DNA from: Thermodesulfobium sp. 4217-1
GTDB lineage: Bacteria; Thermodesulfobiota; Thermodesulfobiia; Thermodesulfobiales; Thermodesulfobiaceae
Direction of reading: 5' to 3'
Assembly: GCF_039822205.1 (NCBI RefSeq)
Contig: NZ_JBAGBW010000009.1
Span: 7,998-71,997 of the forward strand
Length of the DNA: 64,000 nucleotides
A program made the translations under genes and the position numbers. The notes under the pieces were generated by a model that did not search any database, was not told where the DNA came from, and was given only the letters and a program-made list of their open reading frames with translations. Of this stretch, positions 1 through 64,000 are shown one piece after another; positions within the stretch are counted from its first letter, which is position 1, and every line of letters begins with the position of its first letter.

Positions 1-72
1 AATGACGCTAATTATAGGTTAAAGAGAAAAGAAATAAACAGTTTTATTACAAAGATAAATGGAGGGATCTGA
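1..72 (+). CDS. 3' end of an upstream gene (partial)
   Basis: The first reading frame is open from base 1 to a TGA that overlaps the hisD ATG by one base (TGATG). Only about 23 lysine-rich C-terminal residues are visible (ending ...KINGGI), too few to name the product. The overlap and the GGAGG inside this frame suggest translational coupling to hisD, so another histidine gene such as hisG or hisZ is a guess only. Confidence 0.5.
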   Translation, partial: NDANYRLKRKEINSFITKINGGI

Positions 73-1361
73 TGAGATTTGTTGATGACTTTCTTTTACT
101 GAAAAAAGAAGCTGAACTTCAAAGACTTTGGAAGAGAGAATCGTCTTTTCAAGATAATAAAACCTTAGATGATGTGGCAAGGATTATAAATGATATTAAG
201 TTAAGAGGGATGGAAGCAATAAAAGAATATTCTAAAAAATTTGATGATTATGATCTATCTATGGGTTTGGTGGCATCCGATGAAGAAGTGCTTTCTCAAG
301 CGAAACTTGTTCCATTAGATGTATCTGAGGCTTTAAAATATTCAGCCAAAAGGATAAGACAATATCATGAAAGTATAAAATTTGATTCATTTAAATATGA
401 GACAGAAGAATCAGAGTCTGGTTTCAAGTGGACTCCAATAGAAAATATAGGAATTTATGTGCCTGGCGGCTTGACTGCATACCCGTCGTCAATCCTTATG
501 ACAGTTATTGTTGCAGATGTTGCTGGCGTTAAAAACATCTATGTCTGCTCCAAGCCAAATAAGGGCAAGATAAACCCATATATAGCTTCGGCTATTTTAG
601 CTTGCAATACTAAGAGATTGAAGGTTATAAAGCTTTCAGGCATTCAAGCTATATCTTCAATGGCTATGGGTTTGGGAATTAAGAAAGTTGACAAGATTTT
701 TGGCCCAGGTAATGATTACGTTAGTCTTGCGAAAAAGCAATTTTTCGGGGAAGTTTCTATTGACATGATGGCTGGACCCTCTGAAATACTCATAGTTTCT
801 GATGGCAAGGTAGATCCTTCATGGATTGCGTGGGATTTTCTATCTCAAGCAGAACACGATGTAAATGCAAAAACTGGTCTAATATCTACAGATGTTAATT
901 TCTTAAATGAAGTGATGTTAAAGGTAAAAGAATTTTCTGGGAAGATTTTGAATAAACACATTGTTGAGTCTTCGCTCCAGAGCTCATTTTTCGGTTTTGC
1001 TCCTGCTCTTGAGGATGCAATAAGCATTTCAAATATTTTAGCACCTGAACATCTGGAGATTGCATGTGAGAATTCCGAAGAACTTTTTGAAAAGGTGCAG
1101 AATGCTGGTACAGTGTTTTTGGGGAGCTTGACGTGTGAGCCATTTGGAGATTACATTCTTGGTCCAAGTCATGTTTTGCCCACGTCTGGTAGCGCGCGAT
1201 ATTTTTCTGGAATAAACGTATATGATTTTTTGAAGAGAGTAAATTTTTCGAAAATTAAGAATAAAAATTCTCTGAAAAAGCTGTTGAGCGCCTCTTTAAT
1301 TGCAGAAATAGAAGGTTTTAGTGCACATAAAAACGCAATGACTTGTAGAGATACTGATTAG
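72..1361 (+). CDS. hisD: Histidinol dehydrogenase
   Basis: Catalyses the last two steps of histidine synthesis, oxidising L-histidinol to L-histidine with NAD and a zinc ion, in the cytosol. The 429-residue length is typical. Visible family motifs are FGPGNDY, GPSEIL, the zinc-site SQAEHD, the catalytic APEHLE pair, FGDY with the following HVLPT and SARYFSG segment, and the C-terminal zinc histidine in FSAHKNA. The ATG start follows GGAGGG by five bases and overlaps the preceding stop codon. No other his gene lies in this window, so it is either the end of a his cluster off the left edge or a stand-alone gene. Confidence 0.97.
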   Translation: MRFVDDFLLLKKEAELQRLWKRESSFQDNKTLDDVARIINDIKLRGMEAIKEYSKKFDDYDLSMGLVASDEEVLSQAKLVPLDVSEALKYSAKRIRQYHESIKFDSFKYETEESESGFKWTPIENIGIYVPGGLTAYPSSILMTVIVADVAGVKNIYVCSKPNKGKINPYIASAILACNTKRLKVIKLSGIQAISSMAMGLGIKKVDKIFGPGNDYVSLAKKQFFGEVSIDMMAGPSEILIVSDGKVDPSWIAWDFLSQAEHDVNAKTGLISTDVNFLNEVMLKVKEFSGKILNKHIVESSLQSSFFGFAPALEDAISISNILAPEHLEIACENSEELFEKVQNAGTVFLGSLTCEPFGDYILGPSHVLPTSGSARYFSGINVYDFLKRVNFSKIKNKNSLKKLLSASLIAEIEGFSAHKNAMTCRDTD

Positions 1362-1403
1362 AAGATTCGCTTTGGTCAAAAATTTAAGGAGGGTGAAAAT
1401 GCT

Positions 1404-1937
1404 ATGAAAGAGGATAAGACGTATGTAGAATATATCTATAATGGAAAAATTATCAAAGTAAGAAGAGATTGGGTTAAGATAAAAAAAGGGTCAAAACAAC
1501 ACAGAACATGGATGGAAGTAGTAGAATTTTCTAATGCAGTAGGAATGATTGCATTATTGAATAATGATGAAATATTATTGGTTGAGCAATTTAGACATGC
1601 GCCTGGTAAAAAGCTGATAGAGATACCTGCTGGGAAATTGGAACCTGGAGAATCTCCCGAGGTTGGCGCTGTGAGAGAGCTTATTGAGGAAACAGGATAT
1701 AAAGCTAATAAAGTAAAGAAGATTTTTTCTATGTATACAACCCCAGGGTTTACAGATGAATACATGCATATTGTAGTTTGTGAAGATCTTGAGTATGTAG
1801 GAGTCAATCCTGATGATGATGAGATAATTAACGTCATTAAATTTAATATAAAAGACCTTGAGAAGATGGTCTTAGAGGGGAAGATTGGAGACGCCAAAAC
1901 AGTGCTTGCAGTCCTTTATCTTACAAGAAGGCAATGA
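1404..1937 (+). CDS. Nudix hydrolase, ADP-ribose pyrophosphatase type
   Basis: Probably cleaves ADP-ribose (or a similar nucleotide sugar) to AMP and ribose 5-phosphate, a housecleaning role. The Nudix box is complete at residues 77-99, from GKLEPGES to RELIEETG. A proline follows the box within TTPGFTDE, as in the ADP-ribose pyrophosphatase (NudF-like) subgroup. The length of 177 residues fits that subgroup. The ATG is preceded by AAGGAGG. The 3' end overlaps the next gene by about 50 bases if that gene really begins at its TTG. Substrate is inferred from family resemblance only. Confidence 0.88.
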   Translation: MKEDKTYVEYIYNGKIIKVRRDWVKIKKGSKQHRTWMEVVEFSNAVGMIALLNNDEILLVEQFRHAPGKKLIEIPAGKLEPGESPEVGAVRELIEETGYKANKVKKIFSMYTTPGFTDEYMHIVVCEDLEYVGVNPDDDEIINVIKFNIKDLEKMVLEGKIGDAKTVLAVLYLTRRQ

Positions 1938-2823
1938 AGCTTTAAGTGCCTTTGTAAGCTATCTTTTTCTTATAAGGGGTTACTCTGATAATACCGTAAG
2001 CTCTTATAAAAGTGATGTGGAATCTTTTTTTAATTTTTTTTCAAATAAAATGCACGCTAACAACGACATAGAAAACTTGTTGCTCCAATATTCAAATAAA
2101 TTGTTTTCTGATAACTATAAAGGAACTTCGGTGGAGAGAAAGCTGGTTGCTATAAAGCAATTTTTTATATTTTCTTTTCAAGAAGGTCTTTATAAGGGTA
2201 AAATTCCTGAAATTATTTTGCCTAAGAGAGAAAGAAGACTTCCAACTTTTCTATCAAAAAGCAATATATCCAATATTTTTGATTTTATATCCAGTTCAGA
2301 CCTATTTTCTATTAGGGATTTATTTATTTTTAAGATGCTATATTTTACTGGGTTAAGAATCTCAGAACTTTTAAACTTGAAGATTGAAAATATTAATATC
2401 GAAAGAATGGATATAAGAGTTTTTGGAAAGGGTTCTAAAGAGAGAGTTATTCCCTTTCATTATGAAATTTCAGGATTGTTTAGATCTTATTTGAGTTATA
2501 GAAAAAGTCTTAATCCAAAGTGTGAGAATATTTTCGTTAATTCAAGGGGGAAACCTCTTTCAAGACAGTATGTGTGGAAGATGTGCAAAAAAATTGGAAG
2601 TTTCTTAAACCTAGACTTACATCCTCATATTTTTAGGCACTCACTTGCTACACATCTTCTCTCAGGTGGAGCTAGTATTAAGATAATACAGGATTTGCTT
2701 GGACATGAATCTATTTCTACCACTCAAATATATACACATCTTATATATGAAGATCTTAAAAAAGAATATATCAGAGCGTTTGAAAAATTCAACTCGGGCT
2801 TATTTTTTAGCAATACTTTATAA
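1885..2823 (+). CDS. Tyrosine recombinase, XerC/XerD type
   Basis: Site-specific recombinase, likely for chromosome-dimer resolution at a dif site. An N-terminal SAM-like DNA-binding domain (about residues 18-105) precedes the catalytic domain. All catalytic residues are present: R158 in TGLRISE, K182 in GKGSKER, H248 and R251 in HIFRHS, H274 in LGHES, and nucleophile Y283. The length, 312 residues, is normal for a Xer protein and there are no neighbouring integron or phage genes, so a housekeeping role is likely. The TTG start lies inside the Nudix gene, a few bases after GAGGGG; a later start is possible but no better one is visible. XerC, XerD or an archaeal-like single XerA cannot be separated from sequence alone. 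Confidence 0.85.
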   Translation: METPKQCLQSFILQEGNEALSAFVSYLFLIRGYSDNTVSSYKSDVESFFNFFSNKMHANNDIENLLLQYSNKLFSDNYKGTSVERKLVAIKQFFIFSFQEGLYKGKIPEIILPKRERRLPTFLSKSNISNIFDFISSSDLFSIRDLFIFKMLYFTGLRISELLNLKIENINIERMDIRVFGKGSKERVIPFHYEISGLFRSYLSYRKSLNPKCENIFVNSRGKPLSRQYVWKMCKKIGSFLNLDLHPHIFRHSLATHLLSGGASIKIIQDLLGHESISTTQIYTHLIYEDLKKEYIRAFEKFNSGLFFSNTL

Positions 2824-2863
2824 TATTAATTAGATTTATCTATTAGTTTAAAGGAGGCTTAAT

Positions 2864-4495
2864 TTGAGAAACTGCGCAGCAAGAGTTCCAGAACCTGTGA
2901 ACGAACCAATCTATGAGTATAGAGTAGGAAGTAAAGAAAGAAGAGAGCTAAAAATAGCGTTGGAAGATATTGTTTCAAAAAAAGTAGAGATTCCATTAAT
3001 TATTGGTGGCAAAGAGATTAAAACTGAGAGTAAAATGGAAATTAGATGCCCTCACCAGCACAATGTTTTATTAGGGCACTATTATCAGGCAGGAAAAGAA
3101 GAGGTAAAGTTAGCAATTGACTCTGTTATGGATGCCAAAAAAACTTGGTCAAAGGTCGACTTTCAAGAAAGAACAGCAATTTTCTTAAGGGCAGCAGAGC
3201 TTCTTAGTACTAAGTATAGATTTATTATGAATGCCATAACTATGCTTTCAATCAGCAAGAATGCATTCCAGGCAGAGATAGATTGTGTGTGTGAGCTCAT
3301 TGATTTTTTGAGATTTAATGCAAGTTTTGCACAAAAGATCTATGAAGATCAGCCCATTTCTCCTAAGGGTTTTTGGAACAGAATGCAATATAGGCCTTTG
3401 GAGGGATTCGTTTTTGCTGTGCCGCCATTTAACTTTGTCTCCATTTCTGGAAATCTGCCAACTGCGCCAGCGATAATGGGGAATGTTTCTATCTGGAAAC
3501 CTGCGTCTAGTGCAATTTATCCTTCATATATGTTTATGAAGATTTTGCAAGAGGCGGGACTTCCAGATGGGGTAATAAATTTTGTCCCTGGAAAAGGATC
3601 TACTATGGGCGATCTTATATTTTCGTCTAAGAGCTTCTCGGGCCTGCATTTTACAGGAAGTTATGACACCTTTAACTACATGTGGAAATTTATAGCAAAT
3701 AATATGTCAAATTATATTACATATCCGAGGATAGTTGGAGAAACAGGGGGCAAAGATTTCATATTTGCTCATAGTTCTGCTAATACCAGGAGTCTAATTA
3801 CTGCAATAGTTAGGGGTTCTTTTGAATATCAAGGTCAAAAGTGCTCTGCAGTTTCAAGGGTGTACCTTCCAAAGTCAATGTTTAACAGTATTAAGGACGA
3901 ATTATTAAATGAGTTAAGCAAGATAAAAATGGGTTCTCCTGAAGATTTTACTAATTTTGTGAATGCAGTTATCGATAGGGAGTCGTATGACAAAATAAAA
4001 TCATACGTTGATTTTGTAAAGAATCAAAACGAAGCCAAGATATTTTTTGGTGGAAAATGCGATGACAGCGTTGGGTATTTTATAGAACCTACAGTTGTCG
4101 TCACTGAAGATCCCCACTTTAAAACTATGGAGGAAGAGATTTTTGGGCCTGTGGTAACATTCTACCTTTATGATGATGACAAGTTTGAAGAGACCCTACA
4201 TCTCTGTGACAAGACAAGCATCTATGGTCTAACAGGGGCAATATTTGCTCAAGATAGAAGCGCTATAAATACTGCAACTGAAATTCTTGAGTCAAGTGCT
4301 GGAAATTTCTATATCAACGATAAGCCTACAGGTGCTGTAGTTGGACAGCAGCCATTTGGAGGAGCAAGGGCAAGCGGAACAAACGATAAGGCAGGCAGCT
4401 TGCTAAATCTTATTAGGTGGACCAGTGCAAGGTCTGTCAAGGAAACGTTTAACCCTCCAGAGCATATTCAATATCCATTTATGGAGGAAAAATAA
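2864..4495 (+). CDS. L-glutamate gamma-semialdehyde (1-pyrroline-5-carboxylate) dehydrogenase
   Basis: Second enzyme of proline degradation: oxidises glutamate semialdehyde, the open form of P5C, to glutamate with NAD. It is an aldehyde dehydrogenase of 543 residues with catalytic E293 (GETGGKD) and nucleophile C327 (GQKCSA). The C-terminal INDKPTG and GQQPFGGARASGTNDKAG segments are characteristic of the P5C dehydrogenase (ALDH4) branch. Its TTG start follows AAGGAGG by six bases. Its stop overlaps the ATG of the proline dehydrogenase gene (TAATG), so the two enzymes, fused as PutA in many bacteria, are separate but coupled here. Confidence 0.95.
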   Translation: MRNCAARVPEPVNEPIYEYRVGSKERRELKIALEDIVSKKVEIPLIIGGKEIKTESKMEIRCPHQHNVLLGHYYQAGKEEVKLAIDSVMDAKKTWSKVDFQERTAIFLRAAELLSTKYRFIMNAITMLSISKNAFQAEIDCVCELIDFLRFNASFAQKIYEDQPISPKGFWNRMQYRPLEGFVFAVPPFNFVSISGNLPTAPAIMGNVSIWKPASSAIYPSYMFMKILQEAGLPDGVINFVPGKGSTMGDLIFSSKSFSGLHFTGSYDTFNYMWKFIANNMSNYITYPRIVGETGGKDFIFAHSSANTRSLITAIVRGSFEYQGQKCSAVSRVYLPKSMFNSIKDELLNELSKIKMGSPEDFTNFVNAVIDRESYDKIKSYVDFVKNQNEAKIFFGGKCDDSVGYFIEPTVVVTEDPHFKTMEEEIFGPVVTFYLYDDDKFEETLHLCDKTSIYGLTGAIFAQDRSAINTATEILESSAGNFYINDKPTGAVVGQQPFGGARASGTNDKAGSLLNLIRWTSARSVKETFNPPEHIQYPFMEEK

Positions 4496-5394
4496 TGTTA
4501 AATAGCATATTTAATTTTTTGACTTCAAATACAATTGATTATGTTCCTGAACAGATTATTGAAATATTTTCAAAAAAATATGTTTCTGGCCCTCTTCTCT
4601 CAGACGCAATAAGAGTAGTTAGTGATTTAAATTCCAGAGGCATTATGGCTACCATAGATGTTTTGGGCGAGTCTGTAACGAATGAAGATCAGACTATATT
4701 TTTTAGAAATGAATGTATAAGAGTGCTCGAAACAATTAAAAAAGAGTCATTAGATGCGAATCTTTCTCTAAAACCTACTCAGATGGGATTGGCTATAAAC
4801 AAAGCACTTTGTTACGAAAATATAAGAAAGATTGTTCAGAAGGCAAGCGATTTGGATAATTTTGTAAGAGTTGATATGGAGGATTCACCCTTTACTACCG
4901 ATACGTTGAAGATGTACAAACTTTTAAGGGAAGAATTCCCCGGTCATGTTGGAACTGTTTTGCAGGCTTATCTAAGAAGGACGGCCGATGATATAGAAAA
5001 TCTTTCTGAGAAGCCATTCAATATTAGACTTTGTAAGGGCATATACATAGAGCCATATAAGCTTGCTTATAAAAGTCACGAATTAGTTAATGAAAATTAT
5101 ATATATTGTCTTGAAAAACTATTTAAGAAAAAGGCTTATGTTGGCATTGCAACCCATGATGAAAAATTGGTATTTCATGCAATGAAATTGATCGAAAAAT
5201 ACAATTTAAATCCAGGTGAATATGAATTCCAAATGCTACTTGGGATTGGGGACGAATTAAGAGAGTTTATACTTTCTAAGAAAAACAGATTAAGAATTTA
5301 TGTTCCATACGGTGAGCAATGGATATCTTATGTTAGAAGAAGGCTTAAAGAAAACCCAAATATTATTAAAACTGCATTGGGCATAAAACTGTAA
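4495..5394 (+). CDS. Proline dehydrogenase (monofunctional)
   Basis: FAD enzyme that oxidises proline to pyrroline-5-carboxylate and passes electrons to the membrane quinone pool or another acceptor. The 299-residue length matches the compact monofunctional PutB/PRODH form. Visible motifs are RLCKGIYIEP, GIATHDE, FQMLLGIG and the hallmark C-terminal YVPYGEQW with the following YVRRRLKENP. It overlaps the dehydrogenase gene by one base, so both are made from one transcript. No proline permease is next to it; the lipoprotein downstream could bind an amino acid but is of the branched-chain type. Confidence 0.94.
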   Translation: MLNSIFNFLTSNTIDYVPEQIIEIFSKKYVSGPLLSDAIRVVSDLNSRGIMATIDVLGESVTNEDQTIFFRNECIRVLETIKKESLDANLSLKPTQMGLAINKALCYENIRKIVQKASDLDNFVRVDMEDSPFTTDTLKMYKLLREEFPGHVGTVLQAYLRRTADDIENLSEKPFNIRLCKGIYIEPYKLAYKSHELVNENYIYCLEKLFKKKAYVGIATHDEKLVFHAMKLIEKYNLNPGEYEFQMLLGIGDELREFILSKKNRLRIYVPYGEQWISYVRRRLKENPNIIKTALGIKL

Positions 5395-5413
5395 TATAAA
5401 GGTTTTTTATGTA

Positions 5414-5443
5414 TTGTTAATTAAAGTGAAAATGTAATAAAAT
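5414..5443 (+). promoter_or_regulatory. Putative sigma-70 promoter for the amino-acid-binding lipoprotein gene
   Basis: TTGTTA at 5414-5419 and TAAAAT at 5438-5443 are separated by 18 bases, about 40 bases before the TTG start. The pair is a moderate match; the gap between the two genes is otherwise plain AT-rich sequence. Confidence 0.45.
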
Positions 5444-5480
5444 ATAAGTTGTAGTAAATATTATTTTAGGGGGTGTTAAT

Positions 5481-6614
5481 TTGTTTTTGAAGTACAAGAA
5501 GTATTTGTTTTTAGCAGTATTCTTATTTGGGGTGGGTTTGTTATTGGCTGGGTGTTCTGGAACTCAGCAAAAGGCGGCAAGTTCTACAATCAAGATTGCG
5601 GTAGTAGGACCAATGACTGGATCACAAGCAAAGTATGGTGAGGATTGGAAGAATTCTACGCTTTTGGCTATCGATGAAATTAACGCAAAGGGAGGGATTA
5701 AAGGCAAGAAGTTAGAGGCAGTAGTATTTGATGATGCAGCAGATCCAAAACAAGCTGTATCTGTGGCACAAAAGATTGTCAGCGATCCAAGCATCATAGC
5801 AGTAATCGGGCATGTAGATTCTGGATGCTCAATACCTGCATCTAAGATTTATGCACAAGCAAACATACCAATGTTAACTGTTTCTACAAATCCAGAATTA
5901 ACACAGCAAGGACTAAAGAATATTTTTAGAGTAGCTCCTACTGATAACGTTCAGGGTAGTTTTGCTGCTGAATTTTTATTCAAAAAGGGATATAAAAATG
6001 TAGCAGTTCTCCAAGACAAGTCCGCGTATGGTCAAGGAGTTGCCACCGAGTTTAAAAATAGTTTTGAAAAATTAGGCGGGAAAGTGCTTGACTTTGAGGG
6101 AGTAGCTCAAGGCGAAAAAGATTTTTCTGCTATCCTGACAAAATTTAAAACTCTTAAGCCAGATATAATTTATTTTGGCGGATATTATCCTGAGGGCGCT
6201 CTTATAACAAAACAGATGAGAGACTTGGGTATGAAAATGCCATTGGTAGGACCTGATGGTCTTTATGATCCTCAATTCTTAAAGATTGCAGGGGATGCAG
6301 CCAATGGAGATATAATAACAAATATTGGATTAAACATTGAAAAAGATCCAAATGCTAAAGACTTCTTAGCTGCCTATAAGGCAAAGTACGGAGAACCAGG
6401 AGCATATGGCATATTTGCCTATGAGGCAACCAAGATATTGGCTGCTGCTCTTGACAAAGATCCTACAGCTAAGGGCGAAGCACTTATAAAACTTTTGGAT
6501 GAGACTAATTACACTGGTGTTCTCGGAAAAACAACATTTGCTCCAAATGGAGACACAACTAACAAGATAATCACTGTATATCAAGTAGAGAACGCTAAGT
6601 TTGTAGAGATTTAG
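5481..6614 (+). CDS. Branched-chain amino acid ABC transporter substrate-binding lipoprotein (LivJ-like)
   Basis: Extracytoplasmic binding protein that would deliver leucine/isoleucine/valine or a related amino acid or amide to an ABC permease. The N terminus is a lipoprotein signal: basic start, hydrophobic core, then lipobox LLAGC with the lipidated cysteine near residue 25. The mature part is a periplasmic-binding-protein type I fold with the family start IKIAVVGPMTG, AAVIGHVDSG-like segment and FGGYYPEGAL. Length 377 is typical. Start is TTG after AGGGGGT. No LivH, LivM, LivG or LivF gene is adjacent, so it is an orphan here. The proline-degrading pair just upstream makes proline or a similar amino acid a possible ligand; that is inference. 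Confidence 0.9.
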   Translation: MFLKYKKYLFLAVFLFGVGLLLAGCSGTQQKAASSTIKIAVVGPMTGSQAKYGEDWKNSTLLAIDEINAKGGIKGKKLEAVVFDDAADPKQAVSVAQKIVSDPSIIAVIGHVDSGCSIPASKIYAQANIPMLTVSTNPELTQQGLKNIFRVAPTDNVQGSFAAEFLFKKGYKNVAVLQDKSAYGQGVATEFKNSFEKLGGKVLDFEGVAQGEKDFSAILTKFKTLKPDIIYFGGYYPEGALITKQMRDLGMKMPLVGPDGLYDPQFLKIAGDAANGDIITNIGLNIEKDPNAKDFLAAYKAKYGEPGAYGIFAYEATKILAAALDKDPTAKGEALIKLLDETNYTGVLGKTTFAPNGDTTNKIITVYQVENAKFVEI

Positions 6615-6617
6615 GGG

Positions 6618-6646
6618 TTGGCAATTTTTGTTTTTTAGTTTATAAT
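6618..6646 (+). promoter_or_regulatory. Strong sigma-70 promoter for tRNA-Gly/tRNA-Arg
   Basis: TTGGCA at 6618-6623 and a perfect TATAAT at 6641-6646 are 17 bases apart, ending 12 bases before the first tRNA base. This is one of the best promoter matches in the window. Confidence 0.8.
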
Positions 6647-6658
6647 TTCAACATGTGA

Positions 6659-6734
6659 GCGGGAGTAGCTCAGTCGGTAGAGCATCAGCCTTCCAAGCTG
6701 AGGGTCGCGGGTTCGAATCTCGTCTCCCGCTCCA
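6659..6734 (+). tRNA. tRNA-Gly (anticodon TCC)
   Basis: A full cloverleaf of 76 bases with encoded CCA. The seven-base acceptor stem GCGGGAG pairs with CTCCCGC, the anticodon loop CTTCCAA carries TCC at 6692-6694 (reads GGA/GGG), and the T arm contains GGTTCGAATC. It is followed after 12 bases by tRNA-Arg, so both are probably cut from one transcript. Confidence 0.96.
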
Positions 6735-6746
6735 TGTTAATTTTAA

Positions 6747-6823
6747 GCGCCCGTAGCTCAGTTGGACAGAGCGGCGGACTTCTAATCCGTAGGTCACAGG
6801 TTCGAATCCTGTCGGGCGCGCCA
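6747..6823 (+). tRNA. tRNA-Arg (anticodon TCT)
   Basis: A 77-base cloverleaf with encoded CCA. Acceptor GCGCCCG pairs with CGGGCGC; loop CTTCTAA carries anticodon TCT at 6781-6783, reading AGA/AGG, which are the common Arg codons in this AT-rich DNA. No terminator separates it from the following protein gene 34 bases downstream. Confidence 0.96.
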
Positions 6824-6857
6824 CTTTTTATGCAAGATATTTTAAGGGGGAATAATT

Positions 6858-7631
6858 GTGAAGAACAATTCTGTGGTTTATGAATGCAGTCCCAATAGCT
6901 CTTTAGATATCAGCGTTAAAAAGAAAAATATTTCATATTTATCAGTTAATACTACCTTAAAAAGCGTTCTCTTTTTTGATTCAAACAATGAGGGTAAACT
7001 ACCTGGAATTTTGTTGTTTTCTGATTGGTTAGGTGTGAGCGATTTTGCCTTTGAAAAGGCAAGAAGTTTTGTAAAAGAGGGATTTGTAGTTTTGGTTGCT
7101 GATGTTTACGGCGATGGCAAGGTCGCAAAGGATCAAAAAGAAGCATTTGAGCTCTCTTCTGTTTATAAAAACAATAGGCTTTTAATGCGAGAAAGAGCTA
7201 ACGCATCGTTTGAGGAATTTAAAAAACTTGATGTTGTTAAAAAAAATAATATATCTGCTGTAGGTTATTGCTTTGGGGGGACAGTAGCACTTGAACTAGC
7301 AAGGGATGGTGCTGATCTTAAAAATGTGGTAGTTTTTCATGCAGGCTTAGACACTCCATTGGAAGCTGTTCCAGGAAACTTTAAACCTAAAGTATTAGCT
7401 TTGCACGGAGCAGACGATCCGCATGTGCCTACCGAACAGGTACTGAAGTTTCAAGAGGAGTTAAGAAAAGCAAAAGCTGACTGGTCATTCGTTTCTTATG
7501 GAAATAGCGTTCATTCGTTTACTAACAAAAAGGCTGGTACAGATTCGTCTAAAGGGGTGGCTTATAATAAATTGGCTGATAAGAGGTCATGGTCTGTCGC
7601 TATCAGCTTTCTAAAAGAGAATATCAAATAA
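6858..7631 (+). CDS. Dienelactone hydrolase family protein
   Basis: An alpha/beta hydrolase of the DLH family; such enzymes hydrolyse lactones or esters, but the natural substrate here is unknown. The catalytic triad is visible: nucleophile C138 in GYCFGG (cysteine, as in true dienelactone hydrolase), an aspartate at 186-187 in GADDPHV, and H219 in SVHSFT. Length 257 is near the family norm, with no signal peptide, so it is cytosolic. The start is GTG after AAGGGGG. It lies just downstream of two tRNA genes and seems to depend on their promoter, since no other promoter is evident in the 34-base gap. Confidence 0.88.
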   Translation: MKNNSVVYECSPNSSLDISVKKKNISYLSVNTTLKSVLFFDSNNEGKLPGILLFSDWLGVSDFAFEKARSFVKEGFVVLVADVYGDGKVAKDQKEAFELSSVYKNNRLLMRERANASFEEFKKLDVVKKNNISAVGYCFGGTVALELARDGADLKNVVVFHAGLDTPLEAVPGNFKPKVLALHGADDPHVPTEQVLKFQEELRKAKADWSFVSYGNSVHSFTNKKAGTDSSKGVAYNKLADKRSWSVAISFLKENIK

Positions 7632-7733
7632 TGGGTTTTTAAAAAACTATAGCTTATAAATTTACAAGATATCAGTTATAAAAAACACTTATTTTTTAAT
7701 ATATTTAATTTGTAATTTTGCTTATTTAAATAA

Positions 7734-7742
7734 TGTTATAAT
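7734..7742 (+). promoter_or_regulatory. Extended -10 promoter for the MBL hydrolase/MFS pair
   Basis: TG-T-TATAAT, an extended -10 with a perfect -10 hexamer, lies 39 bases before the ATG of the hydrolase gene. No good -35 hexamer is seen at the right distance, which is common for extended -10 promoters. The 150-base gap before it is otherwise AT-rich and shows no gene. Confidence 0.55.
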
Positions 7743-7781
7743 AAAATGCTGTTTTAAGTAAACTAAAAACGAGGGGATATT

Positions 7782-8618
7782 ATGAAAATTACTATTGCAA
7801 TGGATAATTGTGTCCATGCCCCAACTCCATATTCTTTTAAAGCCGAACACGGCATGTCGATTTTAATCAATGTATCTAACAAACTTATACTGTTTGACAC
7901 AGGCCAATCAGGGTCAATTATTCACAATCTTTCTTTATTAGGCGTTAACCCAAAAGATTTGGATATGATTGTTTTGAGTCATGGACACTATGATCATACA
8001 GGCGGTTTATTGTCTATTTTGGATAATGCAAGAAAAGAGATACCAATATTTCTCCATAAAGACGCCTTTCTTGACAGGTATTCTGTTGCTGCTGGGAAGA
8101 AATTTCATATTGGTATTCCCTATTCTAAGGCATATTTGGAATCATTGGGTGCAAATTTTGTTTTTGTTGAAAATGTTTTAGAGATTGTCCCAGGGCTGTT
8201 CTTGAGTGGTACTATTCCGCGTGAAACTGATTATGAAAAGGGAGATTCAAATTTAGTTATAGAAAAAGATGGCAAAACTGTAAAAGATCCGATTTTAGAT
8301 GATATGGCTTTATATGCTTTTAAGGATAATGGGCTTATAGCCCTGACAGGATGTGCCCATGCTGGCATTATAAATATTATCCGTTATGGGCTTAAAGTGC
8401 TAAAAACAGATAATCTTTATGCAATTGTTGGGGGAACTCATCTTGGTCCTGCGAGTCCAGAACAAAGAGAAAGTACAATTTCAGATTTGTTAGATGCTAA
8501 GCCAGCTATTGTGGCTGCCAATCATTGTACTGGTTTTTCTATGATGGCAAAGCTAAAAGATTCGTTTGGGGATCGTTTTATAGCTGCTTTTGTAGGAACT
8601 GAAATTGATTTTTCATAA
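7782..8618 (+). CDS. Metallo-beta-lactamase fold hydrolase (COG1237 type)
   Basis: A metal-dependent hydrolase of 278 residues. The metal motif HxHxDH is at residues 67-72 (SHGHYDHTGG); later ligand regions are TGCAHAGI, GGTHLGP and ANHCTGF. This arrangement is that of the COG1237 subgroup, often annotated as the dihydropterin-6-methyl-ribofuranosylaminobenzene phosphate synthase family; that activity is not proved for bacterial members. ATG start after GAGGGG. It forms a two-gene unit with the MFS transporter that follows, which suggests that the transporter brings in or exports the hydrolase's substrate or product. Confidence 0.85.
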   Translation: MKITIAMDNCVHAPTPYSFKAEHGMSILINVSNKLILFDTGQSGSIIHNLSLLGVNPKDLDMIVLSHGHYDHTGGLLSILDNARKEIPIFLHKDAFLDRYSVAAGKKFHIGIPYSKAYLESLGANFVFVENVLEIVPGLFLSGTIPRETDYEKGDSNLVIEKDGKTVKDPILDDMALYAFKDNGLIALTGCAHAGIINIIRYGLKVLKTDNLYAIVGGTHLGPASPEQRESTISDLLDAKPAIVAANHCTGFSMMAKLKDSFGDRFIAAFVGTEIDFS

Positions 8619-8629
8619 CGCTTAATTTT

Positions 8630-8638
8630 AGGAGGTGA
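8630..8638 (+). promoter_or_regulatory. Orphan perfect Shine-Dalgarno sequence
   Basis: AGGAGGTGA is an uninterrupted nine-base complement of the usual 16S 3' end, but no ATG, GTG or TTG follows at a usable distance. A second Shine-Dalgarno (AGGAGGTG, 8662-8669) about 30 bases later serves the MFS gene. The first copy may be a ribosome standby site or a relic. Confidence 0.5.
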
Positions 8639-8674
8639 TTTAGTTTAGCTTTAAAATTCTTAGGAGGTGTAAAT

Positions 8675-9967
8675 TTGGATTCTGCAGTTTTGAAAAGTGC
8701 AATTAGCAAGTCAAGATGGTTTTTGATGCCTTACATTTACATTTTGTACATTTTAAATTTCGTTGATCGTATTAATTTTGGTTTTGCAGCAGTAGGGGGT
8801 ATGAATAAAGATTTAGGATTATCTGCTGAGCAATTTGGTTTTGCTGCTGGCGTATTCTTTTTTGGATATTTAATTTTTCAAGTGCCTAGCAATTTGCTGT
8901 TACATAGAATTGGGGCAAGGATCTGGATAGCCGTTATTATAATAGTTTGGGGTTTGACTGCTACATTAACGGGATTTTCAGACAGTGCTTTTCACCTCTA
9001 TGTAGCTCGTGTAATGCTTGGCTTGGTAGAGGCAGGATTCTTCCCAGGCATGATATTGTATCTTACATATTGGTTCCCACAAAGGGAATTAGCTCAAACT
9101 ATAGCAATCTTTATGACTGCCTTAGCTATATCGAGCGTTATCGGTGGTCCTATTTCTGGTCTTATATTAGATCATGTTCACTGGTTAAATATACATAGCT
9201 GGAGATGGATGTTTATAATTGAAGGAATCCCTTCAATTATTTTTGGTTTTATAACCCTTTTTGTGCTTCCAAACAGGCCATCAGAGGCTAAGTTCTTAAC
9301 TGATGAAGAGAAGAAGACTTTAATTGATGAAATATCTAAAGAGCAGGCAGAAAAAGCTAAGCAGAGAAAGGCTTCTGTCAAAGAGATCATTGTCGATGGC
9401 AGAGTTTGGCTCTTGGCATTTATTTACTTTTTTGGATGTATTATGGGTCTATATTCAACTAGCTTCTGGCTTCCCACGATCATTAAGGGCTTGTCAAGCT
9501 CTTTTAGCGCAACTATAGTAGGCTTTCTAACAATGATTCCTTATATATTTGCTGCTATTGCTATGGTGTGGGTAGGTAGGGATGCTGACAGAAAGGGAGA
9601 ATGGAGACGTCACTCTCAAATTCCTCTTTTGATAAGCTCTATTGCAATATTTCTTATGTTGTTTATAAAAGATCCTGTTATATCTATGATTGTTTTGTCT
9701 GTTGTTACTATGGGAGCATTTGGAGCATTTGGTCCCTTTTGGGCACTGGTTAATGAATTTCTATCAGGAGAGGCAGCTGCTGCTGGAATCGCAGTGATAA
9801 ATTCAATTGGAAACCTTGGTGGCTTCTTTGCGCCTTATATCATTGGGCTTATTAAAGATAAGACTGGCAATGTCTATTTTGGACTTGCAGCCGTAGGAGT
9901 TTTGCTGCTCGTGGCTGTTGTGTTGTTGGCTATATTGCCTAAAGAATCTGCCAGAAAATCTGCTTAA
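8675..9967 (+). CDS. MFS transporter, anion:cation symporter (ACS) family
   Basis: A 12-segment inner-membrane transporter of 430 residues that would import an organic anion with protons or sodium. The N terminus has the ACS signature YILNFVDRINFGFA, then FFFGYLIFQVPSN and a GARIW loop; a charged cytoplasmic loop around residues 210-240 divides the two halves. Hexuronates, tartrate or phthalate-like acids are typical ACS substrates, but none can be chosen here. TTG start six bases after AGGAGGTG. It closes a two-gene unit with the MBL-fold hydrolase and is followed at once by a strong terminator. Confidence 0.9.
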   Translation: MDSAVLKSAISKSRWFLMPYIYILYILNFVDRINFGFAAVGGMNKDLGLSAEQFGFAAGVFFFGYLIFQVPSNLLLHRIGARIWIAVIIIVWGLTATLTGFSDSAFHLYVARVMLGLVEAGFFPGMILYLTYWFPQRELAQTIAIFMTALAISSVIGGPISGLILDHVHWLNIHSWRWMFIIEGIPSIIFGFITLFVLPNRPSEAKFLTDEEKKTLIDEISKEQAEKAKQRKASVKEIIVDGRVWLLAFIYFFGCIMGLYSTSFWLPTIIKGLSSSFSATIVGFLTMIPYIFAAIAMVWVGRDADRKGEWRRHSQIPLLISSIAIFLMLFIKDPVISMIVLSVVTMGAFGAFGPFWALVNEFLSGEAAAAGIAVINSIGNLGGFFAPYIIGLIKDKTGNVYFGLAAVGVLLLVAVVLLAILPKESARKSA

Positions 9968-9974
9968 TTTTCGT

Positions 9975-10018
9975 CTCTGCAGCTAAGCTTAACAGGTCTT
10001 AGCTGCAGAGTTTTTTTT
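9975..10018 (+). terminator. Intrinsic terminator after the MFS gene
   Basis: A perfect 13-base stem (CTCTGCAGCTAAG, 9975-9987, pairing with 9998-10010) with a 10-base loop is followed by eight Ts. This is the only textbook Rho-independent terminator I found in the window. Confidence 0.95.
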
Positions 10019-10021
10019 GTG

Positions 10022-10038
10022 ATAGAATGTAATTCTAT
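10022..10038. promoter_or_regulatory. Palindrome abutting the chromate-transporter start
   Basis: ATAGAAT-gta-ATTCTAT is a perfect 7-3-7 inverted repeat that ends on the base before the ATG. It contains a possible -10 hexamer (TAGAAT, 10023-10028). No Shine-Dalgarno sequence lies between it and the start. It could be an operator or a hairpin over the start codon. Confidence 0.45.
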
Positions 10039-11220
10039 ATGAAAAGAATTATTAATTCCTGTCCTACACCCTTGCACTTTCTTATAAAATGTTTGTATTT
10101 GGGCTCTACTGCATTTGGGGGAGTTGCAATGATACCTACCTTAAGAACTGAGTTTGTCAAGAAATACTCATGTGTAAGTGATAATTCATTTTTAAGAGGA
10201 ATTACTCTTACAGAGTTCTTGCCGGGCTCAATTATTAGCAATCTTATAGGGTTTATAGCTTATAGGGCATTTGGTTTTTGGTATGGAATTTTATCATCTT
10301 TAGCTATTGTTTTTCCCTCTATATTGATGATGATGTTCTTTGCATTTTTGTACTCGCATGGAAATACAGCAATAATAAATTTGGTTTTTAAGGGCTTAAA
10401 ACCCTTTGTGGTTGCATTTTTCTTCGTTGCATTTTTACAGTTCTTTAAAAAGTACATTAAATCTGGAAAACAAATAATACTGCTTCTTATTACTTTCGTT
10501 GTTTTCTTAAATAACTTTGAAATTATATATGTATTTATGTTTTCATTCTTTTTTGGGGCACTTTTGTTTAAAATCGACATGCCGCCGAGAAGAAGTTCTG
10601 CCATCGAAAAATTTTCATATAAAGAGATAGTTTATGTATTTATCATTTTGGCAACATTATGTTTTGTCGTTTTTTTCTTTTTTCCAAAATTTATTGGTTT
10701 TTGTATTAGCTTAAGCAAGATCAGTTTGCTCGCTTTTGGAGGTGCTCAGTCAGCACTTCCTCTTTATCATAAGACATTTGTTGTGGACAACAATCTTTTA
10801 ACTCAAAACGCTTATTTAGATGCTGTTCTTATTAGCCAAATTACTCCTGGTCCGGTTCTTTGTCTTTCTGGATACATTGGGTATGTTTATGGCGGTATTT
10901 TGGGTGCAATGCTGGCATTCTTGTTTACTTTTTTGCCACCTATAATTTTATTAATCTTAGTTAATCCATTTTATGACAGACTGAGCAAAAAGATTTGGTT
11001 CTATAGAGGCATGATCGGAGTAATTACCTCTCTAACATCACTTCTCATATCTTTAGGGGTTCAATTCTTCCCACAAACCATAATTGACCCATTCACTTTT
11101 TCGGTTATGATAATAAGTGCTCTGTCTCTTTATTATAAAAAACCAGTTATATGGACAGTGGCTATAATCTCTATTTCATCTTATATTTATTATGGTTTTT
11201 TAACGCAGATTTTAAAATAA
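10039..11220 (+). CDS. Chromate transporter family protein (two-domain)
   Basis: A membrane protein of 393 residues with two homologous halves, the full-length CHR family layout. Each half begins with an AFGG motif (STAFGGVAM near residue 25 and LAFGGAQS near 235) and has a GPG/TPGP-type segment (LPGSIISN; TPGPVLCL). The family exports or exchanges chromate or sulfate-like oxyanions; many members have other, unknown roles, and no chromate-resistance gene is adjacent. There is no ribosome-binding site; the ATG directly follows a palindrome with a possible -10 box, so the message may be nearly leaderless. No downstream partner is evident. Confidence 0.88.
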   Translation: MKRIINSCPTPLHFLIKCLYLGSTAFGGVAMIPTLRTEFVKKYSCVSDNSFLRGITLTEFLPGSIISNLIGFIAYRAFGFWYGILSSLAIVFPSILMMMFFAFLYSHGNTAIINLVFKGLKPFVVAFFFVAFLQFFKKYIKSGKQIILLLITFVVFLNNFEIIYVFMFSFFFGALLFKIDMPPRRSSAIEKFSYKEIVYVFIILATLCFVVFFFFPKFIGFCISLSKISLLAFGGAQSALPLYHKTFVVDNNLLTQNAYLDAVLISQITPGPVLCLSGYIGYVYGGILGAMLAFLFTFLPPIILLILVNPFYDRLSKKIWFYRGMIGVITSLTSLLISLGVQFFPQTIIDPFTFSVMIISALSLYYKKPVIWTVAIISISSYIYYGFLTQILK

Positions 11221-11274
11221 ACACTTTTTAGCTTTTTAGGTTATAATATAGTAAATTGGAGAAATTTGTCGTGG

Positions 11275-11302
11275 TTGACAATTTTTATAATTTTTGTAGA
11301 AT
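11275..11302 (+). promoter_or_regulatory. Sigma-70 promoter for tRNA-Glu/tRNA-Val and probably rpoD
   Basis: A perfect -35 TTGACA (11275-11280) and TAGAAT (11297-11302) are 16 bases apart, 9 bases before tRNA-Glu. Nothing of similar quality lies between the tRNAs and rpoD, so this promoter probably also drives the long rpoD operon. Confidence 0.75.
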
Positions 11303-11311
11303 ATTAACGAT

Positions 11312-11387
11312 GCCTCCATCGTCTAGGGGACTAGGACATCGCCCTTTCAAGGCGGAAACAGGGGTTCGAATCCCCTTGGAGGTACCA
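11312..11387 (+). tRNA. tRNA-Glu (anticodon TTC)
   Basis: A 76-base cloverleaf with encoded CCA. Acceptor GCCTCCA pairs with TGGAGGT (one G-T pair), the anticodon loop CTTTCAA carries TTC at 11346-11348, and the T loop is GGTTCGAATC. A tRNA-Val follows 28 bases later. Confidence 0.95.
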
Positions 11388-11415
11388 TTTTGTTTTTTTA
11401 GCCTCTTGATAAAAT

Positions 11416-11490
11416 GGGCGGATAGCTCAGTGGCAGAGCACCTGCTTTACACGCAGGGGGTCGTAGGTTCAAACCCTACTTCGCCCACCA
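11416..11490 (+). tRNA. tRNA-Val (anticodon TAC)
   Basis: A 75-base cloverleaf with encoded CCA. Acceptor GGGCGGA pairs with TTCGCCC, the anticodon stem is CCTGC/GCAGG, and the loop carries TAC at 11448-11450. It ends 31 bases before the rpoD start with no terminator between them. Confidence 0.95.
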
Positions 11491-11521
11491 TTTTTAAAAC
11501 TTCATTTTAGAAGGTGAAAAT

Positions 11522-12592
11522 ATGCCAAAAAATTCTAAACGTGTTAAGAAAATTCCACAAGTATCCAACCCAGATGATCAATCCTTTAAAAATTTCCCTA
11601 ACTTTTTTGATGATCTTGAAGAACCATCTGATTTAGATAACATAATAAAGTCCATAGAAGCTGGAAATGTAGGGGAAGAAGATCAGGATCTTTTGAAGAT
11701 TGTCCTTGATACTGAACCTGTTTTGCCAGAGGATGTTCTTGTTATGCCAGAAGAACGCGTACCTATGGTAGAGGATCCAGTTAGGCAATACCTTAAAGAA
11801 ATTGGAAAAATACCTCTACTTAAACATGCAGAAGAAAAATATTTGGCAGAGAAAGCTTTCTTTGGCGACGAGACAGCTAAAAGAAAACTGGCTGAAGCAA
11901 ATTTGAGGCTTGTAGTCTCAATCGCAAAGAAATACACAAAAAGGGGCTTATTGTTTCTCGACTTGATTCAGGAAGGCAATATGGGCTTGCTGAGAGCCGT
12001 AGAAAAATTTGACTATAGAAAAGGTTATAAATTTTCAACTTATGCAACTTGGTGGATTAGGCAGGCTGTAACCAGAGCAATAGCAGACCAAGCAAGAACG
12101 ATTAGAATTCCTGTCCATATGGTAGAAACTATTAACAAATATAAGAAAGCTATTAGAAATCTAAGCCAACAGTTAAGCAGAAAGCCTACAGATGAAGAAA
12201 TTGCAGAAAAGATGGAAGTAAATATTGAAAAAATTCACGAAATTAAAAGAATTTCCCAAGAGCCAATTTCTATCGAAACTCCAGTTGGCAAGGATGAAGA
12301 TAGCCACCTCGGAGATTTTATAGCTGACGAATCCATTTCATCGCCTATGGAAGCAGTAACATACCACCTTTTAAAAGAAGATCTGGAAGACGTTATAAAG
12401 GATTTACAGCCAAGGGAAAGGGATGTGGTAAGGCTTAGATTTGGTTTAGTTGACGGTCATTCAAGAACGCTTGAAGAGGTTGGCAAAGAATTTGGCGTTA
12501 CAAGAGAAAGAATTCGCCAAATAGAGGCTAAGGCACTTAGAAAATTAAGACACCCAAGCAGGAGTCGCAAACTTAGGGACTATTTAGTATAA
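11522..12592 (+). CDS. rpoD: RNA polymerase primary sigma factor
   Basis: The housekeeping sigma-70 that directs RNA polymerase to -35/-10 promoters such as those seen in this window. The 356-residue length is close to Bacillus SigA and lacks the large insert of proteobacterial RpoD. An acidic N-terminal stretch comes first, then region 1.2 ([16 protein letters not shown]), region 2 with the -10 reading helix ([14 protein letters not shown]), region 3, and region 4 with the -35 helix-turn-helix ([21 protein letters not shown]). ATG start after GAAGGTG. It directly follows tRNA-Glu and tRNA-Val and leads into uppS with only two bases between, so it appears to be co-transcribed with both. Confidence 0.96.
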
Positions 12593-12594
12593 TA

Positions 12595-13278
12595 ATGCAA
12601 AAAATAAACCATATTGCCATTATAATGGATGGCAACGCAAGATGGTCTAAGACGAGGTCGATGCCAGTTTTTAATGGCCATCTTGAAGGATTCATGAAAT
12701 TACAAGAAATGGTTAATTGTTTTATAGATAGAGATATTCCTTATTTAAGCGTTTACGCTTTTTCGACAGAGAATTGGAAGAGACCAAAAGAAGAAATAAC
12801 TGGAATTTTTAAAATTTTTTATGATGGTATTGAGAAGTACATAAAAGATTGGTCAAAAAGAGGAGTTAAATTAAAATTTTTCTCTCTTAAGGAAAATTTA
12901 TCAAAGGATGTTTTGAAATTAATTGAAAATTCGGAAAAAATTGAGGTTTCACCTATAAAAGTTAACCTTGGAGTTGCTTTTAATTATGGTTCAAGAAAAG
13001 AAATCCTATATGCAGTTAACAACTTAAATGCTGCTCAATCTGAAATCAATGAAGAGAATTTTTCAAGATCATTACTTACTAACTCTTTTCCTGATCCCGA
13101 TATATTGATAAGAACTGGTGGAGAAAAAAGGATAAGTAACTTTTTTTTATGGCAGATAGCATATACTGAGCTATTTTTTATTGACAAACTTTGGCCAGAT
13201 TTTTCAGAAAACGATTTAGATGGTATTATTGCAGAATATCATAGCAGACAAAGGAGATTTGGGGGACGTAATTCTTGA
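12595..13278 (+). CDS. uppS: Undecaprenyl (polyprenyl) diphosphate synthase, cis-prenyltransferase
   Basis: Extends farnesyl diphosphate with isopentenyl units to the C55 carrier of cell-wall synthesis. Catalytic D12 lies in IIMDGNARW; the usual motif has glycine where this protein has alanine. Later motifs are YAFSTENWKRP, DILIRTGGEKR and the C-terminal YTELFFID with WPDF. Length 227 is slightly short but normal. The ATG is two bases after the rpoD stop with no Shine-Dalgarno, so it probably relies on coupling. It opens the conserved uppS-cdsA-dxr-rseP-ispG-proS block. Confidence 0.95.
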   Translation: MQKINHIAIIMDGNARWSKTRSMPVFNGHLEGFMKLQEMVNCFIDRDIPYLSVYAFSTENWKRPKEEITGIFKIFYDGIEKYIKDWSKRGVKLKFFSLKENLSKDVLKLIENSEKIEVSPIKVNLGVAFNYGSRKEILYAVNNLNAAQSEINEENFSRSLLTNSFPDPDILIRTGGEKRISNFFLWQIAYTELFFIDKLWPDFSENDLDGIIAEYHSRQRRFGGRNS

Positions 13279-14048
13279 TTTTTAGGATTATAACGGCTTC
13301 GTGGGGCATACCAGTTTTGTTGTTCTTTGTATATGCTGGCAACTATTGGTTTATGTTTTTGTTGTCAGTATTAATATTGTGCTCCACTTATGAGGTTAAT
13401 CTTATGATGAAGAGCAAGAACTATAATATGCCTTTTGTCACATTCATAACTTCATTTTTAATTTTTTTTGGAAGCATTTTTGGTTTTTTGCCGCTTGCAG
13501 TATTTTTATCTACATTGCTTTTTTTTAGTTTTCCGTTGATATTTGTCAACAGATATTCCTTTTTTGATATTAGTTTCTCATTCATAATTTCCTTCTTTAT
13601 ATCTTATTCCCTATCCTTTTTCTATCTTATTAGAAATCTTGATAACGGATTTTTTTGGTCTATATCGCTCTTATCTAGCCTATGGCTTGGCGATTCTATG
13701 GCTTATATTGTTGGTAAAAATTTCGGCAAACACAGGCTTTCCAATATTTCACCTAAAAAAACATGGGAAGGTGCACTGGCAAATCTAATCTTTGGCATTA
13801 TTCCATTTATTGCCCTCTCGTTTTATTTGCAAAAATCTATATTTTTGTTAATTTTTTTAGGTGCTGTTGTAAATGTCGTTTCGCAAATTTCTGATTTAAG
13901 CGAATCATTAATCAAGAGAACGTTTGATTGTAAGGACTCTGGCAATCTCTTGCCAGGTCACGGTGGTTTTTTTGATAGATTTGATAGTCTATTTTTTTCT
14001 GCTCCCGTTTTATATTTTATGATTTTTTATCTTGTGGGTATTAAATGA
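13275..14048 (+). CDS. cdsA: Phosphatidate cytidylyltransferase
   Basis: Integral membrane enzyme that makes CDP-diacylglycerol from phosphatidate and CTP, the entry point to phospholipids. There are about seven or eight hydrophobic segments. The family signature is near the C terminus, SLIKRTFDCKDSGN followed by LPGHGGFFDRFDS, with the preceding SPKKTWEG motif. Length 257 is typical. The TTG start overlaps the uppS stop (TTGA). Confidence 0.94.
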   Translation: MIFRIITASWGIPVLLFFVYAGNYWFMFLLSVLILCSTYEVNLMMKSKNYNMPFVTFITSFLIFFGSIFGFLPLAVFLSTLLFFSFPLIFVNRYSFFDISFSFIISFFISYSLSFFYLIRNLDNGFFWSISLLSSLWLGDSMAYIVGKNFGKHRLSNISPKKTWEGALANLIFGIIPFIALSFYLQKSIFLLIFLGAVVNVVSQISDLSESLIKRTFDCKDSGNLLPGHGGFFDRFDSLFFSAPVLYFMIFYLVGIK

Positions 14049-15172
14049 AAAAGATAATTTTAATTGGGTCCACTGGTTCAATAGGCACTCAAGCATTAGA
14101 TGTGGTTAGGAAGCATTCAGATAAATTAAAGATTGTCGGTTTAGCTGCTCGCACGGGATCAGAGAAATTTAAAAGTCAGATCGAAGAATTCAAGCCTGAG
14201 AGCGTTAGTTTGTTGTATGAAGCAGAGCTTGATATAGGACCAAAAAATATTTTTTATGGGTTTCAAGGCATTTTGGAGATGATTGAAAAAACTGATGCTG
14301 ATGTAGTTCTATTAGCTTGGGTTGGTAAGGATTCTCTATATGTTGCTAAAACTGCATTGGATTCTGACAAGGATCTTGCTTTTGCTACCAAAGAGATACT
14401 CGTTTATGGTGGGAATTTAATAGTCAATTATGCTAAAAAAATGGGCAAAACAATTTTACCAGTAGATAGCGAACACAACGCAATTTTTCAACTATTAGAA
14501 GGTGAGGATATATCCTCTGTAAGCTCGATATACCTAACTGCTTCTGGCGGCCCATTTCACAAGAAACATTTTGTCGAAAATCCATCAGTTGATGAGGTAT
14601 TGCTTCATCCAACATGGAAAATGGGACCAAAGGTTACAGTGGATTCTGCCAACCTAATGAACAAAGGTTTTGAGGTAATTGAGGCATCTTTTCTTTTTGG
14701 TTTAGATGCTGACAGAATTAAAGTTCTTATTAATAGAACAAGCCTGGTGCATTCTTTGATTACATTCCTTGATGGATCTGTCAAGTTTTTATATTATAAA
14801 CCTGATATGTGCATACCTATTCAGCATGCTCTTTCTTATCCTGAAAGATGGGACCATCAAATAGAAGATTTTAAAGAAGATTTTATTTTAGAGTTCGAGC
14901 AACCAGATTATAATAAGTTTCCTTGTCTAGGTATTGCATACGAAGCATTGAAGGGCGGCTCAGTTAAAACCGCGACGCTTGCTGCCTGTGATGAAGTCCT
15001 GGTAAACGCATTTTTAAATAAGCAAATCTCATTTCTAAATATTCCAAAGATGTTAGAATTAATCTTATCGGAATCATATTCTGGTGACGTCTCTTCATTT
15101 GAAGAAGTTGGTTTAATTTATGACGAGACTGTTAAGAAAACTTTAAATTTATTGGAGGTTTATAAGCTTTAA
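14045..15172 (+). CDS. dxr: 1-deoxy-D-xylulose 5-phosphate reductoisomerase
   Basis: Second step of the MEP isoprenoid pathway: converts DXP to 2-C-methylerythritol 4-phosphate using NADPH and a divalent metal. The N-terminal nucleotide site is GSTGSIGTQALD; metal and substrate motifs are VDSEHNA, TASGGPF and HPTWKMGPKVTVDSA with NLMNKGFEVIEA. Length 375 is typical. ATG overlaps the cdsA stop (ATGA). Together with ispG, two genes downstream, it shows the organism uses the MEP pathway. Confidence 0.96.
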   Translation: MKKIILIGSTGSIGTQALDVVRKHSDKLKIVGLAARTGSEKFKSQIEEFKPESVSLLYEAELDIGPKNIFYGFQGILEMIEKTDADVVLLAWVGKDSLYVAKTALDSDKDLAFATKEILVYGGNLIVNYAKKMGKTILPVDSEHNAIFQLLEGEDISSVSSIYLTASGGPFHKKHFVENPSVDEVLLHPTWKMGPKVTVDSANLMNKGFEVIEASFLFGLDADRIKVLINRTSLVHSLITFLDGSVKFLYYKPDMCIPIQHALSYPERWDHQIEDFKEDFILEFEQPDYNKFPCLGIAYEALKGGSVKTATLAACDEVLVNAFLNKQISFLNIPKMLELILSESYSGDVSSFEEVGLIYDETVKKTLNLLEVYKL

Positions 15173-16197
15173 TGGAGAATATTTTAATTTTCATTTTGGT
15201 TATATTTGTGGCTACGCTTGTTCACGAAGCGGGACATTTTGTATTTGCAAGGATTTTTGGCGTAGGAGTTTACGAATTTTCTGTTGGTTTTGGTCCACGA
15301 ATTTTCAAAAGCAAATATAAAGAAACTGATTTAAGCGTTAGAATACTGCCTCTTGGAGGTTTTGTAAGAATTGCTGGCTTAGATGAGGGAGAGGTCCCTC
15401 CTGGAACAAAGAGATTTGATCAGATAAGGTCTTTCCAAAAGATTTTAGTAATAGTAGCTGGGCCTGTTATGAACATAATTATGGCTGCAGTTTTGTTTAC
15501 CCTTGTTTTTACCCAGGGAGTATATGTTCCAGATTTAAGAATTCAATCGGTAAATAGTGATTTTCCGGCTGCAAAAGCTGGAATCCAGGTTGGTGACAGA
15601 ATTGTTTCAGTGAATGGCATTTCAATAAAAACGCCAAACGATTTAATAAGAATAGTCTCTGAATCTAAAGGCGAAAAATTAGACTTAACCCTTTTAAGAG
15701 ATGGCAAGGACATTAATATCAGCCTTTATCCAGAATTTGATCAAAAAGACAATAGATATCTTATCGGGATAATGTTCGATCGCACTATGAAAAAGTATTC
15801 TGTTGTTGATTCTGTATATATGGGCTTTACTCAAACTTTATCATGGGGAATTGCGCTCGTTGTTAGTATATGGATGTTGATATCGGGACAGGTACCCGTA
15901 GGGAGTTTGGCTGGTCCAATAGGCATTGCCAATATGCTTGGTCAGGCTGCTAATGAAGGTCCGACTGCTCTTCTCTTTTTTGTGGGATTTTTGTCTTTAA
16001 ATCTTGGAATATTAAACTTGTTACCCATCCCTGCACTTGATGGTTCTAGGATACTATTTTTGATTATAGAGATGATTAGAGGAAAACCTATAGATCCTAA
16101 GAAGGAAAACTTTATACATGTTGCTGGTTTTGTATTTCTAATCTTATTAATGATATTTGTAAGCTACTTCGATGTGTTGAGACTTTTTAAGAAATGA
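15172..16197 (+). CDS. rseP: Site-2 intramembrane metalloprotease (RseP/RasP)
   Basis: Cleaves transmembrane substrates such as anti-sigma factors and leftover signal peptides. The zinc motif HEAGH is at residues 18-22 within the first membrane segment; a single PDZ domain spans roughly residues 105-190; the second active-site motif NLLPIPALDG is near residue 285, in the C-terminal membrane part. One PDZ domain, as here, is the usual Gram-positive and deep-branching form. ATG overlaps the dxr stop (TAATG), and the 3' end overlaps ispG. Confidence 0.94.
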   Translation: MENILIFILVIFVATLVHEAGHFVFARIFGVGVYEFSVGFGPRIFKSKYKETDLSVRILPLGGFVRIAGLDEGEVPPGTKRFDQIRSFQKILVIVAGPVMNIIMAAVLFTLVFTQGVYVPDLRIQSVNSDFPAAKAGIQVGDRIVSVNGISIKTPNDLIRIVSESKGEKLDLTLLRDGKDINISLYPEFDQKDNRYLIGIMFDRTMKKYSVVDSVYMGFTQTLSWGIALVVSIWMLISGQVPVGSLAGPIGIANMLGQAANEGPTALLFFVGFLSLNLGILNLLPIPALDGSRILFLIIEMIRGKPIDPKKENFIHVAGFVFLILLMIFVSYFDVLRLFKK

Positions 16198-17246
16198 TAA
16201 GAAAAGAAGTTTTAGTTAGAGATCTTGTTTTTGGCTCGGGCAAGATATTTGTTCAGACAATGACAAAGACAGATACAAGAAATGTAGGCGCTACTGTGGG
16301 TCAAATCAAGCGAATCCAAAAGGCTGGGGCTGACCTGGTAAGGCTTGCAGTACCAGACAATGAAGCTGCTGAATCAATAGCAAAAATTATTAAAAAGGTA
16401 TCAATACCATTGGTAGCTGATATTCATTTTGATTATAGGCTGGCCTTAAAAACTATCGATGCTGGAATTTCCAAAATTAGAATTAATCCTGGCAATATTG
16501 GCTCAAAAAGTAACTTATTAGAGGTGGTTAAGGCTGCAGCTTATAATAAAGTTCCTATCAGAATAGGCGTAAATGAGGGTTCTATCCCTAAGGATCTTGT
16601 CAACCTTTTTAATGAAGATCCTGTTAATGCCCTTTTTGAGTCTGTTTCAAGAGAAGTAAGCTTGCTGGAAGAAGCGGGGTTTGGCGATATTGTAATTAGT
16701 GCAAAGACATTTTCTGTTAACTTGCTTGTAAAAACTTATGAAAGACTTTATAAGGAGTTTCCATATCCACTGCACTTAGGGGTTACTGAGGCAGGTCCTA
16801 TGTTTCAAGGAACAGTCAGGTCGAGCGTAGGTTTAGGCATTTTGTTAGACAAGGGAATTGGTGATACCATTAGAGTTTCTCTTAGCTCGAATCCAATTGA
16901 TGAGATTAGGGTTGGCAAAGAAATACTTAAATCTCTGGACATTGAAGCGGGTCCTGTGATCATATCCTGTCCGACTTGTGGTAGGACAGAGGTAAATTTA
17001 AAGAGATTAACAAAAGTTGTTGAGAAAAGGCTCTTAAGCGTTAAAAAGCCTTTAAAAATTGCTATTATGGGCTGTGCAGTGAATGGTCCATCAGAGGCTA
17101 AATCTGCTGACTTAGGCATTGCAGGTGCGAAAAATTTTGCATTTTTATTTAAATATGGAAAAATAATTAAAAAAATTGATAACGATAATATGGAAGAAGT
17201 TTTTTTAGATGAGCTTGAATCTCTTATTTCTCAGGAGGATTTATGA
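16194..17246 (+). CDS. ispG: (E)-4-hydroxy-3-methylbut-2-enyl diphosphate synthase
   Basis: Penultimate MEP-pathway enzyme; a 4Fe-4S protein that reduces methylerythritol cyclodiphosphate to HMBPP. The TIM-barrel part begins GKIFVQTMTKTDT; cluster cysteines are in CPTCGRTEV and MGCAVNGPSEA. Length 350 matches the short bacterial form. The oxygen-sensitive cluster suits an anaerobe but is universal in the family. Start overlaps the rseP stop (ATGA) and its own stop overlaps proS. Confidence 0.95.
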   Translation: MIRKEVLVRDLVFGSGKIFVQTMTKTDTRNVGATVGQIKRIQKAGADLVRLAVPDNEAAESIAKIIKKVSIPLVADIHFDYRLALKTIDAGISKIRINPGNIGSKSNLLEVVKAAAYNKVPIRIGVNEGSIPKDLVNLFNEDPVNALFESVSREVSLLEEAGFGDIVISAKTFSVNLLVKTYERLYKEFPYPLHLGVTEAGPMFQGTVRSSVGLGILLDKGIGDTIRVSLSSNPIDEIRVGKEILKSLDIEAGPVIISCPTCGRTEVNLKRLTKVVEKRLLSVKKPLKIAIMGCAVNGPSEAKSADLGIAGAKNFAFLFKYGKIIKKIDNDNMEEVFLDELESLISQEDL

Positions 17247-18952
17247 AACTTTCCAAATTGTTTTTTAGAACTTTAAAAGAAGTACCTGGCGATGCAGAGG
17301 CTATCAGCCACATCTTATTGCTGAGGGCTGGATACATAAGGCGTCTTGGCTCAGGGATATACACTTATTTGCCATTGGCTAAGAAGGTTTTATTGAAAAT
17401 TGAAAATATAGTTAGAGAAGAAATGATTAACATAAACTCTCAAGAATTACTTCTTCCTGCCCTTCAACCCAAGGAGATTTGGGAAATTTCTGGCAGATGG
17501 AAAAAATATGGTCCTGAACTTATGAGATTCAAGGATAGACATGATAAAGAATATGCGCTTGGTCCTACTCATGAAGAGGTTATAACTGATTTAATAAACA
17601 GAGAAGTTAGTTCTTACAAGCAGCTCCCAATTTCTGTTTTTCAAATACAGACAAAATTCAGGGATGAAATAAGGCCAAGATTTGGTTTGATGAGGTCTAG
17701 GGAATTTATTATGAAGGATGCCTATAGCTTTCACAGAAACGAAGAAGATCTTGATGTGACTTACTGGGATATGTTTCACGCTTATGAAAAAATTCTTAAT
17801 AGAATGGGGCTAAATTTTAAATCTGTAGAGGCAGACTCTGGTGCTATTGGCGGGAGTGTTTCTCACGAATTTATGGTTCTGACTCCTTATGGCGAAGATA
17901 AAATACTGTATTGTTCGAGCTGTTCTTATGCTGCCAACCTTGAAAAGGCATCTTCAAGCTATGAACCTTTTGATGTCAGGGATTTTTCAGACTTGGATAT
18001 CGTATCTACTCCAAATGCAAAAACTGTTGATGAAGTTTCTAAATTTGTGGGTGTGGATCAAAAGTACATTCTAAAATCTCTGATGTATAAAATTGAAGGC
18101 GAACCAACAATGATAATATTGGCTGGTGATGATGAGCTAAATGAAGTGAAATTAAAAAATGCCTTTGGTGGGAAAGAAATATCTATGATGACACCTGACG
18201 AAATTAAGCAAAAACTCGATTTATCTGTTGGCTCTATAGGGCCAGTTAAAGTAAACAACATAAAGTTAATATGTGATAAGAGGGTTTGTGTAGAAAACGT
18301 CTCGTTTTATGCTGGAGCCAATAAAGATGGATACCATTTTAAAAACGTCTATTTTAAAAGAGATTTTTACTCGGATAATATATTTGATTTAAGGGTTTCA
18401 AAAGCTGGAGAATTTTGTCCGCGTTGTGGTGCCAAGCTTGTTGAAAGCACTGGCAGCGAGGCTGGTCATGTATTTAAGCTTGGCACAAAATATAGCGAAC
18501 CTATGAAAGCCTGTTTCAAGGATGAAAATGGCAAGGAAAAACCCTTTGAGATGGGATGCTATGGTATTGGCATTTCTAGGCTTCTATCTATTGTTGTAGA
18601 ACAGCACCACGATGAATTTGGAATTATATGGCCCGCAACTTTGTGCCCCTATCAGGTTATAGTTATTCCTGCTAATGTAAAAGATGAAAATCAGCTAAAT
18701 ACCGCAGATATGATCTTTCATGAGCTCAGGGACAGGGGGATTAGCGTTTTATTCGATGATCGTGATGATAGAGCAGGTGTAAAGTTTAAAGACGCAGATC
18801 TCTTAGGGATACCGATCAAGATAATTATAGGAGGACATTTTTCAAAGTCTGGTCTTATTGAGATAAAGATTAGGCGTGATGGGAGTTCAAATCTTGTACC
18901 TCCTGATGAGGCCAGCGTTTATGTGTCTCTTAAATTAAGGCAACTAATATAG
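17243..18952 (+). CDS. proS: Prolyl-tRNA synthetase (bacterial type with editing domain)
   Basis: Charges tRNA-Pro. Class II motifs are clear: motif 1 around LLPALQPKEIW, motif 2 in FRDEIRPRFGLMRSREF, motif 3 near EMGCYGIGISRLLS. The insertion between motifs 2 and 3 (about residues 220-385) is the YbaK-like editing domain of bacterial ProRS. Length 569 is standard. It overlaps ispG by four bases, and ends the uppS-proS block as in Firmicutes, but polC, which often follows there, is replaced by a penicillin-binding protein. Confidence 0.96.
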   Translation: MKLSKLFFRTLKEVPGDAEAISHILLLRAGYIRRLGSGIYTYLPLAKKVLLKIENIVREEMININSQELLLPALQPKEIWEISGRWKKYGPELMRFKDRHDKEYALGPTHEEVITDLINREVSSYKQLPISVFQIQTKFRDEIRPRFGLMRSREFIMKDAYSFHRNEEDLDVTYWDMFHAYEKILNRMGLNFKSVEADSGAIGGSVSHEFMVLTPYGEDKILYCSSCSYAANLEKASSSYEPFDVRDFSDLDIVSTPNAKTVDEVSKFVGVDQKYILKSLMYKIEGEPTMIILAGDDELNEVKLKNAFGGKEISMMTPDEIKQKLDLSVGSIGPVKVNNIKLICDKRVCVENVSFYAGANKDGYHFKNVYFKRDFYSDNIFDLRVSKAGEFCPRCGAKLVESTGSEAGHVFKLGTKYSEPMKACFKDENGKEKPFEMGCYGIGISRLLSIVVEQHHDEFGIIWPATLCPYQVIVIPANVKDENQLNTADMIFHELRDRGISVLFDDRDDRAGVKFKDADLLGIPIKIIIGGHFSKSGLIEIKIRRDGSSNLVPPDEASVYVSLKLRQLI

Positions 18953-18955
18953 ACA

Positions 18956-21055
18956 ATGTTAAGTAAAATAAAAAAATTTTTAATTTTTATAGGGATTTTT
19001 CTAGCTCTTTTTGTTGTAGGTCTTTTAGCTGGTGTAACAATTTATTCTTTTATTAAAGTTCCAAACGTAGAAAGCCTTGAAAACTATGCTCCACCTGAGG
19101 CTACACAGATATTTGATAGAAATGGCAAGTTGATAACTACTCTGTATGATTCTGAGAACAGAGTCGTGGTTCCATTGAAGGATATCCCAAATAATCTTAG
19201 AGACGCTGTAATAGCAGTCGAGGACTCAAGGTTTTATTCAGAAGTGGGTTTCGATCCTATTGGCATTATGAGGGCTTTTATCGCAGATATTATGCATAGA
19301 AAAGAAATCGAAGGCGGCAGTACTTTGACTCAGCAGCTGGTAAAGAATATTTATCTTACTCCACAGCAAACTTTAATGAGAAAACTGGTAGAATTGGTCA
19401 TTTCTATTAGGGTAGATCTGACTTTAAGCAAAGATAAAATATTAGAACTCTACCTTAACGAAATCTATTTGGGGCATGGTACCAATGGAGTCCAGGCCGC
19501 TTCAAAGTATTACTTTAACAAAGACGTAAAAAATCTTAATTTAGCAGAATCTGCAATGCTTGCAGGATTAATAAGTGCTCCAGAATATTATTCACCTGTA
19601 AGAAACTTTAAGTTAGCAAAAGAGCGTCAGAAGATAGTATTAAACAGAATGGTTGACGTAGGGTATATCACTAAGGCTCAGGCAAATGATGCATACAGTC
19701 AGCCAATTGATATCGTTCATTCAAATACCAGATGGGGCGGAATAGCTCCTTATTTTGTCGATCATATCTTACAAGAAATGGCTAAAAAATACGGTTATAA
19801 TGAAGTTTATACTGGTGGCTTAAAAATTTATACTACTCTTGACTACAATATGCAGGAAGAAGCAGATAAGATGGTAAAAGATTATGTGAAAAAATACAGC
19901 TATCTTCACGTTTCAGAAGGGGCACTGGTTGCTATCGATCCACAAAACGGAGAGATTAGAGCCTATGTGGGCGGAACAAGCTACGAAAAAAGTCAATTTG
20001 ATAGAGTAATAATGGCTGAGAGACAGCCAGGATCTTCTTTTAAACCATTCGTATACCTGACCGCCTTGGAACAGGGACTGGGTCCTAATACTACATTATC
20101 TGATACTCCCGTTACATATCAAACCCCTGAAGGTCCATGGAGTCCTCAGAATTATGAGAGAACTTTTATGGGTAACATTCCTATGTGGGAGGCTCTAATG
20201 CTATCCAGGAATGTTCCAAGTGTGAAATTGCTTGACATGGTTGGGGTAGAGAACGCAATTAAAACGGCAAGAAAGGCTGGGATTAAAAGCCACCTAAACG
20301 CAAACCTTGCCCTTGCTCTTGGTGCGAGTGATGTGAACCTTCTTGAAATGACTTCTGCCTATGGCGTTTTCGCAAATAGAGGAATAAGGGTGGAACCAAT
20401 ATTTATTACCAAGGTTGTAGATAGAAACGGTAAAGTTTTAGAAGAAAATAAACCTATACCACAGAGGGTTTTTGAGGAAAAATATATTTCGGTGCTTGAC
20501 GGTATGCTTACTAACGTAATTTTACACGGTACTGGAATGGCTGCTAATATTGGTAGGCCTGCTGCAGGAAAAACTGGCACTACTGACGACTTTAGGAATG
20601 CATGGTTTATGGGATTTACTCCAAATATGGTTTGTGGCGTTTGGGTAGGAAATGACGATAATTCGCCAATGAACGGTGTAGTTGGTGGATTTATCCCTGC
20701 TGAAATTTGGGCTGGATTTATGAAGTATGCTCTTACAGGGACACCCGTTGCATATTTTCCAAAGAGTTCTGAGTCTATCGGATCTTCTAGTGGCAATGAG
20801 GTAAGTGTTTGGATTTGCAGCGGTTCTGATAAATTGGCTACAGACAAGTGCCCAAATCCTATTTTAAAATCATTCCCGAAGGACAATGTACCTACAGAAT
20901 ATGACAGTAGATACCCTGGAACTCCTTATGTTCCGACTGAGGAGAAAAGAAAAGAAAATACTGTCGGGAAAACAAAAAATTCAAATGAAAACAGTCAACC
21001 AACAACCATCCCTAAACATGAAGGAAACTCTATTATCGTTCTCCCCCAAAGATAG
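18956..21055 (+). CDS. Class A penicillin-binding protein (glycosyltransferase/transpeptidase)
   Basis: Polymerises and cross-links peptidoglycan on the outer face of the membrane. One N-terminal membrane anchor (residues 8-30) is followed by a GT51 domain with catalytic EDSRFY (E89) and EGGSTLTQQLVKN, then a transpeptidase domain with SSFK, SRN and KTGTTDD motifs. Length is 699. The last 60 residues are a low-complexity polar tail rich in K, E, N and T. The ATG is three bases after proS with no clear Shine-Dalgarno. Its 3' end overlaps the oppositely oriented hypB by 23 bases. PBP1a-like; the exact ortholog name is not certain. Confidence 0.94.
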   Translation: MLSKIKKFLIFIGIFLALFVVGLLAGVTIYSFIKVPNVESLENYAPPEATQIFDRNGKLITTLYDSENRVVVPLKDIPNNLRDAVIAVEDSRFYSEVGFDPIGIMRAFIADIMHRKEIEGGSTLTQQLVKNIYLTPQQTLMRKLVELVISIRVDLTLSKDKILELYLNEIYLGHGTNGVQAASKYYFNKDVKNLNLAESAMLAGLISAPEYYSPVRNFKLAKERQKIVLNRMVDVGYITKAQANDAYSQPIDIVHSNTRWGGIAPYFVDHILQEMAKKYGYNEVYTGGLKIYTTLDYNMQEEADKMVKDYVKKYSYLHVSEGALVAIDPQNGEIRAYVGGTSYEKSQFDRVIMAERQPGSSFKPFVYLTALEQGLGPNTTLSDTPVTYQTPEGPWSPQNYERTFMGNIPMWEALMLSRNVPSVKLLDMVGVENAIKTARKAGIKSHLNANLALALGASDVNLLEMTSAYGVFANRGIRVEPIFITKVVDRNGKVLEENKPIPQRVFEEKYISVLDGMLTNVILHGTGMAANIGRPAAGKTGTTDDFRNAWFMGFTPNMVCGVWVGNDDNSPMNGVVGGFIPAEIWAGFMKYALTGTPVAYFPKSSESIGSSSGNEVSVWICSGSDKLATDKCPNPILKSFPKDNVPTEYDSRYPGTPYVPTEEKRKENTVGKTKNSNENSQPTTIPKHEGNSIIVLPQR

Positions 21056-21704
21056 CAAGGTGTTTTTGGATTAACCATTCAATAAATTCCATATATGAAG
21101 ATTTGTCTTTTTTTGACATAAGGAAGATTGGCGCCTTTTTATTCAACTTCCTAATTTCTGAAATGAAGATGTCCTCGGTTAGATCGAGAAAAGGTAATAG
21201 ATCTACTTTGGTTAAAAGCACGCAGGAAGACTCTTTAAACAGGAGTGGATATTTTTCTGGCTTGTCTTCTCCCTCTGTTACGCTTAATATTGCTATTTTT
21301 TCGTGTTCTCCCAGGTAAAATTCTGCCGGACATACGAGGTTTCCGACGTTTTCGATAAACAATATCTTCTCATTCACGATATCTAGCTGTTCGAATGCCT
21401 TCCTTATCATTTTGGATTCGAGATGACAGATGCCATGAGTATTAATTTGGACACATTTTATTTCTTTTTTGCTAATCCTTTCTGCATCTCTTGTAGTAGC
21501 AATGTCACCTTCGATAACTAAACAAGGAAAACCTTGTTCGTTTAATATAGGAGCAATATTTTCAAGTAAAGTAGTTTTCCCGGAACCAGGAGAGCTAATG
21601 AGGTTGATCGTCAAGAGCCCCTTTGACTCAAAAATATTTTTATTTGTCTCCCCCTCTTTTATATTTTTTGATAAAATTGGAATATTAATATCTTTTATAT
21701 CCAT
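21033..21704 (-). CDS. hypB: Hydrogenase/urease nickel-insertion GTPase HypB
   Basis: SIMIBI-class GTPase that, with HypA, loads nickel into NiFe hydrogenase precursors. P-loop SSPGSGKTT at 37-45, GDIATTRDA switch, ENVGNLVCP, and KVDL base-recognition motif. The G-domain metal ligands C93, H94 (GICHLES) and C125 are kept. The N-terminal CxxCGC motif and the histidine-rich nickel store found in many HypB proteins are absent. Length 223. ATG start; last gene of the argS-led minus-strand operon, 45 bases after hypA. No hydrogenase structural gene is in the window. Confidence 0.95.
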   Translation of the reverse strand: MDIKDINIPILSKNIKEGETNKNIFESKGLLTINLISSPGSGKTTLLENIAPILNEQGFPCLVIEGDIATTRDAERISKKEIKCVQINTHGICHLESKMIRKAFEQLDIVNEKILFIENVGNLVCPAEFYLGEHEKIAILSVTEGEDKPEKYPLLFKESSCVLLTKVDLLPFLDLTEDIFISEIRKLNKKAPIFLMSKKDKSSYMEFIEWLIQKHLAIFGGER

Positions 21705-21749
21705 TATTTGTCTCCCTTCTTTTCTATCTTGAATAATTTTTGAATAAAT

Positions 21750-22094
21750 TTATTCTGCAATAATTTTATTTATAAGCATTTCCCTACCTGATTCAATTAT
21801 TGTTTCAAACGAATGACAATATGGACATTCCATACTGACCATTCTATCGCTTTCTGATATTTTATCGCAATTTAGACAGTGTAATTTAAGGTTAACCTTA
21901 TTTATCTTTAAGGTTGCATCTTCGAGCATTGTTTCGTTTTTCATAACATCGAATGCTCCTGATAGGAGATCAGTTTCTATCATTGCTCCTGCGCCAACAG
22001 TTATCTCTACTTCGAGAACCTTGTGAGCATTGTTTTGTTTTGCCTGTTCAGTGGTTATGTCGATTATTTCCTGTACAATACTTGCTTCATGCAT
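21750..22094 (-). CDS. hypA: Hydrogenase nickel-incorporation protein HypA
   Basis: Small nickel-and-zinc protein that hands nickel to HypB and the hydrogenase large subunit. It has the invariant start MHE (His2 binds nickel) and a zinc ribbon with two CxxC pairs (CLNC and CPYC). Length 114 is standard. The ATG comes immediately after the stop of the M48 protease gene (TAA then ATG), so translation is likely coupled. Confidence 0.96.
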   Translation of the reverse strand: MHEASIVQEIIDITTEQAKQNNAHKVLEVEITVGAGAMIETDLLSGAFDVMKNETMLEDATLKINKVNLKLHCLNCDKISESDRMVSMECPYCHSFETIIESGREMLINKIIAE

Positions 22095-23192
22095 TTAATT
22101 AAATGCCTCCCACAAAGAATTTTTCCATACTATTTTTTTTAATTCAGAACATAGGGTTGTTAAGATTTTTCTGTTTTCTTCTGTATCTTTTGCAGAAATA
22201 ACCTTTATATTCTTAACGTAAATTATAACACTATCCCCTTCACCAACAACGTTTATATCATAAATGCTAGGTTCTTCATCAAATGCAAGGTTTAGGTTTT
22301 TTATTACCGATGTCAAATCTATAAAAGGATTTGGAAATATATTTGGATAGTCTTGAAGATTGAACCACAAATCTTTTTCAATATAGACATTTGGCCCAAT
22401 ATTTGTAACCTTGAAATAATCGGCTGCAATTCTTCTGTTAATTACAACGCCATAACTTTTTAAAGCAGCGATAATATAGTGAATTCTTTCTTCTGTTTCT
22501 GGATGATTTTGGTAGATTCCCCAGTTTATATCCTGGTAGCTTCTCTCTCTTGCATTTAGCCTCTCCATAGTAGTTAACAGTCCTACTGGATTGTAGCCAC
22601 ATGCCATAGCACACCTGATGGCAAATTCATCTGCCTGTTTTTCAAGTCCTATAGAATATTGATTCATCATTGCCATTGACAATAGACTTGCAGACTCGCT
22701 AGCAGCGGCGTTTCCCCTTGATGCTATTATTACCGCAAGTGCTACGAGGGTATATTTCTTTTGAAGCTCCATTTGTTTTCGGTGATGATCTAAAACGACG
22801 TGGCCGGTCTCATGCGATAGTATACAAGCTAATTCGTCATCAGTCCTGACAAAATTTAACATTCCGGTAGTTACAAAAATAAAACCTCCCGGCAGGGCAA
22901 AGGCATTAACGTCATCGCTATGGTAAGCCTTTATGGTTAACTTTAGGTTTTTAACGCCTGAAAATTCTCTGGCATATACTTGCAGTCTACTGGCAATTTT
23001 GTCTAGTCTTTCTTGAACTGCTGGGTTTTTGACGATTTTATAATAAGATTCAATGTCCTTTGCAATTTTTTGACCTTCTTTATATTCTTTATCATAATTG
23101 ATTATGGTCTGTGCGTTTGAAGGGTTGTGTAAATTTATTAATAGGAAACTAACTACAAGGAGTAGAAGGGATATAATTTTTTTTTTAGACAT
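22095..23192 (-). CDS. Secreted M48 family metalloprotease (BepA/YfgC-like)
   Basis: A zinc protease exported by an N-terminal signal peptide (residues 1-27, cleavage after SNA). The zinc motif HETGH is at 127-131 and the third ligand E184 lies in LEKQADEF. The stretch NAFALPGGFIFVTTG upstream of the motif is typical of the BepA branch, which does quality control of envelope proteins. The C-terminal 140 residues are less conserved and match no tetratricopeptide pattern I can see. It overlaps the preceding zinc-ribbon gene by eight bases and abuts hypA. A second, shorter M48 protease lies at 60.7 kb. Confidence 0.88.
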   Translation of the reverse strand: MSKKKIISLLLLVVSFLLINLHNPSNAQTIINYDKEYKEGQKIAKDIESYYKIVKNPAVQERLDKIASRLQVYAREFSGVKNLKLTIKAYHSDDVNAFALPGGFIFVTTGMLNFVRTDDELACILSHETGHVVLDHHRKQMELQKKYTLVALAVIIASRGNAAASESASLLSMAMMNQYSIGLEKQADEFAIRCAMACGYNPVGLLTTMERLNARERSYQDINWGIYQNHPETEERIHYIIAALKSYGVVINRRIAADYFKVTNIGPNVYIEKDLWFNLQDYPNIFPNPFIDLTSVIKNLNLAFDEEPSIYDINVVGEGDSVIIYVKNIKVISAKDTEENRKILTTLCSELKKIVWKNSLWEAFN

Positions 23193-24000
23193 CTTCCTTG
23201 CCGTCAGTATCCTGTTTTTTTTCTGGTTTTAATAAAGCACCGCAATAGCAGCAAAAATTATCATCTTCATCAAAGAGTGTTTTGTGACAAAATGGACATT
23301 TTGCCTCAGGCTTTCTGGGGAATTTTTTAATAGCTAATACGATTGTAAAGAATGATACAAAGATTAGCAATAAACCAACTACTGCAAGCAAAATAGGCAT
23401 AAAATCAGAAAAACTTTTAATTTTTATGGGACTATTAACTTTTTCTTTAGTTGTATTTTGTTCCTCAGGCGTAGTTTTTTTTGCAACATTGTCTTTTTCT
23501 AAAACGATATTTTTGACGTAAAGTGGTTGGCTGCCCTTATTTATCAAAAGTTTGTATGTGCCATCCATTTCAGTTTTGACAGGTATTACTATATTAGTTT
23601 CATCTACAACTTCATTTACTGGCCTTCTTTGACCATTTTCATTTACCACAGAATATCTTCTTGCGAAGAATACTATATCAGTCGAATATAAGGTCCTTCC
23701 ATCAGGTGAATAGAAGTCTAATCCGTAAATCAATTTTGGACCCGTTACAGGCGGCTTATTCCCAAGTTTCAGCCAAGATTCTAATACAGGCCCATAATCT
23801 GGCGTGTTTTGAAGTATTTCTTTTATCAGGGCGCTGTCTGCTTTTACGTGAACGGTTAGCGAATCAATAGAGCTATAATTGCCATCTACCTTCTCATTTC
23901 CAGAAATAGTAAGATTGACCTGAAGCTGATCGGCTGCGTTTGCGTAATTGGTAAACAAACAAGAAAAAAATATAAGCGCTAATAAAATTTTAAATTTCAC
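23185..24000 (-). CDS. Membrane-anchored protein with extracytoplasmic domain and cytoplasmic zinc ribbon
   Basis: I do not recognise the family. A Sec signal peptide (residues 1-22, ending NYANA-A) leads to an outside domain of about 170 residues, rich in beta-strand-like sequence with the segment YGLDFYSPDGRTLYSTD. A single membrane helix follows (about 201-223), then a short cytoplasmic tail with a zinc ribbon: C235PFC238 and C250-x-x-C253. Start GTG overlaps the argS stop (GTGA) and its stop overlaps the M48 gene by eight bases, so the two membrane/secreted proteins are co-translated and may work together. Function unknown. Confidence 0.8.
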   Translation of the reverse strand: MKFKILLALIFFSCLFTNYANAADQLQVNLTISGNEKVDGNYSSIDSLTVHVKADSALIKEILQNTPDYGPVLESWLKLGNKPPVTGPKLIYGLDFYSPDGRTLYSTDIVFFARRYSVVNENGQRRPVNEVVDETNIVIPVKTEMDGTYKLLINKGSQPLYVKNIVLEKDNVAKKTTPEEQNTTKEKVNSPIKIKSFSDFMPILLAVVGLLLIFVSFFTIVLAIKKFPRKPEAKCPFCHKTLFDEDDNFCCYCGALLKPEKKQDTDGKEDV

Positions 24001-25622
24001 ATTTTCTCCAGAGGAATAATGCGTAAATAGGAAAGGCCCTTCGATAGGACTTCATGAACTTTGGTTATCAGAAAAAGCCTGGACCATTGGACAGTCTTTT
24101 CATCGTTAATAATTCTGCTCTTTTGGTAATAAATATGAAATAGTCTTGAGAGGTCTAACATGTAAGTGACCAAGTAGTATGGTTCATAATCTCGCACTGC
24201 CTTTTCTCTGAAAAAATCAAAGTTATCAATCTTTTTAATAATTTCAAGTTCGTCTGCGCCCTCAATATACTTTGAGTACTCTTCTATGTCATCTGGTATC
24301 TGCTCTGCAATATTTCTTTTTATGCTTGATATCCTTGCACATGCATACTGTATATAGTAGAGTGGATTGTCCATTGTAACTTCTTTTGCCTTTTCTATAT
24401 GAAAGTCTATTGTACTGTTTAAAGATCGGGAGGCTAAATAAAATCTTAGTACATCTGGCCCTACATCATCAAGAAGGTCCTTGAGGGTTATCATATTTCC
24501 AGTTCTTTTTGACATTCTTATAAGGTTCTTGTTCCTGTAAAGGTTAACTAATTGACCTAAAAGGATAATAAGCCTTTCTTCAGGTAATCCCAGTGCTTTC
24601 AAGGCACTTTTGAGCCTTGCAATATAACCGTGGTGGTCGGTTCCCCATATATTTATGTAAATATCAAAATTTCTCTTAAATTTTTCATAATGATATGCTA
24701 TGTCTGCTGCAAAATATGTGGGCAATCCATTCTCTCTTATTAAGACCCTATCTTCATTGTCTAAATAATCAGAAGTCTTAAGCCAAAGCGCTCCATCTTT
24801 TCTATATGTTTGATTTTTTGAAATTAAGATATCAACTATTTTATTTATTTTATCTTCTTCGTGCAATTTGCTTTCAAAAAAAAATGAGTCAAAGTTGACT
24901 CCAAAATTATTAAGTGTTTCTTTTTGTTCGTTTAGCGCGATATTTAAGGCCTCTTCTTTTATGAGATCGAAATGTAGGTTTTGTTCTTCTTTAATAAGAA
25001 TAGGATGTTTGTTCAAGATTTTGTTTGCGATATCTATAACATACTCTCCTTGATATCCGCCTTCTGGAAAAACAAAATCTTGTTTTAGCAACTCTTTCAT
25101 TCTGGCTATGATTGATTGGGTAAATAACTCCATTTGATTTCCATAGTTGTTCACGTAAAACTCTGTTTGGACATTAAACCCATAGTCCTTTAATAGCCTG
25201 TTTAAAGAATCTCCAAAAGCAGCCCATCTGCCGTGTCCTATATGAAGAGGTCCCGTAGGATTGGCAGAGACATATTCAATTAATATTTTTGGCGATTCTC
25301 TATTGCTTAAAAATGGTTTAATAGAAAAATCTCTTAAAATATTTTGTAAGGTAAAATCTTTTAGACTGATATTTATGAAACCTGGATTTACAACCTGGAT
25401 TGAGAAAATATCGTTACTAAATCTTTCAGCTATTTTATTCGCAATTTTTATTGGAGACTCTTTGAGATATTTTGCTAATTTCATTGCACTTAAAATAGTG
25501 TAGTCGCCATATTGGGGGTTGGATATTTGGATCTCAATGAATGAGTTAGGATCCTGGATGTCTGGGTATAGGCTGCTAATATGTTTTAGCGTTTCTTCCT
25601 TTAAATGATTGTAAAAAGACAA
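23997..25622 (-). CDS. argS: Arginyl-tRNA synthetase
   Basis: Charges tRNA-Arg. Class I motifs: HIGH at residues 127-130 (PTGPLHIGHGRW) and a KMSKS-equivalent RMSKRTGN. The N-terminal Add1 domain (about 1-110) and the C-terminal DALR anticodon domain are present. Length 541 is normal. Start is TTG, with AAGGAGG eight bases before it. A TATAAT for this strand lies at 25664-25659 but no good -35 is seen. It heads the five-gene minus-strand unit that ends with hypB. Confidence 0.96.
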   Translation of the reverse strand: MSFYNHLKEETLKHISSLYPDIQDPNSFIEIQISNPQYGDYTILSAMKLAKYLKESPIKIANKIAERFSNDIFSIQVVNPGFINISLKDFTLQNILRDFSIKPFLSNRESPKILIEYVSANPTGPLHIGHGRWAAFGDSLNRLLKDYGFNVQTEFYVNNYGNQMELFTQSIIARMKELLKQDFVFPEGGYQGEYVIDIANKILNKHPILIKEEQNLHFDLIKEEALNIALNEQKETLNNFGVNFDSFFFESKLHEEDKINKIVDILISKNQTYRKDGALWLKTSDYLDNEDRVLIRENGLPTYFAADIAYHYEKFKRNFDIYINIWGTDHHGYIARLKSALKALGLPEERLIILLGQLVNLYRNKNLIRMSKRTGNMITLKDLLDDVGPDVLRFYLASRSLNSTIDFHIEKAKEVTMDNPLYYIQYACARISSIKRNIAEQIPDDIEEYSKYIEGADELEIIKKIDNFDFFREKAVRDYEPYYLVTYMLDLSRLFHIYYQKSRIINDEKTVQWSRLFLITKVHEVLSKGLSYLRIIPLEKM

Positions 25623-25733
25623 ATAAAACCTCCTTAAAAGTTAGTATCTCATTAATCAATTATACAATAAGAGTAAACAGTTCACAGTTCTTAAAATTTG
25701 TAGTAACATATTTATAGTTAATAGGGAGGTATT

Positions 25734-26258
25734 ATGCTCAAAGCAAAGATTTTAAATGAGCAGGAAATTAATAAGATACTTCATCGTTTGATGTATGAGA
25801 TTTATGAGAATCACAAAGATTTTGATGAGCTTTTGTTAGTAGGCTTGTGGACAAGGGGAGTTTTTTTAAGTAGGCGTATTGCTGAAATTTTTTTAAATGA
25901 AAAGGGGATAAGGTTAGATACTTCAGAATTGGATGTTACTCCATACAGGGATGATTTATATACTAAAGAAAAAATTGCTTTAAAAACAACAAATTTAATT
26001 TCTACTCAAGAACGTTCGATTATAATAGTTGATGATGTGCTTTTTACGGGGAGAACCATCAGGGGAGCGATAGAAGCTATCTTTGATTTTGGCAGACCAA
26101 AGAAAATAGAATTATTGATATTAATTGATAGAGGTCACAGAGAGCTGCCGATTAATGCAAATTATTTAGGTAGATTTGTGCCAACTTCTTCAAAAGAAGA
26201 CGTTAATGTGAGACTTAAAGAGATTGATAATGTGGATGAGGTGATTATTTTAGAGTGA
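25734..26258 (+). CDS. pyrR: PyrR: pyrimidine regulatory protein / uracil phosphoribosyltransferase
   Basis: In Bacillus PyrR binds pyr mRNA when UMP is high and causes early termination; it also has weak uracil phosphoribosyltransferase activity. The PRPP motif VDDVLFTGRTIRGA and the family segment DRGHRELPI with YLGRFVPTS are present; length 174 is normal. ATG follows GGGAGG. It is the first gene of pyrR-pyrB-pyrC-carA-carB. I find no PyrR-binding anti-antiterminator consensus nor a terminator in the 111-base leader, so how it regulates here is open. Confidence 0.95.
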   Translation: MLKAKILNEQEINKILHRLMYEIYENHKDFDELLLVGLWTRGVFLSRRIAEIFLNEKGIRLDTSELDVTPYRDDLYTKEKIALKTTNLISTQERSIIIVDDVLFTGRTIRGAIEAIFDFGRPKKIELLILIDRGHRELPINANYLGRFVPTSSKEDVNVRLKEIDNVDEVIILE

Positions 26259-27217
26259 TTTCTCACTTACTGAGCACGAAGAATTTAGAATTAAACGAAG
26301 CTTTGGAAATATTTGATAATGCAAGAAAATTTTTGGAGGTTTTAGATAGGCCTACAAAAAAGGTACCAATTCTTAAAGGCAAACTTATTTTAACTGTTTT
26401 TTTTGAGCCCAGCACGAGGACGAGAACATCTTTTGAAATTGCTGGCAAAACTCTTGGCGCAGATGTTGTGAACCTTTCTATCTCTCAAAGCTCAACCAAA
26501 AAAGGTGAAACCATCAAGGATACCTGTTTGACGCTCAATGCTATGAAGCCAGATTGCATTGTTATAAGACATTCTGTTTCTAAAATTCCTGATTATATTA
26601 CGAATTTTACTTCAGCAAAAATAGTTAACGCTGGAGATGGTTCCAATGAGCATCCTTCACAGGCATTACTTGATGCATTTACTTTACTACAACATTTTGG
26701 AGATCTTTCTGGCAAGAAAATTTTAATTTTGGGAGACGTTTTAAATAGCAGAGTTGCAAGATCAAACATATGGCTTTTGAAAAAATTTGGTGCTAAGGTA
26801 TCACTTTGCGGTCCCTCCACACTTGTTAGGGAAGAATTTGAAAAAGAATGGGATGTGGATGTGTATTGGGATTTAGATGAGGCTATTAACGACGCTGATG
26901 CAATTATAGTCCTTAGAATTCAGCTTGAAAGGGCTGCGAGTGCATGGATTCCCAGCACAAGGGAATATTCAATCTTTTATGGCTTAAATACCAAAAGACT
27001 TGTGAACAATAATAAGGTTTTAATTATGCACCCTGGACCTATGAATAGAGGCCTTGAGATTTCATCTGAAGTTGCAGATAGCGATAATGCCCTTATTAGG
27101 AAGCAGGTAACAAATGGTTTGGCAATAAGAATGTCTATCTTTTACCACTTATTGGGACACAAAGTTGACAATATCGGTGAGCATTTAGATAAGAATACCG
27201 AGCAGCGAGGTTATTAA
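26255..27217 (+). CDS. pyrB: Aspartate carbamoyltransferase, catalytic subunit
   Basis: Joins carbamoyl phosphate and aspartate, the first committed step of pyrimidine synthesis. Carbamoyl-phosphate motif FFEPSTRTRTSFE and the aspartate-side HPGPMNRG are intact. Length 320 is standard. GTG start overlaps the pyrR stop (GTGA). No pyrI regulatory chain is present, as in Bacillus, so feedback control is probably not allosteric through PyrI. Confidence 0.96.
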   Translation: MISHLLSTKNLELNEALEIFDNARKFLEVLDRPTKKVPILKGKLILTVFFEPSTRTRTSFEIAGKTLGADVVNLSISQSSTKKGETIKDTCLTLNAMKPDCIVIRHSVSKIPDYITNFTSAKIVNAGDGSNEHPSQALLDAFTLLQHFGDLSGKKILILGDVLNSRVARSNIWLLKKFGAKVSLCGPSTLVREEFEKEWDVDVYWDLDEAINDADAIIVLRIQLERAASAWIPSTREYSIFYGLNTKRLVNNNKVLIMHPGPMNRGLEISSEVADSDNALIRKQVTNGLAIRMSIFYHLLGHKVDNIGEHLDKNTEQRGY

Positions 27218-28522
27218 ATGGATAAAATATTGTTTAAAAATATTTTAGTATATTTTTCAGATCTAAGTTCAAAAAGGATTAATTTTTATCTTGATTCATC
27301 TGGCAATGTAAATTTTTTAGATTCATTTGATATGTCTGATTATAAAGAAGTTGTAGATGGCGAAGATTTCGTCGTGATGCCTCTCTTGACTGATGTGCAC
27401 ACTCATATGAGAGTTCCCGGTCAAGAAGAGAAGGAAGATATTACCTCTGGCTCAAGAGCTGCAGCAAGGGGAGGAATTGGCCAGATATTTACAATGCCAA
27501 ACACAAAACCTGTTGTGGATAACGCATATCTTGTTGATTACTTAGTGAGCAACATTGATAAAAATTCAAGTATGAAAATTTATCCTGTGGGAGCTGTTTC
27601 AAAGAACCAAGCAGGCGAGGAGCTCTCTCCCCTTTTGGAGATGAAAAGGAGCGGTGCAATAGCTTTTTCTGATGACGGAAGGCCAATTACGACAAATATT
27701 CTAAGAAAAGCGTTAATTTACACTAAGACTTTCGATGGGGTAATTATAGATCATCCTGAAGATGCTGTTTTGAGCGATGGAGGATTGATTCATGAAGGTA
27801 GGCTTTCTAGGGCTTATGGGATTAAATCAATTCCATACACATCAGAAGAGGTCTGTGTGGCAAGAGATGTCGCTTTGGCAAGAGAGACAAGGTCTAGATT
27901 GCACCTTGCTCATCTGTCTACAAGGCACTCCTTAAAATATATTGAGATTGCTAAAGAAGAGGATTTAAATGTTACTTCTGAAGTTACTGTGAACCACCTG
28001 ATATTTAATTGTGAAAATATTTCTATTTTCGATACCAAGTTTAAAGTAAATCCTCCTTTTAGAGAAGAAGAGGATATGTATGAACTTTTCAATGCTTTAA
28101 AAAATGGAATTATTGATATAATTTGTACCGACCATGCTCCGCATACGCTGGAGGAGAAAGAGCTCGACTATAGTCAAGCCCCATTTGGCACTCCTGGCTT
28201 GGAGACTGTTTTTGCTGCTTTGTATACACATTTTGTTATGAGCAATAAATGCGGTTTAGAAGACATAATAAAATGGATGGTAGTAAACCCATCTAAAGTA
28301 TTTTCTATTCCAGTTTTGGAATTACAAAATAATTCTAAAGCTAATTTTTTTATTTTTAAAAAGAATGAAGAATTTTTGGTGGAACCTGAAATGTTTTTTT
28401 CAAAGTGTAAGCTCTCTTTATTTTTAGATAAAAAACTATTTGGTTTTCCCCTTGCTACTTTTTACAATGGGAAAGTGATTTATAAAGATAATAACTTTTT
28501 ACAGACTGTTAAAGAAATATAA
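27218..28522 (+). CDS. pyrC: Dihydroorotase
   Basis: Closes carbamoyl aspartate to dihydroorotate. A 434-residue class I amidohydrolase with zinc motif DVHTHMRVPGQEEKEDI, MPNTKPVVD, AHLSTRHS, and the active-site segment TDHAPH. ATG immediately follows the pyrB stop codon. The position after pyrB is as in Bacillus-type pyr operons. Confidence 0.95.
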   Translation: MDKILFKNILVYFSDLSSKRINFYLDSSGNVNFLDSFDMSDYKEVVDGEDFVVMPLLTDVHTHMRVPGQEEKEDITSGSRAAARGGIGQIFTMPNTKPVVDNAYLVDYLVSNIDKNSSMKIYPVGAVSKNQAGEELSPLLEMKRSGAIAFSDDGRPITTNILRKALIYTKTFDGVIIDHPEDAVLSDGGLIHEGRLSRAYGIKSIPYTSEEVCVARDVALARETRSRLHLAHLSTRHSLKYIEIAKEEDLNVTSEVTVNHLIFNCENISIFDTKFKVNPPFREEEDMYELFNALKNGIIDIICTDHAPHTLEEKELDYSQAPFGTPGLETVFAALYTHFVMSNKCGLEDIIKWMVVNPSKVFSIPVLELQNNSKANFFIFKKNEEFLVEPEMFFSKCKLSLFLDKKLFGFPLATFYNGKVIYKDNNFLQTVKEI

Positions 28523-28575
28523 AAGTTAAATTTTTATTCTTGAGTTAACATTAAAGGAAAGGACGTGTTTTTCAT

Positions 28576-29691
28576 TTGAACTTTAAAAAAGCTATGCTTT
28601 TATTGGAAGATAAAAGTTTATTTATTGGACGATCTTTTGGCGCAGAAGGGGAAGTCTTAGGAGAAGTAGTTTTTAATACCAGCATGAGCGGATATCAAGA
28701 AATTCTGACCGATCCATCATATTGTGGGCAGATTGTAACCATGACTTATCCTTTAATAGGGAACTATGGAGTAAACAGCGAAGACGTTGAAAGCTTCAAG
28801 CCCTTTGTCAAAGGCTTTATAGTTAGAGACTACAAGGACAGAACGTCTAATTGGAGGGCACAAGAAACCCTTGGCTCATATCTTAGTAAGAATAATATTG
28901 TGGGTATAGATAACATCGATACAAGGTTTCTTACAAGGAAGCTAAGGACTAGAGGGGCCTTAAATGGAATCATATCCACAGTCGATCTCGATCCTGAATC
29001 TCTATATGAGAAAATTAAGCGTTTGCCATCTATGGAGGGCCTCGATCTTGTCAAAGACGTCACGCCTAAGGAAAAATATACGTGGACTGATAAGGATATC
29101 TGGGTTAATGAAAGATTTAAGCCAGAGGGAGAATTTAATGTCGCAGTTGTCGATTACGGTGTAAAGTGGAATATTCTTAGGATACTAACTGCTTTGGGTT
29201 GCAAATTAACAATATTTTCAGCTTATAGCAGCGCAGAGGAAATTATGTCTATAAAGCCAGACGGCGTGTTTCTTTCTAATGGTCCTGGCGATCCTGCTGC
29301 AGTAGAATATGCAATCAAGCCTTTAAAAGATCTTTTTGGTAAGGTTCCGATTTTTGGAATCTGTTTAGGCCATCAGTTAATGGGTATTGCTTCAGGCGCT
29401 AAGACTTTCAAGTTGAAATTTGGCCACCATGGAGCCAACCATCCTGTAAAGAGGCTTGAGACTGGTGATGTTGAGATTACTTCTCAAAACCACGGATTTG
29501 CTATTGATCCAGAATCGATTGATAAATCCAATTGGGAAGTTACTCATATAAACTTAAATGACAAAACAGTTGAAGGCATAATGCACAAAAAATTGCCAAT
29601 TTTTTCTGTCCAATATCATCCAGAGGCGAGTCCTGGACCTCACGATTCTGGCTATTTATTTAAAAAATTTTGTGAATTGATGAAGAAATAA
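28576..29691 (+). CDS. carA: Carbamoyl-phosphate synthase small (glutaminase) subunit
   Basis: Releases ammonia from glutamine and channels it to CarB. The N-terminal CarA domain (GEVVFNTSMSGYQEILTDPSY) is followed by a class I glutamine amidotransferase domain with nucleophile cysteine in GICLGHQ and the His-Glu pair in YHPEASPGP. Length 371 is standard. The TTG start lies 12 bases after AAGGA, longer than usual; the same AAGGACGTG nonamer precedes carB. Confidence 0.95.
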   Translation: MNFKKAMLLLEDKSLFIGRSFGAEGEVLGEVVFNTSMSGYQEILTDPSYCGQIVTMTYPLIGNYGVNSEDVESFKPFVKGFIVRDYKDRTSNWRAQETLGSYLSKNNIVGIDNIDTRFLTRKLRTRGALNGIISTVDLDPESLYEKIKRLPSMEGLDLVKDVTPKEKYTWTDKDIWVNERFKPEGEFNVAVVDYGVKWNILRILTALGCKLTIFSAYSSAEEIMSIKPDGVFLSNGPGDPAAVEYAIKPLKDLFGKVPIFGICLGHQLMGIASGAKTFKLKFGHHGANHPVKRLETGDVEITSQNHGFAIDPESIDKSNWEVTHINLNDKTVEGIMHKKLPIFSVQYHPEASPGPHDSGYLFKKFCELMKK

Positions 29692-29747
29692 GTAAGTGAA
29701 AATTTAATACTTAATAAAAATATTATAAATTAAGGACGTGATAAGAC

Positions 29748-32700
29748 TTGCCTAAGAGAACAGATATAAAAAAGATTCTTATAATAGGTTCTGGACCTAT
29801 AGTGATAGGTCAAGCATGCGAGTTTGACTATTCTGGTACTCAGGCTATAAAAGCTTTAAGGCAGGAAGGATATGAAGTAGTTCTAGTAAACTCAAATCCT
29901 GCTACAATTATGACCGATCCAGAAATGGCCGATCACACTTATATTGAACCCATAACCCCACAAATTGTAACCAAGGTTATACAAAAAGAAAAGCCAGATG
30001 CAATATTGCCTACCTTGGGGGGACAGACTGCCCTCAATGTTGCGGTAAACCTGGCAGAAGCAGGAATATTAGAAAAATATAATGTCGAGATGCTGGGCGT
30101 GAATGTTGGCGCAATTAAGAAGGGCGAAGATAGACTTTTATTCAGAGAAACTATGAAAGAAATTGGTGTGGATCTGCCTAAAAGCGGAGTGGCACACAGT
30201 ATAAACGAAGCAGAAAAAATTGCTTTTGAACTCGGTTTTCCATTGATAATAAGGCCATCTTTTACGTTGGGCGGAACAGGTGGGGGCATTGCTTATAACT
30301 TTGACGATCTAATGGCTCACGTAGCTAATGGATTGGATCTTAGTATGATTCATCAGGTTCTGATTGAAGAGTCTGTCCTTAATTGGAAAGAGTTTGAATT
30401 AGAGGTAATGAGGGACAAAAAGGACAATGTAGTTATAATATGTTCTATTGAAAACCTGGATCCTATGGGCGTTCATACAGGGGACAGCATTACCGTAGCC
30501 CCAATCCAAACCTTAACCGATAAAGAGTATCAAATCCTAAGAGATATGTCTATCAAGATCATTAGAAAAATTGGTGTGGATACGGGCGGATCAAACATTC
30601 AGTTTGCGATGAACCCAAACGACGGTCGCATTGTAATTATTGAGATGAATCCACGTGTTTCAAGGAGCTCTGCGCTTGCATCAAAGGCTACAGGATTCCC
30701 AATTGCAAAAATTGCTGCCCTTCTTGCTGTGGGGTACAGCCTTGATGAAATTACAAATGACATTACAAAGAAGACTCCAGCATCTTTTGAGCCAACATTA
30801 GACTATGTGGTAGTAAAGATACCCAGATGGGATTTCGAAAAATTTCATGGAACCTCAAGGGTATTGGATACCCAGATGAAGTCTGTGGGCGAGGCTATGG
30901 CAATTGGAAGAAATTTCAAAGAAGCTTTTCAAAAGGCTATCCGATCCCTTGAAAACGGCAGAAAAGGATTCGGATTCGACGGCAAGGATGCTGACCTTGC
31001 AAAATTGACAAAGGATGAACTTATAGAAGAAATTAGAACCCCTAAAGACAATAGGATTTTTATAATTCACAGGCTATTGGAAATGGGTTTAGGTGTTGAC
31101 GAGCTAAATAAACTAACTGGAATAGATAAGTGGTTTTTAAAAGAACTTGAAGAAATTGTCTTAACAGGAAAAGAATTTATGAATAAGGATCTATACTCTG
31201 TTGAAAAAGATAGCCTGGCTAATTTAAAAAGAGATGGTTTTTCAGATTTTCAGATAGCTTTTCTAACAGGATCAAACGAACAAGAGGTTTCAAAATATAG
31301 AAAAGATCTCGAAATTGTTCCAGTATATAAGACGGTTGATACATGTTCTGCTGAGTTTGAATCCTTTACTCCATATCATTATTCTACTTATGATCAGGAG
31401 AACGAACTGGTTCCTTTTGAGGACAAAGAGTCTGTAGTTATTTTAGGGGCTGGCCCAAATAGAATTGGACAGGGTATCGAATTTGATTATTGTTGTGTTC
31501 ATGCAGTTGGCTCTTCCAAAGATTTGGGCAAGGCTGCAATAATGGTAAACTGTAACCCCGAAACTGTTTCTACTGATTATGATACCTCCGATCAGCTTTT
31601 ATTTGAGCCTTTAACGTTTGAAGACGTTATGAATATTATTGAAAGAATAAAACCCTTAGGGACATTAATACAGTTTGGCGGTCAGACACCCTTGAAGCTT
31701 GCTAAATCATTTGAGAAACTTGGTGTTCCAATTCTTGGGACATCTCCAGAGGCTATTGATATGGCAGAAGATAGGGAGCGATTTGATGCCTTTTTAGAGA
31801 GCTTAAAAATATTTAGACCTGCTGCAGGCATTGCAAAGTCGTCAGGTGAGGCGCTAAAAGTTGCAAGGGGTCTTGGCTATCCAGTATTGGTCAGACCGTC
31901 ATATGTTTTGGGCGGCAGGGCTATGGAGATTGTTTATGATGATAATGATTTACTCGAGTATATCAAAAAAGCAGTTGAGGTTTCTGAAGCTAAGCCCGTT
32001 TTAATTGACAGATTTTTGGAAGATGCAATAGAAATAGATGTCGATGCGCTCTGTGATGGAGAAGAGGTATTTATAGGCGGAATAATGGAACATATTGAAG
32101 AGGCAGGCATTCATTCAGGAGATTCTGCTTGCGTGCTGCCATCATTTAGCTTGACTAAGGAAGAGGTATCTGAACTATCTAGGATTACAAGAGAGATTGC
32201 TTTAAAGTTGGGGGTAAGAGGTTTAATAAACATTCAGTTTGCCATCAGAGATAGAATTTATGTATTAGAGGTAAACCCAAGGGCATCAAGGACAGTCCCG
32301 TTTGTAAGCAAGACTATAGGTATCCCGCTGGCTAAGCTGGCAACAAAAATATCGCTCGGGAAAAAGATAAAAGACTTTAATATCAAAGAAAGATTAGATC
32401 TCCCATATATTGCGGTAAAAGAAGCTGTATTGCCATTTGGAAGATTTTCAGGAGTTGACACTATCTTGGGACCAGAGATGAAGTCTACTGGTGAAGTGAT
32501 GGGAATTGATTTTGAATTCGGAAAGGCTTATGCAAAAGCTCAACTTGCTGCTGGTGAAGAGCTGCCTCTTAGGGGGAATGTTTTTGTGAGCGTTTCAAAC
32601 AAGCATAAGAGAAACATCGTATTTATAGTAAAAAGCCTTGTAAATATGGGCTTCAACATATATGCTACACAGGGAACTGCTAAGGTTCTAAAATTTAACG

Positions 32701-32984
32701 GGATAAAGGTTAATGAAGTAAAAAAAGCAAGCGAAGACGGTCATACAATTCTTGATATGGTTAAGGATAACGAAATCCAGCTCATAATAAATACACCATC
32801 TGGTAAGGGTGCAAGAAAAGATGACTATAAGATAAGAAGGATGGCTCTCTTGCATCATGTGCCGACCATTACAACCATTGCTGGAGCTGCTGCAACAGTG
32901 AACGCCATTGAGGCTCTGAAGAGTTCTGAAATAGAGGTAAGGTCTATACAGGATTTCTATAAAATTTTGAATAAACAGCTTTAA
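29748..32984 (+). CDS. carB: Carbamoyl-phosphate synthase large subunit
   Basis: Makes carbamoyl phosphate from bicarbonate, ammonia and two ATP, for pyrimidine and arginine synthesis. The full two-fold form of 1078 residues is present. Each half has a biotin-carboxylase-like start ([36 protein letters not shown]) and an ATP-grasp domain ([26 protein letters not shown]). A C-terminal MGS-type domain follows from about residue 935 (ATQGTAKVL), the usual site for UMP/ornithine/IMP control. TTG start, weak AAGGA 11 bases upstream. Last gene of the pyr run. Confidence 0.97.
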
Positions 32985-33087
32985 GTTAAAGAGGATTAAA
33001 AGTAAGATTTATTGTTTCTTAGATTTAAAATTTGAGGTGTCAGTTGAAAAATATTTTATTTTGGCAAAATTCTTTTTAATATTTTTC

Positions 33088-33116
33088 TTGACTTTATTCG
33101 AATATTTCATTACAAT
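33088..33116 (+). promoter_or_regulatory. Sigma-70 promoter for tRNA-Met and tilS operon
   Basis: TTGACT (33088-33093) and TACAAT (33111-33116) are exactly 17 bases apart, 16 bases before the tRNA. The rest of the 148-base gap after carB is AT-rich with no credible gene. Confidence 0.7.
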
Positions 33117-33132
33117 AATTCTGCTTTTATGT

Positions 33133-33207
33133 GGCGGCGTAGCTCAGAGGCAGAGCAAGCGGTTCATACCCGCTGTGTCAGTGGTTCAAATCCACTCGCC
33201 GCTACCA
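33133..33207 (+). tRNA. tRNA-Met (anticodon CAT), elongator type
   Basis: A 75-base cloverleaf with encoded CCA. Acceptor GGCGGCG pairs with CGCCGCT; the anticodon stem-loop GCGG-TTCATAC-CCGC carries CAT at 33165-33167. The acceptor, anticodon arm and GCTACCA end are close to the Bacillus elongator tRNA-Met as I remember it. The C1-A72-type mismatch of initiator tRNA is absent. A tRNA-Ile2, whose C34 would become lysidine, is the alternative. Confidence 0.85.
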
Positions 33208-33214
33208 TTCTTTT

Positions 33215-34528
33215 ATGTCTATTAATTCTGAAATAAAAGACCTTGTGTTTCACGTTGACGAAATAATTAAAAAGAGTAGCGTTGATCTTCTTAATCCCTG
33301 TATTGCCATATCAGGCGGAGCAGATTCAGTCTTGTTGGCGTTTGTGTTATCAGAATTAAAAATTAAAAGAAACTTTATATTGCTGCATTTCGATCATGGT
33401 TGGAGAAAAGAGGATCTCGTTTTTGAAAGAGATTTGATTGCTAATTATGCTGAAAGGTACAGCTTCAGAGTTATTTTCGGATCTTCAAAGGCTCCCGAAA
33501 AAAAAGATGAAGACGAGGCAAGAAAAAATAGGTTCAAGTTTTTTGCTAATACAATGAGTAAAATAGATTCAAATGTTTTATTCACGGGTCACAATCTAAA
33601 TGATAGGTTTGAAACTTTTTTGTGGAATATTTGCCGCGGAACAGGGCTAAGTGGAATGCTTTCTCCCAAAGAGGTAAGAAAGAATAAAAATTTTGCTATT
33701 TTTAGTCCTCTAATTCACGTTAGAAGAGAAAAGATTAGAGTTTTTTGTGAACATTTGGGACTGCATTATATATCTGATCCTTACAATGAAGATACTAATT
33801 ATAAAAGAGTCTTTATCAGGAAAGAAGTATCGCCGAGAATAGAAAACATTTGGCAAAATTCTTTGGATCATTTTGACACGTTTATTAAATTGGCAGAAGA
33901 TGAAAACGCTTATCTTGATAGGGTTACTGATGAAATTTATGCCGATGTTGTAATTAAATTGCCCTGGGCCAATATCATATATATTAAAGAGTTATTTAAC
34001 TTTGACGTTGCTTTAATAAGAAGAGTTATTATAAAATTTTTAAATTCATTAAATGTTCCCTATGGCTTTAAAGAAATTGAATTACTTTATAAATATTTGG
34101 CAAATAACTCACATATCTCTCTTTCTTCATTTAAAGATAATGGTATCTATAGAAACGAAAATATTTTCTCTATATATGATTTACATTTTTCAAAAGGGTA
34201 TTCTGATGACAAGATTCCAGATGATTTGGGAATCACAATTTCAAAGCCATTAGAAACTAAAATTGATTTGCAGATTAGGTTTTTTAGGAGTTCTGATTAT
34301 CTCGTTTTGAACGGCAAGAAAGTATATCTTTATAGCTTTTTTAATAATAGAAATCAATATTTCTATAAATTTATGCCAATGGTTTTCTATAAAAATATTC
34401 TTAGGTGGTCACCGTTTGTTTATTTTGATGAAAACTTTTTTAAGTCTTATAATATTGAAATTGTTTATGATAAGTTTTTAGAGAAGTTGAAATTAACATG
34501 GAGGCGCAATGACAGGAACTATAATTAA
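33215..34528 (+). CDS. tilS: tRNA(Ile)-lysidine synthase
   Basis: Modifies C34 of tRNA-Ile(CAT) to lysidine so that it reads AUA. The PP-loop SGGADS is at residues 33-38, followed by HFDHGWR and TGHNLNDRFETFLWNICRG. Length 437. The ATG lies only seven bases after the 3' end of tRNA-Met and has no Shine-Dalgarno, so after tRNA processing the message would be almost leaderless. It overlaps the next gene by 20 bases. The tilS-hpt-ftsH order is that of Firmicutes, here with an extra gene inside. Confidence 0.93.
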   Translation: MSINSEIKDLVFHVDEIIKKSSVDLLNPCIAISGGADSVLLAFVLSELKIKRNFILLHFDHGWRKEDLVFERDLIANYAERYSFRVIFGSSKAPEKKDEDEARKNRFKFFANTMSKIDSNVLFTGHNLNDRFETFLWNICRGTGLSGMLSPKEVRKNKNFAIFSPLIHVRREKIRVFCEHLGLHYISDPYNEDTNYKRVFIRKEVSPRIENIWQNSLDHFDTFIKLAEDENAYLDRVTDEIYADVVIKLPWANIIYIKELFNFDVALIRRVIIKFLNSLNVPYGFKEIELLYKYLANNSHISLSSFKDNGIYRNENIFSIYDLHFSKGYSDDKIPDDLGITISKPLETKIDLQIRFFRSSDYLVLNGKKVYLYSFFNNRNQYFYKFMPMVFYKNILRWSPFVYFDENFFKSYNIEIVYDKFLEKLKLTWRRNDRNYN

Positions 34529-35189
34529 TGCTTGTTCTGTAATAGTTGGAAGCACTATGGGCTTATTTATGGGCTCTCGTTTAGCCGAAAGACATAAGAA
34601 TATTGTAATTAACGCCATTGCTTTGGTTACACTTCTTATAGGTTTGAAACTTTCTCTTGAGGTCAAGAGCATCTTCTGGGTTCTTCTCTCTATGATCTTG
34701 GGGGGATTGGTAGGAGAATTTATAGCGCTTGACGCATTGATTGAGAGGCTGAATAGCCATTTAAACAACAAGCTAAATAAAGGTGATGTTGTAAATGCTT
34801 TTATGAGCGCGAGCTTATTGTTTTGCATTGGCCCAATGAGTATTCTGGGATCTTTTCAAGATGGGCTAAAAGGTGATTACTCAATTTTATTGCTAAAATC
34901 TGCACTTGATGGAGTATCTTCAATATTCCTTGCTTCTTCTTTGGGTATTGGAGTTTTTTTCTCATTTATTACCATACTTGTTTATCAGGGATCCTTAACC
35001 TTTTTTGCAAGCTCATTTTCATCTTTGTTTAGCAATCAATTTATTGCGGATAATTTTTATGCAACTGGCGGAGTTATGCTGATTGGCATTGGCTTCAATT
35101 TATTGGGTTTAACGAAGATTAAGACGATAAATTATGTTTTTGCTTTAATTTTTGTAATTATTTTTTCAAAATTTGGAGGAATATTGTGA
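34509..35189 (+). CDS. DUF554 family membrane protein (YdfK-like)
   Basis: A polytopic membrane protein of 226 residues with about six or seven hydrophobic helices. Family features are the N-terminal GTIINACSVIVGSTMGL, the GGLVGEF loop and the CIGPMSILGSFQDGL segment. The biochemical role of DUF554 is not known to me. It starts inside tilS with GGAGG upstream of the ATG, and its TGA overlaps the GTG start of hpt, so it is tightly embedded in this operon rather than a random insertion. Confidence 0.85.
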   Translation: MTGTIINACSVIVGSTMGLFMGSRLAERHKNIVINAIALVTLLIGLKLSLEVKSIFWVLLSMILGGLVGEFIALDALIERLNSHLNNKLNKGDVVNAFMSASLLFCIGPMSILGSFQDGLKGDYSILLLKSALDGVSSIFLASSLGIGVFFSFITILVYQGSLTFFASSFSSLFSNQFIADNFYATGGVMLIGIGFNLLGLTKIKTINYVFALIFVIIFSKFGGIL

Positions 35190-35716
35190 AAGAACACGAA
35201 CTTAGGATATTAATTAACAGGGATGAGATTGGAAAGACAATTGATGCTTTGGCTAAAAAAATTGACGCTGATTATTCTGGCAAAAAAATTTTGTTAGTTG
35301 GAGTCTTAAAAGGAGCGGCATTCTTTCTTGTGGATTTGGCAAGGGCAATATCCTTGCCTTTGGAAATAGATTTTGTAGAAGTGTCAAGCTATGGGAATGA
35401 GACCGAGAGTTCTGGCGAGATCAAGCTGATCAAAGATATTAAAAGGGATCTGTCTGATTATCATGTTCTAATAGTAGAAGACATATTGGATTCTGGACTC
35501 ACCTTGCAATACCTAAGCAACTTTTTTAAGATGAAGAATCCATTAAGCGTTAAATCTATTGTGTTGTTTTATAAAAATAAATCTGATAATAAAAAGAGAT
35601 CGTCTGTTGATTATGTCGGATTAAACATTCCTGATGACTTTGTAGTAGGCTATGGTTTGGATTATGCTGAAAAATATCGTAACTTGAAAGACCTCTATAT
35701 AGTTTCTTTTGTTTGA
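35186..35716 (+). CDS. hpt: Hypoxanthine phosphoribosyltransferase
   Basis: Salvages hypoxanthine (and guanine) to nucleotides with PRPP. PRPP motif VEDILDSGLTL and the N-terminal LVGVLKGAAFFLVDL are as in bacterial HPRT; length 176 is typical. GTG start overlaps the DUF554 stop (GTGA). The ftsH promoter begins inside its last codons. Confidence 0.94.
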   Translation: MKEHELRILINRDEIGKTIDALAKKIDADYSGKKILLVGVLKGAAFFLVDLARAISLPLEIDFVEVSSYGNETESSGEIKLIKDIKRDLSDYHVLIVEDILDSGLTLQYLSNFFKMKNPLSVKSIVLFYKNKSDNKKRSSVDYVGLNIPDDFVVGYGLDYAEKYRNLKDLYIVSFV

Positions 35717-35742
35717 CACTTACATATAAAAAAAGATACAAT
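35713..35742 (+). promoter_or_regulatory. Sigma-70 promoter for ftsH
   Basis: A perfect TTGACA (35713-35718, overlapping the hpt stop codon) and TACAAT (35737-35742) are 18 bases apart, about 28 bases before the ftsH ATG. It gives ftsH its own promoter within the tilS-hpt-ftsH cluster. Confidence 0.75.
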
Positions 35743-35770
35743 GTTTAATCAATATTTTTAAAAAGGGGAT

Positions 35771-37720
35771 ATGTATTTGAAAATAACTAAGAGTGTTACG
35801 TTTTACCTCATAATTTTGCTAATAGTCGTTGTCTTAACTGTTGTCTTAAGTAGCGGCAAAAAGGTTGCAAATCAGGAGCTGTCCTATACTGAGTTTATGG
35901 ATAGGGTCAATCAAGAAGAGGTTAGAAAGGTAAACATTTCATCTTCTCAAAATATCATCAATGGTAAGCTGAAAGATGGTACCTCTTTTACTGTATATTA
36001 TCCTCAAAACGATCCATCTTTAATTAAAACTTTGACTGACAAAAAAGTTGATATTAGAGTCGAACCGCCAAGTGACAGCGGTTGGTGGGTTTCCATACTT
36101 ACACAGCTATTTCCCATATTGATATTGATTGGCTTTTGGCTGTTTATGCTAAGGCAAGCGCAGGGCGGCGCAAGTCAAGCTATGTCGTTTGGAAAATCAC
36201 GAGCGAAACTTTTCCATCAAGAGAAAACTAAAACTACATTTAAAGACGTTGCTGGTGCCGACGAAGCTAAACAAGAACTAGAAGAGATAATAGACTTTCT
36301 CAAAAATCCTGCTCCCTTTAGAGCTATGGGTGCGAAAATACCGCGAGGTGTTCTATTGGTCGGACCTCCTGGTTGCGGCAAAACCCTCTTAGCGAGAGCT
36401 GTAGCAGGTGAAGCTAAGGTTCCATTTTTTAGCATATCGGGATCTGATTTTGTTGAGATGTTTGTAGGGGTTGGCGCATCTCGTGTGAGAGACCTCTTTG
36501 AACAGGCGAAAAACCAATCACCTTGTATAATCTTTATTGATGAAATTGATGCTGTGGGCAGACAACGAGGAGCGGGTCTTGGCGGTGGACACGATGAGCG
36601 TGAACAGACGTTAAACCAACTGCTTGTAGAGATGGATGGTTTCGAGGTTGACGAGACTATTATCGTAATGGCAGCTACGAATAGACCTGATGTATTGGAT
36701 CCGGCACTTCTCAGACCTGGCAGGTTTGATAGACATGTTACAGTGGATAGGCCAGATCTCCTTGGGAGAAAGCAGATTTTGGATGTGCATATGGCTGGAA
36801 AGCCTATGGAGGCAGAAGTAAATGTGGAAGTTATTGCAAAGAGAACTCCTGGATTTGCTGGTGCTGATTTAGCCAATTTAGTTAACGAGGCTGCCTTGCT
36901 GGCGGCGAGAAAGGGTAAGAAGACCATTTCTATGGCTGAATTTGAGGATGCAATTGACAGAATTGTGGCTGGTATAGAAAAAAGAAGTAGGGTTATATCT
37001 GAAAAAGATAAGAAAATTATTGCTTTCCACGAGGCAGGGCATGCTTTGGTGGCTCATAATTTGCCTGGGACCGACCCAATTCACAAGATTTCTATTATCC
37101 CTAGGGGTATGGCGCTGGGCTATACGTTGCAACTACCAGGTGAAGACAGATACCTGGTTAGCAAGACTGAACTAATTAATAACATCTGCGTCCTACTTGG
37201 CGGCAGAGCTGCTGAAGAGTTAGTTTTTAAGGAAGTGACCACAGGAGCTCAAAATGACCTTCAGAGAGCTACAGAGCTCGCAAGAAAGATGATTATGGAA
37301 TATGGAATGAGCGAGCATCTTGGCCCAAGAACGTGGGGAAAGAAAAGCGAAAATGTGTTTATGGGCAGAGATCTTTTTGAGACCAAAAACTATAGTGAGA
37401 ATATGGCAAATGAAATTGATTTAGAGGTTCAAAGAATGGTAGAGAGCTGCTATGAAAATTCTAAAAATATACTCTTAAAGGTTTTTGATACCTTAAACAA
37501 CATTTCTGCAAAACTTATTGAGAATGAAACTCTTCAAGGCGATAGCCTGATGCAATATTTAAATGGCAACTTTGAGGTTTCAAAAGCTGTTGAAGAGTCC
37601 AAAACAGATGATGAATCTAAAACTATCGAAACGCCTCAATCTGTTGAGGAATCTAAAACTATTGAAGAGCCAAGTATCGATAATGCTATCTCTAAGAACG
37701 ACAATATTGAAGGAACTTGA
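35771..37720 (+). CDS. ftsH: ATP-dependent zinc metalloprotease FtsH
   Basis: Membrane AAA+ protease that removes damaged membrane proteins and regulators. Two membrane helices (about 9-27 and 107-127) flank a small extracytoplasmic domain. Walker A GPPGCGKT is at 198-205, Walker B IIFIDE at 253-258, the second-region-of-homology [20 protein letters not shown] follows, and the protease site HEAGH is at 420-424. Length 649. The last 50 residues are an acidic tail with imperfect repeats of VEESKT/DESKT, unlike the core. ATG after AAAAGGGGA; a TTG six bases later is an alternative start. Confidence 0.97.
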
Positions 37721-37777
37721 TATGTGTAAATTAAAATTTGAAAGAAGGCGAAAATTTAGTTAGAGGAGGAGGATTTA

Positions 37778-38563
37778 ATGAGGTTAAAGAGCTTATTTTA
37801 TCTATTGTTAATTTTATTATTTTGTAATATGTTTGTTTTGGGATTTAGCAAGAGCGCTGAAGCTGGGCAGGAGAGAGTGGTAGGCATAGTAAAGGAAGAT
37901 TTGGTTTCTCCTAAAGAGATTCAAATTTTTGTTAAAGATCAAAAGGTATTGGTATTAAAATCGTTTGATGATAGCAGTTTTGAGAAGATTAGAAATGAAG
38001 CAGACAAGATTTCTTATGCCATTAACCAGTTTTTTGGTGCTTCCAATGGGGTCTACGATCCCTCTACTATAAGGTTTGTTACTGAAGATAAATACTTCTG
38101 TTGCTACGTAGGAGACGAATTCGCCTTTAAGGTCAGCAGGAGTCAGGCTTTTCTGCAGAATTTATCAGACAATGATATCACAAATACCTGGTTGGTAAGC
38201 CTTCAAAGATCCCTTGGATATTCGCCAAACGAGGATCAAAGAGTTTTATACTCACATAAATATTATCTGAAAGAATTCGTTCAAGAAGGAATAGCTTCAT
38301 GGTATGGCAGCAATCTGGCAGGAAGGTATATGTCCAATGGTGAAATTTTTTATCCATCTAACCTTACTGCAGCTCATAGATGGCTACCGCTTGGCTCTCT
38401 TGTGCTTGTTACAAACGAAGATAATGGTGAAAGCGTAGTGGTGACCATCACCGACAGAATGGGAAGCAGGAGTAGGGTTATCGATTTATCAGAAGGCGCT
38501 GCTGAAAGAATTGGTATGCTGAGTTCTGGTCTGGCTCCGGTGAAAATCGATCTTCTCAAATAA
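37778..38563 (+). CDS. RlpA-like double-psi beta-barrel protein (septal lytic transglycosylase type)
   Basis: Secreted protein of 261 residues. Signal peptide about 1-29 (ending SAEA), then about 140 residues of unknown domain, then a C-terminal RlpA domain: GIASWYGS, GRYMSNGEIF, LTAAHRWLPLGS and VTITDRMG with the conserved aspartate. RlpA enzymes cleave naked glycan strands of peptidoglycan. The N-terminal domain, with paired cysteines in KYFCCYVG, is not one I recognise. ATG after AGAGGAGGA; follows ftsH by 57 bases. Confidence 0.87.
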   Translation: MRLKSLFYLLLILLFCNMFVLGFSKSAEAGQERVVGIVKEDLVSPKEIQIFVKDQKVLVLKSFDDSSFEKIRNEADKISYAINQFFGASNGVYDPSTIRFVTEDKYFCCYVGDEFAFKVSRSQAFLQNLSDNDITNTWLVSLQRSLGYSPNEDQRVLYSHKYYLKEFVQEGIASWYGSNLAGRYMSNGEIFYPSNLTAAHRWLPLGSLVLVTNEDNGESVVVTITDRMGSRSRVIDLSEGAAERIGMLSSGLAPVKIDLLK

Positions 38564-38589
38564 ACTATATGAATTTGATAGACTAAAAA

Positions 38590-39252
38590 TTGTTTAAGAT
38601 AATAAAAGAAGATATAAATATTGTTTTTGAGAGGGATCCAGCAGCTAAAAACATCTTTGAAGTCCTTTTTTGCTATCCTGGGCTTCATTCTATATGGGTA
38701 CACAGATTTTCTCACTTTCTATGGGGCAAGCGCGTCCCCTTTTTCCCTCGTCTAATCTCTCAGATCGCTCGTGCTTTTACTGGCATTGAGATTCATCCAG
38801 GTGCGGCAATAGGTAGAAGATTTTTTATAGATCACGGTATGGGCGTTGTGATTGGTGAGACGTCTATTGTAGGCGATGACGTTACCATTTATCAATACGT
38901 AACTCTGGGCGGTACAGGCAAGGACAAGGGCAAAAGGCACCCCACCATCGGAAATAATGTAGTAATTGGAGCTGGAGCTATAGTGTTAGGCCCTATTACT
39001 ATTGGGGATAATGTAAGGATAGGCGCTGGGGCTGTGGTAATAAAGACGGTACCAGAAAATTCCACAGTGGTAGGGAATCCTGGGAGAATAGTGGTAAGAA
39101 ATGGCGTTAAGGCGAAGTTTTCACAATTAGATCACAATGTATTGCCAGACCCATTAAAAGATTATTTAATTAAGCAAGATCAAAAAATAATTGAGTTAGA
39201 AAATGAAATTGCAAAACTAAATAAAATTTTAAATATGGAGGTAAAATCCTAA
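38590..39252 (+). CDS. cysE: Serine O-acetyltransferase
   Basis: Acetylates serine for cysteine synthesis. A 220-residue protein with the N-terminal helical part followed by a left-handed beta-helix of hexapeptide repeats; [22 protein letters not shown] and [18 protein letters not shown] are the family hallmarks. The C-terminal 30 residues form a charged helix. TTG start without a visible Shine-Dalgarno; no better in-frame start exists. It lies one base before cysS, matching the conserved cysE-cysS-rlmB order. Confidence 0.94.
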
Positions 39253-39253
39253 A

Positions 39254-40723
39254 TTGTTAACCAATCAGATATACCTTTACAACACGTTGACAAATAAAAA
39301 AGAGAAATTTATCCCTATTGAAGAAAATAAAATTAAGATGTATGTATGTGGGGTAACAGTTTACGATTATTGCCATTTGGGTCACGGCAGATCTTATGTA
39401 GTTTGGGACGTATGGAAGAGATTCTTTATAAGTCAGGGTTTTGATGTTTTTCATATCCAAAACTTTACTGATATCGATGATAAGATTATAAGAAGAGCTA
39501 ATGAAGAAAAAGTTAATTGGAAAGACCTAACAGAGAAATTTATAGATGCTTACTTTGAGGATTTAGACAAGCTAAATGTCTTAAGGGCATCTCTTTATCC
39601 AAAAGCTACTGATTATATTGATGAAATAATTAGTATTATTCAGGGCCTGATGGAAAAAGGTTATGCTTACAGGGCTGGCGATGATATAGTCTTTTCTATA
39701 AAAAGATTTGAAGGCTATGGGAAGCTGTCGGGTAAGTCGATTGGAGATCTGATCGAAAACTATAGGGTAGAGTCATCATCTCTTAAAGAAAATCCACTGG
39801 ATTTTGTTTTGTGGAAGTCATCAAAACCAGATGAGCCTTCTTGGGATAGCCCCTTTGGCAAGGGGAGACCTGGCTGGCATATTGAATGCTCTGCAATGTC
39901 ATTGAAACATTTTGGATCACCATTTGATATCCACGCTGGTGGGCAGGATTTGATATTCCCTCATCATGAAAACGAGATAGCCCAATCTGAAGGTTATACC
40001 GGTAATAAATTTGTAAATTATTGGCTACATAATGGTTTTGTTATGATATCAGGCGAAAAAATGTCAAAATCACTGGGCAACTTTAAAACCCTGAGAGATA
40101 TCTATGAGCAATACGATCCGATGGTCTTAAGACTATTTATATTAAGCAGTCACTATAGAAGCCCGGTTATGTTTAACGTGGAAAACCTTACATCTGCAAG
40201 AGAAGCCTGGGACAAAATTAAAAACACTTTGGATGTCTGTTCTTCTTTTGGCTTGATAAGTGGCAATAAAAATAACGTGCCATCTAATTTTGTAAACGCT
40301 TTGTGCGATGATTTAAATACTCCGTTAGCGCTTTCTTTTATTTTTGAAAAAATTAGATTTGTTAATTCTATAATTAACGACTATGAAAAAAATCCTTTAA
40401 AAGAATATGAGATTAATATATCTTCTAACATAGATGAGATTTTATCTATGGTTGATATCCTTGGATTAAAATATACTCCAGACGTATTGTTTTATTCAAG
40501 GGAAAAGTTGACTGCCGATTTTGCATCTTATAATTTCAATGATGTAAATCTTGAGCTGTTTGAAGATCTAAACAATGAAAAAATATTTCAACTGATAAGC
40601 TATAGAGAGTTTTTCAAAAAGAAAAAATCATATGATCTGTCAGATAAAATAAGAGATTTTTTTAATAATAAGGGATACGCTTTAGAAGATTTACCGAGAG
40701 GTGTGAGGATCAAGAAGAGATGA
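39254..40723 (+). CDS. cysS: Cysteinyl-tRNA synthetase
   Basis: Charges tRNA-Cys; needs zinc. HIGH-type motif is HLGHGRSYV, zinc ligands are in MYVCGVTVYD, WHIECSAMS and FPHHENEIAQ, and KMSKS is exact (GEKMSKSLGN). Length 489 is typical. TTG start, 12 bases after GGAGG. Stop overlaps the rlmB ATG. Coupled to cysE, so cysteine supply and charging are co-expressed. Confidence 0.96.
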   Translation: MLTNQIYLYNTLTNKKEKFIPIEENKIKMYVCGVTVYDYCHLGHGRSYVVWDVWKRFFISQGFDVFHIQNFTDIDDKIIRRANEEKVNWKDLTEKFIDAYFEDLDKLNVLRASLYPKATDYIDEIISIIQGLMEKGYAYRAGDDIVFSIKRFEGYGKLSGKSIGDLIENYRVESSSLKENPLDFVLWKSSKPDEPSWDSPFGKGRPGWHIECSAMSLKHFGSPFDIHAGGQDLIFPHHENEIAQSEGYTGNKFVNYWLHNGFVMISGEKMSKSLGNFKTLRDIYEQYDPMVLRLFILSSHYRSPVMFNVENLTSAREAWDKIKNTLDVCSSFGLISGNKNNVPSNFVNALCDDLNTPLALSFIFEKIRFVNSIINDYEKNPLKEYEINISSNIDEILSMVDILGLKYTPDVLFYSREKLTADFASYNFNDVNLELFEDLNNEKIFQLISYREFFKKKKSYDLSDKIRDFFNNKGYALEDLPRGVRIKKR

Positions 40724-41454
40724 AAAAGGAATTTATATTTGGGATACATCCTGTAGTAAGTGCCATCAAAGAGGGCATAGAGTTTAGTGAATTATTGATT
40801 GCAAAAAACAAGAAAATACCCTTTATTGAAGAGTTTTTACAGAAAAACGATGATAAAAGGGCTTTTGTGGTCTATAAAGCATTTGCTGAAATAGAGAAAC
40901 TTTTCCCAAATTCTCAGGGCATAGTCATGTTTACAAGGGAGTTTTCTTATTCAGATGAAGAAGATGTCGTTCTTAATGCGATAAGACACAAAAAAGTTCT
41001 TCTTGCATTTTCGGGAATTATGGATGTTCGCAATATCGGAGCTGTGGCAAGAACTGCACAGGCATCCGGTTTGGTAGGGGGCATAATTTTGCCGAAACAC
41101 AGGTCGCTCGATATAACTCCTGCTGCTATTAAAGCCTCTACTGGTTCACTTTTAAATATACCCGTTGTAAGAGTGAGCAATTTGCGATATTTCTCAAAAG
41201 GCTTGCAAAAAAGAGGATTTGCTGTGGTGGGAGTTGAAAAAAGGGGCACAACCAGGTACGATCAGTTTAAGTATGAACTTCCTGTATGCTGTGTTTTCGG
41301 TTCCGAGTCAAAGGCGCTTTCGGATGTCTTCTTAAAAGACTTGGATCAAAGTGTTTACATTCCTATGTCTAATGATTTTAATTCTTTAAATTTATCAGTA
41401 GCTTCTGGAATTTTGTTATACGAAATATTAAAACAAAGGAATTTTGAGTTATAA
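40720..41454 (+). CDS. rlmB: 23S rRNA 2'-O-ribose methyltransferase, SpoU/RlmB family
   Basis: SPOUT-class methyltransferase, probably for Gm2251 of 23S rRNA. An N-terminal substrate-binding domain (EFIFGIHPVVSAIKEG) precedes the knot domain with motif 1 DVRNIGAVARTAQASG, motif 2 VFGSESKALS and motif 3 NSLNLSVASGILLYE. Length 244 is standard. ATG overlaps the cysS stop (ATGA). A TATAAT spans its stop codon at 41450-41455 and could serve the next gene. Confidence 0.92.
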   Translation: MKKEFIFGIHPVVSAIKEGIEFSELLIAKNKKIPFIEEFLQKNDDKRAFVVYKAFAEIEKLFPNSQGIVMFTREFSYSDEEDVVLNAIRHKKVLLAFSGIMDVRNIGAVARTAQASGLVGGIILPKHRSLDITPAAIKASTGSLLNIPVVRVSNLRYFSKGLQKRGFAVVGVEKRGTTRYDQFKYELPVCCVFGSESKALSDVFLKDLDQSVYIPMSNDFNSLNLSVASGILLYEILKQRNFEL

Positions 41455-41496
41455 TATTGATTTTGGTAATTTATTTTTAAGGAGGAATTTTTTTTA

Positions 41497-41961
41497 ATGT
41501 TATCAACGCCTACAAAGTTTTTTATTTCTTTTGGAAGCTGTAACGCTGAACACCCTCTTAATGCTTTTGACGGAGCATTGCTAAGTGCAGGAGTAGGGAA
41601 CACCAATCTCTTAAGGGTTAGCAGTATTTTGCCGCCTGCTGCAGTAGAAGTTAAAAATTTAGTTTTGCCATACGGTGCCCTAGTTCCTATTGCTTATGCA
41701 AGCAAGGTAAGCGCGAATAGTGGCGAGAGAATTGCTGCTGCTGCTGGGATAGGAATACCAGACGATCCAACTCTGCCCGGTTTGATTATGGAATATAGTT
41801 GTACTGGGAGCAAAGAAGAGGCCGAGAAGACTGTACTGGAGATGGTGGAAGAGGGTTTTGCAATGAGAGGATTTAAGTTGGCAGAAAAAAGGGCAGTAGC
41901 TACAGATATAGTTGTTGATAAAGCTGCCTGCGCTTTCTCGTGTGTAGTGTTATGGTATTAG
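41497..41961 (+). CDS. pdaD: Pyruvoyl-dependent arginine decarboxylase
   Basis: Converts arginine to agmatine using a pyruvoyl group made by self-cleavage rather than PLP. The cleavage site is the S42-S43 pair in LRVSSILPP, which would give a 42-residue beta and a 111-residue alpha chain. GIGIPDDP and the short 154-residue length fit the archaeal-type family, also found in some anaerobic bacteria. ATG after AAGGAGGA. It overlaps speE, so the pair probably feeds spermidine synthesis from arginine, either through agmatine and putrescine or through N1-aminopropylagmatine; no agmatinase gene is in the window. Confidence 0.95.
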   Translation: MLSTPTKFFISFGSCNAEHPLNAFDGALLSAGVGNTNLLRVSSILPPAAVEVKNLVLPYGALVPIAYASKVSANSGERIAAAAGIGIPDDPTLPGLIMEYSCTGSKEEAEKTVLEMVEEGFAMRGFKLAEKRAVATDIVVDKAACAFSCVVLWY

Positions 41962-42809
41962 AAGAAAATATCACACCTATATTCCAATTTAAAGAAGAGC
42001 ACTTGCCTGGATCAGGCATTTATTTTGACGTTACAGACATACTGTTTAGTTCACATTCAAAATATCAAAAGATTGAAGTATTTCAGACGGATAGTTACGG
42101 CAAAATTCTTCTTATGGACGGAAAGGTAATGCTTACAGAAAGAGATGAATTTGTCTATCATGAAATGCTAACTCATGTTCCCTTAAACTTATCCGATAAA
42201 ATTAAGGACGTTCTGATTATTGGCGGAGGCGATGGGGGATCTGCAAGAGAATGTCAAAAACACAAAAATATCAAACATATTAAACAGGTTGAAATTGATG
42301 AAATGGTTGTTGATGTAAGTAAAAAATTTTTCCCATCTCTGTCATCAGGCTTTAGCGACTCAAGATTTGATCTTTGTATTTGCGATGGTATCAACTTTGT
42401 CAAACAAACTTCTGAGAAATTTGACCTAGTCTTGGTGGATTCTACTGACCCAATAGGGCCAGCGGTTGGTCTTTTTGAGGCGGAATTCTTTGAAAACATT
42501 AAAAAAATCCTTAATCCAGATGGTATCTTAGTTTTTCAACTTGAATCGCCATGGTGCCATCTAAGTTTTATTAGTGATATAACTAATAAACTTAAAAAAA
42601 TATTTCCGATTTTCAAAAACTATATAGCATTTATCCCTACCTATCCTGCTGGATTGTGGAGTTTTGGATTCGCATCTCTTTCAGTAGATCCATTGAAAGA
42701 TCATTTATTGAATGACCCAATCAAAGATCTAAAATATTACACTCCAGAAGTTCACAGGGCATCTTTCGTGCTCCCTAAATTTTTTGGAGACTCTTTAAAA
42801 AATATTTAA
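41952..42809 (+). CDS. speE: Spermidine (polyamine) synthase
   Basis: Transfers an aminopropyl group from decarboxylated SAM to putrescine or agmatine. Motifs: SAM site IGGGDGGSARE, acidic residue in KQVEIDEMVV, and active-site DSTDPIGPA. Length about 285. I place the start at the ATG overlapping pdaD by ten bases; a GTG four codons upstream is possible, and neither has a Shine-Dalgarno. Partner gene speD (SAM decarboxylase) is not in the window. The 3' end overlaps the CooT-like gene on the other strand by four bases. Confidence 0.94.
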   Translation: MVLEENITPIFQFKEEHLPGSGIYFDVTDILFSSHSKYQKIEVFQTDSYGKILLMDGKVMLTERDEFVYHEMLTHVPLNLSDKIKDVLIIGGGDGGSARECQKHKNIKHIKQVEIDEMVVDVSKKFFPSLSSGFSDSRFDLCICDGINFVKQTSEKFDLVLVDSTDPIGPAVGLFEAEFFENIKKILNPDGILVFQLESPWCHLSFISDITNKLKKIFPIFKNYIAFIPTYPAGLWSFGFASLSVDPLKDHLLNDPIKDLKYYTPEVHRASFVLPKFFGDSLKNI

Positions 42810-43000
42810 ATTTTTTGAAATATGATTTTGTGCTGTAAGAGATTTATCTCTAACAATTTTGCGTGTATTTCTTTTTGATCTCCAAATATACTAATTAAAA
42901 ACCAAACATTTTCATCTTCTGGTTTTAAAAGGGCTACGTCCTTAAGAATAAGAGTTTCTTCGCTTTCTTGGTTTTTATAAAAAGCACTGGCTTCACACAT
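42806..43000 (-). CDS. CooT family nickel-binding protein
   Basis: A 64-residue protein beginning MCEA, the signature of CooT-like proteins, in which nickel is held by the N terminus and Cys2 at a dimer interface. The rest (LILKDVALLKPED, then SIFGDQKEIHAKLLEINL) fits the small beta-barrel of that family. CooT was first found in carbon monoxide dehydrogenase operons, but no CODH genes are here. It overlaps the upstream DUF3842 gene by eight bases. With hypA and hypB it points to active nickel-enzyme chemistry in the cell. Confidence 0.8.
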   Translation of the reverse strand: MCEASAFYKNQESEETLILKDVALLKPEDENVWFLISIFGDQKEIHAKLLEINLLQHKIIFQKI

Positions 43001-43445
43001 ATTGGTCCGTCCTTTCGATGTAATTTTTTAAACGCATCACAGCGTCTTCAACTTGATGGGGGAGGGGTTCTTGTTGGGTGAGGGCAATGTCTATATTTGA
43101 CTGATTGATGGGCAAAAGAATTTTTATCGCCTTAGATTTTGCTACAGATTCTGACATCCTTGTAGTGAATTCTCCCATCATAGCATCGGATACCAGAATA
43201 CTGATGGAACCTAATATAAAATCAACTTCGGATACATTTTTTACTATTGCATTTTCACCTGATGCGCCCTTGTTCGCCTTGACTCTTAACATATTTACAG
43301 TAGCAAATGCGTTTGTTCCTAAGGCTATTATCTCTATATTCTCAATACTTTCTGACAAAACCTCTCTAATTTTCAATACTATTTGTTGACCTATTCCTCC
43401 GCCTTGCCCATCAATAATAGCAATTTTTATAGTATTTTTCTCCAT
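42993..43445 (-). CDS. DUF3842 family protein
   Basis: A 150-residue protein with a glycine-rich N-terminal loop, IDGQGGGIGQQIV, that resembles a dinucleotide- or phosphate-binding turn; later parts are ALGTNAFATVNMLRVKANKGASGENA and ILVSDAMMGEFT. This is the DUF3842 pattern as I know it; function unknown. It is translated together with the CooT-like gene (8-base overlap), and I recall the two families occurring together in anaerobes, which suggests a shared role in metal or cofactor handling. ATG start; TATAAT for this strand at 43473-43468. Confidence 0.78.
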   Translation of the reverse strand: MEKNTIKIAIIDGQGGGIGQQIVLKIREVLSESIENIEIIALGTNAFATVNMLRVKANKGASGENAIVKNVSEVDFILGSISILVSDAMMGEFTTRMSESVAKSKAIKILLPINQSNIDIALTQQEPLPHQVEDAVMRLKNYIERTDQYV

Positions 43446-43526
43446 CCAGCCTCCTTTTACTACAAATATTATATCAGATTTTGTTTTATAATGTAGGAAA
43501 ATAGTATAAAAACTTAAGGAGGATTA

Positions 43527-44474
43527 ATGATTTTTTGTGTTGGAACAATAGTTTTTGATACTATATTAGTTGTAAAAAAATTAGCTTTAGAAAATGATGC
43601 TGTTGTAGCTGATGAATACAAAAGAACTTTTGGAGGGGCTGCTGCAAACTGTGCCGTGACAATTAAAAAATTATCTGTGGATTCTGGTCTTGTTTCAGCA
43701 GTTGGAGACAGCGATTTTCACCATGGGTATGAGGATTATCTTAAAGGGCTCCTGATTGATACAAAATCCGTTTTTAAGATTCCAAATGGATATTCTCCAA
43801 GAAGCATTCTGATTACTAGGGTTCCAGATGGAGCTCAACAGATTTATTTTTATGAAGACAAGATAAATTATGAGAAAACTTTGGTATCAAACATTCCTTA
43901 CATCATAAACAATCTAAATAATTGCAAAATATTGCACTTTACTACGGGCTATTATGATTTTTATAAACAACTATTAATTGAGTTGAAAAGCCATAGAAAA
44001 GATATAAAAATAAGCTTCGATCCAGGGCAGCAGACGCTGACACAGCCCGATAAAGTGATTGAAATTTTGCCTTATGTGGATTTTTTGTTTATGAATGAAT
44101 TTGAAAACAAGAAATTATGTGAAACCTTAAAGATAGAAAATATTATGAATTACAAGAGGTTTGAACTCTCTTGTGTTAGCTACGGCGAGAACGGGTGCAA
44201 GATTTTCTATAATGGTTTTAATTATACTATCCCAGCTATCCCACCAAAAATTTTTGTAGATTCTACTGGAGCAGGGGATAGCCACAGAGGCGCTTTTCTG
44301 TCGGCCTATTCGCTTGGCTTTGAATTTCTTGATTGCGCATATATAGCAGCCTCTGTGTCATCGTTTGTTTTGGAAAAAGATGGAGCGCAAACTAATTTGC
44401 CAGATCTCGATATGGCTATTGAAAGGGCAAAAAAGTTTACCAACTCTAAGTTTAAAGTTTTACGTCAACCATAG
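43527..44474 (+). CDS. PfkB family carbohydrate/nucleoside kinase
   Basis: A ribokinase-fold kinase of 315 residues. The N-terminal glycine pair is in RTFGGAAANCAV and the C-terminal catalytic motif is DSTGAGDSHRGAF, with the catalytic Asp of GAGD; the usual phenylalanine after GAGDx is replaced by histidine. Substrate (sugar, nucleoside or sugar phosphate) cannot be told. ATG after AAGGAGGA, with a TATAAT at 43487-43492. It stands alone between minus-strand genes; its 3' end overlaps the next one by 23 bases. Confidence 0.87.
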   Translation: MIFCVGTIVFDTILVVKKLALENDAVVADEYKRTFGGAAANCAVTIKKLSVDSGLVSAVGDSDFHHGYEDYLKGLLIDTKSVFKIPNGYSPRSILITRVPDGAQQIYFYEDKINYEKTLVSNIPYIINNLNNCKILHFTTGYYDFYKQLLIELKSHRKDIKISFDPGQQTLTQPDKVIEILPYVDFLFMNEFENKKLCETLKIENIMNYKRFELSCVSYGENGCKIFYNGFNYTIPAIPPKIFVDSTGAGDSHRGAFLSAYSLGFEFLDCAYIAASVSSFVLEKDGAQTNLPDLDMAIERAKKFTNSKFKVLRQP

Positions 44475-44892
44475 CTGACACGCCCACCCCTAAAACTCTA
44501 TGAAACTGTAATGGGTTAAGAGAATCAGATGGTATAAGAGCCTTAATTCTAAACCTATTATCGCTAAAATTGAGTTCTAATTGCATGACTGCTTGTACTG
44601 ATTGGACGCTTTCGGCAGGGCCTGATACCTGTACAGCGCCTACATAGGTTCCGTTTCCTATTGAAATAACAGGCACGACCTTTGTCATCTCTTGAGTGGA
44701 AATATTTTTGTTCATTAAGGCGGTATTTATAAAGTCATTTATCTGTCTGCCGAAAATTTTTACAGCTATTGCAATCCCTCCGCCTTCTAAAAGTCCTCCT
44801 AGATTAAAAGCATAGAGCTTTACAGGTGCTACAAACAACAAACTACATATAAGCATTGCGACAGTAACCTTTTTTAAGACAAAATTTTTCAT
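44452..44892 (-). CDS. Small secreted protein of unknown function
   Basis: A 146-residue protein with a signal peptide (residues 1-28, ending KLYA). The mature part has a glycine-rich start (GGLLEGGGIA), then a well-formed C-terminal domain with NGTYVGAVQVSGP, VMQLELNF, FRIKALIPS and GVGVSAMVDVKL. The regular strand pattern suggests a small beta-rich fold. I recognise no family. Start ATG with GGAGGG upstream; TATAAT at 44918-44913 with a weak TTTATC 17 bases upstream. It is a single-gene unit. Confidence 0.7.
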   Translation of the reverse strand: MKNFVLKKVTVAMLICSLLFVAPVKLYAFNLGGLLEGGGIAIAVKIFGRQINDFINTALMNKNISTQEMTKVVPVISIGNGTYVGAVQVSGPAESVQSVQAVMQLELNFSDNRFRIKALIPSDSLNPLQFHRVLGVGVSAMVDVKL

Positions 44893-44949
44893 CTTATCCC
44901 TCCTTTGGTGTTATTATATTCTAACTTAGATTACAGATAAATTAAATCT

Positions 44950-44978
44950 TTGACAAATATCTAAAAGTCTTATAGTAT
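44950..44978 (+). promoter_or_regulatory. Sigma-70 promoter for the aro operon
   Basis: A perfect TTGACA (44950-44955) and TAGTAT (44973-44978) are 17 bases apart, 33 bases before the aroF ATG. The leader is too short for an attenuator or T-box. Confidence 0.65.
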
Positions 44979-45011
44979 TTTCTAAATCAGTTTTATATGG
45001 AGGTAATGTAA

Positions 45012-46022
45012 ATGATTATTGTAATGAAACCGTCAGCAAGCGAAGAAGAGATTAACAGAGTAGTCGAGAAGTTAAACAGCTTAGGATTTGGGGTTCATCT
45101 TTCAAAGGGAGAGGTTCATACTATAATCGGAGCAATTGGAAACAAAAAATTATTAGTTGAGCCAATTGAAGTATTGCCTGGTGTCTCTCAAGTCATACCT
45201 GTAAGAAAGCCTTACAAAAGAGCTAGCAGAGAGTTTCATCCCCTGGATACAGTGATAGATATGGGGACTTTTAAAATTGGTGGTGAGCATCTGGTCATAA
45301 TGGCTGGACCTTGTGCTGTCGAAAGTAGGGAGCTCTCTTTTGAGGTGGCAAAGGGAATAAAGAGTTTTGGCGCAAATGTTTTAAGAGGCGGTGCTTTTAA
45401 GCCAAGATCTAGTCCTTATTCTTTTCAGGGATTAGGCGAAGAGGGTTTAAAATATCTGAGAGATGCCGCTGATGAATACGAATTGAAAATAGTTACTGAG
45501 GTAATGGATACGCGTGATGTAGAATTGGTTGCCTCTTATGCTGATATACTCCAGGTTGGAACGAGAAATATGCAAAATTTCCCATTATTAAAAGAAGTAG
45601 GCGGATGTTCGAAGCCAGTATTATTGAAGAGGGGGCTGTCTTCATCTATTGAAGAGTGGCTATTGGCTGCTGAGTATATTTTGGCTGAGGGAAATGAAGA
45701 GGTAATATTGTGTGAAAGAGGCATTAGGACCTTTGAGAAATATACAAGAAATACTCTTGATCTGAGCGCAGTGCCTTTGATAAAGCAGCTTAGCCATCTT
45801 CCAATAATTGTTGACCCGAGTCATGCCACAGGAAAAAGATCTCTCGTAGCTCCAATGTCAAGAGCTGCAATCGCTTCTGGTGCAGATGGCCTAATGATAG
45901 AAGTTCACCCAAGACCAGAAGAAGCTCTGTCAGACGGACCTCAATCTCTAAATTTAGTTGAGTTTGAAATCCTTATGAATGAAATACGACCTATAGCAAA
46001 AGTCTTAAATAGAACATTGTAA
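45012..46022 (+). CDS. aroF: 3-deoxy-7-phosphoheptulonate (DAHP) synthase with N-terminal regulatory domain
   Basis: First step of the shikimate pathway: joins PEP and erythrose 4-phosphate. Residues 1-65 are a ferredoxin-like regulatory domain as in Thermotoga DAHP synthase, where it gives tyrosine/phenylalanine feedback control. The barrel has MAGPCAVES, RGGAFKPRSSPYSFQG, KRGLSSSIEEW, IVDPSHATGKR and EVHPRPEEA, covering the metal and substrate sites. Length 336. ATG after GGAGG. First gene of aroF-tyrA-aroA. Confidence 0.95.
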   Translation: MIIVMKPSASEEEINRVVEKLNSLGFGVHLSKGEVHTIIGAIGNKKLLVEPIEVLPGVSQVIPVRKPYKRASREFHPLDTVIDMGTFKIGGEHLVIMAGPCAVESRELSFEVAKGIKSFGANVLRGGAFKPRSSPYSFQGLGEEGLKYLRDAADEYELKIVTEVMDTRDVELVASYADILQVGTRNMQNFPLLKEVGGCSKPVLLKRGLSSSIEEWLLAAEYILAEGNEEVILCERGIRTFEKYTRNTLDLSAVPLIKQLSHLPIIVDPSHATGKRSLVAPMSRAAIASGADGLMIEVHPRPEEALSDGPQSLNLVEFEILMNEIRPIAKVLNRTL

Positions 46023-46025
46023 AAT

Positions 46026-46871
46026 ATGGATTTTAAAAATATTTGTGTCATCGGCCTTGGCCTTATTGGAGGATCTCTTGCTAAGGCCTTTGCTGCCAAT
46101 GGGTATAGCATATTTGGATATGATTCTAAATTAGACACTGTTAAGCTTGCCAAATCTGAAAAGATTTTTTATCACTTAAACAACGAGTTAGACTCTAATA
46201 TTTCTTCCTGTGATCTTGTATTTGTGTGTGTAAATATTGAAAATACTCTGGATGTATTTACTAAACTGGTGCCATATCTTAAAAATGGATGTGTAGTTTC
46301 TGACGTAGCAAGTGTAAAATCACACTTTTTTAACAAGGTAGTTAATCAGGTTCCTGATGGCGTGAATTTTGTTAGCACCCATCCAATGGCAGGCACGCAA
46401 TATTGCGGATACGAAAACTCTTTCAAGGAAATTTTCATAGATAGACCCCTTTTGATTATAAAAAGTGATGAAAAAAAGGCTTTAATTGATAATCTTGCTA
46501 ATTTTTTAAAAATCAATCTTAAGGTTAATATTCAATTGGTTGGCATTGATGAGCATGATAGCTTGGTATCTCTTACGAGTCACTTACCGATGTTTGTGGC
46601 TGTGTCGCTGTCGAACACTGTAAAAAAATATGACCAAACTTTTCCATATCTTAATTTAGTTGCAGGTCCTGGTTTCAAAGACACATCCAGGCTTGCCTTA
46701 CAAGATCCGAATTTTACACATTCAATTTTTCGATTTAATAAGAAAGAATTATTAAAAGCTGTAGATTCTTATATCGACACCTTGAGCTCCCTTAGAGAAT
46801 CTCTTAGAGGAGATGATGAATCTTTTAAAAAGGAAATTATTAATGCAAAAGAATTTAGAGGGAGGTTCTAA
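46026..46871 (+). CDS. tyrA: Prephenate dehydrogenase
   Basis: Oxidises prephenate (or arogenate) to the tyrosine precursor. NAD-binding GLGLIGGSLAKAF at the N terminus, catalytic histidine in STHPMAGTQ, and DEHDSLVSLTSHLPM in the helical dimer domain. Length 281; there is no C-terminal ACT domain and no chorismate mutase fusion. ATG four bases after aroF without a Shine-Dalgarno of its own, so probably coupled. Confidence 0.93.
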   Translation: MDFKNICVIGLGLIGGSLAKAFAANGYSIFGYDSKLDTVKLAKSEKIFYHLNNELDSNISSCDLVFVCVNIENTLDVFTKLVPYLKNGCVVSDVASVKSHFFNKVVNQVPDGVNFVSTHPMAGTQYCGYENSFKEIFIDRPLLIIKSDEKKALIDNLANFLKINLKVNIQLVGIDEHDSLVSLTSHLPMFVAVSLSNTVKKYDQTFPYLNLVAGPGFKDTSRLALQDPNFTHSIFRFNKKELLKAVDSYIDTLSSLRESLRGDDESFKKEIINAKEFRGRF

Positions 46872-46873
46872 AT

Positions 46874-48163
46874 TTGAAAATTTCTGGAATAGTGAAAAAA
46901 TTTTCTTCAGAAATTTCTGTTCCTTCGGATAAATCTATTACCCACAGATTGTTTATCTTTGCTTTAGCAAGTAAGGGAAGGTCTTCTATTAAAAACCCAT
47001 TGCTTGGCGACGATACCTTGTCTACCCTTTCAATTGTAGAGAAGCTTGGAGCAAAAGTTGAGAGATTTGATAATTTTGTTTCTATTGTTGGCAAGGGGCT
47101 AAGGGAAATTGATGAGCCGTTAGATGTATTGAATTCTGGGAATTCTGGTACCACAATGAGGCTCCTAACTGGATTTTTGGCTGCCGAGAGAAAAGGACTG
47201 TACGTCTTAACCGGCGATAATTCTTTGAGAAGCAGGCCTATGGGCAGGGTAGTAAGACCGTTATCTAATATGGGAGCCAATATATTTTCAAGAGAGAATT
47301 TTTTTGCTCCTTTGGCGATAGTAGGGAATAAAAATGGTCTTAATGGCATTAATTACGATATGCCTATTTCAAGCGCCCAGTTGAAGTCTTGCCTTATTTT
47401 GGCTGGTTTAAAGGCTAACTCAAATAGTATTATCAGTGAACCGTTCCCATCAAGGGATCACACTGAGCTTTTTCTGTCTTATCTTGGGACAAACATAAAG
47501 AAAGTCGAAAATTCTGTTTACGTATCTCCATCAGAAGATCTTGACTCGTTTGACTTAACTGTTCCGGGAGATCCTTCTTCTGCAGCATTCTTTGTGGCTC
47601 TTGCAGCACTGATTCCTGGATCTAAGTTGGTAGTTAGAGATGTGTGTCTTAATCCTTTAAGAATTGGTTACATAGAGGTATTTAAAAGGATGGGGGCTAA
47701 AATAAGTCTTGAGTATGATTCGCATAGTCCAGAGCTTGTGGGCACTATCTTGGTGGAAGGTACAGAAAAATTGAAGGCTACAAATATTTTTGCAGAAGAG
47801 GTTCCTAAGATTATAGATGAGATACCCATTATTTCTGTCGCTATGGCTTTGGCTCAGGGAAAGAGTGAGATTTCAGGGGCGCTCGATCTAAGGAAGAAGG
47901 AGTGCGATAGGATAAAGGCAATTTACTTTAATTTGAAAAATATGGGAGTTAGCGTCTTAGAAAAAGAAGATGGCCTAATTATCGAAGGAATAAACGATAT
48001 CAAGCCATCTCATATTAAAACCTTTGACGATCACAGAATCGCTATGTCTTTTACAATAGCAGCGCTATTAGCAGACGGAGAAAGCTCATTTGATAACGCG
48101 GCTTGTTGTTCTATTTCTTTTCCAGGCTTTTATGATAAGCTGAACTATTTGGTCAAAAGCTAA
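46874..48163 (+). CDS. aroA: 5-enolpyruvylshikimate-3-phosphate synthase
   Basis: Sixth shikimate step, target of glyphosate. Motifs: PSDKSITHR (substrate), LNSGNSGTTMRLLTG (PEP/glyphosate loop), PGDPSSAAFF, and DHRIAMSF. Length 429 is typical. The loop keeps the glycine linked to sensitivity in class I enzymes, but the overall form looks class II-like and I cannot assign sensitivity. TTG start after GGGAGG, two bases after tyrA. It ends nine bases from the convergent CCA-adding-type gene. Confidence 0.95.
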   Translation: MKISGIVKKFSSEISVPSDKSITHRLFIFALASKGRSSIKNPLLGDDTLSTLSIVEKLGAKVERFDNFVSIVGKGLREIDEPLDVLNSGNSGTTMRLLTGFLAAERKGLYVLTGDNSLRSRPMGRVVRPLSNMGANIFSRENFFAPLAIVGNKNGLNGINYDMPISSAQLKSCLILAGLKANSNSIISEPFPSRDHTELFLSYLGTNIKKVENSVYVSPSEDLDSFDLTVPGDPSSAAFFVALAALIPGSKLVVRDVCLNPLRIGYIEVFKRMGAKISLEYDSHSPELVGTILVEGTEKLKATNIFAEEVPKIIDEIPIISVAMALAQGKSEISGALDLRKKECDRIKAIYFNLKNMGVSVLEKEDGLIIEGINDIKPSHIKTFDDHRIAMSFTIAALLADGESSFDNAACCSISFPGFYDKLNYLVKS

Positions 48164-48172
48164 TATATTTTT

Positions 48173-49579
48173 TTACTCTTTAATCCTTAAATTATTGAAT
48201 TTTTCGGTAAGAAAAGATTTAGCATCTTCTTCGTCTTTTACCTCGCCCCTTATCATGGCTCCTTTTAGCATTTTTATGGCTATTCCCACTGAGGGACCAG
48301 GCTCTAAGTTTAGCAAATTCATAATTTCTTTACCGTTTAATGGGAGCTTTTTAGGCGGCTCATAGAAAAGTGATGTTTTGATTATTTTCTTATACAGCCT
48401 ATATCTTTCTAATACATAAGAAAGTGTTATCTTCTGACCTCTGCTTGAAAGTCTGTCAGCTAAGCTCAATAGAACAATGTTTACTGTGTATGGGTATGTT
48501 CTACCTAAAAATTTTAAAATGTGGGCCTCAGGGTTTTCTGCAGGTATAAAAATTGGTTGCATATGATTTTTTACCATGTGCTTAAGTTCTTTTATTTCTA
48601 ATTTGGAGAGCCTGATTCTCCTAGCGATTTTCTCAACAATAAGTGAGCCTTCTAAGTCATGGTTTAGGAAGCTGGCTTTATTTGAATCTAATTTCATCGT
48701 TATTGGCTTTCCTACATCGTGAAATAGGGTAGCTAATTTTAACAACTGGATGTTCTTTCTTCCACCGCCTATTATGTGATTTAAATAATAGGTTAGCTTG
48801 TCGGATATATCTTGCCAAATAGGAGAATTCAATAACAATACTCTTTCCAGACATCTAAGCGCTTCAAAAGAATGTTCTATACCGTTTAGGTGATGGTATC
48901 TTTGCGGTTCTGCGCTTACCTTTTCAAGTAGAGTTAATTCTGGGAAAACTACTTTTAATATGCCTGATTTCCATAGATTGTCTAAAACGTCTACAGAATT
49001 CTTTAACGTTAATATTTTAAATATTTCGTCTCTAACTCGCTCTGAAGGAACTTGTGATATCAGTGGTGCTTGTTCCATTATTAAAATGTGAGTTCTTTCT
49101 TCCAACTGAAAATTCATTTCAGCAACAAACCTATATGCTCTAATGAGTCTGACAGGATCTTTTATGAAGGCAAGATCGCTTGTTAGTCTAATTTTTTTAT
49201 TAATTAGGTCTCTAATTCCCTCTGCGGAATCAAATAGGGCTCCATCGCTCATCCTTATAGCCATAGAGTTTATGGTGAAATCTCTTTCTAAGAGATCTTC
49301 TTGCAGATTGCTACCCTTTGGCTCAGAAATATCAATCTGTAAGCCTTCTTTAATAATGCGGATGGTTTTTGAGGAATAGTTGGCACCTTTAAGGAAAAAG
49401 AATTTACCACCTAAATTATTTGATAAGAGTTTGGCTATATCGGATACTGAACCTTCTGATACTAAGAAATCATAGTCGCTTATTTGCTTACCTATCAGTA
49501 GGTCCCTGACCGCTCCTCCCACTAAAAAAACATCCTCAAACGCATTATCGTCCAACAGGACGTGTATTTCATTTAACAA
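48173..49579 (-). CDS. tRNA nucleotidyltransferase / poly(A) polymerase family (CCA-adding type) with HD domain
   Basis: Adds or repairs the 3' CCA of tRNA, or polyadenylates RNA. Class II nucleotidyltransferase motifs GGAVRD (21-26) and DYD (35-37), RRDR-like RDFTINSMA, and an HD domain with FHDVGKP. Length 468 from the TTG given. All six tRNA genes in this window encode CCA, so repair is the likely job. The TTG lacks a good Shine-Dalgarno; a purine-rich GAGGGGGAG sits five bases before an in-frame ATA 12 codons upstream (49615-49613), which may be the true start. Confidence 0.88.
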   Translation of the reverse strand: MLNEIHVLLDDNAFEDVFLVGGAVRDLLIGKQISDYDFLVSEGSVSDIAKLLSNNLGGKFFFLKGANYSSKTIRIIKEGLQIDISEPKGSNLQEDLLERDFTINSMAIRMSDGALFDSAEGIRDLINKKIRLTSDLAFIKDPVRLIRAYRFVAEMNFQLEERTHILIMEQAPLISQVPSERVRDEIFKILTLKNSVDVLDNLWKSGILKVVFPELTLLEKVSAEPQRYHHLNGIEHSFEALRCLERVLLLNSPIWQDISDKLTYYLNHIIGGGRKNIQLLKLATLFHDVGKPITMKLDSNKASFLNHDLEGSLIVEKIARRIRLSKLEIKELKHMVKNHMQPIFIPAENPEAHILKFLGRTYPYTVNIVLLSLADRLSSRGQKITLSYVLERYRLYKKIIKTSLFYEPPKKLPLNGKEIMNLLNLEPGPSVGIAIKMLKGAMIRGEVKDEEDAKSFLTEKFNNLRIKE

Positions 49580-49612
49580 ACTATTTTTTTCGATTAATTC
49601 CTTTAAAGAAGT

Positions 49613-49630
49613 TATCTTTTCTCCCCCTCT
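49613..49630 (-). promoter_or_regulatory. Shine-Dalgarno and possible AUA start of the CCA-adding gene
   Basis: On the minus strand AGAGGGGGAG is followed by five bases and then ATA ACT TCT, in frame with the downstream TTG and open throughout. No ATG, GTG or TTG lies between this site and the TTG 36 bases later, which has no ribosome site at a normal distance. Confidence 0.4.
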
Positions 49631-49654
49631 TTTATATAATTTACTTAGTTAAAA

Positions 49655-49683
49655 ATTATATAACAGAAAATTAAAAAAATCAA
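49655..49683 (-). promoter_or_regulatory. Sigma-70 promoter for the CCA-adding-type gene
   Basis: Reading the minus strand, TTGATT (49683-49678) and a perfect TATAAT (49660-49655) are 17 bases apart. The predicted transcript would start near 49648, leaving about 33 bases before the possible AUA start. Confidence 0.6.
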
Positions 49684-49688
49684 ATATT

Positions 49689-50051
49689 TTAGGTTTTGTC
49701 AATTTTTTTCCAATTTTCAAGTTTGAATTTTACGAAGTCCAATATATTTTTCTGTTCCTCTTTTGACAAAACCTTTAGCGCATAGAACATCATGCTAAAT
49801 TCTGGCTCATCGGAAAGCTTTTTGGTCAGATCTTCGGTTATGTAACCCGCTCTTAAATATAGCTGCAATTCATCAAGTCCAAGGACTGAAGCTATATTTT
49901 TTAAGACCTTTGGTGATGGGGGCGGCATCTTTCCTGACTCAAGCTTATTCACATAGCCAGGATCTATACCAGATAGTAAAGCAAGCTTTCTTTGATTGAT
50001 ACCTTTTTGCAGTCTTGCCTCTTTTAAAAACCTTCCAAATTTGTTTGTCAA
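49689..50051 (-). CDS. XRE family helix-turn-helix regulator
   Basis: A 120-residue DNA-binding protein. The Cro/C1-type helix-turn-helix covers about residues 6-62 (LKEARLQKGINQRKLALLSGIDPGYVNKLESGK). The C-terminal half is helical and may make dimer contacts; it ends in a lysine-rich stretch. TTG start after GGGGTG. It lies 19 bases downstream of the CoA-disulfide reductase gene on the same strand, so it is likely co-transcribed with, and may regulate, that gene. No phage genes are near, so a prophage repressor is unlikely. Confidence 0.85.
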   Translation of the reverse strand: MTNKFGRFLKEARLQKGINQRKLALLSGIDPGYVNKLESGKMPPPSPKVLKNIASVLGLDELQLYLRAGYITEDLTKKLSDEPEFSMMFYALKVLSKEEQKNILDFVKFKLENWKKIDKT

Positions 50052-50070
50052 ATTTGTTCACCCCTTTATT

Positions 50071-51768
50071 TTAATAAAAAGCACTCAAACCGGCCTCCAG
50101 ATTGTACACTTCTTTAAAACCCTTATCTTTTAACATAACCGATGCCTGATAGGATCTTGAACCTGTTCCACAGAATACTATGATCTTTTTATCTTTATTA
50201 TATTTTAAATCAAAACCATACAATTTTTCAATAGGTATACTAATAGCATTTTTAAATGGTGAGGGAACCTTTTTAAATTCATCCTCTGATCTTACATCTA
50301 ATAATACCACATTTTCTAAATTACGGTCTTTTTCTAATATCTGTTTTACCTCTTCAAATGAAATAGCAGTATACATCTTATTCTTTTTGTTCTCATAAGT
50401 TTGAAAACCTTGAACCAATATATCTACTGAGTTGGAAAATGGAGGCGAATAAGACAAATCTAAGACTAAAAGTTTTTCAAAATTTATTTTATTTTGAATA
50501 ATTGTAGCAGCTACGTCAATAGTTTTGTCAACGCTTGCTTCATTTCCTATACACTGAGCCCCAATTAAGCTATCATCTTTTTTATCGAAAATTAACTTTA
50601 TGTTCATTTTTTTGCTTTCTGGCATATAGTGAGGTTTGTCGTAACCTGAGTATAAAACTGTTTCGAAGTCTATATTAGAATCTCTTGCTTCCCTCTCGCT
50701 TAACCCTGTTCTGCCAATATTTATTCCTAAAATCTTAACTATAGCTGTGCCGATCGCCCCATCAAAAGCTTGAGAATTGTTTTTCATTATATTATTTGCG
50801 ATTATCCTGCCAAGTCTATTTGCATAGGTTGCCATTGGCGCATAAAAATTCTTGTTTGTAAGCTGATTTTTGATTTCTATACAGTCTCCGACGGCATATA
50901 TATCAGGGTCTGAGGTCTGCAAAAATTTATTGGTAATTATAGATCCTTTTGGAGACATCTCTATGTTGGCTTTTTTCGCTATTTCTGTATCTGGTCTTAC
51001 GCCAGAGCAGATGAGGAATATATCTGCCTCTACCTCTCTTTGATCGGAGACGGCCTTAATAGTTTTGTTGTTTTCTGAAACAAATTTTGTTATTTTTTCA
51101 CCCGTGTATATTTCCATGCCGTTGTTAAACATTTGCTTTTTTAAATATAGTCCAACCTCTTTATCTACTAAGGCTGCAAGGGGCCAATCAAAAATCTCAA
51201 AAATGGAAACGTCGATATCTGAATTGAACAAGGAAGATGCTATTTCACAGCCAATTAGACCTGCGCCCATAATGCATGCGCTTTTAACATCGTTTTTGGC
51301 TAAGTAGGATTTAATTTCTTCTGCGTCTGTTGGGTCCTTCAGTGTGAATACGTTTTCACTATTTATTGATAGGCCTTCGATAGGAGGAACAATTGCTTTT
51401 GAGCCAGTAGCTATTATAAGCTTGTCATATTGAAATTTCGATTCTGTATTGTTATTTTTGTCTGTAACAAAAACGGTCTTTGAATCTGTGTCAATTCCTG
51501 TAACTGAGTGCTCTAACAAGACATCTATGTTTGCGTAGTTTTTGAAATATTTTTTGTCTCTAATTGAGTCAAATGATGTTTTTCTTAAATCATCAAAATT
51601 CTTGACCAATCCTTCTATATAAAATGGCATGCCGCATGCTCCGAATGAAGGATAGGAGCCTTTATCTATAACTAAAATCTTTTGACCAAAATCCAATCTT
51701 CTTAGTCTCATTGCCGTTTTGAGTCCGCCAGGACCTGCTCCAATTATAATTACATTGAACTTATCCAA
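50071..51768 (-). CDS. CoA-disulfide reductase / persulfide reductase with C-terminal rhodanese domain
   Basis: An FAD pyridine-nucleotide disulfide oxidoreductase fused to rhodanese (565 residues). FAD site IIIGAGPGGLKTA, single redox cysteine C45 in SFGACGMPFY, NAD region MGAGLIGCEIASSL, and second FAD motif YAVGDCIEI. The rhodanese domain starts near residue 460 and has its catalytic C533 in VFCGTGSRS. Relatives reduce CoA disulfide or CoA persulfide with NAD(P)H and take part in sulfur respiration or thiol defence. TTG start seven bases after AGGAGG. It heads a two-gene unit with the XRE regulator. Confidence 0.92.
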   Translation of the reverse strand: MDKFNVIIIGAGPGGLKTAMRLRRLDFGQKILVIDKGSYPSFGACGMPFYIEGLVKNFDDLRKTSFDSIRDKKYFKNYANIDVLLEHSVTGIDTDSKTVFVTDKNNNTESKFQYDKLIIATGSKAIVPPIEGLSINSENVFTLKDPTDAEEIKSYLAKNDVKSACIMGAGLIGCEIASSLFNSDIDVSIFEIFDWPLAALVDKEVGLYLKKQMFNNGMEIYTGEKITKFVSENNKTIKAVSDQREVEADIFLICSGVRPDTEIAKKANIEMSPKGSIITNKFLQTSDPDIYAVGDCIEIKNQLTNKNFYAPMATYANRLGRIIANNIMKNNSQAFDGAIGTAIVKILGINIGRTGLSEREARDSNIDFETVLYSGYDKPHYMPESKKMNIKLIFDKKDDSLIGAQCIGNEASVDKTIDVAATIIQNKINFEKLLVLDLSYSPPFSNSVDILVQGFQTYENKKNKMYTAISFEEVKQILEKDRNLENVVLLDVRSEDEFKKVPSPFKNAISIPIEKLYGFDLKYNKDKKIIVFCGTGSRSYQASVMLKDKGFKEVYNLEAGLSAFY

Positions 51769-51875
51769 AATCCGCCTCCTAAATTATTTTAAACATAAAA
51801 TTTTTATTACAATTTTTTAATTTTATAACAATTTTTTTAATTTAACAATCTTTTCTTTGTTTTCGCAAATTAAAT

Positions 51876-51881
51876 TATAAT
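51876..51881 (+). promoter_or_regulatory. -10 element of a probably leaderless mutS2 transcript
   Basis: A perfect TATAAT ends only seven bases before the mutS2 ATG, so transcription would begin at or next to the start codon. No Shine-Dalgarno is present. The -35 region (TTCTTT at 51853-51858) is weak. The 120-base divergent gap is otherwise AT-rich. Confidence 0.55.
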
Positions 51882-51888
51882 ATAGTTT

Positions 51889-54210
51889 ATGTCATTTAAA
51901 TTTGATGCTTACGATTTAGATTATAAAGAAGTCTTAAAAAATATAGGGAAATATGCTTTATTGCCTTATATTAGGGAAGAAATTCTCTCTATCAGTCCAT
52001 TGGAAGGTCTTGATGCTGCTCAAAGGCAAAGCCGTATTAGCGACGCTATTGATATTATTTGGAAGTATTCTGATCCAAGGGAAAGACTGCCTGAGTTGAC
52101 TATTGAATCGGTTGAGGGTTTTAAGAACAATCGTTCTTTGTCTTTTCAGCAGTACTTTGGTTTGTTTTTATTTTTAAAAGCAACTTACAACATTAGAGAA
52201 TTTTTTCTAAGTATAACTCTAAATTCGAATTTTTTTTATAATATTGCTTCGCAATTAAGTTTTCCAGTCAGTTTTTTCAATCTTCTTGATAATATTTTCG
52301 ACGATGAGGGCAATATAAAAGACAAGGCAAGCAGCAAACTTTATGAGATCAGAAAGAGCATAAAAAGATTTGAAAACGATCTAAATAGCTTACTTACTAA
52401 TTATGTCAGAGGTGAGAACAAAAAATATTTTCAAGAAAACATAGTCTTGGAGAGAAATGGCTTTTATTTGCTTCCAGTCAAGATTGAGCATCTGGATAAG
52501 ATTCCAGGGACTATACGGGACACATCTACTTCTGGATTGACAGCTTATGTTGAGCCATATATTTCTGCAGAAATTGTTAGCAAGATTAGGCTGAAAAAAG
52601 AAGAAGAACTGAACGAATTAAAGCTAATATTAAAAAATATTGATAAAAATCTTCTTAACTATAGGGAATTGATCCAAGAAAACATTAATTTTTATGATTC
52701 AACCGATTTCTTTTTCGCCCTGGGCAAATACGCCAAAGAATACAATTGTGTAAAACCTGAGCTTGTTAGCGATTTAATTATTGAATTTAGCAATACAAGA
52801 CACCCACTTTTAAAGAACCCCATAGGACAAGATTTTTACTTAAACAACAAGGCAAGAGGGTTTGTGCTAACTGGAGCGAATGGCGGTGGAAAATCTGTCG
52901 CGTTAAAAAATTTGGGACTAAATGTTTTTTTGGCACTTAGTGGTCTGTATATTCACGCAAACAGCGCCAAGATAGGACCTTTCAAGGGCTTGTTTTCAGA
53001 TCTTTCTGATGTACAGGATTTAAGTTTGGGCTTGAGCACGTTCACCTATCATATAGACAAACTAAAACACTTTTTAAAGAATGACTTGAGGGATTCGATA
53101 ATTTTAATTGATGAGCTTGGTAATGGCACTGATCCTAAAGAAGGATTTTCCCTTGCTAAGTCAATCATAAAGTATTTACTTTTACAGGGTGCTTTTATCT
53201 GCATAACTACACACATATCAGAATTAAAAATAACTAATATAGACAGATTTGAAATTACCATAGGTGCTATGGAATATGACAACAATTCAAATTTGCCGAC
53301 ATATAGGCTTTTGTGGAATTCTATTGGGAATAGCCATGCATTGGATGTTGCAAAAAAGATGGGCTTGCCTCTTGAAATTATTTCTGATGCGAAGGAATAT
53401 CTCCTAAGCGATCAGGTTTACAGCGAAATGTCGAAGCTAAATAAGCTTACTGAATTTTATAATAAAAAAATCGAAGAGTTAAAAATTCAAGAAAAAACTT
53501 TATTAACAGAGAAAGAGCTTCTGGAAAGGGAATATAATCAACTTGAAGTCTCATTGAATAAAAGATACGATGAAAAAATATCAGAGTTAAACGAAATAAT
53601 TTCTTCAACTCAATTAGTTGTCAAAGAGCTAAAGAGAAATTTGAATCAGCCAAAAAAAGATTTAATGATAGACAGCTTAAAAAGATGGGAAGATCTTGAA
53701 AGCATAATAAGTAACAAGATCTCCAAAAAGAAGGATTCTGCACCAAATAAAATCAGAATAAATATTGGTGATTATGTTAATATATCGACAATGAATATTT
53801 CTGGCAAGTTGATTAAGAAACAAGGAAATAGGAGCTTAGTACAGTCTGAAAAATCTAAGGTTTGGGTTGATAATTCCTTACTAGTTTTTGCTGAAAACAA
53901 CATATCAAAACAAGATAGAAAAATTTACAATAGTAATATTGGAATAAAATCTATAAGTAATACGGGTTCTAACTTTGAGATAAGCGTAAGAGGTATGAGA
54001 GCTGATGAGGCCATACAAAAAGTTGAAAAATTTATTGATAGATCTTTAGTTTCTAATGCTCCTTATATTAGAATAATACATGGAAAGGGAGAAGGTATTT
54101 TAAGAAAACTTGTTCACGAAATACTGGCCAATCATCCTCAAGTTGAAAACTTTGGCCTTGCAGATCCAAATGAAGGAGGTGCTGGAGTTACAATTGTACA
54201 CTTTAGGTAA
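51889..54210 (+). CDS. mutS2: Endonuclease MutS2
   Basis: MutS paralogue without the mismatch-recognition domain; acts on recombination intermediates or on collided ribosomes. The N-terminal core and clamp are followed by an ATPase with Walker A GANGGGKS (the usual form is GPNTGGKT), Walker B ILIDELGNGTDP, a long coiled coil (about 510-590), and a C-terminal Smr nuclease domain with SVRGMRADEA and IHGKGEGILR. Length 773 is normal. The message seems leaderless. The 3' end overlaps the next gene. Confidence 0.94.
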   Translation: MSFKFDAYDLDYKEVLKNIGKYALLPYIREEILSISPLEGLDAAQRQSRISDAIDIIWKYSDPRERLPELTIESVEGFKNNRSLSFQQYFGLFLFLKATYNIREFFLSITLNSNFFYNIASQLSFPVSFFNLLDNIFDDEGNIKDKASSKLYEIRKSIKRFENDLNSLLTNYVRGENKKYFQENIVLERNGFYLLPVKIEHLDKIPGTIRDTSTSGLTAYVEPYISAEIVSKIRLKKEEELNELKLILKNIDKNLLNYRELIQENINFYDSTDFFFALGKYAKEYNCVKPELVSDLIIEFSNTRHPLLKNPIGQDFYLNNKARGFVLTGANGGGKSVALKNLGLNVFLALSGLYIHANSAKIGPFKGLFSDLSDVQDLSLGLSTFTYHIDKLKHFLKNDLRDSIILIDELGNGTDPKEGFSLAKSIIKYLLLQGAFICITTHISELKITNIDRFEITIGAMEYDNNSNLPTYRLLWNSIGNSHALDVAKKMGLPLEIISDAKEYLLSDQVYSEMSKLNKLTEFYNKKIEELKIQEKTLLTEKELLEREYNQLEVSLNKRYDEKISELNEIISSTQLVVKELKRNLNQPKKDLMIDSLKRWEDLESIISNKISKKKDSAPNKIRINIGDYVNISTMNISGKLIKKQGNRSLVQSEKSKVWVDNSLLVFAENNISKQDRKIYNSNIGIKSISNTGSNFEISVRGMRADEAIQKVEKFIDRSLVSNAPYIRIIHGKGEGILRKLVHEILANHPQVENFGLADPNEGGAGVTIVHFR

Positions 54211-54820
54211 AGCTTGTTTGAATTTGGTTTTTATTTTTTTGATTTTATCTTGCAATATTGCCTTTGCTCAGGATCTTATATATACCCCTTCCCCCTGGCA
54301 GATGGCAAAGCTCCCTTTAAATAGCAGTCTGAACCTGGATTTTTCTTCTGGAGTGTTTGTGCCTGGTCAGCAAGACTCCGTTCAAAGGGTCTCAATAATT
54401 GTCATAAGCAACAACGATCCATTTTGGGACTCCGATAAGGCATCTGTTTACCTTACTGAGGGCGAGAAGGATAGATACTATTCGCCTATTCCTGGAAATT
54501 TTTTTGGACCGCCGCAGTCAAGATGGTTTTTAATAACTTTTTCACGATTGGCCTCATTTAGTAGTTGTACCATTAAAGTAATCTTAAAAGGCGTAATTAC
54601 TCCTACTGCTAATTTATATTTTTATACAAGCAATGGTATTTATAAAAATGCAAAAATTGGGTTTGGTTCTTACGACACTGTTAGTTACACTTTTAATTTA
54701 GGTCAGCCTGGTGATAGCGTTACGCTGGTAATATTAAATTCGCCATCAGATTCTGGGCCCAATATGGCGTCTAATTGGCGGTCTTTAGACTATAAGATAG
54801 AGGTTTCTGGCAACCCATAA
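54194..54820 (+). CDS. Secreted protein of unknown function
   Basis: A beta-rich exported protein of about 208 residues. I choose a TTG start inside the mutS2 end, six bases after GGAG, giving a signal peptide MYTLGKACLNLVFIFLIL with cleavage after IAFA. An in-frame TTG at 54218 would also give a signal peptide, but with no basic residue. The mature part has many short polar strands (SSLNLDFSSGVF, TANLYFYTSNGIY, GDSVTLVIL) and tryptophans, as in a sugar-binding or pilin-like sandwich, but I recognise no family. A new promoter for greA follows, so the gene belongs to the mutS2 transcript. Confidence 0.65.
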   Translation: MYTLGKACLNLVFIFLILSCNIAFAQDLIYTPSPWQMAKLPLNSSLNLDFSSGVFVPGQQDSVQRVSIIVISNNDPFWDSDKASVYLTEGEKDRYYSPIPGNFFGPPQSRWFLITFSRLASFSSCTIKVILKGVITPTANLYFYTSNGIYKNAKIGFGSYDTVSYTFNLGQPGDSVTLVILNSPSDSGPNMASNWRSLDYKIEVSGNP

Positions 54821-54822
54821 TG

Positions 54823-54851
54823 TTTACAATTTTGATTGTAATAACTATAAT
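54823..54851 (+). promoter_or_regulatory. Sigma-70 promoter for greA-lysS operon
   Basis: TTTACA (54823-54828) and a perfect TATAAT (54846-54851) are 17 bases apart, 29 bases before the greA ATG. Confidence 0.75.
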
Positions 54852-54880
54852 ACATAGGAATTTTAGTGCAGGAGGATTAT

Positions 54881-55360
54881 ATGAAAGAATTAATTAGCTT
54901 AACCCAAGAAGGTTACGATAGACTGAAAAATGAGCTTGAATATTTGAAAGACGTAAGGCTAAAGGAAATATCTGAAAGAATTCAAGAGGCAAAAGATTTT
55001 GCTGAGGATTTTGGCAACCTTGAATACGAAGAGGCAAAGAGTGAGCAGGCTATGATACTTTCAAGAGTAAGTGAGCTGGAATCTCAACTTACTAATGCAA
55101 AGATAATCGATATAGATAAGATTGAATTATCAAGAATAAGCATTGGATGCAAGGTAGCTGTGAAAGATCTTAACAAAAAGACCACAAAGGAATATATTAT
55201 ATTAGAACCGATTGAGGCTGATCCCTTGAACGGGAAAATCTCATATCAATCTCCAGTCGGCAAGGCACTGTTCGGTAAGCAGATTGGTGATGAGGTTAGC
55301 GTTCATACCCCAGGAGGCCAAACAATAAAATTAAAGGTGATAAACATTGAAAGAGCATGA
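54881..55360 (+). CDS. greA: Transcription elongation factor GreA
   Basis: Rescues stalled RNA polymerase by stimulating cleavage of backtracked RNA. The N-terminal coiled coil (LTQEGYDRLKNELEYL and AEDFGNLEYEEAK, with the acidic tip) and the C-terminal FKBP-like domain (YQSPVGKALFGKQIGDEVSVHTPGG) are complete. I start at the ATG five bases after AGGAGG; a GTG 15 bases upstream lies before that Shine-Dalgarno and is rejected. The length, 159 residues, is standard. It overlaps lysS by 14 bases. Confidence 0.95.
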   Translation: MKELISLTQEGYDRLKNELEYLKDVRLKEISERIQEAKDFAEDFGNLEYEEAKSEQAMILSRVSELESQLTNAKIIDIDKIELSRISIGCKVAVKDLNKKTTKEYIILEPIEADPLNGKISYQSPVGKALFGKQIGDEVSVHTPGGQTIKLKVINIERA

Positions 55361-56849
55361 TGATGAGCCGTTTTTAAATGATGAAAATTTAGAAAATGAA
55401 TACTTCAATCAAAGACTATCAAAGTCTAATTCTTTGAGGGATATGCAAATAGACCCATATCCAGTTGAGTCTCAGTTTGTTGATTATATTTCAAATATAA
55501 AAGATAAATTTGAAGGGTGCAGCTTACCTGAAGATGAAGAAGTGAACATAGTAGGCAGACTATTTTCCAAGAGATCTCATGGGAAGATGAGTTTTGCAGA
55601 TATGATTGATTTTACTGGTAAAATTCAGATACAACTGAAGAAAGATGTCTTGAATGAACAATATGATTTATTTAAGAACTTTATCGATATTGGAGATTTT
55701 ATTCAAATTTCTGGTCCGCTTTTTAAGACAAAGACAGGCGAGATTACTGTTTTAGTCAAGTCAATTAAGATATTGTCTAAGGCTCTTAGGACGCTCCCCG
55801 AAAAATGGCACGGTTTAAAAAATGTAGAATTGAGATATAGATTTAGATACTTGGACCTGATATCGAATCAAAAAACAAGGGACGTATTCTTAAAAAGAAG
55901 CAAGATTATGAGTCTCATAAGAAAATTCTTTGAAGAAAAGGATTTTCTGGAGGTAGAGACCCCAATGCTTCACATAATACCAGGCGGCGCATCTGCCAAA
56001 CCCTTTGTAACATATCACAACGTATTGGAGAAAAATCTTTTTTTGAGGATTGCTCCTGAATTATACCTAAAAAGGTTATTAATCGGTAACTTCCACAAGG
56101 TTTATGAGATCAATAGATCTTTTAGAAATGAAGGAGTTTCGGTTAAACATAATCCTGAATTCACAATGCTTGAGGCCTATCAAGCCTACTCTGATCTAAA
56201 TGATATGATGATTCTTGCAGAGGATCTTCTAAGCTACCTATGTGAAAATGTTTTGGGGACTAGTAACATTACCTATCAGGGGAAGACTTATGACTTTAAG
56301 CCGCCTCTGAGAAGATTGGATTTTGATGAATCTATTAAGGAATATGTGGGTTTAACAGATGAACAGTTAAAGGATAAGCCATTTTTGCAGTCATTTGTAA
56401 AAAAATTAGGATGCCAATATAGCGAAGAATGGGGATTGGGTAAGTTAAAACTTGAAATATTTGAACACCTTGTGGAGAAAAAAATCGAGGAGCCTACCTT
56501 TGTAATCGGATATCCTTCTGAGGTTTCCCCGTTGGCGAAAAAGGATCCTGTAAATCCTTCAAGAGCACAGAGATTTGAATTGATAGTAGCTGGCAGAGAA
56601 ATTGGGAATGCACATAGCGAGCTAAACGATCCTGTTTATCAAAAAAATATGTTCTTAGAACAGGCAAAACTGAAAGAATGTGGAGATGAGGAAGCTCAAG
56701 TTATGGATGATGACTTTATCTTTGCTCTTGAGCATGGAATGCCACCGGCTGGCGGTTTGGGTTTGGGAATTGACAGGATAGTTATGCTCCTGACAGATTC
56801 TCCCTCAATAAGGGATGTCATACTCTTTCCTCACTTGAAACCAGATTAA
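55347..56849 (+). CDS. lysS: Lysyl-tRNA synthetase (class II)
   Basis: Charges tRNA-Lys. An OB-fold anticodon domain (about 60-160) precedes the class II core: motif 1 region VETPMLHIIPGGASAKPF, motif 2 FRNEGVSVKHNPEFTMLEAYQAY, motif 3 GLGLGIDRIVMLL. Length 500 is typical. The start is TTG, seven bases after AAAGGTGA, inside the end of greA. The greA-lysS pairing occurs in many Firmicutes and deep-branching bacteria. Confidence 0.96.
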   Translation: MKEHDDEPFLNDENLENEYFNQRLSKSNSLRDMQIDPYPVESQFVDYISNIKDKFEGCSLPEDEEVNIVGRLFSKRSHGKMSFADMIDFTGKIQIQLKKDVLNEQYDLFKNFIDIGDFIQISGPLFKTKTGEITVLVKSIKILSKALRTLPEKWHGLKNVELRYRFRYLDLISNQKTRDVFLKRSKIMSLIRKFFEEKDFLEVETPMLHIIPGGASAKPFVTYHNVLEKNLFLRIAPELYLKRLLIGNFHKVYEINRSFRNEGVSVKHNPEFTMLEAYQAYSDLNDMMILAEDLLSYLCENVLGTSNITYQGKTYDFKPPLRRLDFDESIKEYVGLTDEQLKDKPFLQSFVKKLGCQYSEEWGLGKLKLEIFEHLVEKKIEEPTFVIGYPSEVSPLAKKDPVNPSRAQRFELIVAGREIGNAHSELNDPVYQKNMFLEQAKLKECGDEEAQVMDDDFIFALEHGMPPAGGLGLGIDRIVMLLTDSPSIRDVILFPHLKPD

Positions 56850-56867
56850 ATATGGTAGGTGAATTTT

Positions 56868-58430
56868 TTGGAGTTGGATGAAGTTATAGACGATCTAAGA
56901 TGTCTAATTGATGTCCTGCCTGATGATTTTAAATATCCTATATTAGAGTTAAAGAATTTAGGTAATATTATAGAGATTGTTCTTGATCTTGGAAGGTTTC
57001 CCGAGGTCAGGTTCCCTGAAGACGCCTTCGAGATAGCTACAAAACAGGTTACACGAGAGGACCTGTCACGGGTTACAGAAAGAGTCGGGAGTTTTTCTGG
57101 CGATAACAGAGCTGGCATAGAAAGAACTTTACATAGAATTTCTTGTATTAGAAATAGGACTGGCGAGATTGTAGGCCTCACTCTTAGAGTGGGTAGGGCA
57201 GTTTTTGGGACAATTGACATAATAAAGGATATTGTAGAAAGCAAAGAAAGCATACTCTTGATGGGTCCTCCAGGCATTGGAAAGACTACCAAGCTAAGAG
57301 AGATTGCAAGAATTTTATCTATGGATATGAAGAGAAGGGTAATTGTGATAGATACTTCAAATGAAATAGGCGGAGATGGGGATATCCCTCACCCTGCAAT
57401 AGGGAGATCAAGGAGAATGCAGGTCCCTTCTCCTGAAAAACAGCACGCAGTTATGATTGAGGCTGTGGAAAACCATATGCCCCAGGTCATTATTGTGGAC
57501 GAGATTGGTACAGAATTAGAAGCTCAGGCTGCAAGAACTATTGCTGAAAGAGGGGTGCAGCTTATCGCAACCGCTCATGGCAATAGTCTGGTAAACCTTA
57601 TTATGAATCCCACATTAAGCGATCTGGTTGGCGGAGTTCAGGTGGTCACCCTTTCTGATGAAGAGGCAAAAAGGCGAAGAACACAGAAAACAATTCAAGA
57701 GAGAAAAACCCAACCTACCTTTAGCGTAGTTATAGAGCTTTTGGATAGAGAAAAGATGGTTATACACAAAAATGTAGACAAAGTTGTAGACTTGTTACTC
57801 AAAGGTGTTCAGCTAAAGCCTGAAGTTCGCTCAAAAGGATCCGATGGGTCAATAATCATAGAAGAACACAGAATGGAGTTAAATAAAGAACCATTACAAG
57901 ATCCTCCTTCTTACAGGGATCGTGAGATAAGAAACAGATTTGACGAAAAAATAAGTAAAGACTTTTTAAATATTTTTTCATTTGGTGTTAATAAAGACGT
58001 CTTAGACAGAGCTTCTAAGGAACTGAGGTTGTCGATAAATGTCGTAAAAGATTTAAATATTGCTGATGCTGTTATAACGTTGAAGGGTTTTTTGAGGGTA
58101 AAGGGCAAATTTTTTGAAGAAGTGGAAGAAAAAAGTCTTCCTATATATGTAATGAGGAGCAATACCATCACACAGGCAAGAAAAGTTTTGTCTGAGATGG
58201 CTCAACTGTGCTCGTCAAATTATGAGGATGTTGATTTTGAGAAGTATGATGCTTTGAAAGAGGCAGAAGAGGGTATAAGAAAAGTCTTGAAAGAAAAAAT
58301 TTCAGTTGAACTGAGCCCCAGAAATGCATATTTTAGAAAACTTCAACATCAACTCGTAGAGAAATATAATCTGTTTTCAGAAAGCCTTGACGATGAACCT
58401 AAAAGAAGGGTGAAGATATTTGCAAAATAA
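56868..58430 (+). CDS. AAA ATPase with R3H domain (Ycf45/SpoIIIAA-like)
   Basis: A putative nucleic-acid-binding ATPase of about 520 residues. The AAA part resembles plastid Ycf45 and SpoIIIAA: Walker A GPPGIGKTT, IDTSNEIGGDGDIPH, Walker B VIIVDEIGTELEA, and ATAHGNSL. The C terminus has an R3H motif (RKLQHQLVEKYN, then EPKRRVKIF), which binds single-stranded nucleic acid. I prefer the TTG five bases after AGGTGA; a GTG at 56859 overlaps that ribosome site. Function is not established; it is coupled to tmk by an 11-base overlap, suggesting a DNA- or RNA-related role. Confidence 0.87.
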   Translation: MELDEVIDDLRCLIDVLPDDFKYPILELKNLGNIIEIVLDLGRFPEVRFPEDAFEIATKQVTREDLSRVTERVGSFSGDNRAGIERTLHRISCIRNRTGEIVGLTLRVGRAVFGTIDIIKDIVESKESILLMGPPGIGKTTKLREIARILSMDMKRRVIVIDTSNEIGGDGDIPHPAIGRSRRMQVPSPEKQHAVMIEAVENHMPQVIIVDEIGTELEAQAARTIAERGVQLIATAHGNSLVNLIMNPTLSDLVGGVQVVTLSDEEAKRRRTQKTIQERKTQPTFSVVIELLDREKMVIHKNVDKVVDLLLKGVQLKPEVRSKGSDGSIIIEEHRMELNKEPLQDPPSYRDREIRNRFDEKISKDFLNIFSFGVNKDVLDRASKELRLSINVVKDLNIADAVITLKGFLRVKGKFFEEVEEKSLPIYVMRSNTITQARKVLSEMAQLCSSNYEDVDFEKYDALKEAEEGIRKVLKEKISVELSPRNAYFRKLQHQLVEKYNLFSESLDDEPKRRVKIFAK

Positions 58431-59052
58431 TAATAACGGACTTTTTATTACATTTGAGGGTATTGAAAAATGCGGCAAAACTACCCAATCAAAGCTACTT
58501 TATGACAAGCTCGTGGAATTGGGCAATGAAGTAGTCTACCTAAAAGACCCTGGTATTACAGAATTAGGGGAGTCGTTTAGACAAGTTCTGTTACACGGTA
58601 GAAATATCTCAATTGAATCTGAAGTTCTATCTTTTGCTGCCTGCAGGGCTCAGCTTGTAAGTGAATACATTCTTCCTGCTATGAATAAAGGTAAAACTGT
58701 TATTTGTGATAGATTTTCTGATTCTACCTTTGCATATCAGGGTTTTGGGAGAGGAGTTAATCTGTCTCTCTTGAAAAAGCTTGACTTTTTTGCTACAAAT
58801 GGAGTAAAACCTGATATTACATTTCTATTTGATTTTTCTTTTATTGAGGCACAAGAAAGATTTGTAGGGAATAAGGATAGAATGGAGTCTGAGAATATAG
58901 ACTTTCACAATAGAGTAAGAGCAGGATATCTTAATCTGGCCTCTTTAGAGCCAGAAAGATTTTTTATCTTGTATCCTAAACTAAATAGAGATGCGATCCA
59001 TAAAATAATTTTGAAAACAGTATTAGAAAAAAAAGTTGGAAAAAGTGTTTGA
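58420..59052 (+). CDS. tmk: Thymidylate kinase
   Basis: Phosphorylates dTMP to dTDP. The P-loop is FEGIEKCGKTTQ (residues 12-23), where most family members have FEGxDGxGKTT; the dTMP-binding DRF and YQGFGRG are at 97-111. The usual REPGGT is DPGIT here, so the arginine/glutamate of that motif are changed; this may alter the class of lid/arginine arrangement but the enzyme looks intact. Length 210. TTG start six bases after GAAGGGTGA. It begins the tmk-holB-yaaT cluster. Confidence 0.92.
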   Translation: MQNNNNGLFITFEGIEKCGKTTQSKLLYDKLVELGNEVVYLKDPGITELGESFRQVLLHGRNISIESEVLSFAACRAQLVSEYILPAMNKGKTVICDRFSDSTFAYQGFGRGVNLSLLKKLDFFATNGVKPDITFLFDFSFIEAQERFVGNKDRMESENIDFHNRVRAGYLNLASLEPERFFILYPKLNRDAIHKIILKTVLEKKVGKSV

Positions 59053-59932
59053 GGAAAGATTAGAAAAATTCGATAAATTTTTTGAAAATGTTAAAGAATT
59101 TAACTTAAGGTCATTTGCGGTCTGGGGTCCAAAAGGAAATTATAAAAAACAGATAATAAACAATTTTCTGGAAAAAATTTACGGTTATAAATTTGACTCT
59201 TTATATGAAAATAAACCAAATTTTTTTTCTTTTGTCTTCGGGAAACAGACTGAAAACGATCTATTATCTGACAGGAAGTTCTTAAGAGAATTACTAAACG
59301 ATGTGTTGTGGCAGAAGAGAGTTAATAATGAAATTATTACTGTGTTTGTAGAATTTGGAAGCGATCCGCAAAGGATCAAGGATGTCGTAGAAATACCTGA
59401 CTTTTTTCTAAAGATTGTCGAAGAGCCGCCTGAAAATACCTATTTTATATTCTTATCTGATTTTCAGCTAATATCGACATTAAGATCGAGATCAATTGAA
59501 ATTTATGCTCCATTGCTTTCTGATAAAGATACTGCTGAATTTCTAAGTAAATTTGACAACGCATCTGTAAATAATAAGGATTTTGCTGAGCTTGTTTACG
59601 GATGTCCAGGCATACTATCTGACAAAGATGAAACTTTTTTTAATAGTATGCTTGATAAAATTGAATTGATGAAATGTTTTATTAAATCTGAGGGTATGAA
59701 CGATAAAAATTTTTTGTTTGATAACGTCTATAAGGACACGGAACCATCTTTGTCTTTATTTTTCTATAAATCACAATTGCTGGCGCTTTTTAAGAAAAGA
59801 CAGATAAGTTTTGAGATATATTTAGATGCTTTGGAAAAGATAAAGATGGCTAATAAGTTCTATTTAAGTAGGGTAAATGCTTCATCAATTTTTTTGATTA
59901 GCAATTTTTTATTAGATTTTAAGGAGATTTAA
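59036..59932 (+). CDS. holB: DNA polymerase III delta' subunit-like protein
   Basis: Clamp-loader subunit or relative, 298 residues. The ATP-binding loop is degenerate (WGPKGNYKK, no GKT), as in many delta' subunits. The SRC-like sensor region EEPPENTYFIFLSDF and LISTLRSRS identifies the family. The zinc-binding cysteines of some delta' proteins are absent. The sequence is divergent, but position between tmk and yaaT supports the call. TTG start, overlapping tmk by 17 bases. Confidence 0.8.
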   Translation: MEKVFEERLEKFDKFFENVKEFNLRSFAVWGPKGNYKKQIINNFLEKIYGYKFDSLYENKPNFFSFVFGKQTENDLLSDRKFLRELLNDVLWQKRVNNEIITVFVEFGSDPQRIKDVVEIPDFFLKIVEEPPENTYFIFLSDFQLISTLRSRSIEIYAPLLSDKDTAEFLSKFDNASVNNKDFAELVYGCPGILSDKDETFFNSMLDKIELMKCFIKSEGMNDKNFLFDNVYKDTEPSLSLFFYKSQLLALFKKRQISFEIYLDALEKIKMANKFYLSRVNASSIFLISNFLLDFKEI

Positions 59933-60739
59933 ATGAATTATTATTATGTAAAAGTTTTGCCTTTAAGGCGATTTGGATATTTTTTGTCAGAGGAGCAGTT
60001 TTCAAAAGGCGATTGCGTAGTAGTCGAGGGCAATTTCGGAATTGAAATGGGTATAATTGATTCAGTTGTGGACGACATTGGTGAAAATATTGAAAGCATT
60101 AGAAAAATTTTAAAATTGGCGACCAAAGAAGATGTCTGCGGATTGCAAGAAAGAGAAGATAGGGCAAAGGAAATACTTCTTTTGTCCAAGGAATTAGCCA
60201 GGGATTTGAAACTTGAAATGAAATTTCTTAAGGCAGTTTATAACACTGATGGCTCTAAAATAACAATTTATTTTACTGCTGATGGACGAATTGATTTTAG
60301 GGAATTAATTAAAGAGATTACGAAAAGAGTTAAGAAAACAAGAGTGGAATTGTTTCAAGTGGGCTCAAGGGATGCCGTAAAGCTTCTTGGGGCTATAGGC
60401 AGCTGTGGAAGAGAAGTTTGTTGTACTACCTTTTTAGATGAGATTGATACAATATCTGTAAAAATGGTAAAGGACCAGGGTTTGCAATTGAATCCTACAA
60501 AGATATCAGGTGTTTGCGGCAGACTTTTGTGTTGTATGTCTTATGAATATCCATTTTATGCTTCTTGCAGGTCTTGTTTTCCAAATGTGGACGATATTGT
60601 TAAGGCTCCGCGCGGTAATGCAAGGGTCATAGAAAATAGATACTTGAAGAATTCATACGTCGTTATGTACGAAGACGGAGTAAAAGAAGAGATATTTAGA
60701 GATCATTGTTGCAATAAAAACGATGATAAAAAGACGTAA
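59933..60739 (+). CDS. yaaT: PSP1 domain regulator (YaaT/RicT-like)
   Basis: A 268-residue protein of the YaaT/RicT group. Conserved cysteine clusters are GSCGREVCCTTFLDE, SGVCGRLLCCMSYE and SCRSCFP; in Bacillus the orthologue is part of an iron-sulfur Ric complex acting on RNA processing and sporulation phosphorelay. ATG after AAGGAG, immediately following the holB stop. The holB-yaaT order is conserved in Firmicutes. The gene's 3' end overlaps the M48 gene by 17 bases. Sporulation cannot be inferred from this gene alone. Confidence 0.92.
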   Translation: MNYYYVKVLPLRRFGYFLSEEQFSKGDCVVVEGNFGIEMGIIDSVVDDIGENIESIRKILKLATKEDVCGLQEREDRAKEILLLSKELARDLKLEMKFLKAVYNTDGSKITIYFTADGRIDFRELIKEITKRVKKTRVELFQVGSRDAVKLLGAIGSCGREVCCTTFLDEIDTISVKMVKDQGLQLNPTKISGVCGRLLCCMSYEYPFYASCRSCFPNVDDIVKAPRGNARVIENRYLKNSYVVMYEDGVKEEIFRDHCCNKNDDKKT

Positions 60740-61466
60740 TTTCTTATTAATATTTTTTAGTTTTGCATCGACTTTAATATTTCCCAAAAGCGCTAATGCC
60801 TCTTTGATCTCTACTCAGGAGGAGATCAAGATTGGTCGGGATGCTTCTAAGAGCTTTGAAAAGAAATACGGATTGTATGACGATCCATATTGGAACGAAA
60901 AAGTTTCAAGTATTGGTGCCAGGCTTGTAGCTGTCTGTGATAGAAGAGACCTGCCTTACACTTTTAAGATTGTAAATATAAATCAAATCAATGCTGTCTC
61001 TTTTCCAGGTGGGTTTATCTATGTGTACAAAGGACTACTAAATTTTGTTAAGTCTGATGATGAGCTTGCATGCGTCTTGGGGCACGAAATTGGTCACGTA
61101 TGCAGGAGGCACGTAGTAAAAAATATTGAAAGACAGTTTTATGCGAATCTATTTTTGCAGGTTTTATTTTCCAAAAGTTCTTCTTTGTCTCAATATGTAG
61201 CTGGATTGACAGAAAATCTAGTTATGTTAGGATATAGTCGTGATGAGGAGTATGAGGCTGATCATTACGGAACGATTTATGCTTATAGGGCGGGATATAA
61301 TCCTTGTGCTATGATTACTTTTATGGAAAGACTGAAAACTGTAGACAAAGAAAATTTAGGCAAAGCATATGAGATCTTTTCTGACCATCCTTCTACCGAT
61401 GATAGAATAAAACGTCTACAAAAGCTCGATGAAGAATTAGGAGTTCAATGTAATGTAACTTTATAA
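60723..61466 (+). CDS. Secreted M48 family metalloprotease (second copy)
   Basis: A 247-residue zinc protease, shorter than the one near hypA. The export signal (residues 1-27, ending ANA) begins KRRNFLL, compatible with a twin-arginine signal, although the motif is not perfect. HEIGH is at 121-125 and the third zinc ligand near E176 in EEYEADHYG. NAVSFPGGFIYVYKG before the motif matches the first copy. It lacks the C-terminal extension of that paralogue. ATG lies inside yaaT. Confidence 0.88.
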   Translation: MIKRRNFLLIFFSFASTLIFPKSANASLISTQEEIKIGRDASKSFEKKYGLYDDPYWNEKVSSIGARLVAVCDRRDLPYTFKIVNINQINAVSFPGGFIYVYKGLLNFVKSDDELACVLGHEIGHVCRRHVVKNIERQFYANLFLQVLFSKSSSLSQYVAGLTENLVMLGYSRDEEYEADHYGTIYAYRAGYNPCAMITFMERLKTVDKENLGKAYEIFSDHPSTDDRIKRLQKLDEELGVQCNVTL

Positions 61467-61489
61467 ATTATTAGTCTTTAGGAGGGATT

Positions 61490-62539
61490 ATGGACAAGAA
61501 TTTAATGAGCGTATACGCTTCTGATATTGCATATCACATGAAAGACTTCTACAAAGATTTAGCGTTTTATAAAGATGGCAAGGTAGAAGAGCTTGAAGTC
61601 GAAAACATAATTTTTCTGGGAATAGGAGGATCTGCAATCTCACCTAAGATATTTACTGAAATTATGAACGTTAACAAAAAAGTCTATTTTTTTTCTACAT
61701 TAGGGGGTCAAGAAATTTTACCAGATCCTGCCAAGAGCTTTGTTATAGCTTTTAGCTATTCTGGCAATACTATCGAAACTTTGAAAAGCATTGAAATGAT
61801 ATCTAAGAATGGATTCAAAGGGGTAGGCATTTCTTCTGGCGGCAAAATTGTCGATCTGTGTAAAGATTTAAATTGGCAATATATCAGTGTGCCTGCTGGC
61901 AGAGCGCCAAGAGCCGCTATGCCATTTACCCTGTCAATATTATTTAAGTATGCATTTACAAATAAATGGACTGAATATGATGAAAATGATTTCTGGGGAG
62001 AGTTATCTCAGCTGTCGAAGGGTAAAAACAAATTTTTGCCTGAAGTTGATTTTGAAGATAATATTTCAAAAAAAATTGCATTTAAATTAGCATCTAAAAA
62101 GAACATTGTACTGTGGGGAGCAGAGTCAATTAGCAAAAATATTGCTTATAGATTTAAATCTCAGCTCGAAGAAAATGCAAAACAGCTGTCTTACTACTCC
62201 TTTCTTCCAGAGGCTTCACACAATCAAATTGTCCCAATTTCATTGGTTGATAAGAAAGAAGACTATATTGTATTGATCTTTAGAATTCCAGAATTGGAAT
62301 CAGTGTTGCTGTCGAATATTATAACCACTGTAAAAACATTTTTAAATTCTGAAGGCATAGAGGTTTTGGAGGTCTTTGGTTCAGGGAAAAATCACATTTT
62401 AGCTGGTCTTGATCTCATATACTCGACTGATTTTGCAAGCTATTATCTTGCATTGCTAAAAGGGATAGAACCTGAGCCAATTGAGCCAATTAGCAGGATG
62501 AAGGTCATCTTGAACGATAATCTTCGCAAAGTTCTCTGA
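61490..62539 (+). CDS. Bifunctional phosphoglucose/phosphomannose isomerase
   Basis: Interconverts glucose 6-phosphate or mannose 6-phosphate with fructose 6-phosphate. A double SIS-domain protein of 349 residues, the archaeal/thermophile type rather than the long bacterial PGI. Motifs: GIGGSAISP, FAFSYSGNTIETL-like SYSGNTIET, PAGRAPRAAMPF, and the catalytic histidine in EASHNQI. ATG after GGAGGG. The gene's last 35 bases overlap the convergent endonuclease gene. Confidence 0.92.
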   Translation: MDKNLMSVYASDIAYHMKDFYKDLAFYKDGKVEELEVENIIFLGIGGSAISPKIFTEIMNVNKKVYFFSTLGGQEILPDPAKSFVIAFSYSGNTIETLKSIEMISKNGFKGVGISSGGKIVDLCKDLNWQYISVPAGRAPRAAMPFTLSILFKYAFTNKWTEYDENDFWGELSQLSKGKNKFLPEVDFEDNISKKIAFKLASKKNIVLWGAESISKNIAYRFKSQLEENAKQLSYYSFLPEASHNQIVPISLVDKKEDYIVLIFRIPELESVLLSNIITTVKTFLNSEGIEVLEVFGSGKNHILAGLDLIYSTDFASYYLALLKGIEPEPIEPISRMKVILNDNLRKVL

Positions 62540-63164
62540 TAGGACATATTTGACAGTTTTGTTTTTTGGCCCTGCAAATACCTCTTCCCAACTCGATGAG
62601 GTGTAGGTGCAGGGCTTTTAATTTTTTCCAGTTTTGGATGGAGCCCTCTATTTCCATCTGGATATCCAGTTTGCTGATTTTTCTATTTTTAATCTTTTGA
62701 GCAATCCTTGAAATATGTGTATCAACAGGGAATGCGCATCGGTGTAAGCCAAACAATATTGCACAAGAAATAGTTTTCAATCCTATTCCGTCAATGTCAA
62801 GAAATTCGCTAATAATTTCAGAAACATTCATCTTCTTAATGCGCTCTTCTGCATCAGAATATTTTTGGCCTGTAAAGAATTTTCTTCCCAAAGCACACAG
62901 TGTCCTTGCCTTTTGATTGTTTAGTCCTGCAATCTTGATTGAGTCTCTGATTTTGTCGTAATACTCATCATTTGATAGATTTCCCAAGTCATTATCTATG
63001 GTTTTTATAAGATTTTTATATGCTTGTATGCTGTTTGTGTCAGTAGTGTTCTGTGAGAGTGTAGCCTTGATCAATTCATGAAAAAAGTCTTCATCTCTTC
63101 TTTCAATTTCACCAAAATATTTTTTTAATCTATCCAATATTTTTTCGTAATAATTTTCGTTCAT
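62505..63164 (-). CDS. Endonuclease III-type DNA glycosylase
   Basis: Helix-hairpin-helix base-excision enzyme of 219 residues. Catalytic K130 lies in DGIGLKT and D148 in FPVDTHISR; the 4Fe-4S loop has cysteines 197, 204, 207 and 213 in the exact C-x6-C-x2-C-x5-C spacing. The hairpin reads IDGIGLK rather than the usual LPGVGRK, and LSQNTTD replaces LSQQT, so it belongs to a divergent branch and its damage substrate is unclear. ATG start. It runs antisense over the end of the isomerase gene. Confidence 0.9.
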   Translation of the reverse strand: MNENYYEKILDRLKKYFGEIERRDEDFFHELIKATLSQNTTDTNSIQAYKNLIKTIDNDLGNLSNDEYYDKIRDSIKIAGLNNQKARTLCALGRKFFTGQKYSDAEERIKKMNVSEIISEFLDIDGIGLKTISCAILFGLHRCAFPVDTHISRIAQKIKNRKISKLDIQMEIEGSIQNWKKLKALHLHLIELGRGICRAKKQNCQICPIRELCEDYRSR

Positions 63165-63193
63165 TTAACCTATTACCTTCTTTCCAAAAAGTA

Positions 63194-63202
63194 TGATACA
63201 AT
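63194..63202 (+). promoter_or_regulatory. Extended -10 promoter for tRNA-Ser
   Basis: TG-A-TACAAT ends 10 bases before the tRNA. No good -35 is seen. The 48-base gap is shared with the divergent endonuclease gene. Confidence 0.5.
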
Positions 63203-63212
63203 ATTCAGTGCT

Positions 63213-63303
63213 GGAGGGGTGTCCGAGCGGTTTAAGGAGCCGGTCTTGAAAATCGGTGTCCCCTTTATTGGGGCCGTGGGTTCGAATCCCACCCCCTCCG
63301 CCA
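63213..63303 (+). tRNA. tRNA-Ser (anticodon TGA)
   Basis: A 91-base class II tRNA with encoded CCA. Acceptor GGAGGGG pairs with CCCCTCC; the anticodon loop CTTGAAA carries TGA at 63247-63249, reading UCA; the long variable arm is built on CCCC/GGGG. The T arm contains GGTTCGAATCCC. Confidence 0.96.
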
Positions 63304-63433
63304 ATTTTCTTCTCTATGTCTTCGCTTCTTTTTTGACTCATATTATAAATGTTTTAATTGTTCTTTAACACTCAAAAAATATTTTTATGTTACATTATAT
63401 ATAAGTTTTTAAAAATAAATTTAAGGGGGATTT

Positions 63434-64000
63434 ATGATTAACAATCAGATGCTTTTAAATGAAATTCAAGACCTATACATTGCATTTTATGATAGGGCTG
63501 CAGATCAGGGCGGTTTGAACTATTGGGCGGGAGTCGTTCAAAGTGATTTCGGTGGCAATATAGGTTCTATTTTAAATTTTTTTGTAGATCAGCCAGAAGC
63601 AAACAGCCTATATGGTACTATTACTTCTACAAATGTAGGAAGCGTTATAAGTCAGATATATGAAAATCTTTTTAATAGGACACCAGATCCAGGTGGACTG
63701 CAATATTGGGAGAATGTATATAATACCTATCATATGAGCGCAGGTCAGCTTGCCTACGACATATTAGGCGGTGCTCAGGGCACTGATACCCAGGTCTTAT
63801 ATGACAAGCTGGAAGCTGCCAATGTCTTTACCAGCGCAATGGGTTTAAATTATACCTCTTTAGATTTGCCTCCTGCTCATAATTTTCTAAACGGCATAGG
63901 GCTTAATACAGACTTAACTCCTATTACCCAAACTTATGTAAACAATTACGTAAACGAATATTTCAATACTACATATACTCTAACTACAAATGTTGATACA
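63434..64000 (+). CDS. DUF4214 domain protein, probable S-layer or surface protein (3' end cut by window)
   Basis: The frame is open from an ATG, five bases after AAGGGGG, to the window edge (189 codons). Two DUF4214-type repeats are clear: DLYIAFYDRAADQGGLNYW near residues 13-31 and QIYENLFNRTPDPGGLQYW near 74-92, each with the D/N-R-x-x-D-x-x-G-L-x-Y-W core. The end, with TYTLTTNVDT, resembles the linker into calcium-binding or S-layer repeat regions of large surface proteins. There is no classic signal peptide at the N terminus, so export by a type I system is likely if it is secreted. Codon use matches its neighbours. Confidence 0.8.
   Translation, partial: MINNQMLLNEIQDLYIAFYDRAADQGGLNYWAGVVQSDFGGNIGSILNFFVDQPEANSLYGTITSTNVGSVISQIYENLFNRTPDPGGLQYWENVYNTYHMSAGQLAYDILGGAQGTDTQVLYDKLEAANVFTSAMGLNYTSLDLPPAHNFLNGIGLNTDLTPITQTYVNNYVNEYFNTTYTLTTNVDT

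Follow-up and report, generated by a model that had tools for sequence, protein, structure and literature searches.

Organization of three tRNA-headed gene units

The window, by which we mean the whole 64,000-nt stretch of the Thermodesulfobium sp. 4217-1 genome that was analysed, contains five tRNA genes at three sites that are each followed, on the same strand and after a short gap, by a protein gene. Each site has the same order, in which a promoter is followed by one or two tRNA genes and then by a CDS encoding a dienelactone-hydrolase-family (DLH) protein, the primary sigma factor RpoD or TilS. The features are as follows.

6618..6646, + strand: sigma-70-type promoter TTGGCA-17-TATAAT before tRNA-Gly (consensus and matrix score; hexamers the same in G001 and G003)
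6659..6734, + strand: tRNA-Gly(TCC) (ARAGORN)
6747..6823, + strand: tRNA-Arg(TCT) (ARAGORN)
6858..7631, + strand: DLH-family CDS, 34 nt 3' of tRNA-Arg (Pfam)
11218..11247, + strand: weaker candidate upstream promoter before tRNA-Glu (TATAAT kept in four genus members)
11275..11302, + strand: promoter TTGACA-16-TAGAAT before tRNA-Glu (hexamers invariant in the genus)
11312..11387, + strand: tRNA-Glu(TTC) (ARAGORN)
11416..11490, + strand: tRNA-Val(TAC) (ARAGORN)
11491..11521, + strand: rpoD leader/spacer, 31 nt, with Shine-Dalgarno sequence AGAAGGTG (kept in four genomes save small indels)
11522..12592, + strand: rpoD, primary sigma factor (Pfam, NCBIfam)
12595..21055, + strand: uppS-cdsA-dxr-rseP-ispG-proS-PBP1A, gaps or overlaps of 4 nt or less (Pfam, NCBIfam)
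33088..33116, + strand: promoter TTGACT-17-TACAAT before tRNA-Met (-35 TTGACT kept in four genomes; -10 is TACAAT or TAAAAT)
33133..33207, + strand: elongator tRNA-Met(CAT), neither tRNA-Ile2 nor initiator (ARAGORN; identity from the acceptor)
33215..34528, + strand: tilS, start codon 7 nt past the tRNA, without Shine-Dalgarno sequence (NCBIfam model above cut-off)
34509..35189, + strand: DUF554 CDS (Pfam)
35186..35716, + strand: hpt (HGPRT model above cut-off)

The first-pass annotation, which was made from the sequence alone, had proposed these three units, with protein genes 7–34 bases from the tRNA genes, and the ARAGORN predictions, CDS starts and promoter scans agree with it. Its gene identities also held: the models for the RpoD C-terminal region, Dxr, RseP, IspG, ProS, the PBP1A family, TilS and HGPRT scored above cut-off, and UppS, DUF554 and DLH were matched by Pfam, the cdsA assignment being weaker (90 bits, under cut-off). 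Of the sigma-70 matches in the genome, only the rpoD product is full-length; the other is a distant 226-aa frame. The genes from rpoD through the PBP gene overlap or abut within 4 nt and plausibly constitute one long operon. Folding of the leader RNAs gave no signal (z of -0.16, -0.60 and 0.80). A sixth tRNA gene of the window, tRNA-Ser, is located at 63213-63303 (ARAGORN).

Promoters and tRNA–CDS spacers

The promoters preceding tRNA-Gly, tRNA-Glu and tRNA-Met match the 12-position consensus at 11, 11 and 10 positions, respectively. With a matrix derived from 66 tRNA promoters/units of two species of the genus, they scored 14.5–14.8, a partly circular result because the three sites belong to the training set. 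Since the median for tRNA units of this genome is 13.5, a strong promoter directly before a tRNA gene is ordinary here, and the special point is the genes that follow. A second TATAAT at 11242-11247, located 5' of the tRNA-Glu promoter, is also kept in the genus and represents a possible tandem promoter.

Between the start of the tRNA genes and the start codon, the best internal sites scored 5.7 (DLH), 6.5 (rpoD) and 2.2 (tilS) with the same matrix. These values are at or near the medians (2.5–6.5) and below the 90th percentiles (8–10) of random windows of equal length. By the matrix and sequence criteria, no promoter-like site above background is present between tRNA and CDS in the three units, and no terminator-like site was found in their tRNA–CDS spacers. 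The first-pass annotation had described each tRNA set as preceded by a good sigma-70 promoter and separated from its protein gene by neither a terminator nor a strong promoter, and both statements are confirmed.

Conservation of the units

The genus was sampled by four genomes (G000–G003, G000 being the present genome and G002 a draft); the other compared genomes share only the domain. The Glu-Val-rpoD order is present in all four, with invariant -35/-10 hexamers before tRNA-Glu, the same spacing and tRNAs, and an rpoD spacer that differs only by small indels; the tRNA-rpoD spacing in related genomes was a check proposed by the first-pass annotation. The tRNA-Met-tilS unit is likewise present in all four genomes with an identical 7-nt gap, even though the TilS protein is only 64% identical to those of G001 and G003. 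The Gly-Arg-DLH order is present in G001 and G003, where the DLH gene is interrupted (by a stop codon in G003 and as a split match in G001); no DLH gene was detected in the draft G002. Because G001 and G003 have kept the tRNA promoter but not an intact DLH gene, the latter looks like a passenger of tRNA-Gly/Arg.

Of the 106 rpoD loci that were inspected outside the genus, 80 are named and mostly from Bacillota, and a few lie on short contigs; no same-strand tRNA gene precedes the rpoD match within 900 nt at any of them. Therefore, the tRNA-Glu/Val–rpoD link appears to be particular to the genus, as far as compared. In several other phyla, a tRNA-Met gene is located shortly downstream of rpoD (L065-L068, L070, L073-L076, L079).

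tRNA-headed protein genes in the whole genome

A census of all 43 tRNA genes (33 units) revealed that approximately 15 units (∼45%) are followed by a protein gene on the same strand, at a distance of no more than 80 nt and without an intervening terminator; the starts of tilS, selB, tuf and dapL were set by hand. In addition to DLH, rpoD and tilS, the first genes are tuf (after tRNA-Tyr/Thr), trmO (Phe/Gln/Glu), secE (Trp, 78 nt), selB (Sec), rplU (Ser), rpsF (Ser), spoVS (Pro), pfkB (Gln), a pilin-like gene (Arg), dapL (Leu/Gly) and two small ORFs. Six of the 15 (tilS, trmO, selB, tuf, rplU and rpsF) have a role in translation or act on tRNA. Each of the 15 links is also present in the second species, G001, with a similar gap. 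A crude automated count of CDSs within 60 nt gave 11 of 32 units here versus 5 of 20, 10 of 21 and 2 of 25 in three unrelated compact genomes. Because such genomes show 2/25 to 10/21, tRNA-headed protein genes are not unique to the present genome; together with the proportion of similar units in the genome itself, these counts also mean that three such units in one window are not in themselves improbable.

Several individual loci of the census are worth recording. The tRNA-Sec gene lies 21 nt 5' of selB (L046:5190-5325; 20 nt in G001), and the tRNA-Phe/Gln/Glu cluster precedes trmO, a tRNA methyltransferase gene, by 17 nt in both species (L037, reverse complement 366-459). The dapL gene (L035:4287, contig C21; L240 in G001) has an apparent ATC start after a strong GAGGAGG Shine-Dalgarno sequence in both species, and in G000 no ATG, GTG or TTG codon suits its N-terminus. 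A cold-shock-protein gene is located 142–150 nt after tRNA-Leu(GAG) in both species (L056, L261).

The tRNA-Met–tilS neighbourhood in other bacteria

TilS was surveyed in 127 genomes outside the genus, with one genome per family. In 30 of them, the elongator tRNA-Met model placed this tRNA gene on the tilS strand and no more than 900 nt upstream. ARAGORN, applied to sampled loci, added nine, raising the total to at least 39 of 127 (at least a quarter). In all but three of the cases, no more than 272 nt separate the tRNA gene from the start of the TilS domain, and the longer gaps may include small intervening ORFs. Since there is about one elongator tRNA-Met gene per genome, well under one such case would be expected by chance.

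We also read 91 tilS loci directly, 23 of which were picked as already positive and one of which is from the window itself. An upstream tRNA gene is present in 41 of these, and the nearest is elongator tRNA-Met in 40, ten of which have an initiator or similar CAU tRNA gene further upstream; tRNA-Ile2, the substrate of TilS, was not found as the upstream tRNA at any of the 41 loci. In the window, the possibility that tilS adjoins its own substrate tRNA, a CAU tRNA whose Ile2 identity is marked by C4 and C5, was rejected, the GGCGGCG acceptor being that of elongator tRNA-Met, and an Ile2-like tRNA gene (acceptor GGGCCCT) sits elsewhere in the genome. Terminator-like hairpins intervene between tRNA-Met and tilS at 8 of the 40 loci, and shared transcription is thus not universal. 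A TilS tree required 32 changes, versus a shuffled mean of approximately 30, with at least six forced by well-supported branches, and is too weak to distinguish retained ancestry from repeated gain. No report of the tRNA-Met–tilS linkage was found in the literature searched, and the searched passages of a 2025 paper on TilS do not discuss gene neighbours. The tilS unit of the window is one instance of this much wider neighbourhood.

Discussion

Because the promoters and spacings are conserved, no internal promoter rises above background and TGATAAAAT, a possible alternative start between the two tRNA genes, is not conserved, co-transcription of tRNA and mRNA is very likely in the three units. 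We are confident that each unit is a tRNA–mRNA operon with a single tRNA promoter, whose transcript would be processed by RNase P and an endonuclease. This reading is favoured by the hexamers, tRNAs and spacing shared by four genomes, the lack of an internal site, the 15 recurring links, the nuclease set and the encoded CCA; the points that count against it are that genes of compact genomes are often packed tightly on one strand and that the tRNA promoter of the DLH unit has persisted despite the decay of the DLH gene.

In such an operon, RNA polymerase would start at the strong tRNA promoter and continue through the tRNA gene(s) into a protein gene without a promoter of its own. RNase P, which is universal to our knowledge, would cleave at the 5' ends of the tRNAs. 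The A/U-rich trailer would be cut by an endonuclease that is probably RNase Y and not RNase Z, and exonucleases would trim the tRNA back to its encoded CCA. The mRNA freed in this way would have a very short 5' leader, of at most 31 nt for rpoD and at most 7 nt for tilS; wherever the 7-nt spacer is cut, the tilS mRNA would be nearly leaderless and lack a Shine-Dalgarno sequence. The first-pass annotation had proposed that the sigma factor is tied to tRNA transcription and that RNase Z and RNase P cuts create the mRNA 5' ends. Shared transcription is supported by the conservation, and the role of RNase P can be retained. The part assigned to RNase Z is not supported: no protein of this family reached the cut-off in three genomes (best 35 bits versus 293, a generic MBL hydrolase in the window), CCA is encoded in all tRNA genes, and RNase Y is present (728 bits). 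Neither a CCA-less tRNA gene nor an RNase Z, the marks of RNase Z-processed precursors, was found, and RNase E/G is absent from the genome by model search. The second gene of the Gly/Arg unit (7782-8618) was considered as a candidate RNase Z and rejected; it encodes a generic MBL hydrolase whose closest PDB entry is 2p4z.

A different explanation is that the protein genes have promoters of their own near or inside the tRNA genes and are mere neighbours of the tRNAs. Such a promoter may be weak or unusual, using an alternative sigma factor or overlapping a tRNA, and two sites before rpoD could be taken as candidates. However, the one at 11493-11521 (score 6.5) falls to 2.4 in G001, and 6.5 is also the median score for random 210-nt windows; the other, TGATAAAAT at 11407-11415, was named by the first-pass annotation as a start that could refute shared transcription, but its score is 3.2 and neither G001 nor G003 retains it, the inter-tRNA spacer carrying it diverging within the genus in contrast to the conserved rpoD spacer. 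As the 7-nt gap before tilS is also too short for a promoter, we regard this explanation as improbable. A more serious contender, although we still think it somewhat unlikely, is that the adjacency reflects only the packing of a compact genome without regulatory meaning. The similar counts in the control genomes and the decaying DLH partner fit this idea, but the retention of the same partners across the genus and the share of first genes acting in translation or on tRNA (6/15) argue against it.

For the tilS unit, one may further suppose that elongator tRNA-Met and tilS are an ancient or repeatedly selected pair, in which shared transcription would tie the supply of TilS, the enzyme modifying tRNA-Ile2, to a look-alike CAU-anticodon tRNA that it must not modify, keeping the two in balance. 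The number of genomes with the pair and the near-exclusive position of elongator tRNA-Met, never tRNA-Ile2, next to tilS are in its favour; against it stand the intervening hairpins and the simpler explanation of a retained ancestral order, and we consider it rather doubtful.

The tRNA–mRNA operon layout that we prefer is of a known but uncommon kind, as exemplified by tufB and metY-nusA. In Escherichia coli, a tRNA-Met gene heads the metY-nusA-infB operon of information-processing genes; it differs from the tilS unit in that the tRNA there is the initiator and the proteins are different. A tRNA-Trp-secE-nusG arrangement is probably common elsewhere, and the tRNA-Trp–secE link of the present genome, outside the window, corresponds to it. 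In the Bacillus tilS-hprT-ftsH region, tRNA-Met and tRNA-Glu genes are presumably nearby, separated from tilS by other genes; the window resembles this region in that tilS is soon followed by hpt with tRNA-Met in the vicinity. The enterobacterial tufB operon (thrU-tyrU-glyT-thrT-tufB) is similar to the window units in that tRNA genes behind one promoter are followed by a protein gene, there a translation gene, and tRNA-Tyr/Thr–tuf is a tufB-like case in the present genome; the tRNA genes of the window units, by contrast, are paired with rpoD, tilS and a hydrolase gene. The four tRNA genes preceding tufB are described in PMC6134099, and a metY-rpsO operon is mentioned in PMC9765468. What is new here is the partners, including the main sigma factor, and the broad tRNA-Met–tilS neighbourhood. 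If the tRNA-Glu/Val promoter is the sole promoter of rpoD, synthesis of the sigma factor would directly follow the growth-rate control of tRNA, and the tRNA-Met–tilS linkage gives a genomic point of entry to the question of how bacteria separate the decoding of AUA from that of AUG.
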